Source: Conchocele bisecta (Eukaryota > Mollusca > Bivalvia > Lucinida > Thyasiridae). Taken from it: a stretch of 64,000 nt of DNA. Every line of letters begins with the position of its first letter. The first letter of the stretch is position 1. The notes beneath the pieces are model-generated. The model saw nothing but the letters and a program-made list of their open reading frames with translations. It searched no databases and was not told the origin of the DNA. Positions 1 to 64,000 of this stretch are shown one piece after another. The translations under genes were made by a program, and so were the position numbers. The stretch covers positions 42,959,331-43,023,330 of the forward strand of contig CM055265.1 in NCBI GenBank assembly GCA_029237695.1, given 5' to 3'.

Positions 1-567
1 GTTTACCTGTACCGTTTACCTGTCATCGCCAAAGGCTGTTATAGAGGAATGCATACTGTATTAGATACGAGCAGACGACACTTTGTACTTGCCGACATTC
101 AATAGACAGGTAAATACAATTTATTCATTAAACCCGCTTATGCGGTAGGACCTACCGCCATAATATTGTGATTATCAACCAGCCAGCAGTGTACAGACTC
201 AGATTACGATTATTGCACAACACTGCTGAAATCCTGTTGGAACCACAGGTGATTCTAGCGTGTCTTGGATGGTCAATTATTGTTTGTATATACATGAAAC
301 ACCTGTCTAAACAATGTACAAAACAATTAAAATGTGCCCGGGTGTAAATATAATAGTACTTAGAAAGGTACAAAACTCACATTCGCCACCATTGTAACGA
401 AAAGCCACACGTAGTAGACAATTGGAACTCGCCTATACAACGCATTAAAGCGTGTCGAAACCACTGCTTGGGTTGGGTTTTCGGAATAGATTTTACAGCT
501 GCGAATACATTAACATAAATCTCAAAGATTTCAAGTGTAAACTGCACTAAAAACGCGTCTGACTAAC
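1..567. other. unassigned left flank
   Basis: No ORF of convincing length or recognisable protein. The region is AT-rich noncoding sequence up to the start of the inverted repeat at 568. I see no tRNA, terminal repeat or tandem array in it. Confidence 0.5.
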
Positions 568-806
568 CTAAATTAGCTTTTTAAAATCATGCACGTTCAA
601 TTCCGCATTCTCAATGACTATTAGCCGCCATCTTTGAAAATATTTCAATCACGTGCACGCAGTGGTTTGGTTTGTTACTGGAGACTGACGTCATTTCCAT
701 TAGCCAACCAAATCAGTGCGTGTCACGTGATTCTATGTTTTCAAAGATGGCGGCTAATATTCATTTTTAACCAGGATGTGAACGTGTATGATTTTAAAAA
801 GCGAAT
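568..806. repeat. fold-back inverted repeat overlapping polymerase fragment
   Basis: Two arms of about 95 bp (about 568-663 and 712-806) are imperfect reverse complements. The best matched core is ATTAGCCGCCATCTTTGAAA at 620-639, mirrored at 738-757. A second matched core, CTTTTTAAAATCATGCACGT near 574-593, mirrors 781-801. The right arm runs into the start of the DNA polymerase fragment, so part of that coding sequence is present in inverted form on the left. It could be a fold-back MITE or the product of an inverted duplication at an insertion edge. Confidence 0.7.
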
Positions 807-1870
807 TGTCAATCTGCTTTTGTTTTCTAAAGGGGAACAAATGCATTATTGTCTAATAAAGAATTTCAGTCGGTTACTGGGGGATAGGACTTCACATAAT
901 GGTCAGACTTACTATTGCAATTACTGTCTCCATGGTTTCTCTACGAACGCCTTGTTGAATGAGCATGTACGGCTCGCCACACGGACCCCAGAAACTTAGC
1001 TTTTCCAAATCGGAAGACAAGCAATGGGTATATTTTAACCAAGTGCGAAAACAACTTCCGGTCCAATTTGGAGTCTATGCCGATCTTGAAAGTTTTGTGA
1101 AACCCATATACACTTGTAACCCAGACCCGAGTACCGAGTAAATCATCCACGACGAAGTATCAAAAGCACGAGCCATCCGGCTTTTCTTACATGATCAAAT
1201 CTACGAATGACGAATTGTCAAAACCAGTACCAGTATACCGGGGACCGAATGTAATTGATAACGTTTGTGAACGTTTGTTGAAGGAAGAACAGCAGATTTG
1301 TAAAATTCTGAGCGAAGTAAAACCTATCAACCTAACACCCGACCAAGAACGTTCATTTCAAGATGCCATGTGTCGTCACATATGTGACGAGGAATTAGGA
1401 GAATATAGGGTGAGAGATCATGACCATCTAACTGGACAGTACAGGGGAGCGGCACATAACAACAGCAACTTCCAATATCAGTTTCAGCAGGGGAAAAGGT
1501 CATTTGAGTCACACTTTTTCATACCAGTTATTTTCCACAATTTACGTGGATATGACATGCATTTATTAATGGAGTCGGCAGGCAAGTAGAAAATCAAAAC
1601 CAATATTGTGCATTCCAAATATCATGGAAAAGTACATTTCCTTTTCGTTGGGAAGTCTTCGCTTCATAGACTCCCTCATGTTACTGAATGCTTCATTGCA
1701 TTCTGTCCACTTCGTCATCTTTTCGCGTTTAATGGTCAAAATATGGAGGCAAAGGATGACTCCGTAACCAAACAGGTGCATTTTTTGAACGGAATTCGCT
1801 ACAAAACTGAGGTCAAAACCGTGTATCCACACGACATAGTGCCAACTTTCTCGCGTTATTCTGCACACCT
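769..1870 (+). pseudogene. family B DNA polymerase fragment, second Polinton-type lineage (N-terminal and exonuclease part)
   Basis: This is a broken coding region spread over several frames (about 769-999, 959-1141, 1191-1589, 1608-1874). It shows a C2H2-like finger (YYCNYCLHGFS...LLNEH), an exonuclease I-like stretch (FGVYADLESF), and an HNH/endonuclease VII-like motif (RVRDHDHLTGQYRGAAHN). A second exonuclease motif follows (VIFHNLRGYDMHLLM), then a stretch with MEKYISFSLGSLRFIDSL. This order is typical of the long protein-primed polymerases of Polinton-like elements and differs clearly from the polymerase in elements 1 and 2. Polymerase motifs A-C are absent, so the fragment is 3'-truncated and frameshifted. 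A motif A fragment of the same lineage occurs at 29834-30313. Confidence 0.75.
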
Positions 1871-3100
1871 ATAATGTTGCCAAGATATTTAAATTGACTT
1901 ATATTTCCTAAACACGCAAAATAGTAATTAAGAGAATATTTACATTTATAAAAAATGCTCTAAAGAGGACGTAAAAATCACGGTTTATCGTTAAGATCGA
2001 CTGTGCGACTGATTCCCTGCGTTTGGCTTGAAGTTGTACTGGTTCCCAGTGCTCGTCAACAAGCAAGCGGGAGCTGAAAATAATTCAAGTTCCGCGATTG
2101 CAGAATACTACAAGCCTTTACCCACATATTCCCAACGACAGACACCTGACCGATACACAAGTAGAAAGGTAATACATTTAAGTTATTACTGCCACTAATT
2201 ATTTGTTCGAAACTGCTGCTATGCGAAATTTAATTCAGCATACACATAACATGTTCTTATTTCCGACAAGAGGTAGAAGCCGGCAAATTGTTTAATAATT
2301 TGGCTAGCGGAATCGTTACAACGCTTTAACTTAATGCACGGACCGTAGCAATGGATGATAAATGAGCAGTCAGTTGTGTTACGTTTCTGCCGTTCATTAA
2401 TTGATTGATTTATTGGTGTTTAACGGCCTACCAACAGCTACACCTATGGCTTGGAGGGTGGACACATGTGACTCATGGGAGTTGTGACCAGTGTAGCTCC
2501 TGATCAAATTGCACGCTACTGTGGCCTGATAAGGATCTATGTTGATTGTAGAAACATAGCGGGTCTTTCATTGTGCGGATGCACATGCTGATCTGGATCT
2601 ACGCTCGTCGTAAAATCCGTAAGCCCTATTTCTCAAGTCCCAGTCACAAATTAAGGTTTAATCTGGGATTCACGCCTGATTCCATCACTTTCCATCACTA
2701 AGACAATATTGGGTAATATGATTGCAATAAGGGTGCCTGACACTGGATCGGGATATTTTGTTCCCGGTATGGAAAGGCTGATGGTGTAAATTGACGGATA
2801 TTTGCAGAATTAGCAATTTAGTTTTCTTACCAAGTGAGCTGATTATCTTCAATTAATACACATGCGTGGGTTCTACAGATAATCAAACATGGTTCGATAA
2901 GGTCACTCGTTTGATTGGCGTAAGGACCCACTCACCTATGCATTATTTCAAGATAATTAGCTCGCTTGGCTAAATAATGCTATTTATTACAAAAATACTA
3001 TTTCTCTATGGGAATTTAAAATGGAAATGATATACAAACTATAAAGAAAACGAAACTTAAATTTTGATAGAAGATATTTCACTGTTATCCTCGTGAATGT
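1871..3100. other. intergenic, repeat debris
   Basis: No coding region recognised. Positions 2395-2480 contain TTATTGGTGTTTAACGGCCT, which is the reverse complement of the SINE-like tails at 24240-24285 and 28850-28890 and so marks another copy of that interspersed repeat. A short inverted repeat around AAGTGAGCTGATTATCTT (2833-2850) and AAGATAATTAGCTCGCTTGG (2950-2969) is also visible. The rest is unassigned AT-rich sequence. Confidence 0.5.
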
Positions 3101-3600
3101 TTAAAGGTACATGCCCAGTCAGTAGGCACAACATGTTTGTTATAGGAATTCAATAAGTGTATACTATAATTGTGCCAGTATTCCACCAGTTCTAACAATT
3201 ATGAGTGCCCGCTATACACATGATACAGATATAATAATTTAGTAATATATATTTTACTGATAGTGACTCGCGGTGGTATCAGGCTATTTTCATATGCAGA
3301 TGAGGAATGATATTTTTTAATTATTTATTCCTGTTAAATGCGCCACCTGAACATATAATACTTTCGACAGATAATAAAGTATGATCATTGCACATCCAAA
3401 AATAAATACAGATAATAAATAGTAATCTCGCCCCTGATATCAGTGTGGAAATTGACATCTGATATAAAATGTATAATAATGCCAATCAGTACGTGGGGTA
3501 ATGGTGAAATAATGTTTATTTTGCCAGACAATGTCTCGGATTATGTCTGATATAAAGAACAGTTTGTGCCTACTGGGTGGGCATGTACATGTACCTTTAA
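3101..3600. mobile_element. TTAA-flanked MITE, copy 1
   Basis: This is a noncoding unit of about 500 bp with inverted ends TTAAAGGTACATGCCCA and TGGGCATGTACATGTACCTTTAA. The interior matches the copies at 23193-23690 and 25624-26127 along its length (for example GTGACTCGCGGTGGTATC near 3263). A TTAA at each end is compatible with piggyBac-type target duplication. It encodes no transposase, so it is non-autonomous. Confidence 0.85.
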
Positions 3601-3789
3601 TCTCCTGGTAAACATCTTCACTTATATGAAACTATGATGTATCTATGAGGATTTAACATGCAGAAATTATTTTCATAATACAATTATTATTTGACTAAAT
3701 TTCGTGAAATAAAAATAAGTCTCATTCTTGCATTTTGCTAAGTAGTAATAATAGTGGAAAATTGTGTTTCGTATGGTGGTATATATTTG

Positions 3790-3933
3790 CCATCAAGATG
3801 TCGACATAATTTCTCGCAACATGTTGACTTAAATATCATGACATGTCAACATAACCTGATAAGTTGCCACAACAAGTCAACATAATGTGAGTTATCACAA
3901 TTAGTCAACATACCGTGATAAGTTAACACAATA
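3790..3933. repeat. minisatellite of about 31 bp, left half of element 1 target
   Basis: Degenerate tandem copies of a unit like CATGTCAACATAACGTGATA followed by AAGTTAACACAA. The array stops at the left end of element 1 and resumes directly after its right end (21669-21840), which shows that element 1 inserted into the array. Confidence 0.85.
3929..3933. other. target site duplication of element 1 (left copy)
   Basis: CAATA immediately before the terminal AGTAGT. The same five bases follow the right end at 21674-21678. The empty site fits the surrounding minisatellite unit, which supports both element boundaries. Confidence 0.85.
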
Positions 3934-4120
3934 AGTAGTATAAAGGGAGTCAAAATGATACCACCTGTGGTGGCATCATTTATAAACCTTTATACTACTC
4001 CCACCACCCCGAAAAATCAAAAATTGGTTAACGAGGAAATTGTCTCCCACCAACCACGAAAAATCTAAAATTGGTGTCATAAATACATCATGTTGTTTTC
4101 ACGTCCAATTGAACAGATAA
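3934..4120 (+). repeat. element 1 left terminal inverted repeat
   Basis: About 180 bp matching, as reverse complement, 21495-21673 with only a few differences. The outermost 66 bp (3934-3999) form a nested palindrome. A 13-bp outer stem pairs AGTAGTATAAAGG with CCTTTATACTACT, and an 11-bp inner stem pairs ATGATACCACC with GGTGGCATCAT. Confidence 0.93.
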
Positions 4121-4132
4121 ATTTAATAGGTT
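4096..4132 (+). promoter_or_regulatory. recurrent putative promoter motif upstream of small-ORF pair
   Basis: The motif TTCACGTCCAATTGAACAGA followed by TAAATTTAATAGG stands 22 bases before the ATG at 4154. Close versions stand before the polymerase gene and the zinc-finger gene in both elements, always oriented toward the gene. The repeated use just upstream of start codons is seen in the sequence; promoter function is inference. Confidence 0.55.
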
Positions 4133-4153
4133 ATAATAAAATATTATAACAAA

Positions 4154-4525
4154 ATGAATAATAAAATACACAACGAATTGGACGTTTGTAATGACTTGGA
4201 TGAAGCATTTTACCCTGTTGTTTCTACAGTATTAAAACACGGTAAAATGACAATACTATGTGGTATCGAATACATGAAATATCAGCGTAATTTATTACGC
4301 TGCGATAAAAACGTTGCATTTACAATATTAAACCGGCAATTATGTCGCCGGTATAAGTATCAAATTTATGTAATGAAGCGACTAAATAGGATCGGAGAAA
4401 CACTACCGAAACATTATCAAACTAATTTTATAAAACAGTTTAAAATCAAAGATTCGTTGACGGATATGCGTTTCTACGATAACGAAGAAATTGGAAAATT
4501 ATTAGAAGAAATTGGAAATTATTGA
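4154..4525 (+). CDS. small basic protein A, Polinton-associated, unknown function
   Basis: A 123-residue Lys/Tyr-rich protein that I do not recognise. The central block (IEYMKYQRNLLR-DKNV-FTIL-RQLC) is shared with the next gene, so the two are tandem paralogues. No signal peptide, membrane segment or known catalytic motif is evident; the composition suggests a helical, positively charged protein. The ATG is preceded by the shared promoter-like motif and an AT-rich leader. A near-identical homologue is at 53239-53628 in element 2, open throughout, which argues that the frame is a real gene. It is the outermost gene at this end of the element. Confidence 0.75.
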   Translation: MNNKIHNELDVCNDLDEAFYPVVSTVLKHGKMTILCGIEYMKYQRNLLRCDKNVAFTILNRQLCRRYKYQIYVMKRLNRIGETLPKHYQTNFIKQFKIKDSLTDMRFYDNEEIGKLLEEIGNY

Positions 4526-4552
4526 ACAGAAAAAAAACAACTATTAGAGAAA

Positions 4553-4927
4553 ATGGATAATACAATACAATTGGAATTGAAAATTTTTAATAACTGTGTT
4601 GAAGAAGTTTACGAAGCTTATGGGGGTTATAATCCTATATATAAATTCTATAAAATGAGAACACTAGGCGATATCGAATATATGAAATACCAGCGTAATT
4701 TATTACGCTCCGATAAAAACGTTACATTTACAATATTATACCGGCAATTATGTCAACCATACAAGAGGCAAATACAAACATTAAGACGGATAATGCGTAT
4801 CGGATATGAAACTAAGGTGTATTATAAAATTAAAATGTTAAAACCCAACGATTTATTTACGAATATACATTTCTACGATATCGCTTATAAAGATATTGAA
4901 AAAATTATTATTGAACAGCAATGTTGA
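4553..4927 (+). CDS. small basic protein B, paralogue of protein A
   Basis: A 124-residue protein starting 27 bases after protein A stops, in the same direction, so probably co-transcribed with it. It shares the EYMKYQRNLLRSDKNV core and the spacing of RQLC and YK-QI with protein A, but N- and C-terminal thirds have diverged. No known domain is recognised. The frame is conserved and open in element 2 (52840-53211). Retention of both paralogues in both elements suggests the duplication predates their split. Confidence 0.75.
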   Translation: MDNTIQLELKIFNNCVEEVYEAYGGYNPIYKFYKMRTLGDIEYMKYQRNLLRSDKNVTFTILYRQLCQPYKRQIQTLRRIMRIGYETKVYYKIKMLKPNDLFTNIHFYDIAYKDIEKIIIEQQC

Positions 4928-5448
4928 TGCTAAGACAAATAACATCTCCCTGAAACCGCGTGTCCATTTATCCCCATGAACCTGCTAAGGTCAAAGATCG
5001 TGTCATGACACCGGCCGGAGTTGTCTGCCCATTTCAAGCGGTCGGACTCCGAACGCCGTTGTCATGCAGTTGTTTACCATAGCGACCACATTTGTAGCGA
5101 TAGAAATAAATAAATAAAAATGTTTAGCTCCAACCGCGGCGCGAACCCACGACCCTCGTCTCTATAGAGTAACTCCTTAACCCATACGACCACGTAGGCT
5201 GTTAAGATAAACATTACCTAGTGTTGTACAATTATCAATTACACGGTTATAACCATGCGTAAATTGATAGCCAAGGTAAACAGAGCCGAGTGTATCAATT
5301 ACACAGACGGTGTGTACAGTTAATCCTCGACTGAATTTGTAATTCTCAGTGAAAAACACCTGTTGTATAGGTATGTAAATTTGTTTACTGCACCAATATA
5401 ATTAATAATTTTGATAAAATAGGAAAATTATTATTATTATTTTAAATA
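4928..5448. other. conserved noncoding segment of element 1
   Basis: About 520 bp without a plausible gene, conserved in element 2 at 52287-52839. It holds the tRNA-like segment (5126-5200), repeated TATCAATTACAC words near 5230 and 5294, a CCGGCCGG palindrome near 5011, and an AT-rich motif at 5401-5431. Conservation of a noncoding block in an otherwise packed element suggests a functional RNA, origin or regulatory region (inference). Confidence 0.6.
5126..5200 (-). ncRNA. tRNA-like segment with Pol III-type boxes
   Basis: On the minus strand a GTGGTCGTATGGGTTAAGG A-box-like stretch is followed about 30 nt later by GGTCGTGGGTTCGCGCC (B-box-like). A run of five T lies about 10 nt beyond, a plausible Pol III terminator. 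A complete cloverleaf does not fold: acceptor pairing and the T-loop are non-canonical. It is therefore tRNA-derived or a SINE head, not a functional tRNA gene. The same segment is at 52567-52640 in element 2. Confidence 0.5.
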
Positions 5449-6103
5449 TCACAATGGTGCTGTAACATTTCCTCCGACTTTATTTCCAAGTTTTACCCTA
5501 AATTTATCCCAATCAGTACACTCAATTTTGGGCATGGTGGCGCGCGCCTTGATCCTTATATCATTTTTTAATTCTTCATACTCCCCATTTCTTCCACCAC
5601 GGATTCAAACTCTAAATTTGATATTTTCTTATCGGCCAACGCTTTGGACACCATAACGTCGATGCTATTTTTCTTTAGACCTAGCGAGAACGGATATTCT
5701 ATCATGTTTTCTACTTTTTTTCTCGAGTTTTCCACCCACCGCCCTAATTACCATACAAAGTGTTCCAGATAAAACGGTAATTCCACTCAAAACCCCTGCA
5801 AGTGGAATCATTACAATTGTAGATAGCGTTGCAGCAGTCCCCGCCCCACACAACACAGAAACACTTGCCAGAACCATACTAGATGCTTCAGCTATGTTTG
5901 CCGCGCGCTTATATTTTTTGTTAGCGTGTCTTTTTCTTTTTTGCACATTCTCTAACTAAAATATCCTGCATAGCGACGATATTATTCAACCTAAAATCTG
6001 AACTTCTTTCGTTAATTGGATATAGTGTTGGGGGAGTGGTATTGAGAGTTGGATACAGTGTTGGTGGAGTGGTATTGAGAGTTGGATATGGTGATTCGTT
6101 CAT
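5449..6103 (-). pseudogene. conserved Polinton-associated membrane protein, frameshifted
   Basis: The coding region is split over at least three frames. An N-terminal Pro/Tyr-rich part (5921-6103) holds a duplicated YPTLNTTPPTL repeat. A central part (5665-5946) has a basic KYKRAANIAEASS stretch and two hydrophobic helices rich in Gly/Ala/Ile. A C-terminal part (5449-5665) has an acidic/basic helical tail containing SKALADKKISNLEFE-type sequence. Relative to element 2 the breaks are in A-runs near 5940 and 5662 plus a small indel near 5585. Similar proteins (two hydrophobic segments followed by a SKAL..K.IS..EF tail) occur widely in invertebrate Polintons; the function is unknown to me. It probably sits in a membrane. 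Confidence 0.7.
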
Positions 6104-6131
6104 AGTTAAATTTAGTTCAATATATTAGTAT

Positions 6132-7946
6132 TTACACAATAAGTTCAATTAACAATGAGACAATAGTGGAAGAACTCTCTGAGTCACCGATTTTCGTAAC
6201 AAAGTTAATAACATTACCTTGGGAAAGTCTAATTCGATTATTACCGGCGAACGAAACAATCGTCGAACTATCTCCAGAGATTTTAGTGACTCCAATCCCC
6301 CGTTCTTCCCCATCTACTACAATATTTATCGCGACCGCGCCCACAGGTTTACCATTAGCATTAACCGAGCAGACAGCCATTTGGATAACTTCACCTGCAG
6401 CTGTCATAGTGTATCCCCCATATTTATTACTCGCTTTGGCACCGAACGAATATTCATAGTGCCCCTCAACCAATGGGCCCCGCTTCTCAGCCCAAACTGT
6501 TATGACACGTTTTGGTGTTTTCATTGTTTTCACTATTCCGGCAAGCGCCCTGTTTGCGTTATATGCCTCAGTACGAATATCATAAGAGGCCTCCTCAAGA
6601 GCTTTGGTCGCGGCTATACGATCATGTTTCAGTTTATCGGTTATTTTTCCATCTAGTTCGGTAAGTGTCGCTTCTCTGTTGATAGAGTCCTCTAACCGCA
6701 ACACCCTATAAGCCTCCGTAATGGTCGCCTGGTGGCCTTCTAAGGCTTTTTCAACACCCGACCGGGTCTCTTTTTGAAATTCGGTTATTTTTCCATCTAG
6801 TTCGGCAACCGCCGCTTCTCTGATGAGAGAGTCCTCTGAGCGCAACACCTCATAAGCCTTCGCAAGGGCTGCCTTGTGGTCTTCTCGGGCTTTCTCAACA
6901 CCCGACCGGGCCTCTTTTCGAAATTTGGTTATTTTCCCATCTAGTTCAGTAAGTGTCGCTTCTCTGTTGATAGAGTCCTCTAAGAGCAACACCCTATAAG
7001 CTTCTGTAATATCCGCCTGGTGGTCTTCTCGGGATTTCTCAATACCCGTTCGGACTCCATCAAGATCAAACCGGGTCTCTTTTTGAAATTCGGTTATTTT
7101 TTCGTATATGTCAGTAAGTGCCGCTTCTCTGTTGATAGAGTCCTCTGAGCGTAACGCCCCATAAGCCTCCGCAATGGCCTCTTTGTGGTCTTCTCGGACC
7201 CCCTCAACCCCCGACCTGGTCTCTTTCAGAAATTCGGCTATTTTACCGTCTAGTTCGGTAAGTGTCGCTTCTTTACTATGAGAGTTCTCTAAGCGCAACG
7301 CATCATAAGCCTCCGCAATGGCCTCCTCAAGGTTCGACTGGTGGTCTTCTCGGACTTTATCAATACCCGACCGGGTCTCTTTTCGAAATTTGGTTATTTT
7401 TTTATCTAGTTCAGTAAGTGCCGCTTCTCTGATGAGAGAGTCTTCTGAGCGCAACACCTCATAAGCCTTCGTAAGGTCCGCCTGGTGGTCTTCTCGTGCT
7501 TTCTCAATACCCGACGTGGCCTCTTTTCGAAAATCGATTATTTTCCCGTCTAATTCAGCAAGTGTAGCTTCTTTGCTGAGAGAGTCTTCTAAACGCAACG
7601 CAGCATAAACCTCCGTAATGTCAACCTGGCGGTCTTCTCGGGCTTTATCAATCCCCAACCGGGCCTCTTTTCTAAATTTGGTTATTTTTTTACCTAGTTC
7701 GTTTAGTTCCGTATGCGTTTCTTCACGACTTTGTGTATTCACAGCCAGGGCATATTCTCTAAGTTGTGATAGTAGACTTTTGTGAATCTCGTCCGTGGCC
7801 CTCGATATAGTTCTATTGATCAAGGCCTTTGTTTTTTGGGTAGTTAAAAAGTCGCCCTCTGTCGGGATGAATCCCCCTTCTGCCGGTTCCAAATTATTTG
7901 AATTTGTCACCCAATCGGAAGAACTACCTGGTCCGTATATACTCAT
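6132..7946 (-). CDS. coiled-coil fibre-like protein
   Basis: A protein of about 604 residues (625 if an upstream non-ATG start is used; an in-frame ATG at 7973 is an alternative). The short N-terminal region is Gly/Ser-rich. It is followed by seven full and one degenerate tandem repeats of about 44-54 residues with the pattern TELDGKI-EF-KETRSG-EKAREDH then AEAY-LR-EDS--REA. These repeats predict a long rod of helical coiled coil. The last ~110 residues, after KRVITVWAEK, are Gly/Val/Ser-rich and beta-like, as expected for a trimeric head. A rod plus distal head resembles viral fibres, so a role in particle attachment is an inference from architecture. The homologue in element 2 is broken. 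Confidence 0.7.
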   Translation of the reverse strand: MSIYGPGSSSDWVTNSNNLEPAEGGFIPTEGDFLTTQKTKALINRTISRATDEIHKSLLSQLREYALAVNTQSREETHTELNELGKKITKFRKEARLGIDKAREDRQVDITEVYAALRLEDSLSKEATLAELDGKIIDFRKEATSGIEKAREDHQADLTKAYEVLRSEDSLIREAALTELDKKITKFRKETRSGIDKVREDHQSNLEEAIAEAYDALRLENSHSKEATLTELDGKIAEFLKETRSGVEGVREDHKEAIAEAYGALRSEDSINREAALTDIYEKITEFQKETRFDLDGVRTGIEKSREDHQADITEAYRVLLLEDSINREATLTELDGKITKFRKEARSGVEKAREDHKAALAKAYEVLRSEDSLIREAAVAELDGKITEFQKETRSGVEKALEGHQATITEAYRVLRLEDSINREATLTELDGKITDKLKHDRIAATKALEEASYDIRTEAYNANRALAGIVKTMKTPKRVITVWAEKRGPLVEGHYEYSFGAKASNKYGGYTMTAAGEVIQMAVCSVNANGKPVGAVAINIVVDGEERGIGVTKISGDSSTIVSFAGNNRIRLSQGNVINFVTKIGDSESSSTIVSLLIELIV

Positions 7947-7976
7947 AATGTTGATAATATATATTACGAACATGCG

Positions 7977-8006
7977 TTTAATTCTAAATAATTTTCTTAA
8001 TTTTTT
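7977..8006 (-). promoter_or_regulatory. recurrent AT-rich intergenic motif upstream of fibre gene
   Basis: On the minus strand this reads GAAAAAATTAAGAAAATTAT. Variants of TAATTTTGAAAAAATTAGGA plus AAATTA recur at 5401-5431, 12931-12955, 13583-13612 and 13841-13856, and in element 2 at 44083-44113, 49722-49748 and 52334-52363. They lie mostly just before or after genes, so they are candidate late promoter or 3'-end signals. Confidence 0.45.
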
Positions 8007-8009
8007 CAA

Positions 8010-8797
8010 TTAATTTGAAATTTCTAGGACGACCGAAATCGGGTAATCGTTCTTCAACTCTCTCCATTTATCATCAAGAATAGAAATCTTCAACTCGTGG
8101 ATGTGTCCCGATTCCAAAACTTTCATCTCGGGGTGTGGGAAGTCTAAGGTCACAGTCTCGCCATAGAAACAGTCGCTGGCGGGCACAGTTTTCAGTAATG
8201 TGCTGGGGGATCGTTCTACCGTGTTGTACGATGTGTTCACCCGATCAAGGTGCACCCCGAGAGTTTTCGTGAAGGCGAAGTTTACTGGGGTATCGCCGCG
8301 GTGATCACCCACGGGAAAGAGAAAGGTCCCCGGGACCCGTTGCGATCGCCCTTCATCCTCGTTGTAATGGGGTTCATATTTAAATCCTAACATTGAGGCC
8401 AACCCCGGAGTGATCTCTAATTTTTTATCAACGTCCAATGTCGCAATCCCCGTGGCTTTTGAGATTCCGAGAGTGCAAATACCAGGCATATTCCTTGCGA
8501 TTAAAGCTTGGACATCTCCGAAACCCCCAAAGGCCAGGAAGTAATGCGACAGCTGATTCCCGAATGCGTCTCTCTACTTCTGCAGGACTATCGGCGGTCT
8601 CTAGATCTATATCATATCCGGAATAGATAGCCTCTAATCCGTTCTATTCCGTTGATATCCTTGTACCTTTCAAGGTTTTTCCATCCAACCGTGAACGTGA
8701 TTGATCTAAGGCCTACCCGGCGTTGTCCGCAGCAGTTGTCTATTAATTTTTGAAGTTCACAACTCCCTTTTTGAACATTAGTTATAGTAGCAAACAT
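8010..8797 (-). pseudogene. penton-like (minor capsid) candidate, disrupted
   Basis: The N-terminal part (8612-8797) starts MFATITNVQKGSC and the C-terminal part (8010-8489) ends in an -ISVVLEISN tail. They are in different frames, with the break between about 8490 and 8640. In that interval the sequence also differs in length and content from element 2 (48975-49720). The C-terminal half is beta-rich with repeated HELKISILDD-type strands, compatible with a single jelly roll. Its position beside fibre and capsid genes suggests the minor capsid/penton role; I cannot prove it without structure prediction. The start codon is 14 bp from the divergent start at 8812. Confidence 0.5.
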
Positions 8798-8811
8798 AAT
8801 AATATCTTTCA

Positions 8812-10236
8812 ATGGATACCAAAGCATTTAGCTTTAACTCTAATGTAAAGTACGCGGTCGGAGGTAAATACACACAAAAAGACGTTGTTAACCCCTTGTA
8901 CACCCAACCGTAACGGGTTAGACCGGACAGCGGCTTTGCCACCAATTTCCCTAATATCTTTGAACAATATAGGCTACCCAAGATTACTACGATGGAGGTG
9001 GTAAACGGGTGGAAAGCAACACCGATGCAGTTTTGGCAGAACCAAATAAATTTCGCTGTATGGTGCGCAACAGCCGGGTGTGGAGTTTCATATAAAGACC
9101 ATCTGACATCCAAGAATGTTATGCTCCGAAGTGTCTACAACTTTCACGTGTATTATACTATTAGGAGGATTCTCAAAGAACTAGGTATTTCACTACCTCA
9201 AGACGACGCCTGGGATCCCATTTCCAACGCATACGACCGTATGGCATTTGAAAGACTGTGTAACGAATTTAACGTTTCAAAAGACGCGGACTGGAGACAG
9301 AAAGCATTTCCTGCCAGCACCGGCCTCGGGGACGTTCTCATTCACGGCCAGTCCGGGAATTGGACACAGACTGATTTTAGACACGATCACTCCGGTGACC
9401 ACATCGTCAGTCGGAACGCCGGGAATTTTGACCCCGCGACTATGACTTTCGGGCCGGAAGTGTCTGGAGGTCGGCACTGTGGCGTGTTTTCTTGTAAAAT
9501 GTTACCTCCGAAACTGGCTCACGTCGATTACATACAGCAGGCTGCTGAGGTTCAGAACGCGTGGGTACATTTATGTTAGATACGGGTCTAGGGTTCACGC
9601 AGGCCGGGGTTACTCGCGTCAACGACTCCATTCGCACGTAGTCGTGGGCCATCCTCGGCGCACAGAAGCAAACTCGCAGTTCTATACTGGGCACGGGAAC
9701 AGCGTTTGATGCACAAAAACAATTCTTGGCACTTGTAGAGGACGCCATCTCAGCTAGGGTGGACCTGGAGAAGGCGATCCAGAATTATCAAGACGTTTTG
9801 CAGAATGCCAGCACCCCAGTAGACTATGTATTTGGAATAGGTCTTTATATAGCGCCGAGCAATATGATACTACGAGACGACCCGGTTGACGGTTACAATA
9901 ATCAGATCGTAATCGCCACCGCCAATCAAAAAAATAGGCCACAACGGTAACGTGAACACGGATATCATCAAGCACACCCCCAACATGATCGGGTTCAACA
10001 GTGGAACCGATTTCATAAAACACAAAATGGATACACCTCCCCCAATTCGTAAATCGAACCCAGTACCCCCAATTCGTAAATTGGATGAACCATCGAGATC
10101 CATCAACAGACCAATCGCGATTGGAGAAACACCAATCATCAACAATGTTGAAATTGGAAGCACAACACACGAGGAGGAGAAATTAGGGCTCGTCATCACC
10201 CTCGTGGCGATCGGATTATTTACGCTTTGGTTGTAG
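8812..10236 (+). pseudogene. conserved Polinton protein (MDTKAFSF family), multiply frameshifted
   Basis: The coding region begins MDTKAFSFNSNVKYAVGGKY and ends in a membrane helix (LGLVITLVAIGLFTLWL). Open stretches are 8992-9579, 9726-9950 and 9952-10236. Breaks lie near 8910-8970, at about 9580, at a TAG near 9640 and in an A-run near 9930 (7 A here, 6 A in element 2). The central part (for example WCATAGCGVSYKDHL and SIRTYVWAILGAQ in the homologue) belongs to a family I know only as uncharacterised Polinton proteins. The Pro-rich segment before the membrane helix is packed with palindromes (10039-10150). The 3' end overlaps the convergent gene by 21 bp. A virion or assembly role is inferred from its neighbours only. 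Confidence 0.65.
10039..10150. repeat. cluster of short palindromes inside coding sequence
   Basis: Contains CCCCCAATTCGTAAATCG and CCCCCAATTCGTAAATTGG (about 10040-10085), CCAATCGCGATTGG (10111-10124) and CAACAATGTTG (10140-10150). Element 2 has the first ones at the matching place, but TTTGTAATTGATTGG-type sequence replaces the last unit. Confidence 0.8.
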
Positions 10237-11512
10237 GAACTCTCTGACAGAGAATAATAGGAGACCGGCGATTGCCACGATTAAAGCCCAGGTATTTTTG
10301 GCTAGCCATCCGGCCGTTTTTGATAATATAGATAGCAAGTAAGAAACGATACTTCCAATCAGTCCAGGTAGTGCGGCTGCCGCCTTTCCAGCTAATTTAG
10401 CCAGGAGATTGGCGAGGGCTTTTAGTTGTTTTTTTATCCACTCCTTGGCTCCACCGGATGGAGCGGGTGCTGGTGCTAGAGCGGGTGGTGGCGCCGCACC
10501 ACCAGTGAAAGCTAGAACTATGGTCGATATAGTCATGCCGATAGCAACGAGGATGCTTGCTATCGTGACGCCCTGCTCTCTGAACAGAGTGCGAAGACGC
10601 TCACCGAGTGTCGTCTCCTCGTGCAGGACCCTCGAGATTGATTCACGGATCCGACTTATTTGTGTGCGGAGAGCCTCACGGTTAGCCGAGGCGGGCCTCC
10701 AAGCGAGCTTCTCTTTCATCCCGCAAAGACCGCAGTCGTTCGGCGATCCGCTCGGTAGATTCTCTATCGTCACCGGCTTCCTCCAGTTTTCTTTCTTCTA
10801 GCGCGATATGTTCATCCAGCGCCGTGAGTTTGGAGAGGTTAAGGACCAGTTCGCCCCGGACCGTTTGTAGAGCCTTATCGAGTCCACGGAGTTCTCGAAG
10901 AGGTAACGGTGGGTCATCGTTGATTATTTCCCCCAATTGCGATTGGACGCTGAACGTGGTCTCCATCGTGTTAATAACGTCGGTGGTTATTTGAGGGACC
11001 TCGCTGAGCTCGACCGTTTCTATCGCGGTGGCCATCTTCGCTATAGTTTCGTCGGTAGACTGTAGGGCCTCTACAGCGCGGGCCGGCACAATTGTTTTAC
11101 CCCTCTTCCAATCCGTGAAGCCTAGTTCGTTCTTTATGATTTCGCCACCGCCCCGGTTTCCTGCAATGGTGTTTAGCGATAGGGGTTTTCCGGTCTTCAT
11201 GTTGACGATCGGGTTATCTGATGCTTTTAGTCGCAATCTACCGTTCAGATCCAATTCGAATTTGGAGTAGTCGCGACCGACAGACGGGACCAGACCTTTT
11301 TCTATCAAACTGTTGTAGTAGTCGTTTACAGCTCCCTCAAGTAATTCCTGACTTTGACCAACGCTGCTGGTAGCGCCACCTATTTCCTCCAATCGCGATT
11401 GTATTGGAGGGGGTGTTTTGTCGAAGGTTGTGATGGAATCCTCGAAGTTATCATCATCATCATCATAATCATCGACGTAATCGTCTCTGCCGATTTCATC
11501 CATCGTCAGCAT
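10216..11512 (-). pseudogene. virion-associated-type protein with exchangeable N-terminus and C-terminal membrane segments; one frameshift
   Basis: Two overlapping frames, 10682-11512 and 10216-10773, together cover the gene. The break lies near 10680-10690 in the RLEA region. An upstream ATG at 11525 is out of frame by one base with the rest. In order: an Asp-rich N-terminus (DDYVDDYDDDDD), a globular domain with SLIEKGLVPSVGRDYSKFEL, and a long helical region (STDETIAK... to RSLRDEREARLE). After these come a short hydrophobic helix, an Ala/Pro linker, and a Lys/Ala-rich amphipathic stretch (KQLKALANLLAKLAGKAA). A C-terminal membrane helix ends the protein. The architecture is widely conserved in invertebrate Polintons; an entry or membrane-active role is only inferred. 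The N-terminal ~160 residues are unrelated to those of the element 2 copy. Confidence 0.65.
10933..10946. repeat. CCAATTGCGATTGG palindrome present only in element 1 copy
   Basis: Lies inside the gene at 10216-11512. The matching place in element 2 (about 46795-46835) has unrelated sequence without a palindrome, although both sides align. Confidence 0.8.
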
Positions 11513-11604
11513 CGTAATCAGCCATCTTTAATAATGTGTTTACAAAATTAATTATGTATTAAAGACAAAACCATACGGGTTTAATAGTTTCAATAAAATT
11601 AATT

Positions 11605-12900
11605 ATGTCTTCGAGTCAATACGGTCGCAAACTCAATCCATACCGCAGACTGCGTGAGCCCCTCGGGGCAAAAGGCGTGAGACAGAGTGTCGTTATTACG
11701 AACAACCCATCGACAATCGACCAGAACCAGCAGCTCTTAGTCCGTTTCCCCAGCCTCGGAACTCACGACGTCATTGTGCCGGGTACTGTTCGCCTCGCTT
11801 TCACTATTTCGCTAACGTCGACGGACGCGGACCGAACCGTCGTTCAGAACCTGGGTCGCGCCATCGTCAAGAAGACCATGATAAAGATTTCTGGTAATGA
11901 GGTGATGTCGATCGACGACAGCGACGTCTACCATTGCTATCAGGACCTGTGGAAGACGTCACACGAGCGTGAAAACGCTGTCTATCAAGGTATTGACACC
12001 AGCAAAAATAAGAACGTAACCAGACTTAGAATCGGGGCTGCTAACAAGGTAGATAACAACGCTAGTGACAACGCGGTCGCGGGCGCTTACGGCAACCGCT
12101 TCTACATCCCGCTCGACTTTGAGTTGCTGGAGAGTCACATGCCCTACTATCAGAGCGCTTTGGCTGACCGCCTCGAATACGAACTAACGTTCAACGACTA
12201 CGGCCGAGTTATTATAGCCAGCGACATGTTATCGACGTATACGATCGATAATGTTTCGCTGGAGTACGACATGGTCACGATGCCCGAACTAGCGCGATTG
12301 ATCAGAACCCAGTACGCCGGGCGCGTTGCCATACTTTACGACCGAGTTCTTCGCCATCGTAAGATGACGAAAGACAAAGGCGACACATTGTGGAATATTA
12401 ACGTCAACGTACCCGCCCGCTCGATGAAAGGTATACTGATGCTGTTCGAGGAGGCTCGGGTAGCGCTCGGTGTTAGAAAAACCGACAGATTCTATAACCC
12501 CAAAATCACGAAGGTAGAGGTGACGATCGAGGGAGTCCCCAATCAACTCTACAGCGCGGGTCTTCGCGCGCACCAGCAGTGGGATGAAGTAAGAAAGCAG
12601 TTTGCTGCCGGCTCTAAGCGCTCTCCGGAGGCTGCAGCAGTTGCAAAAGACCTGCATCTCTCGGCCGTCTCCCTCGCGGAGTTCCTGAATACCAAATACG
12701 CGTTATGGCTAGACATGCGAGCCAGCGACGATGACCAAATACACGGTAGCGGACGCCAAGTTGAGAACGCTAGTGAGGGTGTGACGATCCAGATAACCAA
12801 AGAGGCGGACGGAGCCGGGCCATTGAACGTGTACGTATATATAATTACAGACGCACAACTCAACATCGAAGATGGTCGATACGTATCAGCGATCTACTGA
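11605..12900 (+). CDS. major capsid protein candidate (double-jelly-roll, hexon-like)
   Basis: An intact 431-residue protein. Conserved-looking stretches include LLVRFPSLGTHDVIVPGT, ADRTVVQNLGRAIVKKT, GNEVMSIDDSDVYHCYQD and YYQSALADRLEYELTFNDY. These fit my recollection of the Polinton/adintovirus major capsid family, which has two upright jelly rolls and forms the capsid hexons. The predicted composition is beta-rich with no signal peptide. It starts 33 bases after an AT-rich leader and is followed by the packaging ATPase, whose ATG lies inside its last 29 bases, a typical capsid-ATPase pair. The element 2 copy (44798-46070) is split by two frameshifts. Structure prediction would settle the fold. 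Confidence 0.85.
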   Translation: MSSSQYGRKLNPYRRLREPLGAKGVRQSVVITNNPSTIDQNQQLLVRFPSLGTHDVIVPGTVRLAFTISLTSTDADRTVVQNLGRAIVKKTMIKISGNEVMSIDDSDVYHCYQDLWKTSHERENAVYQGIDTSKNKNVTRLRIGAANKVDNNASDNAVAGAYGNRFYIPLDFELLESHMPYYQSALADRLEYELTFNDYGRVIIASDMLSTYTIDNVSLEYDMVTMPELARLIRTQYAGRVAILYDRVLRHRKMTKDKGDTLWNINVNVPARSMKGILMLFEEARVALGVRKTDRFYNPKITKVEVTIEGVPNQLYSAGLRAHQQWDEVRKQFAAGSKRSPEAAAVAKDLHLSAVSLAEFLNTKYALWLDMRASDDDQIHGSGRQVENASEGVTIQITKEADGAGPLNVYVYIITDAQLNIEDGRYVSAIY

Positions 12901-13576
12901 TTTAATAAAAAAATCATCTAACGATTTATTAATACATAATTTTGAAAAAATTAAGAAATCTATCAATCAATACCAATTCACGATTGGAGATGCTCACTCT
13001 GCCATAATATGTGGGCAGACAGGATGTGGAAAAACGGTTTTCATCCTCGACTTGCTCGAGGAGTCCTACCGCGATGCCTTTCGTCACATTGTGATCCTGT
13101 GTCCCACTGTGCGGCACAACGATACTTATCAGCGGCGCCCGTGGATATGGACCGACCCTGAGGTATACGTTATTGACCCGGGTGATAGGCTTCACGATTG
13201 GTTGCGTGGTTTATGCCAAAGATTCCAGGGTGAGCCCACCCTATATGTGATTGACGATTGCTCGGCCAAGGCGGCGATGACCAAAAAGAAGGACATGCTC
13301 TCCGAGCTCGCATTTTCTGGCCGCCATGCGAGGCAAAGCGTATGGATCTCCACTCAAAAATACAACGCCGTCCTCAAGGATCTGCGCGAGCAAACGAAAT
13401 GGGTCGCCCTCTTTCACTGCAAGGACCGAGACTCATTCGATGACTGTCTTCGAGAGAATGACGTTATCCCAACGCGCGAGGAGCGCCTGGAGGTTCGACA
13501 GATGCTTTCCGAAACTAAGCACGCCAAGCTTCTGCTAAAGACTGATCAACCAACTGCTTATAAAGTTATCAATTAA
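12872..13576 (+). CDS. DNA packaging ATPase, FtsK/HerA (A32-like)
   Basis: An intact 234-residue P-loop ATPase. Walker A is GQTGCGKT at residues 48-55, Walker B is LYVIDD at about 124-129, and a WISTQ sensor-like segment lies at about 158-162. Size and motif order match the A32-like genome packaging ATPases of Polintons, virophages and related dsDNA viruses, which drive DNA into preformed capsids. The start overlaps the capsid gene by 29 bp. A palindrome CCAATTCACGATTGG (12974-12988) lies in the N-terminal coding part and is conserved in element 2. The element 2 copy (44120-44826) carries a frameshift. Confidence 0.93.
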   Translation: MVDTYQRSTDLIKKSSNDLLIHNFEKIKKSINQYQFTIGDAHSAIICGQTGCGKTVFILDLLEESYRDAFRHIVILCPTVRHNDTYQRRPWIWTDPEVYVIDPGDRLHDWLRGLCQRFQGEPTLYVIDDCSAKAAMTKKKDMLSELAFSGRHARQSVWISTQKYNAVLKDLREQTKWVALFHCKDRDSFDDCLRENDVIPTREERLEVRQMLSETKHAKLLLKTDQPTAYKVIN

Positions 13577-13582
13577 TTAATA

Positions 13583-13612
13583 ATTTTGAAAAAATTAGGA
13601 AAATTACTAAGT
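13583..13612 (+). promoter_or_regulatory. AT-rich intergenic motif after ATPase gene
   Basis: AATAATTTTGAAAAAATTAG followed by GAAAATTACT directly downstream of the ATPase stop. It is the clearest copy of the recurrent motif described at 7977-8006. Confidence 0.45.
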
Positions 13613-13617
13613 AATAA

Positions 13618-13735
13618 GCTATTGCAATGCTTAACAATGCTTAGCAATTGCTGAACAATGCTTAGCAATTGCTGAACAATGCTGAACAAATACTGAACAA
13701 ATGCTGAACAATGGTTAACAATGTTAACAATTTTC
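13618..13735. repeat. iteron-like tandem repeats
   Basis: Imperfect copies of TGCTTAGCAATTGCTGAACA and shorter AACAAATGCTG/AACAATG units, including two perfect palindromes AGCAATTGCT. The block is noncoding, central in the element, and conserved in element 2 at about 43965-44085. Iterated palindromic words like this often bind a protein (replication, packaging or transcription), but no function is shown here. Confidence 0.75.
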
Positions 13736-14518
13736 TGCTCCGCTGCGAGCTTTGTTGCGAGCATAATGGTGATCATAAGTATCGGGTGGTGCGCTTGGCA
13801 ATATGTTAAAGTGATGAGACTTGTTAGAATAGTTAAATTACTAATTTTGAAAAAAATGAACTGCGACGAACTTCTCGATCAGCTAATGGAAGAAACCTCA
13901 ACTCCGACTGCCAACATTCTGAAAGATAATGAAACATCAACTCCGACAGAGCAATCGGAATCAACTCCAACTCCAACGGGAGTTGGTATTGGGTTGAGTG
14001 CAACGACTCCGAATGAAAATGCGGCGCGACGAGAGCGGCTAGCTGCGCTGGTTGCTGGGGGACAATCGGAGCATTATCTCGGTAGGCGTCTCTCAGTTTT
14101 TCAGGTGGATAAGATGTCAGATGCGGAGATCGATAAAATGTATGCGCGATACGAATCCAAATTGGGAGCGGAGATGACAAAAACTCTCGGATCGGCGGCT
14201 ATTCATTTGTACGCAACCGCCGTTAGTATACTTCTCCCTATACCAAACACCGCGGGGTTGATTGATGATCTAGAGACTGACCCTTTTATAGGACACACTC
14301 TTAGAACGGCGTGCTGCTCAATTTATCACAAGTTTGGAATGTACTTAGCTCCACTAACAACCGCGTTGACCACGGGTAAACACTGTCAATTTGGACATAT
14401 ATGCCCACGAACTATAAGCCCTGAAAATGATGACACAAGACACACCCACGAGAGTGACGGAGTTGAACCAGATTGCTCCAACACAATCGAACCAGATAAT
14501 TACTCCGCCACTGGATGA
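13721..14518 (+). CDS. conserved Polinton protein, hydrophobic N-terminus optional, unknown function
   Basis: A 265-residue frame. An in-frame ATG at 13856 (MNCDELLDQL) directly follows a copy of the AT-rich motif, and I favour it; that protein would be about 220 residues. The upstream extension encodes a membrane helix (SFVASIMVIISIGWCAW) and is also open in element 2, so it may be a longer isoform or a separate small protein. The middle is Thr/Pro-rich and carries a palindrome (13967-13986). The C-terminal half (DAEIDKMYARYESKLGAEMT then LYATAVSILLPI) is helical with Cys/His residues near the end. The end overlaps the next gene by 92 bp in another frame. No function recognised. Confidence 0.7.
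   Translation: MLTIFCSAASFVASIMVIISIGWCAWQYVKVMRLVRIVKLLILKKMNCDELLDQLMEETSTPTANILKDNETSTPTEQSESTPTPTGVGIGLSATTPNENAARRERLAALVAGGQSEHYLGRRLSVFQVDKMSDAEIDKMYARYESKLGAEMTKTLGSAAIHLYATAVSILLPIPNTAGLIDDLETDPFIGHTLRTACCSIYHKFGMYLAPLTTALTTGKHCQFGHICPRTISPENDDTRHTHESDGVEPDCSNTIEPDNYSATG
13967..13986. repeat. palindromic cassette CCAACTCCAACGGGAGTTGG
   Basis: Followed by TATTGGGT. The same core with its right flank (ACTCCAACGGGAGTTGGTAT then TGGGT) occurs in element 2 at 42938-42962. There it sits in a different gene (the homologue of 14427-14939), not in the homologue of this gene. Confidence 0.85.
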
Positions 14519-14939
14519 CATACCGCATATAAAAAATCCCAAAAGACAGGCAGCTGGGCGGGCGGCGGCTGCCACCCGAAAAGTTAAACAAGATAAAATA
14601 CTCGCCGAGCTTCGAGAGGCTAAACAGTCGTTGCAATCGGGGACGGAGACAGCAAAACATCTGAAGACAGAGTTTAGTACAACAACACACCCAATTCACG
14701 AATTGGAAGCACACTCAACACCCAATCGAGGTTGGGCGAATCCGATTGAACCCAAATTCGTGAATTGGAGTTGGGTTGTTGGTGGTGGTCTGGCAGTTGT
14801 TGGTGCCCTGTGCGTGTGGAAATACCCCATATTATCGAAAAAACAACCAGCCAGTGTTCAGAAGAAAGTTACGAAACACCAATCGCGATTGGATGCGCCC
14901 CATTTAAACATTGATCGCGACCCCTTTTATATGCAATAA
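14427..14939 (+). CDS. single-pass membrane protein, Polinton-associated
   Basis: A 170-residue protein. A polar N-terminus with a basic NPKRQAAGRAAAATRK stretch and coiled helix (DKILAELREAKQSL) is followed by a variable linker built largely of palindromic DNA (14691-14768). A membrane helix follows (WSWVVGGGLAVVGALCVW), then a basic tail. It overlaps the preceding gene by 92 bp and lies 8 bp before the next ATG, so it is part of a tight operon-like run. Proteins with NPKR..AG basic boxes are common in invertebrate Polintons, possibly virion membrane or DNA-contact proteins (inference). In element 2 the linker contains different palindromes and the frame is broken near 43030. Confidence 0.7.
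   Translation: MMTQDTPTRVTELNQIAPTQSNQIITPPLDDIPHIKNPKRQAAGRAAAATRKVKQDKILAELREAKQSLQSGTETAKHLKTEFSTTTHPIHELEAHSTPNRGWANPIEPKFVNWSWVVGGGLAVVGALCVWKYPILSKKQPASVQKKVTKHQSRLDAPHLNIDRDPFYMQ
14691..14768. repeat. three palindromes in coding linker
   Basis: CCAATTCACGAATTGG (14691-14706), CCCAATCGAGGTTGGG (14721-14736) and CCAAATTCGTGAATTGG (14752-14768). The first and last are shared with element 2. The middle one is replaced there by two other palindromes (42935-42981). Confidence 0.85.
14879..14892. repeat. CCAATCGCGATTGG palindrome
   Basis: A perfect 14-bp palindrome in the coding region near the C-terminus of the 14427 gene. It is conserved in element 2 at 42795-42808 with a one-base flank change. 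Confidence 0.85.
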
Positions 14940-14947
14940 TTATAACA

Positions 14948-15181
14948 ATGGCTGAACAAGATGGTAAAATGTTAGTGAATGCGCTTTATCACGCCGTGGT
15001 GATATCGGGTTTCAGTATCGGGTATGCTCGACTATCAAAGATGGCCCTAGGAGGAACCGCTCCCAAATTGGACTTTACTGTGAGAGACGTAGGGCTCGCG
15101 ACCTTAGATGTAGCGGCCGCAGTTTGGACGCGAGATTATCTAGTTAAAGCTGGAATTCTACCAGTTAATATATGGAAATAA
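14948..15181 (+). CDS. small conserved membrane protein (77 aa)
   Basis: An intact 77-residue protein with hydrophobic N-terminal (LVNALYHAVVISGFSIGYA) and central (VGLATLDVAAAVWT) segments, consistent with one or two membrane or amphipathic helices. The stop codon is immediately followed by the ATG of the next gene. The element 2 homologue (42497-42736) has small indels. I recall very similar short proteins from other invertebrate Polintons; the function is unknown. Its small size and position within the capsid gene cluster suggest a virion or assembly component. Confidence 0.7.
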   Translation: MAEQDGKMLVNALYHAVVISGFSIGYARLSKMALGGTAPKLDFTVRDVGLATLDVAAAVWTRDYLVKAGILPVNIWK

Positions 15182-15609
15182 ATGGCTTCAATCGCAGTAA
15201 TAGTAGGTGGTGCGCTTGTAAACGCATTGGCGTTCAGCGGTAGCAACTTTATATTCTCTAAAATGAAAAGCTCGAACGTGGATGAGGAGCGTATGCGTCA
15301 TGATTTAGCTGTAGAACAACTCAATAGCGCAAAGGAAGCGTGGTCGAAAAAACGAACCGCCCATCTGGACTGAGTCCCCCCAATGAAGAGCTTCGCCGCG
15401 AAAATCACGCCGCGCAAACTTTTCAGAACGTTGAAGAAGCCAACCGCGAGTACGCGCTGGCATATCCGCACAAAAGTCTCGATCCAATGGATCCCGAGCC
15501 CCAACTTTCAGATTTCTATGTACCGTCAGAGGCCCAAAAGGACCGCGAGATCGCGTTCATCGTCGTGGGAATGGTTGTGTTTGGGCTCGTCGGCTACTAT
15601 ATAAAATAA
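15182..15609 (+). pseudogene. conserved small protein with C-terminal membrane helix, frameshifted
   Basis: The first 63 codons (15182-15373) hold a hydrophobic N-terminus (IAVIVGGALVNALAF) and a helical stretch. They stop at a TGA near 15371, next to a C-run that element 2 lacks. The remaining part continues in another frame (about 15376-15609) with a FQNVEEANRE-type helix, a YVPSEAQKDREIAF motif and a C-terminal membrane helix. In element 2 (42078-42496) the first junction is open, but another indel shifts the last residues. The family is conserved in Polintons; function unknown. Confidence 0.65.
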
Positions 15610-15659
15610 TTAATTAATTAAAAAAACATTTTTTTTTATAAATATATATATATAGAACG

Positions 15660-16025
15660 ATGTTAGTTGACGAACTTTATGACGCTATGATCGATGTAGG
15701 CTACACTGCTCAAAAACATCGTTTACCTGATGCAAAGAGTATGATTCGTCTGGCCCGAGATTCTCTCGAGACGTGGCGCGAGGACGAAAAAGCGGCCACC
15801 CTTTTCGCAAAGCGGATGTTAGATTCCTCCACCAATCCTGGGGGATTGGACTCCCAATCTCGATTGGATGAATTAGATTCCCCTCTCCTGTTCCAACCCA
15901 AACGCGATTGGGGCTGCAGCGAAACTTCCAACAAAGGGTTTATTATTAACGACGCAGTTACCGGACGAACTGGCGAGGGCATGTTGGAGATTGTCCGATA
16001 TATTAGAATACTTCGCATACGATGA
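15660..16025 (+). CDS. small helical protein (121 aa), upstream of integrase
   Basis: A 121-residue protein whose N-terminal half is helical (LVDELYDAMIDVGYTAQKH; LARDSLETWREDEKAATLF). The centre is encoded by palindromic DNA (15832-15867). Its stop overlaps the integrase start as ATGA, so translation may be coupled and the gene probably shares a transcript with the integrase. It is preceded by a TTAATTAATTA and poly-T leader. It is not recognised as a known family. The element 2 copy (41696-42038) has a shorter centre and a frame break near 41980. Confidence 0.65.
   Translation: MLVDELYDAMIDVGYTAQKHRLPDAKSMIRLARDSLETWREDEKAATLFAKRMLDSSTNPGGLDSQSRLDELDSPLLFQPKRDWGCSETSNKGFIINDAVTGRTGEGMLEIVRYIRILRIR
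15832..15867. repeat. tandem palindromes replacing another palindrome in element 2
   Basis: CCAATCCTGGGGGATTGG (15832-15849) and CCAATCTCGATTGG (15854-15867). The flanks TTAGATTCCTCC and AATTAGATTCCCC align with element 2, where the interval holds only ATCAACAATGTTG (palindrome at 41850-41860). Confidence 0.9.
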
Positions 16026-17032
16026 ACACGCGCAAACTTGATACCAAACTAACGCGCAAGCTGTCGAATACATACTATAGCCACGCGGCTACTGGAAGGG
16101 ACTCACCGGCTATCAAGAACCTCGCGGCGGCGACCAAGGTTTCAGAAAACGCTGTCAAGGAATGGCTCAAGAAGCAGGCCATCTGGCAGATCTATTTACC
16201 CGCGCCTCACAATATTCCGCGGCCGAAATTCGACGTGCCGGTGCCGAACCAAGTTCACCAAGCGGACCTCCTGTTTCTACCTCACGATCGCGTCGGTCGC
16301 AAGACGTACAAGTACGCACTGACAATCGTTGACGTAGCGAGTCGTTATAAGGGGGCTGAGCCGTTGGCCACTAAAGAGTCTAAGGAAGTGGCTGAGGCTC
16401 TTTCCCGAATATATAAGAGGAGTCCTCTCAAATGGCCGAATCTTCTCCAGGTCGATCCCGGCCGCGAGTTCAAGGGCGCGGTCTCTCATCTATTGTCTAA
16501 GCATAAAGTTTCTATCAGACGCGGCCGCGTCAACATCCACCGGGACCAGGGGATCGTGGAACGCTTCAATCGAACCCTGGCTGAGAGACTGTTCGGACAC
16601 CAATACGCTAAAGAACTTGTAGACCCTCATTCGCGATCGACCGAGTGGGTGGCCAGACTGCCCGCCGTGGTCTCCGCACTGAACGGAGAGGTGACCAGAT
16701 TGATAGGTAAGAAGCCTGTAGATGCTATCAAGTTTAAAAGGGTGACGAGCAAGCCCTCTGCCGTCTCGCGCGGGCGACCCGTTGGTTTAGAGGAGCAGCG
16801 GCTTCCATCAGATATTGACGTCCGGTACCTCTATCAACCTGGAGAGCTCGAAGGTGGCAGCCGCCGCGCGACTGATCCAGTGTGGTCTCTCAATGTATAT
16901 CATCTAGATCGATCTATTACCAAACCCGATGAGCCCGTGCTCTACTATTTGGATGATGGGCCATCTCGAGGGTTTGTTCGCGAAGAACTTCTTATAGTGC
17001 CTTCTGACACCCAGCTACCCCCGGATCGTTAG
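16022..17032 (+). CDS. Polinton integrase (retroviral-type DDE, rve family)
   Basis: An intact 336-residue integrase. The N-terminal helix-turn-helix-like region (about residues 30-52) is followed by the rve core, with D82 (VHQADLLF), D145 (LQVDPGREF) and E180 (GIVERFNRTL) as the catalytic triad. D145 and E180 are separated by about 34 residues, as expected for DD35E enzymes. The C-terminal ~100 residues form a beta-rich region typical of Polinton integrases. It would cut and join the AG...CT element ends and create the 5-bp target duplications seen here. The start overlaps the upstream stop (ATGA), and the end overlaps the convergent polymerase stop by 4 bp. Confidence 0.96.
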   Translation: MNTRKLDTKLTRKLSNTYYSHAATGRDSPAIKNLAAATKVSENAVKEWLKKQAIWQIYLPAPHNIPRPKFDVPVPNQVHQADLLFLPHDRVGRKTYKYALTIVDVASRYKGAEPLATKESKEVAEALSRIYKRSPLKWPNLLQVDPGREFKGAVSHLLSKHKVSIRRGRVNIHRDQGIVERFNRTLAERLFGHQYAKELVDPHSRSTEWVARLPAVVSALNGEVTRLIGKKPVDAIKFKRVTSKPSAVSRGRPVGLEEQRLPSDIDVRYLYQPGELEGGSRRATDPVWSLNVYHLDRSITKPDEPVLYYLDDGPSRGFVREELLIVPSDTQLPPDR

Positions 17033-20000
17033 AGATGTTCTGTATGTATTCCGTCTGGTAACACGCGTCTTTTATCGTAGTATGCCGAGAGTCCTAATTT
17101 TTGTTGACAGTACGTTTTCATAACGCCGTCTTTCATTTTAAATCCTCTATTTTGCGCTACATCATAATGTGTTTTCCATCTTCTGTAGTTTCACTTAGTA
17201 CTCGTTTATATCTATCCCAATTTAAATTGTTAGTTCTCTTGGACATTCCTTTCGCAGAGTTTTTATTAATTTGTTCCAAATTATCTTTAGAATTAATTTT
17301 TTCTACGAAATAACACTTACTAGATAACGCTATCGCCCTATCTCCGCTGAATTCCATTTTGAAAAGTCCTGGCTCTCTTTCGCTCCATTTATCCCAAGCC
17401 AACCATTTATTTTTTTCTTTTTCAAACTCGTCTAGTAAGTTAGGTCTAATCAATTCCTCTATCGTTTTTCCACTAACTCCTATATACATACTATCTGTAT
17501 CCATCTGTATTAATTCATTCAAAAGTCCTTCTCTTTTTACGTATTTGTCTAGAAATTCGTAGTAAAATTCCAACATTCTCAATTTAGCTAGTTGATAAAC
17601 CGCTATTCCACAGTGGAAGGGGCTCTTTACTGCACACCGGGTGGGGTTTTTCGGGAAGATATTTCGTACGCATCTCCTATCTCTTCCAAATCATCAAAGA
17701 ATGCAGATCTTAACGCTTTGTCAACACAGGTTTCGTCTTGTGTATATGTCGTATTTAAATGTCTCTCTTTTTGCCTCTATCATTTTTCCACAACACGAAT
17801 TGCCTAATAATTTCATTATATCCGCTACTGGTTTCTTATTTGGTTCTACATCGCCTGTTCGTCTTGCGGCTGTAACTTCTTTTGCGAACCATTCGAAGGG
17901 TTTACCACTAATATAATCTATAACACGATGAACTCCAGTTATTTCTAGGCCGTGTTTTAAATACCATTTCAACAGTGGCGCGTACAGCAGTACTTTAGTG
18001 GCCGACATAGATCCCACCAATTTTCTTCCGTTTCCTCTAGTTCGGCCAGTATCATTTAAATATTTTAACATGTGCGCGGGAACTTCATCAACCTCTACTT
18101 CTCTGTTTATAAAAAGTGGAGACATTTCAGAAAACTTATCTTTTAAGTTGTGTGGAACTTCTATATCCACCTCCACAAACCCAAACCAGTCTCCAGATAA
18201 AACTCTTTTACAATTTTTTTTTAATAAGTTTAGGGTTATGTGGGGAAACTATATGATGTATAGTTTCTTTTCCACATGGCATATCTTTATTTAACGTAGA
18301 TAAATATAACGCGTTTTGCATCGTACCCAAAACAGCCTTGCAAGGTTTGGAACCTACTCTAATATTTGAAACACCGGCTTCTGCATAGCGTGTAAATACT
18401 ATTGATGGACCGCCAACTAGAGCGTCTTTCATCATTTCGTATGTTTCTTCTTTTGGTGCATATAGAGCCCCCTCCGGTATAACCACCTTTATAGATTTTT
18501 GTTCTTTAATGGTTCCTCTCAATAAATATTGTATAGCCACACCCGGTAGTGTTACCGCATCTTTGAAAATATCCACACCTCTGTGTTTATAAAATTCACA
18601 CATTTTTTCTACCGCTTCTAGGAACGGTTCTACATCTAAATCGTTATAATATTTCAACCAATCTCTGAAAGTTTTCATATTATTTTCTTCGAAAATTCTG
18701 CGACATTTACTTAATTCAGTTTCATCTAGTAACATTTTCCCCGATAGTTTGGAATACCAATTCTCTATATCAGGCAGTCCTGGGTAATCAAGTTTGTCTG
18801 GAGAATCGCACCAGTCGTAAGGAAAGAAAGATTTCTGTCCTTTGCAGTCGTAGGCTTTTATCCAACTATCGTAACTTACACCCGGTCCTAGGTAAAGTAT
18901 TACATCAAGAAATCTAAACTCCGGAGTAAATAGAAATATTGTTGCGTTTGCCCGTTTTCCGACCATTACTTTCTTTGTTGTTGCAGATAGTTCACCTACT
19001 AAATATTTCTTTATTAAGTTTATATCGTACTTACTGCTGTTAAAACCTATAACCGGTACTTGCTCTATCCACTGTTCGATCTTAGCGATTTGGTTTTTAC
19101 GTAAATGTTCTGTATTAAACCCATATCTTGACCACACTTCTTCTCTTATAGCTTTTCCCCTGACTTTCAAATCTTCTACAAATTTTTCTATAAGTTTTGC
19201 AGGATCTTTATCACAAATATGAGTTACTGTTCCTGAGAAATTATCTCCTATACTAACACTTACCGGAACGTGCTCAGCTTCGTACTCTAAATTATTACCT
19301 AGCGTTTTAAGTAATTCTTTAGAATTAGGTGGGTTGAGATATGCCTCAAAATCGTATACTATCTGATAAAGAGTAGTGTCGCAACCGATCTTTATATCTT
19401 TACCCGTTCTTTGGAATTCGCATTCCCACATAACTACTAGGTTGAATTCTTTGCTTTTTCTAATAAATGTATCTCTTCTCATAGTGGATGCGCGTTCTTC
19501 TTTTCTATGCTTTGCATGAATCTCACACCCGTGCCAGTAACAGCCGTGATATTGATATACGGTATTGGTTTCTGGACAGTATCCATCTACTGGAGCTCCT
19601 AAAATCCATCTTTCACCCCCGTGTCCACACTGTTCGTGGTGAATGTGAATTCCCTCCCGCTTTTCCCACAGATTGTATCCAATCGATCGCGCCATAACTG
19701 TTAGAACCTTTTGGGTAGAACGCTTTCTCGAACGACGAACGCGGGCGCTCTAAATAATTACCATCACATACTATTTTTGTCTCACCTTTCATACATGTTG
19801 GTCCGTGTCTCTTCATATTACTCGCTTTTGTGAATCTCTGTTTACAATTATTGCAGGCGTAAGTTTTAGATAGGTTTTTAAGGTTTTTTTATCAGAAATG
19901 CGTGATTATTAAACAGTCCTATTGTCATTGGTTTATTACCTATTTCATTATAGTGTGCTGGTACCTTTTTCAACCACCATACGTTATATTTGGTCGGTTG

Positions 20001-21050
20001 ATATACTTCTATACCGATTTTAAAAACCTCTTCAACCTTTTTTAGATCTTTAAAAGGAATTGGTGAAACAACATTTCTACCGAAATATTGCTTACTAAGT
20101 TCTTCCGCTTTTTCTGTACATCTGTCAGGTCTGATCTTTTTATCAAGGTGCATAGCTAGACACCTGAACAGACAAAGATCGTCATTATACTTATCTAAAG
20201 AATACATACATTTTCTATTCCTCAACCATTCTGGAAGTTCTCCTCCTGCTGCTTCTTTGGATTGTAGTCCCACATCTATTCCCCTCCCCTACTACCCTGT
20301 ATTAGCTTTACAAAAACCTCTACCCATCTTACAAACTTCCACTTTGTATTTGGTCTGTCTATTTTATCGGACATTATTCGTGTTTGCTCCTTATCTGACA
20401 GCCATTTTTTAACGGTTTTCATTGATGATAGTGGTTCGCTACCACCGAGATTTTTGTGAAATATTAGAGTTTTAGGTTTTCCATTTTTAGTTTCCTCCAT
20501 ATGTTTCTAGCTTGTAAGAATATGAATATCTCAAATAAAAATTGGTTGTTAGATACGGAGCGAGTTTATCGGACATGCGTTCGGACTCGTTGATGTCAAT
20601 GTTTTTACGAAAGGATAATGTAACATACCCGTCTTCCATTTTCTACCTTTTCCAATGTTTCATCGTGAGCACCCAATATTTCTTCACCTTTTTCCACTAT
20701 CGCACGAACTATAGATTTTTTCTTATTATTGGTATTTGGTCACCTGTGCGTCTAATTTGAGACAAATTATTGGTGCTTGAAGGTAATTCTTTAGAATTAA
20801 TTACACTAGCCCTTAACCCCGCAATACTTTCTTTTTTAATTCTGTTACCAACTTCCTCTGCTTTGGATATATCATTAAAGGCTCCTCGTTTGTGGGCGCG
20901 GGTAAACCGCTTCATAAACGCCTCATTCTTTGTGGAGTTTATCAGCTTTGTCAACCCCCTTACTCTCAACCGTTTACTATAAGTAATCCCTAGAGATTCG
21001 GCTTCTCTTCTCAAACTTTCTATTTCTGCTCTAGTTTCTGACGTTATCAT
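17029..21050 (-). pseudogene. protein-primed family B DNA polymerase (pPolB), frameshifted
   Basis: The coding region is about 4 kb, expected product roughly 1,300 residues, broken into 20709-21050, 20276-20500, 19878-20273, 18208-19816, 17721-18176 and 17157-17582. In order: a helical N-terminus; a C2H2-like finger (CDNCKQKFTKASNMKRHGPTC region, about 19800-19865); and a nuclease-like domain (HIHHEQCGHGGERW, VDGYCPE, GCYWHGC). Exonuclease motifs are DFEA and GFNSSKYD. Polymerase motif B is KLLGNSCCGK (about 17780-17815) and motif C is DTDS (17490-17501). Motif A is scrambled here by two compensating homopolymer indels near 18315-18335, which remove the expected Asp, while element 2 keeps YDANALY. 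I start at ATG 21050 because the sequence upstream is the shared promoter-like motif. Confidence 0.93.
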
Positions 21051-21075
21051 ATTTTCTGTAATATACTTTTGTATA

Positions 21076-21113
21076 ACCTATGCAATTTATCTGTTCAATT
21101 GGTCGTGAAAACA
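21076..21113 (-). promoter_or_regulatory. recurrent putative promoter motif upstream of polymerase
   Basis: On the minus strand this reads TTTTCACGACCAATTGAACA then GATAAATTGCATAGG, 26-63 bases before the polymerase ATG. With the divergent copy at 21119-21147 it forms a bidirectional intergenic region of about 115 bp between the polymerase and zinc-finger genes. Confidence 0.55.
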
Positions 21114-21118
21114 TTTAG

Positions 21119-21147
21119 TTTTTTTTCACGTCCAATTGAATATAAAC
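21119..21147 (+). promoter_or_regulatory. recurrent putative promoter motif upstream of zinc-finger gene
   Basis: TTTTTTTTCACGTCCAATTG followed by AATATAAAC, 20 bases before the ATG at 21167. It shares the CACGTCCAATTGAA core with the copies at 4096 and 21076. Confidence 0.5.
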
Positions 21148-21166
21148 ATATACATATACATATACA

Positions 21167-21496
21167 ATGGAGTGTGAGACTTGTTGTTATAAAACGTTTA
21201 CGCGTAAAGACTATCTACGAAGGCATCTAGCGAGACGTAGAAAGTTTCCTTGTGCCCCCCCACAATTTCAATGCCCCAGATGCCCTTGTAAATTCGTTAG
21301 TGCCCAAACTCTTTGTAGACATAAGCAACTACGCTGTCCTGTGGCTAAAGGTGAACGTGGTAGACTAGAGCTGGTAGAATTAGTTGCTGATCTACGGAAT
21401 CAATTAGCTATATCGGAGGAGGAAAATATGGTTTGGAATATAGACTATTGCGCGAGGACGCATTTAAATCGGAAACTTATTAGAAGAAATTCATAA
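21167..21496 (+). CDS. C2H2 zinc-finger protein with C-terminal coiled coil
   Basis: A 109-residue protein. The first finger resembles CETC-YKTFTRKDYLRRH, and the second is C-x2-C-x12-H-x4-C (FQCPRCPCKFVSAQTLCRH). A predicted helical coiled coil follows (RLELVELVADLRNQLA). It is probably a nucleic-acid-binding regulator encoded beside the element end. The last ~25 residues differ from element 2 (36299-36598) because of a frameshift, so the C-terminus is probably altered here. The gene abuts the terminal inverted repeat, and in element 2 most of it lies inside the inverted repeat. Confidence 0.8.
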   Translation: MECETCCYKTFTRKDYLRRHLARRRKFPCAPPQFQCPRCPCKFVSAQTLCRHKQLRCPVAKGERGRLELVELVADLRNQLAISEEENMVWNIDYCARTHLNRKLIRRNS

Positions 21497-21673
21497 ATTT
21501 GCTGTCGGAAAAACATGATGTATTTATGACACCAATTTTAGATTTTTCGTGGTTGGTGGGAGACAATTTCCTCGTTAACCAATTTTTGATTTTTCGGGGG
21601 TGGTGGGAGTAGTATAAAGGTTTATAAATGATGCCACCACAGGTGGTATCATTTTGACTCCCTTTATACTACT
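21495..21673 (-). repeat. element 1 right terminal inverted repeat
   Basis: The reverse complement of 3934-4110. The final 66 bp (21608-21673) repeat the nested hairpin described for the left end. Confidence 0.93.
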
Positions 21674-21840
21674 CAATATGTCAACATAACGTGATATTTT
21701 ATCTCAACAAGTCGACATAACGTGATATTTATCTCAACATGGTGACTTTTTTTAACGTGATAAGTTAACACAACATGTCGACATAATGTGATATTTTATC
21801 TCAACATGTCGACATAGTTTCGCGTCGTCATCTCAACAGC
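21669..21840. repeat. minisatellite of about 31 bp, right half of element 1 target
   Basis: After the CAATA duplication, units such as ATGTCGACATAATGTGATAT followed by TTTATCTCAAC repeat about five times. The array continues the one at 3790-3933. Confidence 0.85.
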
Positions 21841-22530
21841 AAGTATATGCCACCATAGTTTTGCAATGTTTATATATATAACCTTATAAGGTGGCAAGTT
21901 TACACAAAACTGACAGCAGTGTTAGTGTCCATGTATATTATGTATGTAAGGCCATAGAAATTTAGTTAGAAAACTCCAGCCTTAGGAGATTTATCTGCCC
22001 ATCCAAATTGTGTGGGGGGGGGGGTATTTTCATTTTTCGTACTGACTGTGTAGTATCAGATTGATTTTGAAATGTTTTGAAAATAGATACATTTACAAAT
22101 AAATAACAATTTGGCAATTTATTTCAATGATGGGTATGGTCCCTACTAAAAATCTGCAAATTATTTTTCTATAGCATGAACTAAAGTTCATAAATACATG
22201 TATCATGTATCCTGCATATTTTACAACCTTTTTGTATTTTTCCTGTCTTCTGCAGATTTTCAACCCACAGACGCATTGACCGCCTATACTGGGACACCTG
22301 GTTTGCGAGCATTTACCAGTTGTGGAGAGACAAATAGACAATAAAAGTTACAGAAAATACTGAGAAGGTATGATTTTGTTACTATACTGGAAAATAAAAT
22401 ATCTGTTGTGTGAATTTAGGCCAGAAAACATAATTCCGCCGTGTCAGAAAAATATATGTGTGTCGGAGCTTTTTATGGGAATTTAGTGTTACCCTTGTCC
22501 GTTCCGTCCTTCCATCCGCCCGTCACCTAC
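21841..22530. other. intergenic, nothing recognised
   Basis: AT-rich sequence with a G-run near 22012-22023. No gene, terminal repeat or RNA recognised. Confidence 0.5.
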
Positions 22531-23810
22531 CTTGTAGCTCGTAAAACTTTTAAACCATACTAGCTACAAACTTTAAACTTAGTATGTGTACATGTAGCTT
22601 CCTTATGATGAGTCGATTTTTTATTCGACCCCCAGGTCATGGATTATCTTCCACTTGTTTTACTTAGAATTTCCCAATTTTGCATTGTAATTCGTAAAAC
22701 TTTTAAATTGTACTAGCTACAGACCTGAAACTTGGTATGTAGCTTCCTTATGATGAGTAGATGTGCAAAAGTTTACTTCTATTTTTTATTCGACCCCCGG
22801 GTCATGCATTATCTCCCCCTTTCTGACTTAGAAGTTGGCAAGTTTGCATTGTAACTCGTAAAACTTTTCAATCGTAATAGCTACAGACCTGAAACTTGGT
22901 ATGCAGTTTCCTTATGATGAATAGATGTGCGAAGCTTATTTCAATTTTTTATTCGACCCCCGGGTCATGGATTATCTCCCACTTTTTTTACTTATAATTT
23001 CCCAATTTTGCATTGGAACTCGTAAAACTTTTAAACGTACTAGCTACAGACCTGAAACTTGGTATGTAGCTTCCTTATGATGAGTAGATGTGCAAAGCTT
23101 ATTTAAATTTTTGCTTCGACCCCCAGGTCATGGATTATCTCACACTTTTTTACTTAGAATTTCCCAATTTTGCATTGTAACTCGTAAATGTTTTAAAGGT
23201 ACATGCCCACTCAGTAGGCACACAATGTTCTTTATAGAAATTAAATATGTGTGTCACTATTCTACCAGTTCTCTAAAATTACGAGTGCCCACTATTGAGA
23301 TATAATCTTTTACTGGTAGTAATATTTATTTTACTGATCGTGACTCGCGGTGGTATCGGGCTATTTTCATATACAAATGAGGCATGATATGTTTTAATTA
23401 TGTAATATACTAATTAAATGCGTCGCCTGAAAAAATCATATTTTCCACAGATTATAAAGTATGATCATTGCACATCAAAACATAAATAGTAATGTCCGTT
23501 GACATTTTAAGGACACACGGTTATCGCCCTTGATATCAGTGTTAAAATTTACATCTGATATAAAATGTATAATATTGCCAATCAATTTGTGAATAGTTAT
23601 GAATGAATGTATTTTTTCCAGAAAATGTATCAGATGATTTCTCTGATATAAAGAACATTTTGTGCCTAATGAACGGGCATGTACCTTCAAACTGTACTAG
23701 CTACATACTTGAAACTTGGTATGTCGCTTCATTATGATTCATTATCTCCCCCTTTTCGACTTATAATTTTGCCTTGTAGCTTGTAAAACTTTTGAAACCG
23801 TAATAATATA
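22531..23810. repeat. tandem array of about 160-bp units, interrupted by a MITE
   Basis: Five to six degenerate units begin around GTAACTCGTAAAACTTTTAA, followed by CTAGCTACAGACCTGAAACT and TTATTCGACCCCCGGGTCAT. Unit starts lie near 22531, 22688, 22851, 23017 and 23176. The last unit is split at its TTTTAAA by the MITE at 23193-23690 and resumes with ACTGTACTAGCTACATACTT. Confidence 0.85.
23193..23690. mobile_element. TTAA-flanked MITE, copy 2
   Basis: Same family as 3101-3600 with ends TTAAAGGTACATGCCCACTC and GGGCATGTACCTTCAA. Its insertion inside a tandem repeat unit shows the empty site, supporting a TTAA target. Confidence 0.88.
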
Positions 23811-24179
23811 ATTTCACACTTGCCTTGTGTATTATCAACGCGATATATGGGGCATCCGTGTTCTATGGCACATTTTCTAGTTGTAAATATTAAAAGTTTG
23901 CCAGAGTTTATCAATGCTGTTATACATGTAACACTTATAGGATTATTTTAATATTGCATTACATCATACTTGTGCACAGATTCAACACTCCATGTGTGGT
24001 TGGTTGGGAGCACGCGGCGGGTAATTCAACGATCGATATTCATCCTTACCGGAATTCCGGCTGCAGACCTGGTTTGGCCCTCACATACGTCTTTGGCACC
24101 AGATCAGATTATTCTAATTTCAGGGCTGAATGTGTTTTTTCTCAATGCAAATATTCTGTTCTGATTTTGGGATTTTCCC

Positions 24180-24285
24180 CCCAATGCAGCAGGTTAAAAC
24201 GGGATTGAAGCCATTTGCCCGGCCTTACATGACCTTACCTGTTGATAGGACGTTAAATGCTAATAAACAAACAAACATCAACACT
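24180..24285 (+). repeat. SINE-like interspersed repeat tail, copy 1
   Basis: CCAATGCAGCAGGTTAAAAC, GCCCGGCCTTACATGACCTT, CGTTAAATGCTAATAAACA. It matches 28797-28900 closely and, in reverse, 2395-2480. Confidence 0.7.
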
Positions 24286-24754
24286 CCATGCTGGCCTGAA
24301 TCTGCCTTGACCTTTTGACACCTTCACAACTCTGCTTAAACACTTTCCTATTTCGGTTAAGAACTTTGCCAGACTTATCCAATGTGACATCGGGGGCATT
24401 CGTGCCGACAGACCACATTTTCTTGTTTCGTTTGTGCTCATATGATAAATAACCATTATATGTATTTATTGTTTACCCTAGTTTCTCGACCAATGAAAGA
24501 ATGGCATTTCGTCTCAATTAATCACATATTGCGACATTTTCGCCAAAATGTATTAAATTAATCATCAAATGTTCAGCGCTATATCTAGAACTGATGTTAT
24601 GCCTTGTTGTCATCAGTTCACAATACGCAAATCATATTACTGCCCACACACACGCTCTCTTTGTGGTGCACCGCCAATCACATACTAGTATATAGTAATT
24701 CAAAATCATGTTTAGGGGCTTCGCTTCGCAGGGGGCTGGGTAAACAATAAGTAA

Positions 24755-24853
24755 GTTATAGTTCACATATTTAATTTTTAATAGACTACTTTCTTGCTTA
24801 CTAGCGCTCACTCGAAATTAATTTAATTAAAAATTCAATATTTGAACTATAAC
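24755..24853. repeat. inverted-repeat hairpin
   Basis: The left arm GTTATAGTTCACATATTTAA plus TTTTTAAT pairs with the right arm ATTAAAAATTCAATATTTGA plus ACTATAAC, around a loop of about 45 bp. It is possibly a small MITE. Confidence 0.65.
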
Positions 24854-25623
24854 TATTACATTATTAGCCCATGTGAAATCATAAATAGAGGCATTTCCAT
24901 GGTCTGTTCACATTTTCCCCAACTTTGTCGCATATCATACGTTTTTTTTTCTCACAAAACTAAAGGGCTCCAGCCCAATCACAATGCCTAGGAACACAGT
25001 TCTGAAACATTTTGGAAACACTTGTGATTGCAGTCTGATGGTATATCTCTTCTATAGCAAATACTCTGTTATTATTACAGGAGAGCTCGATGAAGGCAAC
25101 TCTGGTTATTCGAAGTTTAGCACCAATTCGTTCCAGCCGAAAAACTTTCCCACCTGTACCACAACCAACAACTGAAGCAAGACATCGTCATAGCAGAAAT
25201 AGACAATGACCTAAATAAGACTGGGATCCACCAAACCTATTGCCAGTCATTTACATGGCCCGTGTCAAATTCTTAAAGTTGAAGTTATTGAGCCTAGCAC
25301 CATAGTTGAATTCCTTACTGTGTATTGAAGAAACTGATCATACATAGTATGCACAGTGCCTATGAAGTTGTTTTGACTGCATAGATATTCTGGTTAAAAG
25401 ACAGTGATTTTGCCATCCATGATTTAGCAATGCCACAACCATTCTGAACAGCAACAAGTGACAACAGTGAATGAAGTATAGTTTCATCATAACTTCTATA
25501 TTCCTTGAAGAATTAATTAAAGATTTCAACACAGCAAACTTGCGGACAAATGCCACACATCCATGCTGCCATTAATGTGACCTTGACCTGTTGACCTTTC
25601 ACAACTTTTAACTTTTTCACACA

Positions 25624-26127
25624 TTAAAGGTGCATGCCCACGCAGTAGGCACAAACTGTTCTTTATAGGAATTAAATAAGTGTATAATTGTGTAACTATT
25701 CCATCAGTTCTAAAAATTACAAGTGCCCGCTAAACAGATATAATCAATTAGTAATATTTATTTTACTGATAGTGATGCGCGGTGGTATCAGGCTATTTTC
25801 ATATGCTAATGATATTTTTTAATTATTTATAATAATTTAATGTGTCACCTGAAAAAATTATATTTTCGACAGTTTATCAAGTATGATCATTTCACATAAA
25901 AAAATAAATACAGAGAATAAATAGCAATGTCCGTTAACATTTTAAGGAAACACAGTTATCGCTTCTGATATCAGTGTGTAAATTTACGGCTAATATAAAA
26001 TGTATAATAATGCCAATCAATACGTGGAATAACGGTGAATGAATGTTTATTTTGCCAGAAAATGTGTCAGATGATGTCTCTGATGTAAGTAACAGTTTGT
26101 GTCTACTGAGTGGGCATGTACCTTTAA
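25624..26127. mobile_element. TTAA-flanked MITE, copy 3
   Basis: Ends TTAAAGGTGCATGCCCACGC and GAGTGGGCATGTACCTTTAA. The interior aligns with copies 1 and 2. Confidence 0.87.
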
Positions 26128-27900
26128 CAAGTTCGCAGGAGTTTCTAAGTTATGTCATAACTTCTTTATCCCTTGATGGATCACTATAATATTTCAATAC
26201 ATCACACTTGTGGACAAATGCCACGCATCCATGCTGTCCTTAATATGACCCTGACCTTCACAACTTTGAACTTTTTCACACATTTTTTATTTTACCGAAG
26301 TTTACACAAGACCTGTGCACAAATGGTACACCTCTATGCTGCCCTGAATATGACCTTCACATGTTGACCTTCACATCTGTGTTTATGAATACTTATCACT
26401 TTTGGTAAATTAACTTTGCCACAGTTTCTGTCAATCTGCCACCGCATTCGTGTGCCGACAGGACACATTTTCTTGTTTTTAAGTGTTGTAAAAAACTAAA
26501 ATTAATGATTTTTCCTCAAATATATGTAAATAACAGATTAATCTAACATTATTTTTTAAGGGGCAGGTGGGGATGATATTCAGTAACTTAATTTCATGCG
26601 AGCCTTAGCCGGACGTAAACTTTAAAAATAATGTCATACAAATTACCAATGGAATGAAACGGTCAAAATGTCCAGATCAAAATTTTATTGATTTTATTGA
26701 TACATGCTGTTCCTGTCATGACATATTATTGTTACTGATTAAAAGATGCACCAAGTGTAACCCCAATGTTAGTGCTGAATTTAGAATGCTCCCAAATTCT
26801 GGTGTGTTTCTCTATGTATATGACATTTTGAAGTCACTGCAGCTATTCAGTATGTAGTTTGTCTCTTGATGTACTGCAAATAAATAAATTTCACTCAGTA
26901 TAGCGAAAAGGGTCACTGCATATCAATTGAGTGCCGTTAACAGTTCAAAGTGAATATGGTTGGAGAAATGGAGCTTTGGACATTTGTGTTCAGTGTCGGC
27001 ACATACCAGCATGCACATTTGTCTGATCAAGTATACATGCGCTATTCGCCATTTAGTCAGCAAAACACCCACCATGCTCCAAGTAAACAGTATAAATCCT
27101 AAGCAAGCTGCATGAGTGTGCTAGCAGATCATGAGGTACTGGCCACACATACCATAAGCCTCCATTTCTCCAGTGAAAAATACAAACATTTTACAGGCTT
27201 GTTGACATCATTTTCATGAATATTTGTAATTCAAAAATGTCTTTAGTATGTTGCTCATGTGACTGATGCTAACATGGTGGTAGTGCATGTTGCCACATAA
27301 TTTTACATTTTAGCAGGGTTAAAACAGAAGAGTGGATTTAAGTGAATCTACGTTTGATCTGGGTCGATTCAGTGCATTAAGGTTTTAGTTTATAGAAAAG
27401 TACTTTCCACAACAAACATACATTATAATAAGCTTAGAATTGCAAATGTATTCGGTTAAGTGATGCATGTACGTGTACAGTCGAATCATTTTACATCATT
27501 CAGATGGAATGTCAAATAATTGTGTAATTTGTCCACAGTATGAATGAATACATGAAATAAACTGATGTATGTCATTTTCATTGTTATTAGTCAATTATTA
27601 TTTCAATCATGATTTATAAAACTTGCTGAGCAAGTCTAAATAAACTCAGAATAAACATGATGAAGCAAGTTGATTGGTTGACTGAATTTGATTTTAGGTT
27701 TATTCAACAGTAAGATTATATAACATGTAGACGGCGTTTTGATTCGTCATGCATTAAGGCTTATGTGCTCAGAAAAGTTTATAATCTTTAATTCAGGTCC
27801 AGTATGTCAAACACACCGTTAATGCTCAATCCTGCTTGCAGAGAGCGTGTAGTAGTGGTTACATTGACGCCATTGTGTATGTGTTAAAGTTATATCCCAT
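26128..27900. other. intergenic, degenerate tandem repeats then unassigned
   Basis: 26170-26460 holds two to three loose copies of a unit with CTTGTGGACAAATGCCACGC and CATGCTG..AATATGACCTTCAC. From 26460 to 27900 I recognise no gene or structured repeat. Confidence 0.5.
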
Positions 27901-27949
27901 CGCGTAGCGAAAATGGGATATAGGGATGCAAAAGTCGTCCGTCTGTCCA

Positions 27950-28560
27950 TCCATCATATTTTCCATTCTGCTATGACTTTGTTACCGTATGACAGATTGG
28001 CTTGAAACTTCATGTGCATGTTTATTATCCATATGTTCATTCTCCGCCCCACCCATGCCCAAGGTCAAGGTCAAATTACTAGAAATTCGCGTCCAGTAGA
28101 TGCGTACACGTTTCTCCATTCTCTAATAACTTCTTTACTGTGCATGTTTACTATCATCATCCATAGTTTGGTTCCCCACCCATGTTTTCTCCATGCCCAA
28201 GGGCAAATTTGTTTTTAATTTGGGTCCAGTAGATGAAAGCGTGTTTCTTCATTCTCCTATAACTTCTTTACTGTGTAACAAATTGGCTTGAAACTCCATG
28301 TGCATGTTTATTAACAGCCATATTTACACCACACATGCTCTCCCAATGCCCAAGGTCGAGGTCTAATATCTTTGAAGTTTCAGTCCAATAGGTGTGTGCA
28401 CGTTCCTCCGTTCTCCTATAACTACTTTACTTTATAAAGGATTTGCTTCAAACTTTATGTGCATATTACCCATCATTCATATTTTCATTCCCCACCCAGA
28501 CGTGCTGCCCTTGTCCCAATTTCAAGGTCAAATAACCGCTGCTGTGAGATTGACCTTCAA
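27950..28560. repeat. tandem array of about 150-180-bp degenerate units
   Basis: Each unit contains TTGGCTTGAAACTTCATGTG, CATTCTCCGCCCCACCCATG-like and CCCAAGGTCAAGGTC words. Unit starts lie near 27965, 28130, 28260 and 28420. This style of array is frequent in bivalve genomes. Confidence 0.75.
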
Positions 28561-28796
28561 ACCAGGGAGCTGGATTTGTGTTGGGTATTGTTAGAGTTCA
28601 GATGAGCTCTTTTGTACTCCTTTTTATACGCCAGTTTGCAAAACAGGACATACTATGTTGTGGCGCCATCTGTCCGTCCATAACTGTCTTGTACATCGAA
28701 CTAGTCCTACTACAGTTTTCCACTGTTCGAATTTCAGGGATTAATATATATTTATTTCGATGAAAATATTCCGTACTTATTTTCGGATCCCTTTCC

Positions 28797-28900
28797 CCCC
28801 AATGCAGTTGGTTAAATGCGGGATCGAACCTGTTGGCCCGGCATTAAATGACCTTAGCTGTTGATAGACCGTTAAATACCAATAAACCAAATCAAATCAA
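28797..28900 (+). repeat. SINE-like interspersed repeat tail, copy 2
   Basis: CCCCAATGCAGTTGGTTAAA, GGCCCGGCATTAAATGACCT, CCGTTAAATACCAATAAACC. It is homologous to 24180-24285. Confidence 0.7.
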
Positions 28901-29282
28901 CCTACTAAATTTAAGATGAGCCAAAAGAGGTGAGGATGAGGAGAAAAATGTATACGACATTTACACCGAACCATGGCGATATAAATTGGAAATTATTTAT
29001 CGAAGGAAAAAAATAAATTTTGAACTTGTTTACAAAATCTATTTTAGCCCCCATTTTAAAGTTCACAAAATTTAACGCAACCTTTTCAAATAAAAAATGA
29101 AGAGAATAACATGCATGTTATTTTGAAACAAATGTAATTGAGTTTTAATAGTATGATGAAATCTCTGTAAATGAGACGCCTGTTAGGTTGGCGTGGTGTC
29201 TCAGACAATTTACAATTCAAGATAAGTTACAGTGAAACCCAAGATTAAAACACAGTTATATTTTATGTGTGGAGAAATGGAG
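28901..29282. other. intergenic, nothing recognised
   Basis: AT-rich sequence without a gene or repeat that I can name. Confidence 0.5.
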
Positions 29283-29520
29283 CTTATGTGATATATGGCC
29301 AGTCTTGCTCTGGGTCTTCAATGTCAGTCTTGAGGAATGATAAGAACATACTTTGTTAGAAACAGGACTGATGTTTCACCGACTGAATGGTGACCAGAGC
29401 AGACTCTGATCTCATCAGACTGCACGAATGTATGGGATATATGGCCAGTCTCGCCCTGGGCCTTACAGCTCAGTCTTGAGGAATGATAAGAACATACACT
29501 ATTAGAAGCACGACTGATGT
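29283..29520. repeat. direct duplication of about 90 bp, 149-bp period
   Basis: GATATATGGCCAGTCTTGCT...TTGAGGAATGATAAGAACAT at 29290-29371 recurs at 29439-29520 with a few substitutions. Confidence 0.8.
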
Positions 29521-29656
29521 TTCCCTGACCAGTACTGGTGCACTGGTGTCTGCACTGGTGGCCATTCAGTCAGCAAGGCCGCATCCAGAGGTAAATACCA
29601 GACAAGGCGAACCAATTCCCGACATGTGGATCAGGGAGCATTCTCCACGCCACCAC

Positions 29657-29763
29657 CCCAGGGATTTGTTTAATTCTTGACATAAAATAACCATGATGAG
29701 GCAGACGAGGCGGGCATTTTGCCAATTATTTGTTTTATGCCAAGAATTAAACAAATCCCTGGG
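29657..29763. repeat. long-arm hairpin beside polymerase fragment
   Basis: The left arm CCCAGGGATTTGTTTAATTC plus TTGACATAAAA pairs almost perfectly with the right arm, which ends AGAATTAAACAAATCCCTGGG, over about 35 bp, with a loop of about 35 bp. It is a MITE or fold-back candidate 70 bp before the polymerase fragment. Confidence 0.8.
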
Positions 29764-29833
29764 CTTTGATGCAGAAATGTGAAGCTGTCACCAAGGCAAG
29801 AAACATTAATGAGAATTTGAAACTCTATATATT

Positions 29834-30313
29834 ATGTGTATAGTTTCAGATCGATCGACTGAACGGTTACGGAAGAGTTGTGTACACGAACTATGCACTG
29901 TGGAATATCCAGGATTTCAAAAATTCGCACAAGCTAACAATCCGAAAGCGTCCAATTATGATGACACCAAACTCAATACATGGTTGACTTATCTAGACAT
30001 GAACAATCTTTATGGCACAGCAATGTGCGAACCTCTCCCCGTGGAAGACTTTTATTGGCTTGACGAAACAGAAATAGAACAGTTGGATGTTTCCAAAATA
30101 TCAGATGAAGCTGACACTGGTTACATTTTAGAAGTGGACCTGGATTACCCTGCGAGTTTGCATGATGAACAAAATGACTATCCATTAGGACCCGAGTCAC
30201 TCACGATCACTGAGCAAATGCTATCAGATGTAAATCAAATAATCATTTATAAGAAAACATTGTTAATGATAAATGTACAGACTATCATAAGTTTGCACTT
30301 ACGAACATATTAG
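29834..30313 (+). pseudogene. family B DNA polymerase fragment with motif A, second Polinton-type lineage
   Basis: A 159-codon frame. The strongest evidence is the motif A stretch LTYLDMNNLYGTAM, preceded by FAQANNPKASNYDD and followed by DTGYILEVDLDYPASLHDE. This is the polymerase lineage whose N-terminal part lies at 769-1870, not the one in elements 1 and 2. Homology fades after about 30230 and no motif B or C follows, so it is an isolated fragment. Whether both fragments came from one insertion cannot be decided here. Confidence 0.75.
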
Positions 30314-30329
30314 CCGTACAAAGTTTAGT

Positions 30330-30950
30330 GAAACAGCCCCAGGTCTCTTGCACATTCATACGGTAGGTCAAGTATGTAATCTGTTAGTTGAAGAGGAATG
30401 ATATGAGTGGAATCGTAACTCTAGCTACGGACGGTACGGGAGTAGATTGCAAGAGTTACCGTTCGCAACTTTTTCAGAGCTCCAGATAAGTTGTGTGTCT
30501 AAAGGGTATTCACTGCGTATTTTACTTTTACAAATTGATTATTGATTTTCGTCATTACTAAATAGGGAACAAATGATAAAACAAATATAACAAATTGAAA
30601 CATTCACACTTTTTGCAGCTCAACTAAATGAATTTTCAACTTTATGACAGTATTTTCACTACTCAATTTGAAAATCAATGCGTAGTTTGCACTCCCGCTT
30701 TTGATAATCAATGCGTATTCATCTTATCTGGAGCGCTGTAATTTGCATGATGCACGGTCCAATTTTCTCATAACCCATTTCTAAGACATACCGGGAACTC
30801 TATACCGAACATAATTCCATTCAGTTCTGGAATAAGCCTTCTCCATCTCAGAATTCCTTGTAGGTCTTCCTGGTGACCTTTCATCAATACGTCCACATAA
30901 TCCCCGACACCCAAAGTCAATCCTGAGCGAGAGATGAGAGAGAGAAATGA
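30330..30950. other. intergenic, nothing recognised
   Basis: Short inverted words around 30475-30500 and 30728-30745 (AGCTCCAGATAAG and CTTATCTGGAGCG) suggest a possible repeat end pair about 250 bp apart. No coding content. Confidence 0.4.
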
Positions 30951-30954
30951 GAGA

Positions 30955-30955
30955 G

Positions 30956-31005
<50 letters not shown>

Positions 31006-31018
31006 GAGAGAGAGAGAG
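30955..31018. repeat. GA microsatellite
   Basis: An almost pure (GA)n run of about 60 bp. Confidence 0.95.
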
Positions 31019-31164
31019 TTTACAATGTAACTTTACAGTTAATACATACAGGTTAATTTAGAAGAGCAAACGGGTTGGGCTACAAGTTTTAGCAACATTA
31101 GTTACAGCCCGTCCCAATTGCTTATTGCATATATGTAAATAATTATGTTTTACATATTCTGTAG

Positions 31165-31265
31165 AGCAAGTATATATACAAACATATATATACACATATA
31201 TACATACATGAATATATATGCATATATATATACATATATACATATATATATACACAAATATATCG
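31165..31265. repeat. TATACA/TATATA microsatellite
   Basis: Alternating TATATACATA words over about 100 bp. Confidence 0.9.
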
Positions 31266-31599
31266 ATGTTCACATGAGCATATCAGTCTAGGTGTTGAAA
31301 CAATATGTTTTTTTATAAACAGTCATATTAATGTGCTCATGATAAATCGAAAATAAACAATAAAACAGGATAAATGTTCAATGTAAAGTTGTGCTGCACC
31401 AAATGTCTTCACCGCACACACTCCAGAATCTTGGACCACGATTATGAGACCCCCAGAATATGCTCACGTACCTCATACTCGAAATCAAACAGCTCTGCCG
31501 GCCATTACCGAGCGAAGCCCAATCATGACCGATATAAAGTCCAAATGCGAGCACGGAGCACCTAACACATCGCGGAAGTATGTATGTATGTAGTTAATT

Positions 31600-33540
31600 G
31601 TTATATAGACGTTACTTGTTTAATGTTGTTTTGTAAAAACGCAATACATACGGATGCAGTTTATATGAATCGTCGAGTCAGTTGAATGTAAGTTTGCACT
31701 TCTGTAAATATTCTAGTATTGTCTTCCACAAGTAGGTACTGGTTTCCGAATAATAGGGTTTTAGCAGATAGTGGATGGTACTGACGGGTTGCTGCAAAAA
31801 AGTTGAATCGTTGCTGATGGAATAGTTGGCATTTAAAAAGGAAATGTTCGGCATCTTCATCTTCAAGTGTACATTGGCATAAAGAGGATTTTCTCAAATG
31901 ATTCCTATATAGATCCGCATTAAGATTACTACATTGGTTTCTTATGCGGCAGTGGTAAATAGATAATGTTCTGTCGCCGATAAGAAAATATTCTGGAACA
32001 ATTGGAGGTCTGAATAGTTGTTTTAGTTTATTTTTAAAAACGGCGGTCGAAGAATATTTTATATCCTCATTTAGTTAATTTCAAGATGCTACTGATGACG
32101 GTATGAACGATTTATAATACAGTTCTGTACGTCTGGTTAATGTCATAACATTGTTCATATTACATAATCCGTATTTGTTATTTTCACCAACTAGTTGTGG
32201 AAATAGTTCATGTATATATGAGGGAAGTACACCGGCCTTTTCTTTATACAAATTATAAGCTTCTGAATATGTCTTCGGTCTGAAAGGGGTATCCATCCAA
32301 TTTCTAGGAGAAGTCTATTAATAGAGCATGAACTGGTTATACCTGTAACTGTTCTGGCTGCTTCGTATTGCAGTTTTTCAAGAGATTCGCGTTCATATTG
32401 TGTACTATCCCATACGATTGATGCATATTCGAGAACTGGTCTCATGTACGATATATATATTTGATTCAATGTTTTTCTATTTAATTTAAATGTAAGCATT
32501 TTCATAGAACATAAAACCTTAGATGCAGACTTCATTATGTTACAAATATGTTCGTGCCAGGTACCATCATGACTGAGAGTTAGACCCAAATGTTTGTGAT
32601 GTTGAACAAAATGAAGTTGAATATCATTAAAATAGAGAGATGGCTCTGTGTATCGAGCTAATTAACAGATCATAGCATCAGTTTTAGAAGGATTAAATGT
32701 TACAAGCCACTGGTAAGCCCATGCTGCTAATTCATTTAAATCATGGTTTATATTACGTGCTATGGTGTTCATGTCTGTTGACGAGACAGCTAAGGATGAG
32801 TCATCAGCAAATAACCTGGTTGTACTAAGTAGTTTGTCAGCAATATCATTAACGTATATAAGAAACAAAAGAGGTCCAAGAACCGAGCATTGGGGAACAC
32901 CAGCATTTATCAATTTACTTTCAGAATAAGAACTGCCTACAGAAACTTTTCGTGATCTGTTTGATAAATAATTTCTGAACCAGTTATGAAGGGGGCCTTC
33001 TACACCATTTTGGTTTAGCTTAAATAAAAGTCAGAGGTGCCATACTCTATCAAATGCTTTATAAATGTCACAAAAGACAATACACGTATGTTTTCGTTCA
33101 TCGATTGCCTTGCATATCTGATTATATATATCTATTAGTTGGTATACCGTAGAATGGCCTGGGATGAATCCGGATTGACTTTTATAAATAAGGTTGTTAA
33201 TATGAAGGTGGTTATATACATGTTTTAAAACAACTCGTTCCAAAACTTTTCCTAAACAGATAATCAAAGAGATAGGTCTATAATTTGAGGGTTGATCACG
33301 GTCTCCTTTCTTGAAAAGTGGCATAACGTTAGCTTGTTTCCATTTTGATGGATAGTTACCTTCTTGTAGAGATCTGTTAAATAATATGCACAAAGGCCTA
33401 GAAATAGTCGTTGAAGTTTCTTTTAACATCCTATGGCTGATTTCGTCTGGTCCTGATGCTTTATGCACGTTTAATTTCGATATAATTTCCGCAATGTCCT
33501 GCTCTGATACGTGTATATACTCTATTCTATTTGCTTAACT
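31600..33540 (-). mobile_element. non-LTR retrotransposon (LINE), 5'-truncated and degenerate
   Basis: Reverse transcriptase and C-terminal sequence on the minus strand, broken by stops and frameshifts. The upstream (5') side ends where the gypsy Gag begins at about 33541. No endonuclease domain is present in the window, so the copy is 5'-truncated, as is usual for LINE insertions. Confidence 0.85.
31661..33468 (-). pseudogene. LINE reverse transcriptase remnant
   Basis: Frames 33031-33468, 32662-32913, 32191-32589, 32081-32296 and 31661-31897 together give a reverse transcriptase. The fingers/palm part has MPLFKKGDRDQPSNYRPISL and CDIYKAFDRVWH. A GVPQCSVLGPLLFLIYVNDI motif follows, then the catalytic FADD box (LFADDSSLA), a thumb-like region, and a C-terminal Cys/His segment (CQCTLEDEDAEHFLFKC). 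Motif order and the terminal zinc-like segment fit Jockey/CR1-like LINEs; the clade is uncertain. At least four frame breaks make it inactive. Confidence 0.85.
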
Positions 33541-33543
33541 GGG

Positions 33544-35156
33544 ATGGAGTTAAGGTCCTTTGTGAAAGAAGAGCAAGATAGAGAGAGAGAGAGAATAGAC
33601 TAGTAGAAAGACATGCTGAGAAAGATAGGTTTGATGCTGACAGACTAGTAAAAGAGGTAGATAGACTGGCTGAGAAAGATAGGTTTGAGGCTGACTGACT
33701 AGCAAAAGAGGTAGAGAGACTGACTGAGAAAGATAGGCTTGAGACTGAAAGACAGGCTGAGAAAGATAGGCTTGAGGCTGACAGACTATCAAAATAGGTA
33801 GAGAGACTGACTGACAAAGATAGGCTTGAGACTGAAAGAAAGGCTGAGAAAGATAGGCTTGATGCTGACAGACTAGCAAAAGAGGTAGATAGACAGGCTG
33901 AGAAAGATAGGCTTGAGGCTGACAGACTAGCAAAATAGGTAGAGAGACTGACTGAGAAAGATAGGCTTGAGACTGAAAGACAGGCTGAGAAAGGTAGGCT
34001 TGATGCTGACAGACTAGCAAAAGAGGTAGAGAGACTGACTGAGAAAGATAGGCTTGAGACGGAAAGACAGGCTGAGAAAGATAGGCTTGATGCTGACAGA
34101 CTAGCAAAAGAGGTAGAGAGACTGACTGAGAAAGATCAGCTTGAGGCAGACAGATTAATGGAGGAACGAGAAATGGAAAAGGTAAGAATAGATTTGCAGA
34201 TGACAAAAGTTAGATTAGAGTACGAATGCAAAATGCGTGAGTTAGAGACAACGCAGAAAGTTGAGATAGCGAATGCAGAAATGGGAATATCGGATAATTA
34301 TAGTGCAGTAGTCGAACATAAGATACCACAAGGTCCGAAATTACCATATTTCGATCAAGATAAGAACAATATGGATAGTTATCTGGCATGGTTTGAACGT
34401 TACTCGGAAGTGCAAAGTTGGCCGAAAGGTCAGTGGTCATTACACCTTAGCACATTATTAAGGGGCAAAGCTCTAGATGTTTACTCCCGTTTATCGTTGG
34501 AAGATGCTCTTGATTATGACACATTTAAGACAGCCTTGCTCAAAAGGTTTGACTTAACCGTAGAAGTGTTTAGGAAGCGATTTAAGAACGGTAAGCCAGA
34601 ACGGGGTGAGCATTTTTTTCAATATATCAACAGGGCTAAGAGTTATCTTGATAGGTGGTTTGAACTAGGCAAAGTTGAACGCACTTATGAAGGCGTGATA
34701 GATGTCTTGCTCATGGATCAGTTACTAAGCACTTGCAGTCGTGACTTGTACGTTTTTCTTGAGGAAAAGGTCGTTAGCATAGTACATGAGATGGCAGTGC
34801 AAGCTGACTTCTTTGCGGAAGTCAGAGGCGGGACAAAGTACGTAGTACAAAGAGAGAACCGATACAATAGAGCGAAAAGTGAGAATCGTAACACATGTTA
34901 TGAGAGAAAGGTGGGAGGTCAAGGTGAGGGATATCGAGGCAATGGCATATCTAGTAACTATGGTAGAGAGAGAAGTGGCGAGAGAAGTAGAGATAGTAGT
35001 AGGGAAAGGTACAGAGACAATGACAGATGTATCATTACATGTTACCATTGTGGAGGTCAATGTCATGTAGCTCCAGACTGCCCAAGAAGAGGTCACATGC
35101 ATCGAGCTGCAGCCCTTGAGGAAAATGATACGGTGCCTATGAGCAAAAGAAGGTAA
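33544..35156 (+). pseudogene. gypsy Gag with repeated coiled-coil N-terminus and zinc knuckle
   Basis: The open part is 34158-35156; upstream codons continue in frame with scattered stops to a likely ATG at 33544, whose frame is shifted at a GAGAGA run. The N-terminal ~190 codons are tandem units of about 27-28 residues, AEKDRLDADRLAKEVERLTE and a variant ending RLETERQ, strongly charged and heptad-like, so a long coiled coil. A capsid-like region follows (YFDQDKNNMDSYLAWFERYS; WSLHLSTLLRGKALDVYSRL), then an Arg/Ser/Gly-rich tract and one CCHC-type zinc knuckle (CYHCGGQCHVAPDCP; the expected Cys spacing holds, with His). Several in-frame stops in the repeats mark it as inactive. Confidence 0.85.
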
Positions 35157-35159
35157 GCT

Positions 35160-36012
35160 TTGCAGGCACCGGCGACGAACCATAAATGGAGGATGCAATA
35201 CACAGGAGGTAGGAATAGAGGCAGGAGCAGGGGCAGAGGGCGTTATCACCACCGTGGAAGAGGCAGAGGGCGCCCCTTTTCTCCAACTATAGATCAGGGT
35301 ATTTTGTGTATTGTAGAGGACAACCATACCAAAGATGACGGTGAAATCACTATGATATGCGCAGGTAAGGAAGTTGATCAGAGTCCGAAGGTTACAGGAT
35401 GCAAATTTTCCAGTGCGAAATTGCCAGTGGCAGAAGGTTTGTTGAATCGGAGAGTGTGATGCGTGATATGCACGGGCGTAGTACTGAGAAAGGAACTAGT
35501 ACATCCTGATCAGTTTCTCAGGAGAGTGGCCACATGTATGCTAGTAGACAAGAGACGCTTGAGTGAAGTCCCCGTAGCGAGCATCACAATTGACTCCCCA
35601 TTTTTCAAAGGAGAGACCGAATTGTTATGCATGGAAGAAACTATGTACGATGTAACTACAGGGAACATTGATGGGTCACAACTTCCTGTACTAAATTATT
35701 TCAAAGGCGCGACCACGTTAGCATTTGAAACGCGTTCACAGGTTTTTAAACGCGATGAATCGTATCGGAAACTGCGGGTACCGGAAGCCGTATCGTACGT
35801 TTCACGTAGTGAGTTCAAAGAACAACAAACAAGCGACGTTACGTTAACGTCATTACACACTAACGCAAAAAACGGAAACGTGAAACATTCTAAGAACGGT
35901 AACGTTACGTCATTCCTGTACCGAAAAGATTTACTGTATCGACAGTTTGAGACGACAGGTAACACAAGAAAATACTGTCAATTAGTTGTTCCGGAAACAC
36001 TTAGACAGACCG
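35160..36012 (+). pseudogene. gypsy protease and integrase N-terminal (zinc) region
   Basis: 35160-35459 encodes an Arg/Gly-rich linker and the start of the protease. The active-site segment near 35455-35485 is frame-shifted around GTGATGCGTGATATG, so the D-S/T-G box is not intact. 35463-36017 continues the protease-like part (LTIDSPFFKGETELLCME-like region) and passes directly, without reverse transcriptase, into integrase N-terminal sequence (YRKDLLYRQFE, QLVVPETLRQT). The frame ends artificially where the Polinton begins at 36013. Confidence 0.75.
36008..36012. other. target site duplication of element 2 (left copy)
   Basis: GACCG directly before AGTAGTATAAAGG. The identical pentamer follows the right end at 54282-54286. 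The retrotransposon integrase frame is continuous across the empty site, which fixes the boundary to the base. Confidence 0.95.
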
Positions 36013-36529
36013 AGTAGTATAAAGGGAGTCAAAATGATACCACCTACGGTGGCATCATTTCCACCCCTTTATACTACTCCCACCACCCCCGAAAAAGTAC
36101 AAATTGGTTAACGAGGAAATTGTTCTCACCACCCCGAAAAATCCAAAATTGGTGTCATAAATACATCATGTTGTTTTCACGTCCAATTGAACAGATAAAA
36201 CGATAGTCTTAAAAAGGATTTATTTTTATCTCGTTGTCATAAATACATCATGTTTTTTCGACAGTAAATTTATGAATTTCTTCTAATAAGTTTCCGATTT
36301 AAAATGCGTCCTCACGCAATAGTTTATATTCCAACACCCCATTTTTCTCCTCCAATATAGCTAATTTATTTCGCAGATCAGCAACTAATTCTACCAGCTC
36401 TAGTCTACCACGTTCACCTGTAGCCACCTGACAGTGTAGTTGCTTATGTCTACAAAGAGTTTGGGCACTAATGAATTTACAAGGGCATCTGGGGCATTGA
36501 AATTGCGGGGGGACACAAGGAATTTTTCT
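36013..36529 (+). repeat. element 2 left terminal inverted repeat, about 517 bp
   Basis: Matches the reverse complement of 53765-54281 to the end of ACACAAGGAATTTTTCT. It contains the 66-bp end hairpin (36013-36078), two copies of TCATAAATACATCATGTT and the promoter-like motif. It also covers the 3' two-thirds of the zinc-finger gene. Confidence 0.92.
36177..36203 (+). promoter_or_regulatory. promoter-like motif inside left inverted repeat
   Basis: TTTTCACGTCCAATTGAACA followed by GATAAAA. Here it has no gene directly downstream in its orientation; the block appears to have been duplicated into this end together with TCATAAATACATCATGTT flanks. Confidence 0.45.
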
Positions 36530-36598
36530 ACGTCTCGCTAGATGCCTTCGTAGATATTCTTTACGCGTAAACGTCTTACAACAAGTCTCACACTCCAT
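36299..36598 (-). CDS. C2H2 zinc-finger protein, element 2 copy
   Basis: A 99-residue protein from the ATG at 36598. It has the first finger CETCCKTFTRKEYLRRH, the second finger FQCPRCPCKFISAQTLCRH, then a coiled coil ending LEYKLLREDAF. It lacks the extra Tyr codon seen in element 1 and has an uninterrupted C-terminus, so this copy probably shows the native end. Codons after about residue 24 lie in the inverted repeat and are duplicated at the other end of the element. Confidence 0.8.
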   Translation of the reverse strand: MECETCCKTFTRKEYLRRHLARRRKIPCVPPQFQCPRCPCKFISAQTLCRHKQLHCQVATGERGRLELVELVADLRNKLAILEEKNGVLEYKLLREDAF

Positions 36599-36614
36599 TA
36601 TATATGTATATATG

Positions 36615-36684
36615 TTTATATTCAATTAGAAGTGAAAAAAACATAATGTTTTCAAGACCAATTGAACAGATAAATTTCATAGGT
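36615..36684. promoter_or_regulatory. divergent promoter-like pair between zinc-finger and polymerase genes
   Basis: TTTTTTCACTTCTAATTGAA on the minus strand (36621-36640) and TTTTCAAGACCAATTGAACA on the plus strand (36650-36669), each pointing to its gene. The first is mutated from CACGTCC to CACTTCT. Confidence 0.5.
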
Positions 36685-36711
36685 GTTATACAAAAGTATA
36701 TTACAGAAAAT

Positions 36712-39700
36712 ATGATAACGTCAGAAACTAGAGCAGAAATAGAAAGTTTGAGAAGAGAAGCCGAATCTCTAGGGATTACTTATAGTAAACGGTTGAGAGT
36801 TAGGGGGTTGACAAATCTTATAAACTCCACAAAGAATGAGGCGTTTATGAAGCGGTTTACCCGCGCCCACAAACGAGGAGCCTTTAAAGATATATCCAAA
36901 GCGGAGGAAGTAGGTAACAGAATTCAAAAAGAAAGTATTGCGGGGTTAAGGGCTAGTGTAATCAAACCTTCAAGCACAAATAATTTGTCCCAAATTAGAC
37001 GCCAAAATAATAATAAGAAAAAATCTATCGTTAGCGCGATAGTGGAAAAAGGTGAAGAAATATTGGGGCTCACGATGAAACATTGGAAAAGGTAGAAAAT
37101 GGAAGACGGGTAGTTACATTATCCTTTCGTAAAAACATTAACATTAACGAGTCTGAACGCATGTCTGATAAACTCGCTCCGTATCTAACAACCAATTTTT
37201 ATTTGAGATATTCATATTCTTACAAGCTAGAACATATGGAGGAAATTAAAAATGGAAAACCTAAAACTATAATATTTCACAAAAATCTCGGTGGTAGCGA
37301 ACCACTATCATCAATGAAACCCGTTAAAAAATGGCTGTCAGATAAGGAGCAAACACGAATAATGTCCGATAAAATAGACAGACCAAATACAAAGTGGAAG
37401 TTTGTAAGATGGGTAGAGGTTTTTGTAAAGCTAATACAGGGTAGTAGGGGAATAGATTTGGGACTACAATCCAAAGAAGCAGCAGGAGGAGAACTTCCAG
37501 AATGGTTGAGGAATAGAAAAGGTATGTATTCTTTAAGATAAGTATAATGACGATCTTTGTCTGTTCAGGTGTCTAGCTATGCACCTTGATAAAAAGATCA
37601 GACCTGACAGATGTACAGAAAAGGCGAAAGAACTTAGTAAGCAATATTTCGGTAGTAATGTGGTTTCACCAATTTCTTTTTCAGATCTGAAAAAGGTTGA
37701 AGAGTTTTTTTAAAATCGGTATAGAAGTATATCAACCCACTGAATGTAATGTATGGTGGTTGAAAAAGGTACCAGCGCACTATAAGGCAATAGGTAATAA
37801 ACCAATGACAATAGGACTGTTTAATAATCACGCATTTCTGATAAAAAACCTTAAAAACCTATCTAAAATTTACGCCTGCGATAATTGCAAGCAGAAATTC
37901 ACGAAAGCGAGTAATATGAAGAGACACGGACCAACATGTATGAGAGGTGAGACAAAAGTAATATGTGATGGTAATTATTTAGAGCGCCCGCGTTCGTCGT
38001 TCGAGAAAGCGTTTTACCCAAAAGGTTCTAACAGTTATGGGGTGATCGATTGGATGTATTCTGTGGAAAAGCGGGAGGGAATTCACATTCACCACGAACA
38101 GTGCGGACACGGAGGTGAAAGATGGATTTTAGGAGCTCCGGTAGATGGATACTGTCCAGAAACCAATACCGTATATCAATATCACGGCTGTTACTGGCAC
38201 GGGTGTGAGATTCATGCAAAGCATAGAAAAGAAGAAAAACGCGCATCCACTATGAGAAGAGATAAAGTTATTAGAAAAAGCAAAGAATTCAACCTAGTAG
38301 TTATGTGGGAATGCGAATTCCAAAGAACGGGTAAAGATATAAAGATCGGTTGTGACACTACTCTTTATCCATATCAGATAGTATACGATTTTGAGGCGTA
38401 TCTCCAGCCAGAAGTTGAAACTACCGGTAATAGTTTAGAGTACGAAGCTGAGCACGTTCCGGCAAGCGTTAGTATAGGAGATAATTTCTCAGGAACAGTA
38501 ACTCATATTTGTGATAAAGATCCCGCAAAACTTATAGAAAAATTCGTAGAAGATTTGAAAGTCAGGGGAAAAGTTATAAGAGAAGAAGTGTGGTCAAGAT
38601 ATAGGTTTAATACAGAACATTTACGTAAAAACCAAATCGCCAAGATCGAACAGTGGATAGAGCAAGTACCGGTTATAGGTTTTAACAGCAGTAAGTACGA
38701 TATAAACTTAATAAAGAAATACCTAGTAGGCGAACTGGCATCAACAACAAAGAAAGTAATGGTCGGAAAACGTGCAAACGCAACAATATTTCTATTTACT
38801 CCAGAGTTTAGATTTCTTGATGTAATACTTTATCTAGGACCTGGTGTAAGTTACGATAGTTGGATAAAAGCCTACGAATGCAAAGGACAGAAATCTTTCT
38901 TTCCTTATGAGTGGTTCGATTCTCCAGACAAACTGGATTACCCAGGACTACCGGATATAGAGAATTGGTATTCCAAACTATCTGGGAAAATGTTAATAGA
39001 CGAAACAGAATTAAGTAAATGTCGTAGAATTTTCGAAGAAAATAATATGAAAACTTTCAGAGATTGGTTGAAATATTATAACGATTTAGATGTAGCACCG
39101 TTCCTAGAAGCGGTGGAAAAAATGTGTGAATTTTATAAACACAGAGGTGTGGATATTTTCAAAGATGCGGTAACACTACCTGGAGTAGCTATACAATATT
39201 TATTGAGAGGAACCATTAAAGAACAAAAATCTTCAAAGACGATTATACCGGAGGATGCTCTATATGCACCAAAAGAAGAAACATACGAAATGATGAAGGA
39301 CGCTCTAGTTGGCGGTCCATCAATAGTATTTACACGATATGCAGAAGCTGGTGTTTCAAATATTAGATCTAATTCCTCAAATGAAATTAACAAACCTTGC
39401 AAGGCTGTTTTGGGGTACGATGCAAACGCGTTATATTTATCTACGTTAAATAAAGAGATGCCGTGTGGGAGAGAAACTATACACCATATAGATACCCCAC
39501 ATAACCCTAAATTTATTAAAAAGTTTTGTAAAAGAGTTTTATCTGGAGACTGGTTTGGGTTTGCGGAGGTGGATATAGAAGTTCCACACAACTTAAAACA
39601 TAAGTTTTCTGAAATGTCCCCAATATTTATAAACAGAGAAGTAGAGGTTGATGAAGTTCCCACACACATGTTAAAATATTTGGAAGATACTGGAAGAACT

Positions 39701-40688
39701 AGAGGAAATGGAAGAAAATTGGTGGGATCTATGACCGCCACTAAAGTATTGCTGTACGCGCCACTGTTGAAATTGTATTTAAAACACGGCCTAGAAATAA
39801 CTGGAGTTCATCGTGTTATAGATTATATTAGTGGAAAACCATTCGAATGGTTCGCAAAAGAAGTTACAGCCACAAGACGAACAGCGATGTAGAACCAAAT
39901 AAGAAACCAGTAGCCGACATAATGAAATTATTAGGAAACTCGTGTTGTGGAAAAATGATAGAGGCAACGGAGAGACATTTAAATACGACATATACACAAA
40001 ACGAAACCTGTGTTGACAAAGCATTAAGATCTGCATTCTTTGACGATTTGGAAGAGATAGGAGATGCGTACGAAATATCTTCAAGAAAACCCAGGTGTGC
40101 GGTAAAGAGACCATTCCATTGTGGAATAGCGGTTTATCAACTAGCTAAATTGAGAATGTTGGAATTTTACTACGAATTTCTAGATAAATACGTAAAAAGA
40201 GAAGACTTTGAATTAATACAGATAGATACAGATAGTATGTATATAGGAGTTAGTGGAAAAACGATAGAGGAATTGATTAGACCTAACTTACTAAGACGAG
40301 TTTTGAAAAAGAAAAAAATAAATGGTTGGCTTGGGATAAATGGAGCGAAAGAGAGCCAGGACTTTTCAAAATGGAATTCAGCGGAGATAGGGCGATAGCG
40401 TTATCTAGTAAGTGTTATTTTATAGAAAAATTTAATTCTATTAATAAAAACTCTGCGAAAGGAATGTCCAAGAGAACTAACAATTTAAATTGGGATAGAT
40501 ATAAACGAGTACTAAGTGAAACTACAGAAGATGGAAAACACATTATAGATGTAGCACAAAATAGAGGATTTAAAATGAAAGACGGCGTTATGAAAACGTA
40601 CTGTCAACAAAAATTAGGACTCTCGGCATACTACGATAAAAGACGCGTGTTACCAGACGGAATACATACAGAACCTCTATTGATTTAA
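36712..40688 (+). pseudogene. protein-primed family B DNA polymerase, element 2 copy, frameshifted
   Basis: The largest open part is 37697-39892 (731 codons). It contains the C2H2-like finger, the nuclease-like GCYWHGCEIH block, exonuclease DFEA and GFNSSKYD motifs, and an intact motif A (YDANALYLSTL). Motif B (KLLGNSCCGK) lies in the next frame (39847-40398), and motif C (DTDS) near 40227. Breaks lie near 37090, 37540, 37700, 39885 (single G instead of GG in element 1) and 40300. The end overlaps the convergent integrase by 4 bp, as in element 1. Confidence 0.93.
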
Positions 40689-41699
40689 GTAATCGGGGGT
40701 AACTGGGTGTCAGAAGGCACCGCAAGAAGTTCTTCGCGAACAAAACCGCGAGATGGCCCATCAGCCAAATAATAGAGCACGGGCTCATCGGGTTTGGTTA
40801 ATGAGCGATCCAGATGATATACATTCATTGACCACACGGGATCAGTCGCGCGGCGGCTGCCACCTTCAAGCTCTCCCGGTTGATAGAGGTACCGGACGTC
40901 AATATCTGATGGAAGCCGTTGCTCCTCTAAACCAACGGGTCGCCCGCGCGAGACGGCAGAAGGCTCGCTCGTCACCCTTTTAAACTTGATAGCATCTACA
41001 GGCTTCTTACCTATCAATCTGGTCACCTCTCCGTTCAGTGCGGAGACCACGGCGGGCAGTCTGGCCACCCACCACTCGGTCGATCGCGAATGAGGGTCTA
41101 CAAGTTCTTTGGCGTATTGGTGTCCGAACAGTCTCTCAGCCAGGGTTCGATTGAAGCGCTCCACGATCCCCTGGTCCCGGTGGATATTGACGCGGCGCGT
41201 CTGATAGAAAACTTCGTGCTTAGACAATAGATGAGAGACCGCGCCCATGAACTCGCGGCCGGGATCGACCTGGAGAAGATTCGGCCATTTGAGAGGACTC
41301 CTCTTATATATTAAGGGAAAGAGCCTCAGCCACTTCCTTAGACTCTTTAGTGGCCAACGGCTCAGCCCCCTTATAACGACTCGCTACGTCAACGATTGTC
41401 AGTGCGTACTTGTACGTCTTGCGACCGACGCGATCGTGAGGTAGAAACAGGAGGTCCGCTTGGTGAACTTGGTTCGGCACCGGCACGTCGAATTTCGGCC
41501 GCGGAATATTGTGAGGCGCGGGTAAATAGATCTGCCAGATGGCCTGCTTCTTGAGCCATTCCTTGACAGCGTTTTCTAAAACCTTGGTCGCCGCCGCGAG
41601 GTTCTTGATGGCCGTGAGTCCCTTCCAGTAGCCGCGTGGGCTATAGTATGTATTCGACAGCTTGCGCGTTAGTTTGGTATCAAGTTTGCGCGTGTTCAT
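40685..41699 (-). pseudogene. Polinton integrase, element 2 copy, frameshifted
   Basis: The N-terminal frame 41304-41699 holds the HTH-like region and the first catalytic Asp (HQADLLF). The C-terminal frame 40685-41248 holds the catalytic Glu (GIVERFNRTL). The second Asp region (VDPGREF) is encoded between them near 41255-41275, in the interval with the frame breaks. The last residues differ from element 1 because the overlap with the polymerase stop has shifted. Confidence 0.93.
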
Positions 41700-42038
41700 C
41701 GTATGCGAAGTATTCTAATATATCGGACAATCTCCAACATGCCCTCGCCAGTTCGTCCGGTAACTGCGTCGTTAATAATAAACCTTTGTTGGAAGTTTCG
41801 CTGCAGCCCCAATCGCGTTTGGGTTGGAACAGGAGAGGGGAATCTAATTCAACATTGTTGATGGAGGAATCTAACATCCGCTTTGCGAAAAGGGTGGCCT
41901 CTTTTTCGTCCTGGCGCCACGTCTCGAGAGAATCTCGGGCCAGACGAATCATACTCTTTGCACCAGGTAAACGATGTTTTTTTTTTGGGCAGTGTAGCCT
42001 ACATCGATCATAGCGTCATAAAGTTCGTCAACTAACAT
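41696..42038 (-). pseudogene. small protein upstream of integrase, element 2 copy
   Basis: Homologue of 15660-16025. The frame 41680-41952 is open, but the first ~28 codons (to ATG 42038) are in another frame, broken near the T-run at 41978-41987. The centre holds CAACATTGTTG (41850-41860) instead of the two palindromes of element 1, making the protein shorter. Confidence 0.6.
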
Positions 42039-42077
42039 CGTTCTATATATATATATATAGTTTTTTTAATTAATTAA

Positions 42078-42496
42078 TTATTTTATATAGTAGCCGACGA
42101 GCCAACCACAACCATTCCCACGACGATGAACGCGATCTCGCGGTCCTTTTGGGCCTCTGATGGTACATAGAAATCTGAAAGTTGGGGCTCGGGATCCATT
42201 GGATCGAGACTTTGTGCGGATATGCCAGCGCCGTATCGCGGTTGGCTTCTTCAACGTTCTGAAAAGTTTTGCGCGGCGTGATTTTCGCGGCGAGCTCTTC
42301 ATTGACCCAGTCCAGATGGGCGGTTCGTTTTTTCGACCACGCTTCCTTTGCGCTATTGAGTTGTTCTACAGCTAAATCATGGCGCTTACGCTCCTCATCC
42401 ACGTTCGAGCTTTTCATTTTAGAGAATATAAAGTTGCTACCGCGAATGCCAATGCGTTTACAAGCGCACCACCTACTATTACTGCGATTGAAGCCA
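42078..42496 (-). pseudogene. conserved small membrane protein, element 2 copy
   Basis: Homologue of 15182-15609. The junction that is a stop in element 1 reads through here, but indels near 42250 and 42110 shift the frame so that the terminal membrane helix is altered. Confidence 0.6.
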
Positions 42497-42736
42497 TTTA
42501 TTTCCATATATTAACTGGTAGAATTCCAGCTTTAACTAGATAATCTCGGGTCCAAACTGCGGCCGCTACATCTAAGGTCGCGAGCCCTACGTCTCTCACA
42601 GTAAAGTCCAATTTGGGAGCGGTTTCCTCCTAGGGCCATCTTTGATAGTCGAGCATTACCCGATACTGAAACCGATATCACCACGGGGCGTGATTTAAAG
42701 CGCATTCACTAACATTTTACCATCTTGTTCAGCCAT
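42497..42736 (-). pseudogene. 77-residue membrane protein, element 2 copy
   Basis: Homologue of 14948-15181 with several small indels near 42630-42700. Start and stop positions and the abutting stop/ATG with the next gene are preserved. Confidence 0.6.
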
Positions 42737-42744
42737 TGTTATAA

Positions 42745-43284
42745 TTATTGCATATAAAAGGGGGTCGCGATCAATGTTTAAATGGGGCGCCATTCCAATC
42801 GCGATTGGGTGTTTCGTAACTTTCTTCTGAACACTGGCTGGTTGTTTTTTCGGGTATTTCCAAACGCACAGGGCACCAACAACTGCCAGACTACCACCAA
42901 CAAACCAACTCCAATTCGTGAATTGGGGTTCAGTCAAACTCCAACGGGAGTTGGTATTGGGTGACAAATTCAAAGAATTTGAGTGTGCTTCCAATTCGTG
43001 AATTGGGGGTGTTGTTGTACTCAACTCTGTCTTCAGATGTTTTGCTGTCTCCGTCCCGATTGCAACCCCAATCTCGATTGGAGTTTAGCCTCTCGAAGCT
43101 CGGCGAGTATTTTATCTTGTTTAACTTTTCGGGTGGCAGCCGCCGCCCGCCCGAGCTGCCTGTCTTTTGGGATTTTTTTATATGCGGTTATATCATCCAG
43201 TGGCGGAGTAACACTCTGGTTCGATTGTGTTGGAGCAATCTGGTTCAACTCCGTCACTCTCGTGGGTGTGTCTTGTGTCATCAT
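42745..43284 (-). pseudogene. single-pass membrane protein, element 2 copy
   Basis: Homologue of 14427-14939. Frames 43033-43284 and 42695-43024 are split near 43030. The linker carries palindromes CCCCAATCTCGATTGGAG (43067-43084), CCAATTCGTGAATTGG (42991-43006 and 42911-42926), CAAATTCAAAGAATTTG (42965-42981) and CAAACTCCAACGGGAGTTGG (42935-42954). Two of these are absent from the element 1 copy of this gene. Confidence 0.65.
42911..43006. repeat. cluster of four palindromic cassettes
   Basis: Units at 42911-42926, 42935-42954, 42965-42981 and 42991-43006. The second matches a cassette in another gene of element 1 (13967-13995). The third, with flank TGGGTGACAAATTC, matches the start of the fibre genes (49813-49838 and, in reverse, 7890-7918). 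Confidence 0.85.
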
Positions 43285-43971
43285 TTTCAGGGCTTATAGT
43301 TCGTGGGCATATATGTCCAAATTGACAGTGTTTACCCGTGGTCAACGCGGTTGTTAGTGGAGCTAAGTACATTCCAAACTTGTGATAAATTGAGCAGCAT
43401 TCCGTTCTAAGAGTGTGTCCTATAAAAGGGTCAGTCTCTAGATCGTGAATCAACCCTTCGGTGTTTGGTATAGGGAGAAGTATACTAACGGTGGTAGCGT
43501 ACAAATGAATAGCCGCCGATCCAAGAGTTTTTGTCATCTCTGCTCCCAATTTGGATTCGTATCGCGCATACATTTTATCGATCTCCGCATCTTATCCACC
43601 TGAAAAACTGAGAGACGCCTACCGAGATAATGCTCCGATTGTCCCCCAGCAACCAGCGCAGCTAGCCGCTCTCGTCGCGCCGCATTTTCATTTTCATTAG
43701 GAGTCGTTGCACTCAACCCAATACCAACCCCCGATCCCGATTGCTCTGTCGGATCATTATTGTTGGCAGTCGGAGTTGAGGTTTCTTCTATTAGCTGATC
43801 GAGAAGTTCGTCGCAGTTCATTTTTCTTAAAATTAATTTAACTATTCTAACAACTCTCATCACTTTAACATATTTATTTATTACAAAAATAATAAATGCG
43901 CACCACCCGATACTTATGATCACCATTATGCTCGCAACAAAGCTAGCAGCGGAGCACCAAATTGTTAACAT
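43193..43971 (-). pseudogene. conserved Polinton protein, element 2 copy of the 13721 gene
   Basis: Frames 43534-43971 and 43193-43573 overlap around a break near 43560-43590. An in-frame ATG at 43821 corresponds to the favoured start in element 1. The upstream membrane helix has an insertion of about eight residues relative to element 1. The Thr/Pro-rich linker is shorter and lacks the CCAACTCCAACGGGAGTTGG palindrome. Confidence 0.65.
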
Positions 43972-44085
43972 TGTTAACCATTGTTCAGCATTTGTTCAGT
44001 ATTTGTTCAGCATTGTTCAGCAATTGCTAAGCATTGTTCAGCAATTGCTAAGCATTGTTAAGCATTGCAATAGCTTATTACTTTG
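43965..44085. repeat. iteron-like tandem repeats, element 2 copy
   Basis: The reverse-complement homologue of 13618-13735 with the same AGCAATTGCT palindromes and number of units as far as I can count. Confidence 0.75.
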
Positions 44086-44119
44086 TAATTTTCCTAATTT
44101 TTTCAAAATTAATTATTAA

Positions 44120-44826
44120 TTAATTGATAACTTTATAAGCAGTTGGTTGATCAGTCTTTAGCAGAAGCTTGGCGTGCTTAGTTTCGGAAAGCAACTGTCG
44201 AACCTTCAGGCGCTCCTCGCGCGTTGGGATAACGTCATTCTCTCGAAGACAGTCATCGAATGAGTCTCGGTCCTTGCAGTGAAAGAGGGCGACCCATTTC
44301 GTTTGCTCGCGCAGATCCTTGAGGACGGCGTTGTATTTTTGAGTGGAGATCCATACGCTTTTCCTCGCATGGCGGCCAGAAAATGCGAGCTCGGAGAGCA
44401 TGTCCTTCTTTTTGGTCATCGCCGCCTTGGCCGAGCAATCGTCAATCACATATAGGGTGGGCTCACCCTGGAATCTTTGGTATAAACCACGCAACAATCG
44501 TGAAGCCTATCACCCGGGTCAATAACGTATACCTCAGGGTCGGTCCATATCCACGGGCGCCGCTGATAAGTATCGTTGTGCCGCACAGTGGGACACAGGA
44601 TCACAATATGACGAAAGGCATCGCGGTAGGAGCCCTCGAGCAAGTCTAGGATGAAACCGTTTTTTCCACATCCTGTCTGCCCACATATTATGGCAGAGTG
44701 AGCATCTCCAATCGTGAATTGGTATTGATTGATAGATTTCTTAATTTTTTCTTTAGAATTATGTATTAATAAATCGTTAGATGATTTTTTTATTATATCA
44801 GTAGATCGCTGATACGTATCGACCAT
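44120..44826 (-). pseudogene. packaging ATPase, element 2 copy, frameshifted
   Basis: Frame 44446-44826 has the P-loop (GQTGCGKN; the last residue is Asn instead of Thr). Frame 44120-44497 has the Walker B region (LYVIDDC). They are split at about 44480-44495 near the DRLHD region. The start overlaps the capsid gene end by 29 bp. Confidence 0.9.
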
Positions 44827-46070
44827 CTTCGATGTTGAGTTGTGCGTCTGTAATTATATATAAGTACACGTTCAATGGCCCGGCTCCGTCCACCTCTTTG
44901 GTTATCTGGATCGTCACACCCTCACTAGCGTTCTCAACTTGGCGTCCGCTACCGTGTATTTGGTCATCGTCGCTGGCTCGCATGTCTAGCCATAACGCGT
45001 ATTTGGTATTCAGGAACTCCGCGAGGGAGACGGCCGAGAGATGCAGGTCTTTGGCAATTGCTGCAACCTCCGGAGAGCGCTTAGAGCCGGCAGCAAACTG
45101 CTTTCTTACTTCATCCCACTGCTGGTGCGCGCGAAGACCCGCGCTGTAGAGTTGATTGGGGACTCCCTCGATCGTCACCTCTACCTTCGTGATTTTGGGG
45201 TTATAGAATCTGTCGGTTTTTCTAGCACCGAACGCGAACCGAGCATCCTCGAACAACATCAGTATACCTTTCATCGAGCGGGCGGGAGGTAGTTGACGTT
45301 AATATTCCACAATGTGTCGCTTTTGTTTTTCGGCATCTGGCGATGGCGAAGAACTCGGTCGTAAAGTATGGCAACGCGCCCGGCGTACTGGGTTCTGATC
45401 AATCGCGCTAGTTCGGGCATCGTGACCATGTCGTACTCCAGCGAAACATTATCGATCGTATACGTCGATAACATGTCGCTGGCTATGATAACTCGGCCGT
45501 AGTCGTTGAACGTTAGTTCGTATTCGAGGCGGTCAGCCAAAGCGCTCTGATAGTAGGGCATGTGACTCTCCAGCAACTCAAAGTCGAGCGGGATGTAGAA
45601 GCGGTTGCCGTAAGCGCCCGCGACCGCGTTGTCACTCGCGTTGTTATCTGCCTTGTTAGCAGCCCCGATTTGCTGGTGTCAATACCTTGATAGACAGCGT
45701 TTTCAAGCTCGTGTGACGTCTTCCACAGGTCCTGATAGCAATGGTAGACGTCGCTGTCGTCGATCGACATCACCTCATTACCAGAAATCTTTATCATGCT
45801 CTTCTTGACGATGGCACGACCCAGGTTCTGAACGACGGTTCGGTCCGCGTCCGTCGACGTTAGTGAAATAGTGAAAGCGAGGCGAACAGTACCCGGAACA
45901 ATGACGTCGTTAGCTCCGAGGTTGGGGAAGCGGACTAAGAGCTGCTGGTTCTGGTCGATCGTCGATGGGTTGTTCGTAATAACGACACTCTGTCTCACGC
46001 CTTTTGCCCCGAGGGGCTCACGCAGTCTGCGGTATGGATTGAGTTTGCGACCGTATTGACTCGAAGACAT
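44798..46070 (-). pseudogene. major capsid protein candidate, element 2 copy, frameshifted
   Basis: Frames 45513-46070, 45271-45576 and 44798-45274 cover the protein. Breaks lie near 45650-45670, where several codons present in element 1 (KNKNVTRL) are missing, and near 45280. Outside the breaks it is nearly identical to element 1. Confidence 0.85.
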
Positions 46071-46136
46071 AATTAATTTTATTGAAACTATTAAACCTGT
46101 ATTGTTTTGTCTTTAATATAATAATAATTATTAAAG

Positions 46137-47263
46137 ATGGCTGGTCTCGATATTGGCATGGACGAATTCGATCGCACTACGGGCGACCGAGACGATTACC
46201 TAGTAGATGATGATGATGATGATTATATGGATCTATATACCCGCGGAGAGGGCTTGGACGGTGATGACTACTTCGATAATATGCTCGACGAAACGTCCTT
46301 CATAGAGTACCCGCCCGAGGCGAGTACACATTTCGAAACGTGGGAGGCCAAATCCAAAACTCCGGTATGGGCGGGCGGTCGCAAGATTCCTGAGGGGATC
46401 TCTAAGAATGAGCTGGCGTCTACCGAGGTAACGGATGCTCTGGTGAAACGGTGGAAGAGTATAGTGTCTAAACGGAACATTGATGCCCCGTTGCATTTCT
46501 GCAGCACTAAAAGAGGAGACCTGTGGGTTAAATGGGGTAATACCTGGAAGTTGCTGACGTACAAGAACAACCCAAACAAGTTCCTCAGCCCCTCTTCATT
46601 GAAGCGATATGGAGTACTACTCGCTCGAGCTCTCGGTGTGCTCGACGACATTCAGGCGTCGCTGCCTACAAAAATGGTAAAAACCCTACAGTCTACCGAC
46701 GAAACGCGGGAGAAGACGGCCACCACTATAGAAACGATCGAGCTCAGCGAGATCCCTCGCGTAGCCACCGACGTTATTAACACGATTGAAACCACGGTCA
46801 ACGAAATAAACGGCACTAATTTTGACCCACCGTTACCTCTTCGCGAACTCCGGGGACTCGATAAGGTTCTGCAAACAACTCGGGGCGAACTAGTCAATAA
46901 CCTCTCCAAACTCTCAGCGCTGGACAAACATATCGCTCTAGAAGAAAGAAAAATAAAGCAAGCACGGGGTGATAGAGAATCTACTGAGCGGATCAACAAA
47001 CTCCTGCGGTCGTTGCGGGACGAAAGAGAAGCTCGATTGGAGGCTGCCTCAACTAACCGTGAGACGCTTTCCGGTCAATTAAGTCGTAGCCGCGAAACAA
47101 TCTCGAGGGTCCTGCACGAGGACACTACACTCGGTGCGCGTATTCGCACTCTGTTCAGAGAGAAGGGCGTCACGATAATAACCGTCATCGCGGCTTTTCA
47201 GCATGATTATATCGACCCTAATTCTATCTATATCGTCTCTAGTTCTATCTATCACGGGTGGTT

Positions 47264-47309
<46 letters not shown>

Positions 47310-47563
47310 ACCAGCACCATCCGGTGGGGTAAAAGAATGGATAAAAAAACAACTAAAAGCCCTCGCCAATCTCCTGGCTAAAATTAGCAGGAAAGTTGGC
47401 TGCCGCACTACCTGGACTGATCGGAAGTATCATTTCTTACTTGCTATCTATATTATCAAAAACGGTCGGATGGCTAGCCAATAATACTTGGGCTTTAATC
47501 GTGGCAATCGCCGGTCTCCTATTATTCTCTGTCAGAGAGTTCCTACAACCAAAGCGTAAATAA
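46137..47563 (+). pseudogene. virion-associated-type protein with alternative N-terminal domain, frameshifted near the end
   Basis: Open from 46137 to 47381 (414 codons), but the frame shifts at about 47195. The hydrophobic helix, Ala/Pro linker (now a longer CAGCAC-type repeat at 47270-47318), amphipathic stretch and terminal membrane helix (to 47563) follow in other frames. From STDETREKTATTIETIELSE on, the helical region is closely similar to element 1. The first ~180 residues are unrelated: an Asp-rich start, then a domain with VKRWKSIVSKRNIDAPLHFC and LWVKWGNTWKLLTYKNNPNK. The 3' end overlaps the convergent gene by 21 bp. Confidence 0.7.
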
Positions 47564-48960
47564 TCCGATCGCCACGAGGGCGACGACGAGCGCTAACTTC
47601 TCCTCCTCGTGTCTTGTGCTTCCAATTTCACCCAATTTGTAATTGATTGGTGTTTCTCCAATCGCGATTGGTCTGTTGATGGATTTCGATGGTTCAATCC
47701 AATTTACGAATTGGGGGTACTTGGTTCGATTTACGAATTGGGGGAGGTGTATCCATTTTGTGTTTTATGAAATCGGTTCCACTGTTGGGGGTGCGCTTGA
47801 TGATATCCGTGTTCACGTTACCGTTGTGGCCTATTTTTTGATTGGCGGTGGCGATTACGATCTGATTATTGTAACCGTCAACCGGGTCGTCTCGTAGTAT
47901 CATATTGCTCGGCGCCATATAAAGACCTATTCCAAATACATAGTCTACTGGGGTGCTGGCATTCTGCAAAACGTCTTGATAATTCGGATCGCCTTCTCCA
48001 GGTCCACCCTAGCTGAGATGGCGTCCTCTACAAGTGCCAAGAATTGTTTTTGTGCATCAAACGCTGTTCCCATGCCCAGTATAGAACTGCGAGTTTGCTT
48101 CTGTGCGCCGAGGATGGCCCAGACGTACGTGCGAATGGAGTCGTTGACGCGAGTAACCCCGGCCTGCGTGAACCCTATACCCTTATCTAACATAAATGTA
48201 ACCCCACCCCACGCGTCCTGAACCTCAGCAGCCTGCTGTATGTAATCGACGTGAGCCCGTTTCGGAGGTAACATTTTACAAGAAAACACGCCACAGTGCC
48301 GACCTCCAGACACTTCCGGCCCGAATGTCATAGTCGCGGGGTCAAAATTCCCGGCGTTCCGACTGACGATGTGGTCACCGGAGTGATCGTGTCTAAATCA
48401 GTCTGTGTCCAATTCCCGGACTGGCCGTGAATGAGAACGTCCACGAGGCCGGTGCTGGTAGGAAATGCTTTCTGTCTCCAGTCCGCGTCTTTTGAAACGT
48501 TAAATTCGTTACACAGTCTTTCAAAGGCCATACGGTCGTATGCGTTGGAAATGGGATCCCAGGCGTCGTCTTGAGGTAGTGAAATACCTAGTTCTTTGAG
48601 AATCCTCCTAATAGTATATACACGTGAAAGTTGTAGACACTTTGGAGCATGACATTCTTGGATGTCAGATGGTCTTTATATGAAACTCCACACCCGGCTG
48701 TTGCGCACCATACAGCGAAATTTATTTGGTTCTGCCAAAACTGCATCGGTGTTGCTTTCCACCTGTTTACCACCTCCATCGTAGTAATCTTGGGCAGCCT
48801 ATATTGTTCAAAGATATTAGGGAAATTGGTGACAAAGCCGCTGTCCGGTCTAACCGTTACGGTTGGGTGTACAAGGGGGTTAAACAACGTCTTTTTGTGT
48901 GTATTTACCTCCGACCGCGTACTTTACATTAGAGTTAAAGCTAAATGCTTTGGTATCCAT
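47543..48960 (-). pseudogene. conserved Polinton protein (MDTKAFSF family), element 2 copy
   Basis: Frames 48588-48887, 48328-48531, 47945-48331 and 47694-47969 cover the homologue of 8812-10236. The TAG and the long A-run of element 1 are absent here, but other indels near 48200, 48600 and 48860 break it. A 15-bp block around TGATCGGGTTCAACA of element 1 is missing at about 47787. Confidence 0.65.
47630..47765. repeat. palindrome cluster, element 2 counterpart of 10039-10150
   Basis: Includes CCAATCGCGATTGG (47658-47671) and two CCAATTTACGAATTGGGGG-type units. The unit next to the membrane helix (CCCAATTTGTAATTGATTGG) differs from the CAACAATGTTG of element 1. Confidence 0.8.
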
Positions 48961-48974
48961 TGAAAGATATTATT

Positions 48975-49720
48975 ATGTTTGCTACTATAACTAATGTTCA
49001 AAAAGGGAGTTGTGAACTTCAAAAATTAATAGACAACTGCTGCGGAAAACGCCGGGTAGGCCTCAGATCAATCACGTTCACGGTTGGATGGAAAAACATT
49101 GAACTGTATAAGGAGATCAACACAGTCGGGCAGGTAGTAGACGGACTGTTAGAGACTATCGTACCCTTAGATTTTATTGAATCATCTGTCGTATTACCTC
49201 CCGGCCTTTGGGGTGTCAGAGATGTCCAAGCTTTAATCACAAAGAGTATGCCTGATTGTGTCAAGGTCACAGTCTCAAAAGCCACGGGGATTGCGACATT
49301 GGACGTTGATAAAAAATTAGAGATCACTCCGGGGTTGGCCTCAATGTTAGGATTTAAATATCAACCCCCTTACAACGAGAATGAAGGGCGAGTGTTCCCG
49401 TTGCACTTTGTCTTCCCCGCGGGTTATTACCACGGCGATACCCCAGTAAACTTCGCCTTCACGAAAACTCGGGGTCGCACCTTGATCGGGTGAACACATC
49501 ATACAACACGGTAGACGGATCCCCCAGCACATTACTTAAAACTGTGCCCGCCAGCGACTGTTTCTATGGCGAGACTGTGACCTTAGACTTCCCACACCCC
49601 GAGATGAAAGTTTTGGAATCGGGACACATCCACGAGTTGAAGATTTCTATTCTCGATGATAAAGGGCGAGAGTTGAAGAACGATTACCCGATTTCGGTAG
49701 TCCTAGAAATTTCAAATTAA
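48975..49720 (+). pseudogene. penton-like (minor capsid) candidate, one frame break
   Basis: Frame 48945-49493 gives the N-terminal ~170 residues from ATG 48975, and frame 49490-49720 the C-terminal part. The single break near 49470-49495 follows FAFTKTRG. The central region (YKEINTVGQVVDGLLET) is shorter and different from element 1, yet the C-terminal ~75 residues are nearly identical. The beta-rich C-terminus (GHIHELKISILDDKGRELK) is compatible with a jelly roll. The divergent neighbour starts 14 bp away. Confidence 0.55.
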
Positions 49721-49780
49721 TTAATTTTAAGAAAATTATTTAGAATTAAACGCATGTTCGTAATATATATTATCAACATT

Positions 49781-51609
49781 ATGAGTATATACGGACCAGG
49801 TAGTTCTTCCGATTGGGTGACAAATTCAAATAATTTGGAACCGGCAGAAGGGGGATTCATCCCGACAGAGGGCGACTTTTTAACTACCCAAAAAACAAAG
49901 GCCTTGATCAATAGAACTATATCGATGGCCACGGACGAGATTCACAAGAGTCTACTATCACAACTTAGAGAATATGCCCTGGTTGTGAATACACAAAGTC
50001 GTGAAGAAACGCATATGGAACTAAACGAACTAGGTAAAAAAAATAACCAAATTTAGAAAAGAGGCCCGGTTGGGGATTGATAAAGCCCGAGAAGACCGCA
50101 AGGCTGACATTACGGAGGTTTATGATGCGTTGCGCTTAGAAGACTCTCTCAGCAAAGAAGCTACACTTGCTGAATTAGACGGGAAAATAATCGATTTTCG
50201 AAATGAGGCCACGTCGGGTATTGAGAAAGCACGAGAAGACCACCAGGCGGACCTTACGAAGGCTTATGAGGTGTTGCGCTCAGAGGACTCTCTCATCAGA
50301 GAAGCGACACTTACTGAACTAGATAAAAAAATAACCAAATTTCGAAAAGAGACCCGGTCGGGTATTGATAAAGTCCGAGAAGACCACCAGTCGAACCTTG
50401 AGGAGGCCATTGCGGAGGCTTATGATGCGTTGCGCTTAGAGAACTCTCATAGTAAAGAAGCGACACTTACCGAACTAGACGGTAAAATAGCCGAATTTCT
50501 GAAAGAGACCAGATCGGGGGTTGAGGGGGTCCGAGAAGACCACAAAGAGGCCATTGCGGAGGCTTATGGGGCGTTACGCTCAGAGGACTCTCTCAACAGA
50601 GAAGCGGCACTTACTGACATATACGAAAAAATAACCGAATTTAAAAAAGAGACCCGGTTTGATCTTGATGGAGTCCGAACGGGTATTGAGAAAGCCCTAG
50701 AAGACCACCAGGCGGATATTACGGAAGCTTATAGGGTGTTGCTCTTAGAGGACTCTATCAACAGAGAAGCGACACTTACCGAACTAGATGGAAAAATAAC
50801 CGAATTTCAAAAAGAGGCCCGGTCGGGGGGGTTGAGAAAGCCCGAGAAGACCACAAGGTAGCCATTGCGAAGGCTTATGAGGTGTTGCGCTCAGAGGCTC
50901 TCTCATCAGAGAGGCGGCGGTTGCCGAACTAGATGAAAAAATAACAGAATTTCAAAAAAGAGGCCCCGGTCGGGTATTGATAAAGCCTTAGAAGGCCACC
51001 AGGCGACCATTACGGAGGCTTATGATGCGTTGCGTTTAGAGGACTCTCTCAGCAGAAAAGCGACACTTACCGAACTAGATGAAAAAATAACCGAAGTTTC
51101 TGATAAACTGAAACATGATCGTATAGCCGCGACCAAAGCTCTTGAGGAGGCCTCTTATGAGATTCGTACTGAGGCATATAACGCACAGGGCGCTTGCCGG
51201 AATAGTGAAAACAATGAAAACACCAAAACGTGTCATAACAGTTTGGGCTGAGAAGCGGGGGGGGCCCATTGGTTGTGGGGCACTATGAATATTCGTTCGG
51301 TGCCAAAGCGAGTAATAAATATGGGGGATACACTATGACAGCTGCAGGTGAAGTTATCCAAATGGCGGTCTGCTCGGTTAATGCTAATGGTAAACCTGTG
51401 GGCGCGTCGCGATAAATATTGTAGTAGATGGGGAAGAACGGGGGCTTGGAGTCACTAAAATCTCTGGAGATAGTTCGACGATTGTTTCGTTCGCCGGTAA
51501 TGATCGAATTAGACTTTCCAAAGGTAGTGTTATTAACTTTGTTACGAAAATCGGTGACTCAGAGAGTTCTTCCACTATTGTCTCATTGTTAATTGAACTT
51601 ATTGTGTAA
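49781..51609 (+). pseudogene. coiled-coil fibre-like protein, element 2 copy, frameshifted
   Basis: Open parts are 49754-50056, 50070-50861 and 51030-51251; the C-terminal head runs to 51609 in further frames. Breaks lie in an A-run at 50036-50045, a G-run at 50825-50832, near 50900, near 50955, at 51190 and near 51405. Repeat number and order follow element 1. A cassette TTGGGTGACAAATTCAAATA plus ATTTGG (49813-49838) opens the coding region. Confidence 0.7.
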
Positions 51610-51637
51610 ATACTAATATATTAAAATAAATTTAACT

Positions 51638-52286
51638 ATGAACGAATCACCATATCCAACTCTCAATCACCACTCCACCAACACTGTATCCAACTCTCAA
51701 TACACTCCACCAACACTATATCCAATTAACGAAAGAAGTTCAGATTTTAGGTTGAATAATATCGTCGCTATGCAGGATATTTTAGTTAGAGAATGTGCAA
51801 ATAGAAAAAGACACGCTAAAAAATATAAGCGCGCGGCAAACATAGCTGAAGCATCTAGTACGGTTCTGGCAAGTGTTTCTGTGTTGTGTGGGCGGGACTG
51901 CTGCAACGCTATCTACAATTGTAATGATTCCACTTGCAGGGGTTTTGAGTGGAATTACAGTTTTATCTGGAACACTTTGTATGGTTATTAGGGCGGTGGG
52001 TGGAAAACTCGAGAAAAAAAGTAGAAAACATGATAGAATATCCGTTCTCGCTAGGTCTAAGAAAAATAGCATCGACGTTATGGTGTCCAAAGCGTTGGCC
52101 GATAAGAAAATATCAAATTTAGAGTTTGAATCCGTGGTGGAAGAAATGGGGAGATATGAAGAATCAAAAAGTGATATAAGGATCAAGGCGCGCGCCACCA
52201 TGCCCAAAATTGAGTGTACTGATTGGGATAAATTTAGGGTAAAACTTGGAAATAAAGTCGGAGGAAATGTTACAGCACCATTATAA
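51638..52286 (+). pseudogene. conserved Polinton-associated membrane protein, element 2 copy
   Basis: Frame 51638-51991 gives the N-terminal part and frame 51873-52286 the remainder, with a single break near 51885-51895 in the G-rich GTGTGGGCGGGAC. Here the C-terminal tail (SKALADKKISNLEFESVVEE to the end) is open, so this copy shows the complete tail that is scrambled in element 1. Confidence 0.7.
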
Positions 52287-52288
52287 AA

Positions 52289-52332
<44 letters not shown>

Positions 52333-52839
52333 TAATTTTATAATTTTCCTAATTTTTTCAAAATTATATTGATGCAGTAAACAAATTTACATACCTATAC
52401 AACATGTGTTTTTCACTGAGAATTACAAATTCAGTCGAGTATTACACTGTACACACCGTCTGTGTAATTGATACACTCGGCTCTGTTTACCTTGGCTATC
52501 AATTTACGTATGGTTCATAACCCGTGTAATTGATAATTGTACAACACTAGGTAATGTTTATCATAACAGCCTTCGTGGTCGTGTGGTTAAGGTGATAATC
52601 TATACAGACGAGGGTCGTGGGTTCGCGCCGCGGTTGGAGCTAAACATTTTTATTTATTTATTTCTATCCCTACAAATGTGGTCGCTATGGTAAACAATTG
52701 CATGACAACGGCGTTCGGAGTCCGACCGTTTGAAATGGGCAGACAACTCCGGCCGGTGTCATGACACGATCTTTGACCTTAGCAGGTTCATGGGGATAAA
52801 TGGACACGCGGTTTCAGGGAGATGTTATTTGTCTTAGCA
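52287..52839. other. conserved noncoding segment of element 2
   Basis: Counterpart of 4928-5448. It begins with an expanded poly-A run (about 52295-52330) absent from element 1, followed by the AT-rich motif (52334-52363). The repeated AATTACAC words and the tRNA-like segment follow. Confidence 0.6.
52567..52640 (+). ncRNA. tRNA-like segment, element 2 copy
   Basis: GCCTTCGTGGTCGTGTGGTT and GGTCGTGGGTTCGCGCC are spaced as A- and B-boxes, with TTTTT about 10 nt after. It differs from element 1 mainly in the anticodon-arm region. As there, the cloverleaf is not complete. Confidence 0.5.
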
Positions 52840-53211
52840 TCAACATTGCTGTTCAATAATAATTTTTTCAATTTCTTTATAAGCGATATCGTAGAAATGT
52901 ATATTCGTAAATAAATCGTTGGGTTTTAACAATTTTATATAATACACCTTAGTTTCATATCCGATACGCATTATCCGTCTTAATGTTTGTATTTGCCTCT
53001 TGTATGGTTGACATAATTGCCGGTATAATATTGTAAATGCAACGTTTTTATCGGAGCGTAATAAATTACGCTGGTATTTCATATATTCGATATCGCCTAG
53101 TGTTCTCATTTTATAGAATTTATATACAGGATTATAACCCCCATAAGATTCATAAATTTCTTCAACACAGTTATTAAAAATTTTCAATTCCAATTGTATT
53201 GTATTATCCAT
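52840..53211 (-). CDS. small basic protein B, element 2 copy
   Basis: A 123-residue intact homologue of 4553-4927 with few substitutions and one residue less. It is followed downstream by the conserved noncoding segment. Being open in both copies of otherwise decaying elements is mild evidence for recent function. Confidence 0.75.
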   Translation of the reverse strand: MDNTIQLELKIFNNCVEEIYESYGGYNPVYKFYKMRTLGDIEYMKYQRNLLRSDKNVAFTILYRQLCQPYKRQIQTLRRIMRIGYETKVYYIKLLKPNDLFTNIHFYDIAYKEIEKIIIEQQC

Positions 53212-53238
53212 TTTCTCTAATAGTTGTTTTTTTTCTGT

Positions 53239-53628
53239 TCAATAATTTCCAATTTCTTCTAATAATTTTCCAATTTCTTCGTTAAAAGCGATATTGTAGA
53301 AACGCATATCCGTAAACGAATCTTTGATTTTAAACTGTTTTATAAAATTAGTTTGATAATATTTCGGTAGTGTTTCTACGATCCTATTGATCCTATTTAG
53401 TCGCTTCATTACATAAATTTGAGACTTATACCGGCGACATAATTGCCGGTTTAATATTGTAAATGCAACGTTTTTATCGCAGCGTAATAAATTACGCTGA
53501 TATTTCATGTATTCGATACCACATAGTATTGTCATTTTACCGTGTTTTAATACTGTAGAAACAGCGGCGTAAAATTCTTCAGCAAGGTCATTATACAATT
53601 CCAATTCGTTGTGTATTTTATTATCCAT
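53239..53628 (-). CDS. small basic protein A, element 2 copy
   Basis: A 129-residue intact homologue of 4154-4525. It has a small in-frame duplication (RLNRINRI) and a C-terminal segment FYNIAFNEEIGK that fits protein B better than the element 1 version does. The promoter-like motif stands 24-60 bases upstream (53652-53688). Confidence 0.75.
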   Translation of the reverse strand: MDNKIHNELELYNDLAEEFYAAVSTVLKHGKMTILCGIEYMKYQRNLLRCDKNVAFTILNRQLCRRYKSQIYVMKRLNRINRIVETLPKYYQTNFIKQFKIKDSFTDMRFYNIAFNEEIGKLLEEIGNY

Positions 53629-53651
53629 TTTGTTATAATATTTTTATTATA

Positions 53652-53688
53652 ACCTATTAAATTTATATGTTCAATTGGACGTGAAAAA
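53652..53688 (-). promoter_or_regulatory. recurrent putative promoter motif upstream of small-ORF pair
   Basis: On the minus strand TTTTTCACGTCCAATTGAAC followed by ATATAAATTTAATAGG, in the same place as at 4096-4132. Confidence 0.55.
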
Positions 53689-53764
53689 AACATAAGGTAT
53701 TTATGACACCAATATAATTGGACTACAATTCGACATCGTAGAAATAAATTAGCTATATTGGAGG

Positions 53765-54281
53765 AGAAAAATTCCTTGTGTCCCCCCGCAATTTCAATGC
53801 CCCAGATGCCCTTGTAAATTCATTAGTGCCCAAACTCTTGTAGACATAAGCAACTACACTGTCAGGTGGCTACAGGTGAACGTGGTAGACTAGAGCTGGT
53901 AGAATTAGTTGCTGATCTGCGAAATAAATTAGCTATTATTGGAGGAGAAAAATGGGGTGTTGGAATATAAACTATTGCGTGAGGACGCATTTAAATCGGA
54001 AACTTATTAGAAGAAATTCATAAATTTACTGTCGAAAAAAACATGATGTATTTATGACAACGAGATAAAAATAAATCCTTTTTAAGACTATCGTTTTATC
54101 TGTTCAATTGGACGTGAAAACAACATGATGTATTTATGACACCAATCTTGGATTTTTCGGGGTGGTGGGAACAATTTCCTCGTTAACCAATTTGTACTTT
54201 TTCGGGGGTGGTGGGAGTAGTATAAAGGGGTGGAAATGATGCCACCGTAGGTGGTATCATTTTGACTCCCTTTATACTACT
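53765..54281 (-). repeat. element 2 right terminal inverted repeat, about 517 bp
   Basis: The reverse complement of 36013-36529. Inside it, at 53690-53720, remains of an older inverted-repeat junction (GACACCAATATAATTGGAC) are still visible. The long repeat therefore appears to have been added outside or recombined onto the original end. Confidence 0.9.
53770..54000 (+). pseudogene. zinc-finger gene fragment carried in right inverted repeat
   Basis: Encodes the second finger (CPRCPCKFISAQTL) and the coiled coil of the 36299-36598 protein without its start or first finger. It exists only because the inverted repeat extends into the gene. It carries small indels near 53840 and 53940. Confidence 0.85.
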
Positions 54282-54286
54282 GACCG
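54282..54286. other. target site duplication of element 2 (right copy)
   Basis: GACCG, identical to 36008-36012. Confidence 0.95.
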
Positions 54287-55316
54287 TGTTAAAGGTGGCA
54301 CATGAATCTATTATGTCAGGGCACTTAGGAGTAAAGAAAACAACAAATCGCGTTTTGGCAGAATCTTTCTGGCCTGGCGTGTCCGGTGACGTGGCATTTG
54401 TCAACGAACAATCTCGAAGAGTCATGTAATAAAGGCACAGCTAGGAAACATTCCACTGATTGACACGCCATAGACACGCGTAGCCGTAGACATCGTAGGA
54501 CCGATTTATCCAGCAACGGATAATACAAATCGGTATATTATAACGCTAGTAGATTACGTCAAACTATATCCAGAGGCAGTACCATTACCGAGTATCGAAG
54601 CAGAACGAGCAGCTGAGGCACTCGTAGACATGTTCAGTCGATTAGGAATTCCTGAGGAAGTATTGACTGATTTCGGATCTAAATTTACGTCGAACGTAAT
54701 GTGGGAGGTCAGTAGGCTATTATCACTGAGACAACTTACTACTACTCCCTACCATCCTATGTGGAACGTGTTGGTAGAGAGATTCAACGGTATGTTGAAA
54801 CAGATGTTTAAACGCATGGCGAGCGAGCGTCCCAAAGATTGGGATAAGTACATTAACGCGTTGTTGTTTGCGTATCGCGAGGTGCCACATGAGAGCCTAG
54901 CATTCTCCCCATTCGAACTACTCTATGGGAGAACAGTCAGAGGTCCTATGAGTGTTCTCAAGGATCTGTGGTCTGAGAAGGAACTTGACGAAAACGTTAA
55001 AACTACATACCAGTACGTACTGGATCTCAGACAGAAACTCGAGCAAACCTGTGAAATCGCGAGAGAAAATCTCAAGAAATCGAGTAAGCGGTACGCGAAG
55101 TACTATGACAGGAAAGCGTGTGACCGGAAGTATAAGGAGAGTGACCGGGTGTTAGTGCTACTCCCCACTGATAGGAACAAACTGTTACTCCAATGGAAAG
55201 GTCCATACCATATAGTGGAAGTACTAAATGACTGGGATTATAGGATCGACATGAAGGTGAAACTGAAAACATTCCATGTCAACATGTTGAAGCGCTATGA
55301 AGAGCGACATAATTGA
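54287..55316 (+). pseudogene. gypsy integrase, remainder after the Polinton insertion
   Basis: 54287-54430 continues the zinc-binding region (HESIMSGHLGVKKT) to a TAA. 54630-55316 is open and holds the core: GIPEEVLTDFGSKF supplies a catalytic Asp and NVLVERFNGMLK the Glu. A GPF/Y-like C-terminal part follows (LLQWKGPYHIVEVLNDWDYR). The first catalytic Asp region lies near 54490-54560 in damaged frames. The integrase ends at TGA 55316 and reverse transcriptase follows in another frame. Confidence 0.88.
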
Positions 55317-55324
55317 CGGGGGAG

Positions 55325-56767
55325 TGTAGTGCCGATGAGCACATGACGTGTCCAATGGGGAGACATGAATCGATAGACAGGGTGGACTTAGCCCCAGGGT
55401 TGTCCAAGGACCAACAAGTAGAAGTACAAAGGGTGCTTAAGGAATATGAGCATGTACTGACTGATAGACCAGGGCGCACCCATGTAGAGATTCATGACAT
55501 TAAATTGTCCACCTCAGACCCGTTACGGATAAAAGGTTATACCATCCCCTACACAGTTCGTGATTTAGTAAAAGATGAGGTAGAAGAAATGTTGAAGTTA
55601 GGAGTTATCAAACCTTCTAGGTCCCCATACTCATCACCAGTCATTCTAGTCAGGAAAAAGGACTCCGTTTTTGTATAGATTTTCGTCAGGTTAACAAAGT
55701 CACTATTTTTGACACGGAGCCGATGCCTGAAATTGAGGAAATGTTCTCGAAATTAGCGAAATATAAGTATTTTTCGAAACTGGACTTAAATAAGGGGTAT
55801 TGGCAGGTCCCACTCTTAGAAAACGCAAAGCCCTAGTCTGCTTTTGAAACACCCCAAGGCCTTTTCCAATTCAAAGTAATGCCCTTCGGAATGGTGACGG
55901 CACAAGCTCCCTTCTGTAGGCTTATGAGGAAAGTCCTGAACGGTGTCCCGAATGCAGACAGCTTCCTGGATGATATCCTCATTTTCACCATCACATGGGA
56001 TGATCACATTAGGGCCCTGATGCAGGTTTTGTCCCGATTATCCAGTGCTAAGCTGACCGCGAAACCATCGAAGTGCAGCATTGGTTTCAGCGAACTAGAG
56101 TGTTTAGGCCATACCATAAGTGGCAAGAAAGAGCTCAGCGCTCACCCAGATAAGGTTGCAGCTGTACAGGAAGCGAAAGTCCCCGAAACTAAGAAAGAGG
56201 TGAGGGCATTTTTGGTGTTAGCGGGGTTCTATCGTAAATTCATCCCCAATTTTGAATAAATAGCTGTCCCACTAACAGATCTCACGAAAAATGGTCAACC
56301 GAACAAGATCGAATGGGGATACTCCCAAGACAAGGCTTTCAACAGCCTGAAAAGAGCGCTGACTAACGATCCCATCATCAAACTCCCAGAGCTAGAAAAG
56401 CCGTTCATATTGAGAACAGACGCTTCCGACGTAGGTTTAGGGGCCATTTTGTTGCAGGAACATAACGGGGCACAACTACCAATTGCGTACGCTAGCAAAA
56501 AAACTACTTCCAATGGAGCAAAACTACTCAGTCGTAGAAAGAGAGTGCTTAGCAGTAGTCTGGGGAGTGGGGAAATTCCACAAGTATTTGTTTGGTAAAG
56601 AGTTCGTACTCGAGACAGATCATCAACCACTTACGTACCTGAATAAGGCAAAAGTTGCAAACTCCAGGCTGATGAGATGAGCGCTGTTGTTGCAACCCTA
56701 TCGCATGATGATCAGAGCCATCAGGGGCTCAGACAATGTGGGTACAGATTATTTGAGTAGGATCTAA
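55325..56767 (+). pseudogene. gypsy reverse transcriptase and RNase H, downstream of integrase
   Basis: Begins GLSKDQQVEVQRVLKEYEH; the RT N-terminal motif is SRSPYSSPVILVRKK (frame break at 55678). FSKLDLNKGYWQVPL follows, with a TAG near 55835. The catalytic box is FLDD (SFLDDILIF, about 55966-55990), followed by a thumb/connection and then RNase H (ILRTDASDVGLGAILLQ, LETDHQPLTYL) ending DYLSRI near 56767. Stops and frameshifts at 55678, 55835, 56258, 56520 and 56680 make it inactive. Confidence 0.9.
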
Positions 56768-59145
56768 TTGAGTCATAGACCACACACCATAGCCGATATC
56801 CTGGGGCTCAAAAAGAAAAAGTTGTGTAGGATGTGTATATATATATATAGGTGAAAAATGTCGGTACAACTCGTGATTACCGCTAAGTGTTTCACACTTT
56901 TATTTAGGAGGGATTATTGTCACGAATTGTAGCCAACTATTTTCTTTATCATCCATTATTAGTAACACGGGTCACACAATACTAGTGTAGAGCACAATAC
57001 TCGAATAATCTAGTACCGACTATCGAGTACCAGTACTGGATTTTTCACGGTTATAGCTGGGTGATTTAAACTGTTTATGCTGACTTGGATGCTAGCCTAA
57101 ATACCTAGTAGGTCATATCTACTTATGACTGAAGTATTTCAAATTAATTCACCAGATATCTTATGAGCTAGACTGACTGTTATAACATTAGTCCACTTAC
57201 GCAACATTGTAAGCCAAATGTTGGCACAGAGTTTTTATATTGACATGCGGACTACGGTAGGAAAATTGTGCGCTAGAGTTGCATATATATATTATCACAA
57301 ACCATATTCTAGCAGTCGGACACTCAAACATTCTTGTAAATACATTGGATCGTAAGCGATCACTGGTAATTGGTGAGTACATATGTTTATTAGTTACTTT
57401 CTAATGCTGCCATTTAAATCTGAATCCTGCCAAGACCGGCAATTCTCCGCATTGCTATCGTATCCTCGATAATACTGCCCTATTTCATTTACCTGAGTTA
57501 TTTGGACCCATTTCGACCAAATGCTTGGCCAATAAAAGCCGTATGGCATGTATCCGCTGATGTAGATTATCTCCCTTAGTCAAATCGAACTGATTCATTA
57601 ATACGTCGTGTTTACGTGTAAATGATAACGATTACAGGTCTGGCATGTGGGAGCATACCGTGAGTATTGTAATGGCATATTATTCTCATGTGCTTTTTTG
57701 CATGTCACTCCGACTAATTGCAGTAGCAATTTATTCTATTTGTAAACGAAGGGCGAACACGATTGAAATGTGTACAATACATGAGAATATTGCCAATTTT
57801 AAAATGTCACAATTGTAACGTGAATTTTCTGTGCGACTTTCATTTACTCTAGGATGGACACATGTAAACTCCAAACCCAGTCGTCTGTATAATCATTTTA
57901 TTAAGTCCTGTACGTTCACAGTGTATTGTAAATATTGTAAATGCTATTGCGACCAGGATAGACCAGATCAGACAGTTCTGCTCTAAATGCACTGATTTAT
58001 ACGTCAGTAAGCTGCAATAAGGACATGATGTGAAGTATAATTTATTTCAATCACTGATGTTTTGGGTCAGCCTGTGGTATCATACAGTCTGATTAGAGTC
58101 TATAGTGTTTATCATTAGTAATGTAATACTGTGAGTATGCACAGGAAAATACTTGGCATAGTTGCTCTTTATTAAGTTAGCGCAGTTGCCCACGGGCAGT
58201 CTGATCAGGGTAAGGCCAGTCGTAATTAAATGTTTGTCTACTAATGGTAAATAACTGTGAATGACGTCTGTATTCACATGTACGGCTGTGAAGATATATA
58301 TCGTTGGGTACACTAGATATAGTGGCTGTTCATTAATGTGTTATATCGCATTCTCCGACTTATGAATTCCATCAGGCCCCTTATTCCAATTAGTGAAGAT
58401 ATCTTTGTGTACATTGCAATTTATCATGTTTCATCATTGTAATATATGATGTTATTTAGTATTGCCATGCAATCATAATATTGATTTCATGTGCACTACT
58501 GTGACTATTATTGAGATTATAACACGTTACATTCTGGTAATAACACCGTTGGTGTTTTGTAGTTGTTTAACGTAACTCTAAAATCGGATCTTGAACCTGA
58601 TGCATAATGTTGAACTATACCTACCTGTTCCATAATCGTGACGGTGCCTTGGTTGTGCGATTGTATCTGGGGGCTTCATCCATGGGACGTTGTCCGTATT
58701 GACATTACCATCCATTGTTTGTGCATTTCAATATATGTAAATATATCATCATTGTAAATATATACCTTGTTGTCTCTGTCCACAACGTGCTTGGTGTTCC
58801 ATCCCTTCAGTAAACTATATCGGTGTCACGCCAGGCACACACGTTGTGTGTCTATGGTCATTGTGTGAAATGATAGTGTAGCGAAATTGACAGAGGCGAA
58901 ACCTCGTCTTCGCTAAGGTAGCTTGTCATTGCGACATTAAACAATTGATGCTTGGTTCATTCACGATAGCCCATGCAATTCACTATCTGTTCTACAACGG
59001 AAACTACGTCCATACGCATATATAGCGAATTTGAGGTAATTGAGAATAGAGGGGAAATAACTCGTGTAAGCTAATAATTCGTGTTGATATTTTGGATACA
59101 AAGTCATGTTTTACGGGGACAATAACGTAAATAAACGTAAATTTT
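56768..59145. other. probable gypsy 3' LTR and unassigned flank
   Basis: A purine-rich tract (GGGGCTCAAAAAGAAAAAG, about 56806-56824) directly precedes TGTGTAGGATGTGTATAT, so the 3' LTR may start at about 56825. Without the 5' LTR its end cannot be placed. The rest is noncoding; I see no gene. Confidence 0.4.
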
Positions 59146-59149
59146 ACTG

Positions 59150-59400
59150 ATCCAACGGTCGTGGGTTCGAGCCTGACTAGCGGCGTGCGTTGTGTCCTTG
59201 AGCAAGACACTTTATCCACACTGCTCCAGTTCACCCAGCTGTAAATGTGTACCGATAATTCGTGGTTGCTCTGTAAATACGATTTACTGGCTTCTCTCAA
59301 AAAATCTTTACCTCCGTTCTTTCTCCCATTCTTGGGAGACGGCATGCAAGGTCTTAGAGCCAGTGCCGCCGTTAAATATAAGCTAAAGAAAAGACAACAA
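59150..59400 (+). repeat. tRNA-derived SINE
   Basis: GGTCGTGGGTTCGAGCC is a B-box, followed by TGTGTCCTTGAGCAAGACAC, TTATCCACACTGCTCCAGTT and CAGCTGTAAATGTGTACC, a body common in invertebrate tRNA-derived SINEs. It ends in an AAAGAAAAGACAACAACG-like tail. The 5' tRNA part is truncated. Confidence 0.7.
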
Positions 59401-59602
59401 CGTCATCCAGCCATTCTACTGTTATCTAAAGTTGTGCATACTTATTTTGTACATGTGTCAGTGATGGTGTATTATTAGTTAGATAATAAGTATGAACCAA
59501 TTGGCCGACATGATTTGGACACCACTGAAGTTAAATGTGTTTCTGTGTATATACACCAAATACAGCATTCAGTTTGGGTATGACGGATATGTGTAATATA
59601 AT

Positions 59603-59706
59603 TCCTGCCACTAGGACTACACGGAAGCCTCGCTACCGTGAGTCCGGCAAGAGTTATTCCTGCCATCGGGACTACTCGGAAGCCTCGCTACCTTGAGTCC
59701 GGCAGG
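59603..59706. repeat. 52-bp tandem duplication
   Basis: ATTCCTGCCACTAGGACTAC with AAGCCTCGCTACCGTGAGTC and CGGCA, repeated once at 59655-59706 with minor changes. Confidence 0.85.
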
Positions 59707-60308
59707 TTACTGGTAAGGCTGATAACTCTTGGAAGTCTCGCAATGTGTTATGGTATTTTGTTGGTATAATACTCGACAATTTCTGTCCTTGTCGGGTATG
59801 TCCGGAAACCACCAGGCGGCACTGGAAAGCCATAGAGGGCGCTGTATCATCTGGATATAAATACAGAGAATGGTCGCATATTCGGGAGTCTGCTATTAGC
59901 AAGCGAGAGAGACATTGCTACAGATGTACAAGCGAAAGGTATTAAAAGGAATACCGGAAGTCGCCTTCTTAGAGGGCTTTGACTTAACTGGGAGCTGGTA
60001 CATTGGTATAGCATTGGTCGCTGGAAACTATATCGGAGATAGTTAACTTGGTGTATATAATAGCAGCTGTTGTTAAGCCGGGACTCGATAGGAGTTAGAA
60101 CAAGTTGACAGACCGTATGCACAGGGCCAGCTGTGTTCGACCTAGACAGCAAAGCATTCGTCCCATTGCGAGGCGTCCATCTATTCATGTCCTAATAACT
60201 TTTAATCAAAGTAGTAAATTCCCATGATCACTTTTGCAGTAGTCAACAATCATTTTAAACTTATATATTTGTTGATTCCAACTAAATTAAGACATTGGCT
60301 GTGCAGCT

Positions 60309-60545
60309 GAAGTTCGTAGGAGCGGAGTTGGAGCTCGCGGAATTTCATACGAGCTGATAGGTGTTCATAGGAGCTGCAGTTCGTAGGAGCTCATAGGAAC
60401 TGAAGTTGATACGAGTGCATGTGTATTAAAGTTCGTAGGAGCTCATAGGAGGTCATATGAGCTGAAGTTCGTAGGAGTTCATAGGAGGTCACAGGAGTTG
60501 GAGCTCATAGAAGGTCGTAGAAGCTAATAGGAGTTCATAGGAGTG
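60309..60545. repeat. minisatellite of GTTCGTAGGAGCTCATAGGAG-like units
   Basis: About ten to twelve loose copies of a 10-24 bp motif alternating TTCGTAGGAG, CTCATAGGAG and TGAAG. They lie within the presumed LTR of the element that follows. Confidence 0.8.
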
Positions 60546-60768
60546 AAATCTCATAAAATACGTATATACACTTGTAGTATAGTGGTGGAGAGAACGTAAC
60601 GATGAGGCAGACACGCTACTAGATTTGCAGTGTTGAGCGACCGAGCTCGCAGCCAGTGCCGTACACGTTACACATTTTGGTGGCAGAGGTGGGATATATA
60701 TAGATCTATATCTCACGGATAACATCTCCATTATCTGCTTACACGCCTCATTCACAACTCAAGACAAC

Positions 60769-61267
60769 ATGGCTAGTTCGTCTCATGTGAAGGACCCGAT
60801 AGATCCGATGGTTGAAGAGTTGAGCCATCTCCAGTACCAGAGTGATAAATCGGCAATACAATATGAGATATCAACGTTAGAAAAGGAATTAGCTGAGCTG
60901 GGACAAACATCCACGCCCATAGGAAGCACCGAAGGAAGCAAGCGCGGAATATAGTGCTCATAAACAGCCAAGCCTTCCAACTGTAGCAAGGACACCAAGC
61001 TGTAAGTCAGGGATGCAGAATGAATTGTATGACCATACCCAACGAAAGGCGGCTGAACTACGCATACCACCGGGCCGACAGGAAGCTCGTAGCTATGAGA
61101 TGGAGCCTTGGCTGCGTCCTAGATGGGAGCCTTACGACGACGAACGAAAGGACAATATGACTTCCGATCCAGATAGGGGCGCTACATTAACTGGCTATAC
61201 ATGGGAAATCTCGTGCATAATATACAGTCTGCAATTAGAGACAGACGCGGTAACATCGCTTGAATAA
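60769..61267 (+). pseudogene. Gag-like N-terminal ORF, broken
   Basis: 60769-60954 encodes 61 residues (MASSSHVKDPIDPMVEELSH then a charged helix). 61013-61267 continues in another frame with WLRPRWEPYDDERKDN and GATLTGYTWEI. The position directly after the presumed primer binding site, and an acidic coiled helix followed by a Trp/Pro segment, suggest Gag. There is no capsid or zinc-knuckle part. Confidence 0.4.
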
Positions 61268-61270
61268 GTG

Positions 61271-62092
61271 TAGTTATTGCTCCTTGGAATATGATAGCCA
61301 GTGAGACCTTGAGCCGAGTGCATTACGGACTGTTTCCCGGGTTCTCTTAGAAGTCTCGCTACAAAGAGAGGGTTGACAGTAAAAAGCATAGTGCCAGAGT
61401 TATGGGTCGCAGCTGTATTGATCTTGTGTGTACTTTAGGTAGCATGCTATACTCCTCATGAAGCTGTGAGGTTGATGCCTGGCTCCCAAAGGATGATTAT
61501 AGGAGCTGGAGCTCTCGGAGAGCTGAAACACTTGATGCAATACTTGTGTTTGCGACGGGGTATGCTATGTAGTCTGAGCTAAATATGCACGAGTTGTTTA
61601 TATGCCAGACTAGGTGAGCCGAGTAGCCCAAATGTCGTTTTCAACTGCATACTTATAGTCCAGGCCAATTGTAGCATGACCCAAAACAAATTGCAACAAA
61701 AGGTTTCTCTTTTTATTTGGACTTATCAAACATTTATATAAAACATACTAAAAGTCTATAAAAATAAAAAAATTACTTTTTATATTTTTTTGAGATTTTA
61801 AATATAGCCTTTTTTTCAAAAGTTGGAAATCGTCAATTTTGATCATATTGCTTCTCTGACATAAACTATTCCACAAATCATGATAAATCCGAGAAAAACA
61901 ATGATATGAAGATACATATTATTCATTCATAACAAGTTCAGCACATATATATATTTGTTGGTTTCCAAAATCAACATTAAATTAGATGTATAACATAGCA
62001 TTACCCCACCCACTAAATTTACATGGGATGCCATTATAGTGGCCTCGTATTTCTTTTTATTATTCATTAATTGATGTGATTTTACATTTATT
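61271..62092. other. intergenic, nothing recognised
   Basis: AT-rich, with runs of A and T near 61750-61830. No gene or structured repeat recognised. Confidence 0.5.
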
Positions 62093-62620
62093 GTGAGTAA
62101 CCAGAAACTATGTACAGTAAATACATATGACCTTCCACTTTCCTGTGAAGATGGTACTACAAACACGAAAGATGCTCCCTTGACAGACATGAATGACCGA
62201 GAAACAGTAGAATATTGTCTATCAGACCAACTAGACGAAATCTGCCCACTAGGAGTCGGAGAACAAAATGTTGATTGCACAACTAGTACAGCGAGCATAC
62301 TTGAGTACGCAGTAAATGAAGTCGTGGAGAAAACTACTGCTGCGAAAACTATAGTAGTAGAAACACAATCAGATGATTCAGTAGTGGAAAATGTCACCAC
62401 AAATCTAGAAACGTTTGCTGAAACTCAAATAAGTGACAACACTGTAGAATGTGAACAATGTGTGACCGATATAGAGATGCCCGAAGAGCAGGACAATGTA
62501 GGTGATGAGAGCCAAAGTGACTTGGATAGCATAGACATGTATTCTATCGACAGAATATTTGATGGTGAAATTGAGTTGAAAGAAGCATGCAGCAATCCAA
62601 TAGTTGACAACACAATCTAG
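62093..62620 (+). CDS. acidic protein or upstream part of the following gene
   Basis: A 175-codon frame, strongly acidic and Thr/Ser/Val-rich (SDDSVVENVTTNLETFAETQ), with no recognised domain and Cys pairs near CEQCVTDIE. The stop lies in the first codons of the next frame (62619 on), so it may be the N-terminal low-complexity part of the same gene separated by a frameshift. An independent small gene is the alternative. Confidence 0.4.
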   Translation: MSNQKLCTVNTYDLPLSCEDGTTNTKDAPLTDMNDRETVEYCLSDQLDEICPLGVGEQNVDCTTSTASILEYAVNEVVEKTTAAKTIVVETQSDDSVVENVTTNLETFAETQISDNTVECEQCVTDIEMPEEQDNVGDESQSDLDSIDMYSIDRIFDGEIELKEACSNPIVDNTI

Positions 62621-64000
62621 CTGAAAGCAAGCAAAAACTTTATAAATCACGAACATCGAAACTATGGCTACAGTATCTCGAAGTGATTGCCAATCTTCGA
62701 CAGTTTATCAAAGCAGAACGGATAGGCTATTGTGAGCTTCATTTGCACTCACTCTCAGAAATGCTTCCATACTTCGCAGCATCAGGACATTGCTTATATA
62801 CCAAGTGTGTATTCTTGTACTTGCAAAACATGGCTAAGTTAGCGACCACACATCCAAGCGTACATGCATTATTCCAAGCAGGTTATCATGTGATAAGAAG
62901 GAGCGATAGGTACTGGGCCGGTTTGTCCACTGATTTAGTGATAGAGCAAGTGTTAATGCGAAGTTTGAAAACATCCGGCGGCCCTAACACGAGGAAGGGG
63001 CATGACCGAGACTCAAAGAACAATTTGGCTACTATCAATGCCGGCTTGTGCTGATGTAAATGAATCAATGGAGGAATTCAGTGGCACTTCATACATCTCC
63101 AGTGAACAGCATAAAGACTGTAGCCAGGCGAGGATAGCAAAGGACTCTGCTGACATGAACGACATCGCAACATTCCTCGAATCTAGGGACCCATTTGGAG
63201 ATGATCCATCTTTGCACAGTATATCTACTGGGTTGAATGCTGCTGAAACAGTAAATGTAGACAGTGCAAGGCATGTCGGAGAAAATATTGTCAGATCAAT
63301 GCAAGGCTGCTTTATCAATGAGTTGGTGTTTAAGAAGAAAGAGCAAACGATCACTTTCAATGATATACATTGCTTGAAAATAGATGTAGTGACAGTGGAT
63401 CCCCAGTTACTATTCCAGCGACTTATATCTGCGGTTGATGGGAACTCAAACGATGAATTAGCTGATGCATTTACATTCGAACTTGCTACACATCCCGCGT
63501 CACTGTTTGACGGTGATGGTAACATGAGGGAAGCGAATAAACCACAGCTAGCTAATGCCATATGGAATGAGTTTAAACTTCAACCTGCAACAGCTGAAGG
63601 ACTCTGTCAGTATGTGTTAGATGGTGGTAACTTGCTACATCTACTACCATGGCAACGGGCGTTCTCCTACAAAGAAAAAATAGACATGTATGTGAAATAT
63701 GTAAGTCAGAAATATGGCACCGAGGCGATTGTTGTGTTTGATGGTTACAACACAGATCCTTCAACGAAGGATTCAGTTCATCTGCGTCGAAATAGAGGTC
63801 AGGTTGGAAGAACAATCACATGTTCAAGTGACATGCCGCTAGATATGAAAAAGGATGTATTTCTTGCAAATCCTGAAAACAAGCAAAAATTCATAAACTT
63901 GCTGAGGGAAAGCCTGTTAGCGAATGACATAACGGCCCTACATGCAGCAGGCGATGCGGACGTGCTGATAGTTCAAACAGCAGTAGAGAGCTCACGTAAA
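62619..64000 (+). CDS. conserved invertebrate protein with PIN/FEN-like C-terminal region, partial at window edge, one frameshift
   Basis: The frame from 62619 through 63054 includes SEMLPYFAASGHCLYTKCVF and GYHVIRRSDRYWAGLSTDLV. It shifts by one base at about 62975-63001, next to an A/G run, and continues open from the ATG at 63002 to the window end (333 codons, no stop). The downstream part has MPACADVNESMEE, a YVLDGGNLLHLLPW motif, and AIVVFDGYNTDPSTKD, KKDVFLANPENKQKF and AAGDADVLIVQTAVE. Acidic residues in the VFDGY and GDAD segments with an intervening Lys/Asn-rich helix resemble a PIN/FEN-like nuclease core. I know this as a multi-copy uncharacterised family of invertebrates, possibly transposon-linked. 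No intron is visible. Confidence 0.6.

Follow-up and report, generated by a model that had tools for sequence, protein, structure and literature searches.

Short palindromes copied between genes and sites in a Polinton family of Conchocele bisecta

In this study, we report that palindromes have been copied between genes and sites in a Polinton family, two copies of which (E1 and E2) lie in the window, the whole 64,000-nucleotide stretch of DNA analysed here. The same palindrome occurs at several non-homologous sites, and the copies of the element vary in its presence, absence, replacement and orientation. As the route of copying we infer template switching guided by the palindrome arms, and the account as a whole, in which palindromes are copied between genes and sites by a template switch during Polinton replication, is probably correct. 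The origin and spread of palindromes within genes is an old question, and few systems allow empty and filled sites to be compared; here, very many Polinton copies in one genome make gains, losses, inversions and joints countable, and suggest a possible simple route by which a virus-like element lengthens its protein linkers and adds new in-frame sequence to them. The interpretation given in an earlier note on this DNA, which described mobile palindromes inside Polinton genes, is supported overall.

The Polinton copies and their palindrome content

The identity of E1 and E2 was 94.8% over aligned columns (Table 1). The terminal inverted repeats of E2, at 36013 and 54281, have arms that are 98.8% alike over 519 columns, and a target duplication (GACCG) flanks them, as in a Polinton; E1 did not give this pattern clearly. 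Hallmarks of Polinton/Maverick elements are a type B DNA polymerase, a retroviral-type integrase, an A32-like ATPase and a double jelly-roll capsid. This gene set was present in E1 by Pfam, with the A32 ATPase and DNA polymerase B above the cut-offs, and the capsid-like match (21.3 vs 24 bits) and the integrase core (31.9 vs 32.6) just below them. The E1 capsid query matched 1846 proteins and the polymerase query 705, and no capsid relatives were confirmed in viral contigs. Named relatives come from Elysia marginata and Oculina patagonica; these, together with a SCAN match below its cut-off in the host DNA, agree with an animal host.

The host genome (1.89 Gb, with Polintons) yielded 3065 first-look candidates for one 411-bp element piece, of which 40 were scored. 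The comparison set comprised 42 sequences, namely E1, E2 and 40 fetched stretches (L006-L045); L006-L025 were picked for containing one of the words, and L007 overlaps L008. Every one of the 20 stretches retrieved around CCAATCGCGATTGG was a Polinton.

The main palindrome types were CCAAT..ATTGG, AATTC..GAATT and CAAC..GTTG, with 5-8 bp in each arm, 0-6 bp in the loop and units of 12-20 bp. CCAATn2-6ATTGG was found seven times in E1 (0.12 expected from first-order Markov resampling) and eight times in E2 (0.20), and once in the 27.9 kb outside both elements (0.17); dinucleotide shuffles agreed with the Markov expectation, so that the density, for which the earlier note had proposed this comparison, is far above that of shuffled controls. 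Palindromes with arms of at least 6 bp and loops of at most 3 bp numbered 30 in the E1 core (6100-17700; 11.6 expected) and 32 in the E2 core (40000-51700; 11.2 expected). Arms of at least 7 bp were in excess elsewhere too, with 11 vs 3.6 at 20000-32000 (which takes in the end of E1), 5 vs 2.5 at 1-6000 and 8 vs 3.6 at 52200-64000 (which takes in the end of E2); therefore, specificity to the elements is confined to the CCAAT, AATTC and TAATT families.

Genome-wide, CCAATCGCGATTGG occurred 6047 times and CCAATTCACGAATTGG 5437 times, vs 1 and 0 for their reversed controls of the same composition, and palindromes numbered 427 vs 143 in 22 sequences, a biased and partly overlapping sample. Shared ancestry of the Polinton copies explains much of the two genome-wide counts but not the site turnover. 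Divergence at seven chosen sites was 4.4% in arms, 6.9% in flanks and 14.7% in loops (5.0% over 9900-17000 as a whole), which does not bear out strong conservation of the arms; as these are little more conserved than the flanks, selection for hairpins is not evident.

Table 1. Polinton copies and palindromic sites in the window
Feature	Position	Strand	Remarks
Polinton copy E1	~3934..21673		from self-alignment, ends and Pfam; terminal AGTAGTATAAAG inverted at both ends
Polinton copy E2	~36013..54281		in inverse orientation to E1; flanked by GACCG on either side
Palindrome CCAATTCGTAAATTGG	10069..10084		E1; linker preceding C-terminal hydrophobic stretch
Palindrome CCAATCGCGATTGG	10111..10124		E1; also at other, non-homologous sites
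Palindromic word CATCAACAATGTTGA	10137..10151		E1
Palindrome CCAATTGCGATTGG	10933..10946		E1; palindrome in 12 of 19 copies (two imperfect), none in 7
CAATCGCGATTG nested in CCTCCAAT..ATTGGAGG	11390..11401		E1; other copies differ there, some palindromic
CCAATTCACGATTGG	12973..12987		near N-terminus of A32 ATPase ORF; 18 of 19 copies; CAAACAAAGTTTG instead in L012
Palindrome CCAACTCCAACGGGAGTTGG, 8-bp arms	13967..13986		E1 ORF 13721; 26-bp block in common with E2 42937-42962
Palindrome CCAATTCACGAATTGG	14691..14706		E1
Palindrome CCCAATCGAGGTTGGG	14721..14736		E1; different palindromes there in other copies
AATTCGTGAATT	14755..14766		E1 and 16 more copies; AATTCACGAATT in E2 and nine more, one flanking base changed too
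Palindrome CCAATCGCGATTGG	14879..14892		E1; of 20 rows, 14 this type (two imperfect), 4 another palindrome, 2 none
Palindrome CCAATCCTGGGGGATTGG	15832..15849		E1; not in E2
Palindrome CCAATCTCGATTGG	15854..15867		E1; not in E2; centre in opposite orientation in L023
Palindrome TAATTTGTTCCAAATTA	17267..17283		mostly within 18-bp insertion of E1 vs E2
15-bp in-frame insertion AATTCTTTAGAATTA	19313..19327		E1 DNA polymerase gene, adjoins DFEAY; peptide NSKEL
AATTCTTTAGAATT	20785..20798		E1, upstream of 19313 site and read in same direction; exceeds E2 by 12 bp; NSKEL again
CAACATTGTTG	41850..41860		E2; two other palindromes there in E1
CCAATCGCGATTGG	42795..42808		E2
CCAATTCGTGAATTGG	42911..42926		E2
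Block AACTCCAACGGGAGTTGGTATTGGGT	42937..42962		E2; matches E1 ORF 13721 block; other gene, opposite orientation within element
CAAATTCAAAGAATTTG	42965..42981		E2; 15-bp insertion vs E1; module and flank also in repeat-rich ORF at 7892, three copies
CCAATTCGTGAATTGG	42991..43006		E2
CCAATCTCGATTGG	43068..43081		E2; not in E1
CCAATCGTGAATTGG	44708..44722		E2; counterpart of 12973
CCAATCGCGATTGG	47658..47671		E2
CCAATTTACGAATTGG	47699..47714		E2
TGGGTGACAAATTC	49814..49827	+	E2 repeat-rich ORF (fibre in earlier note); flank of 42965 module; E1 counterpart 7900, minus strand

Non-homologous sites and turnover of the palindromes

Among the 42 sequences, CAATCGCGATTG was found at seven non-homologous sites, six of them near E1 10112, 11390, 13965, 14510, 14880 and 15899 and the seventh, present in L007 and L012, about 50 bp ahead of 13802; a further cluster (15855, L012) was judged by context to be the 15899 site. 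Likewise, CCAATCGAGATTGG was located at 10132, 10241, 14624, 15854 and one unmapped place in L008, AATTCTTTAGAATT at 12938-12948 (five copies), 19313, 20785 and two unmapped places in L011, and CATCAACAATGTTGA at 10137 (E1), the 14884 site (L011, L017, L018, L024, L036, L038) and the 15830 site (E2). Moved blocks may include flank. Both units that the earlier note had placed with their flanks in unrelated genes were recovered there, the 26-bp block AACTCCAACGGGAGTTGGTATTGGGT in two different genes and TGGGTGACAAATTC at 42958, 49814 and 7900 (minus strand), and dispersal between unrelated genes was seen directly in other copies. In E1, the translation of CCAATCGCGATTGG is PIAIG at 10111 and QSRLD at 14879, and these two readings of one word rule out selection for one peptide motif. 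The linker modules at 14625-14775 occur in many combinations among copies. There was no sign of the words in other hosts: one distant 4.6-kb contig (L001) from a genome-contig search held no CCAATn0-8ATTGG, and the peptides were not seen by eye in the linkers of two distant relatives of the 14427 protein.

Those words quoted in the earlier note that were looked up lie where it put them, except that CCAATCTCGATTGG is at 43068 and not 43069, and its five comparisons of E1 and E2 sites, with a palindrome present, absent or different, are visible in the alignments. Indels of 9-45 bp between E1 and E2 numbered 24, and six of them had arms of at least 6 bp, vs 0.65 expected and a maximum of 4 in 2000 draws of equal-length windows; low-complexity indels, those below 9 or above 45 bp and those at the element ends or in the diverged block 11060-11540 were excluded from this test. 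The palindromic differences were length changes of 12-27 bp, which excludes point mutation alone; they are insertions or replacements of whole palindromes. Neither of the two outcomes that would have refuted the earlier note was thus obtained. Most of the 24 indels kept the frame. All seven with arms of at least 5 bp were multiples of three, but so were 12 of the 17 non-palindromic ones, and therefore palindromes are not exceptional in preserving the frame. Of 28 linker lengths, 12 fell outside the main frame class.

The 15-bp insertion site in the polymerase gene was filled in 7 copies and empty in 12. E1 is there five residues longer than E2, and in an alignment with 44 homologues it has two to five columns more than each of them; substitutions cluster beside the insertion. 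A candidate donor, the word near the A32 N-terminus in other copies, lies some 6 kb off by E1 coordinates. In L031, CCAATTCACGAATTGG is nested inside the palindrome CCAACTCC/CGTTGGAGTTGG, adding 15 bp relative to its sisters L033, L034, L039 and L042, and the same word, a possible donor, lies a few tens of bases away. The palindrome at 10241 is a singleton gain (1 of 21 rows) with little joint homology, whereas that at 14510 (2 of 39 rows) does not amount to a clean single insertion, as it lies within a longer different segment. Also in the polymerase gene, a 15-bp difference at 18348 was rejected as a palindrome gain, being non-palindromic; it reads as a loss in E1, the 44 aligned homologues sharing the longer E2 state.

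Both loop orientations were found at three sites, although at 14755 a flanking base differs between them as well, and the comparison at 15854 rests on three copies, one with a broken arm. Half arms were already present at targets (for example, CAAATTCTGGG in L051 and ATTGGA at 10154). Exchanged blocks had short homology at their joints, for example GAAACACCAATC and TTGG, according to inspection by eye of about eight events. By eye, the inspected events had no constant target duplication of the kind that marks a MITE. Of the flank-matched length differences in a redundant list, 420 of 1374 passed as non-tandem.

Proposed route of copying and alternative explanations

Polintons are expected to replicate by protein-primed, strand-displacing DNA synthesis. 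Hairpins exposed during such synthesis could stall the polymerase, and the stalled 3' end, terminating in a palindrome arm, would pair with a complementary arm elsewhere, either in another palindrome or in a pre-existing half arm; the polymerase would copy that other palindrome and then return. Any equal arm, whichever way it is oriented, can serve as the pairing partner, so that palindrome words would multiply as by-products. Selection would retain those landing in frame in tolerant linkers, and the linkers would therefore turn into palindrome arrays, with no dedicated enzyme required for the spread. Marks of template switching were loop inversion at the three sites above, half arms at the targets, the substitutions clustered beside the polymerase insertion and, as judged by eye, short-homology joints. 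Of the mobility claimed previously, the copying stands, but an own enzyme was not found among ten E1 ORFs, and the anatomy fits template switching better. A bolder reading is that hairpins of 14-16 bp are self-spreading DNA replicators that lack an enzyme of their own, exploit the protein-primed replication of Polintons and have built the flexible linkers of their proteins; we hold this tentatively and as rather doubtful, although such hairpins would, if real, rank with the smallest known genetic elements that disperse and would supply new coding sequence.

Enzyme-driven insertion of units is often assumed for small palindromic repeats, and a true minute mobile element, in which an enzyme belonging to the element or the host excises or copies the hairpin and inserts it whole, is the strongest alternative, while still improbable. 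The 15-bp unit at 19313 fits the palindrome boundaries and recurs at 20785, the singleton at 10241 is a whole unit that suits a discrete mobile element equally well, and the palindrome within a palindrome in L031 points the same way. However, what moves has neither a constant sequence nor, by eye in the inspected events, a constant target duplication, belongs to several families and sizes and can include flank, as in the 26-bp block; the ten E1 ORFs tested gave no transposase-like match beyond the Polinton integrase, and since all 20 CCAATCGCGATTGG stretches are Polintons, spread outside them is not indicated.

Two further explanations are each unlikely. Protein-binding sites for replication, packaging or regulation, gained and lost by turnover under selection, would accord with CCAAT and ATTGG halves around a variable centre and with thousands of sites per genome, but the gains are whole units, some with flank, and not stepwise, several unrelated arm sequences are involved, and the arms are little more conserved than the flanks. 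Ordinary homologous recombination among copies, together with tandem duplication of linker peptides, would make the palindromes incidental; it would combine the 14625-14775 modules in many ways, as observed, and only the 420 differences mentioned above passed as non-tandem. This account is disfavoured by identical words at non-homologous sites and in both orientations, by the excess of palindromic indels over equal-length windows and by the two readings of CCAATCGCGATTGG, which leave no one peptide to be duplicated. Chance or base composition has next to no probability, since, although generic palindromes are somewhat in excess outside the elements too, it is refuted by the genome-wide counts against reversed controls together with the site turnover, and the count in 22 sequences also opposes it.

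Comparison with known systems

The Polinton palindromes were compared with several known systems, and no earlier description of such copied micro-palindromes was found in the literature searched. Rickettsia palindromic elements are bacterial, about 150 bp long and of ten families, and each element has an ORF for a conserved peptide. Like them (PMC10969869), the Polinton palindromes have spread into unrelated genes as palindromic DNA that often keeps the frame, and to this extent the likeness in style drawn in the earlier note holds. Unlike those elements, however, the Polinton units are 12-20 bp long, roughly ten times shorter, have several arm types and no single conserved sequence, belong to a virus-like element within a large genome, outside Rickettsia, and place one word in more than one frame; by size, they are not Rickettsia palindromic elements.

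PARCEL sequences (palindromic amphipathic repeat coding elements) are described in PMC2996958 as tandem repeats of 25 residues that have dyad symmetry and whose protein pattern is conserved, for which shuffling within genomes was suggested. They share dyad-symmetric coding sequence with the Polinton words, which differ in having no conserved peptide, and no 25-residue tandem amphipathic repeat was seen by eye in translations around the Polinton sites. Palindromes are also enriched in a large DNA virus under the mRNA-end hairpin rule of giant viruses, where, going by PMC5413956, about two thirds of the hairpins lie between ORFs, whereas most of the Polinton CCAAT words were within ORFs; the mRNA-end kind might include the AT-rich TAATT..AATTA words.

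In mitochondrial genes of Nematomorpha, perfect coding inverted repeats of up to 284 bp are reported (PMC6649704). These, too, are inverted repeats gained and lost inside coding genes, with template switching raised as a possible cause, but the changes presented there are arm gain, loss and conversion, whereas in the Polintons one short word is copied to other sites. Lastly, quasi-palindrome mutations are ascribed to template switching at imperfect inverted repeats (PMC3820800, PMC5677150); in the cases given there, arm identity is extended at one repeat, whereas the Polinton palindromes also reach other sites and accumulate.

The two Polintons and their palindromes

Two Polinton copies, E1 and E2, were compared with each other and with further copies from the genome of Conchocele bisecta; sites in other copies are given in E1 coordinates. 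Pfam searches of E1 matched the A32-type ATPase and the type B DNA polymerase, with the capsid below the cut-off and the integrase core just below it. Alignment of E1 with E2 gave 94.8% identity over 17,320 columns, and the 69 one-base indels separating them mean either that both elements are in decay or that the assembly contains small errors.

Polinton copies in the window
Copy	Position	Orientation
E1	~3934-21673	opposite to E2
E2	~36013-54281	opposite to E1

A block within the minus-strand ORF (11067-11533 in E1, 46227-46683 in E2) aligned poorly between sides more than 90% alike, and may reflect exchange with another Polinton lineage. The repeat-rich ORF, called the fibre gene in the earlier note (6636-7711 and 50020-51103), carries tandem repeats of roughly 150 bp, and a TGCTGAACAA-type tandem repeat at 13613-13730 varies in length between copies. 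A distant contig that is assigned to the MAG of a Diapherotrites archaeon codes for part of a Polinton capsid and further on matches the element; it is likely to be contamination by eukaryotic DNA.

The palindrome density was above chance: CCAATn2-6ATTGG was found seven times in E1, eight times in E2 and once in the 27.9 kb outside the elements, with 0.12-0.20 expected in each. AATTCn2-6GAATT (four, three and none, respectively; 0.24-0.34 expected) and TAATTn2-8AATTA (eight, six and none; 0.5-1.3 expected) were distributed likewise. Because generic palindromes were somewhat frequent also outside E1 and E2, only the CCAAT, AATTC and TAATT families are element-specific. Across the 9.9-17 kb block of 22 sequences, 20 of them chosen as holders of one of the palindromic words and two of them (L007 and L008) overlapping, 427 palindromes with arms of at least 6 and loops of at most 4 were counted versus 143 expected. 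The AT-rich TAATT..AATTA palindromes, in excess within the elements, lie at 12937, 13581, 44095, 49722 and other positions; by analogy with giant viruses some may be mRNA-end hairpins, and others seem to be coding.

Distribution of the words over sites and genome

Words were mapped onto E1 in 42 sequences (E1, E2 and the fetched copies L006-L045). The same words recur at unrelated sites. CAATCGCGATTG was present at seven (seven clusters, 15855 and 15899 being one site by context, and one further location ahead of 13802, seen in L007 and L012). Four sites and one unmapped occurrence were found for CCAATCGAGATTGG, three sites for CATCAACAATGTTGA, three and two unmapped for AATTCTTTAGAATT, two for CCAACTCCCGTTGGAGTTGG, and two and one unmapped for AATTCTTTGAATT, one of the latter, together with its flank GTCACCCAAT, falling in the repeat-rich ORF at 7892. 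For the first words, the sites are spread over different ORFs and both strands; CCAATTCACGAATTGG formed a single cluster only, at 14691-14753.

In the 1.89-Gb host genome CCAATCGCGATTGG occurred 6047 times, versus once for its reversed control, which has the same composition and is likewise a palindrome, and the counts of CCAATTCACGAATTGG on the two strands were 2723 and 2714 (control, 0). All 20 ten-kb stretches around the first CCAATCGCGATTGG places on contig C1, drawn from 50 places of the 6047, aligned to the element. For a 411-bp piece of the element there were 3065 first-look candidates, and scores were computed for 40 of them. Eight CCAATTCACGAATTGG in both orientations lie within about 28 kb (G000:C1:19925791-19954264), where either pieces of the element are clustered or the word forms an array.

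Gain, loss and replacement among copies

Between E1 and E2 there were 24 indels of 9-45 bp, excluding the diverged block 11060-11540, the ends and low-complexity indels. Scored with 3 bases on each side, six of them had arms of at least 6 (random windows of equal length: mean 0.65, maximum 4 in 2000 draws); these differences are insertions rather than point mutations. Arms of at least 5 were present in seven (2.2 expected, P 0.002), and all seven were multiples of three in length, as were 12 of the remaining 17.

At 19313 in the polymerase gene, E1 carries AATTCTTTAGAATTA, encoding the peptide NSKEL adjoining DFEAY. This site was filled in 7 of 19 rows and empty in 12, E2 included; rows came from 16 of 20 stretches retrieved specifically for the site, and L008 was the only one from the 20 ten-kb stretches. 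E1 was longer here than every one of 44 aligned homologues (the best 39 and five others, out of 705 matches), so the insertion is the derived state. In L051, the closest empty copy, this position already holds AATTC. The 17 bases found at 19313 recur at 20785 of E1, again encoding NSKEL, and five copies have AATTCTAAAGAATT in a stretch interpreted as the N-terminal part of the A32 gene.

The linker at 14625-14775, flanked by two conserved anchors, consists largely of palindromes whose combination varies from copy to copy (39 rows, 35 distinct; L002, L004 and L005 are parts of L006, L008 and L009, and L007 and L008 overlap there). At 14879, 14 of 20 rows had the CCAATCGCGATTGG type (two imperfect), four had CATCAACAATGTTGA within the same outer arms and two had neither. 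A palindrome was present at 10930 in 12 of 19 rows (two imperfect) and missing in seven, CCAATCTCGATTGG occupied 10241 in one of 21 rows (L021), the rest having no palindrome there, and CCAATCGCGATTGG lay at 14510 inside a longer, different segment in two of 39 rows, L007 and L008, which represent one locus. In L031, CCAATTCACGAATTGG is nested within another palindrome, adding 15 bp compared with L033, L034, L039 and L042. At 12960, the ATPase N-terminus, the diverged copy L012 has CAAACAAAGTTTG and the other 18 rows have CCAATTCACGATTGG.

Marks of probable template switching, and known systems

Three marks in the sequences, namely inverted centres, half arms at targets and homology at joints, point to template switching. 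Polinton replication is expected to involve strand displacement. Both centre orientations were seen at 14718 (TTT in 16, AAA in 2), at 14755 (GT in 17, AC in 10, one flanking base also changed) and at 15854 (TC in E1 and L021, GA in L023). Half arms could be present beforehand at targets: AATTC at 19313, ATTGGA at 10154 and AATTAA at the A32 N-terminus. Exchanged blocks had short homology at joints read by eye; between the 10130 and 14879 sites, for example, the left joint shares GAAACACCAATC and the right one TTGG. At seven chosen sites, difference from E1 was greatest in loops (14.7%), followed by flanks (6.9%) and arms (4.4%). Linker lengths between exact anchors in 28 copies fell into three frame classes of 16, 7 and 5; the main class was taken as coding and the other two as decay.

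Among part of the matches in the open-access literature, compared by title and abstract opening, no earlier account of palindromes in a Polinton, adintovirus or Maverick was found. The nearest systems found are the Rickettsia palindromic elements (PMC10969869), the coding palindromes of Nematomorpha (PMC6649704) and the palindromic amphipathic repeat coding elements (PMC2996958); in the portions of these accounts consulted, none is this small and none lies in a Polinton.
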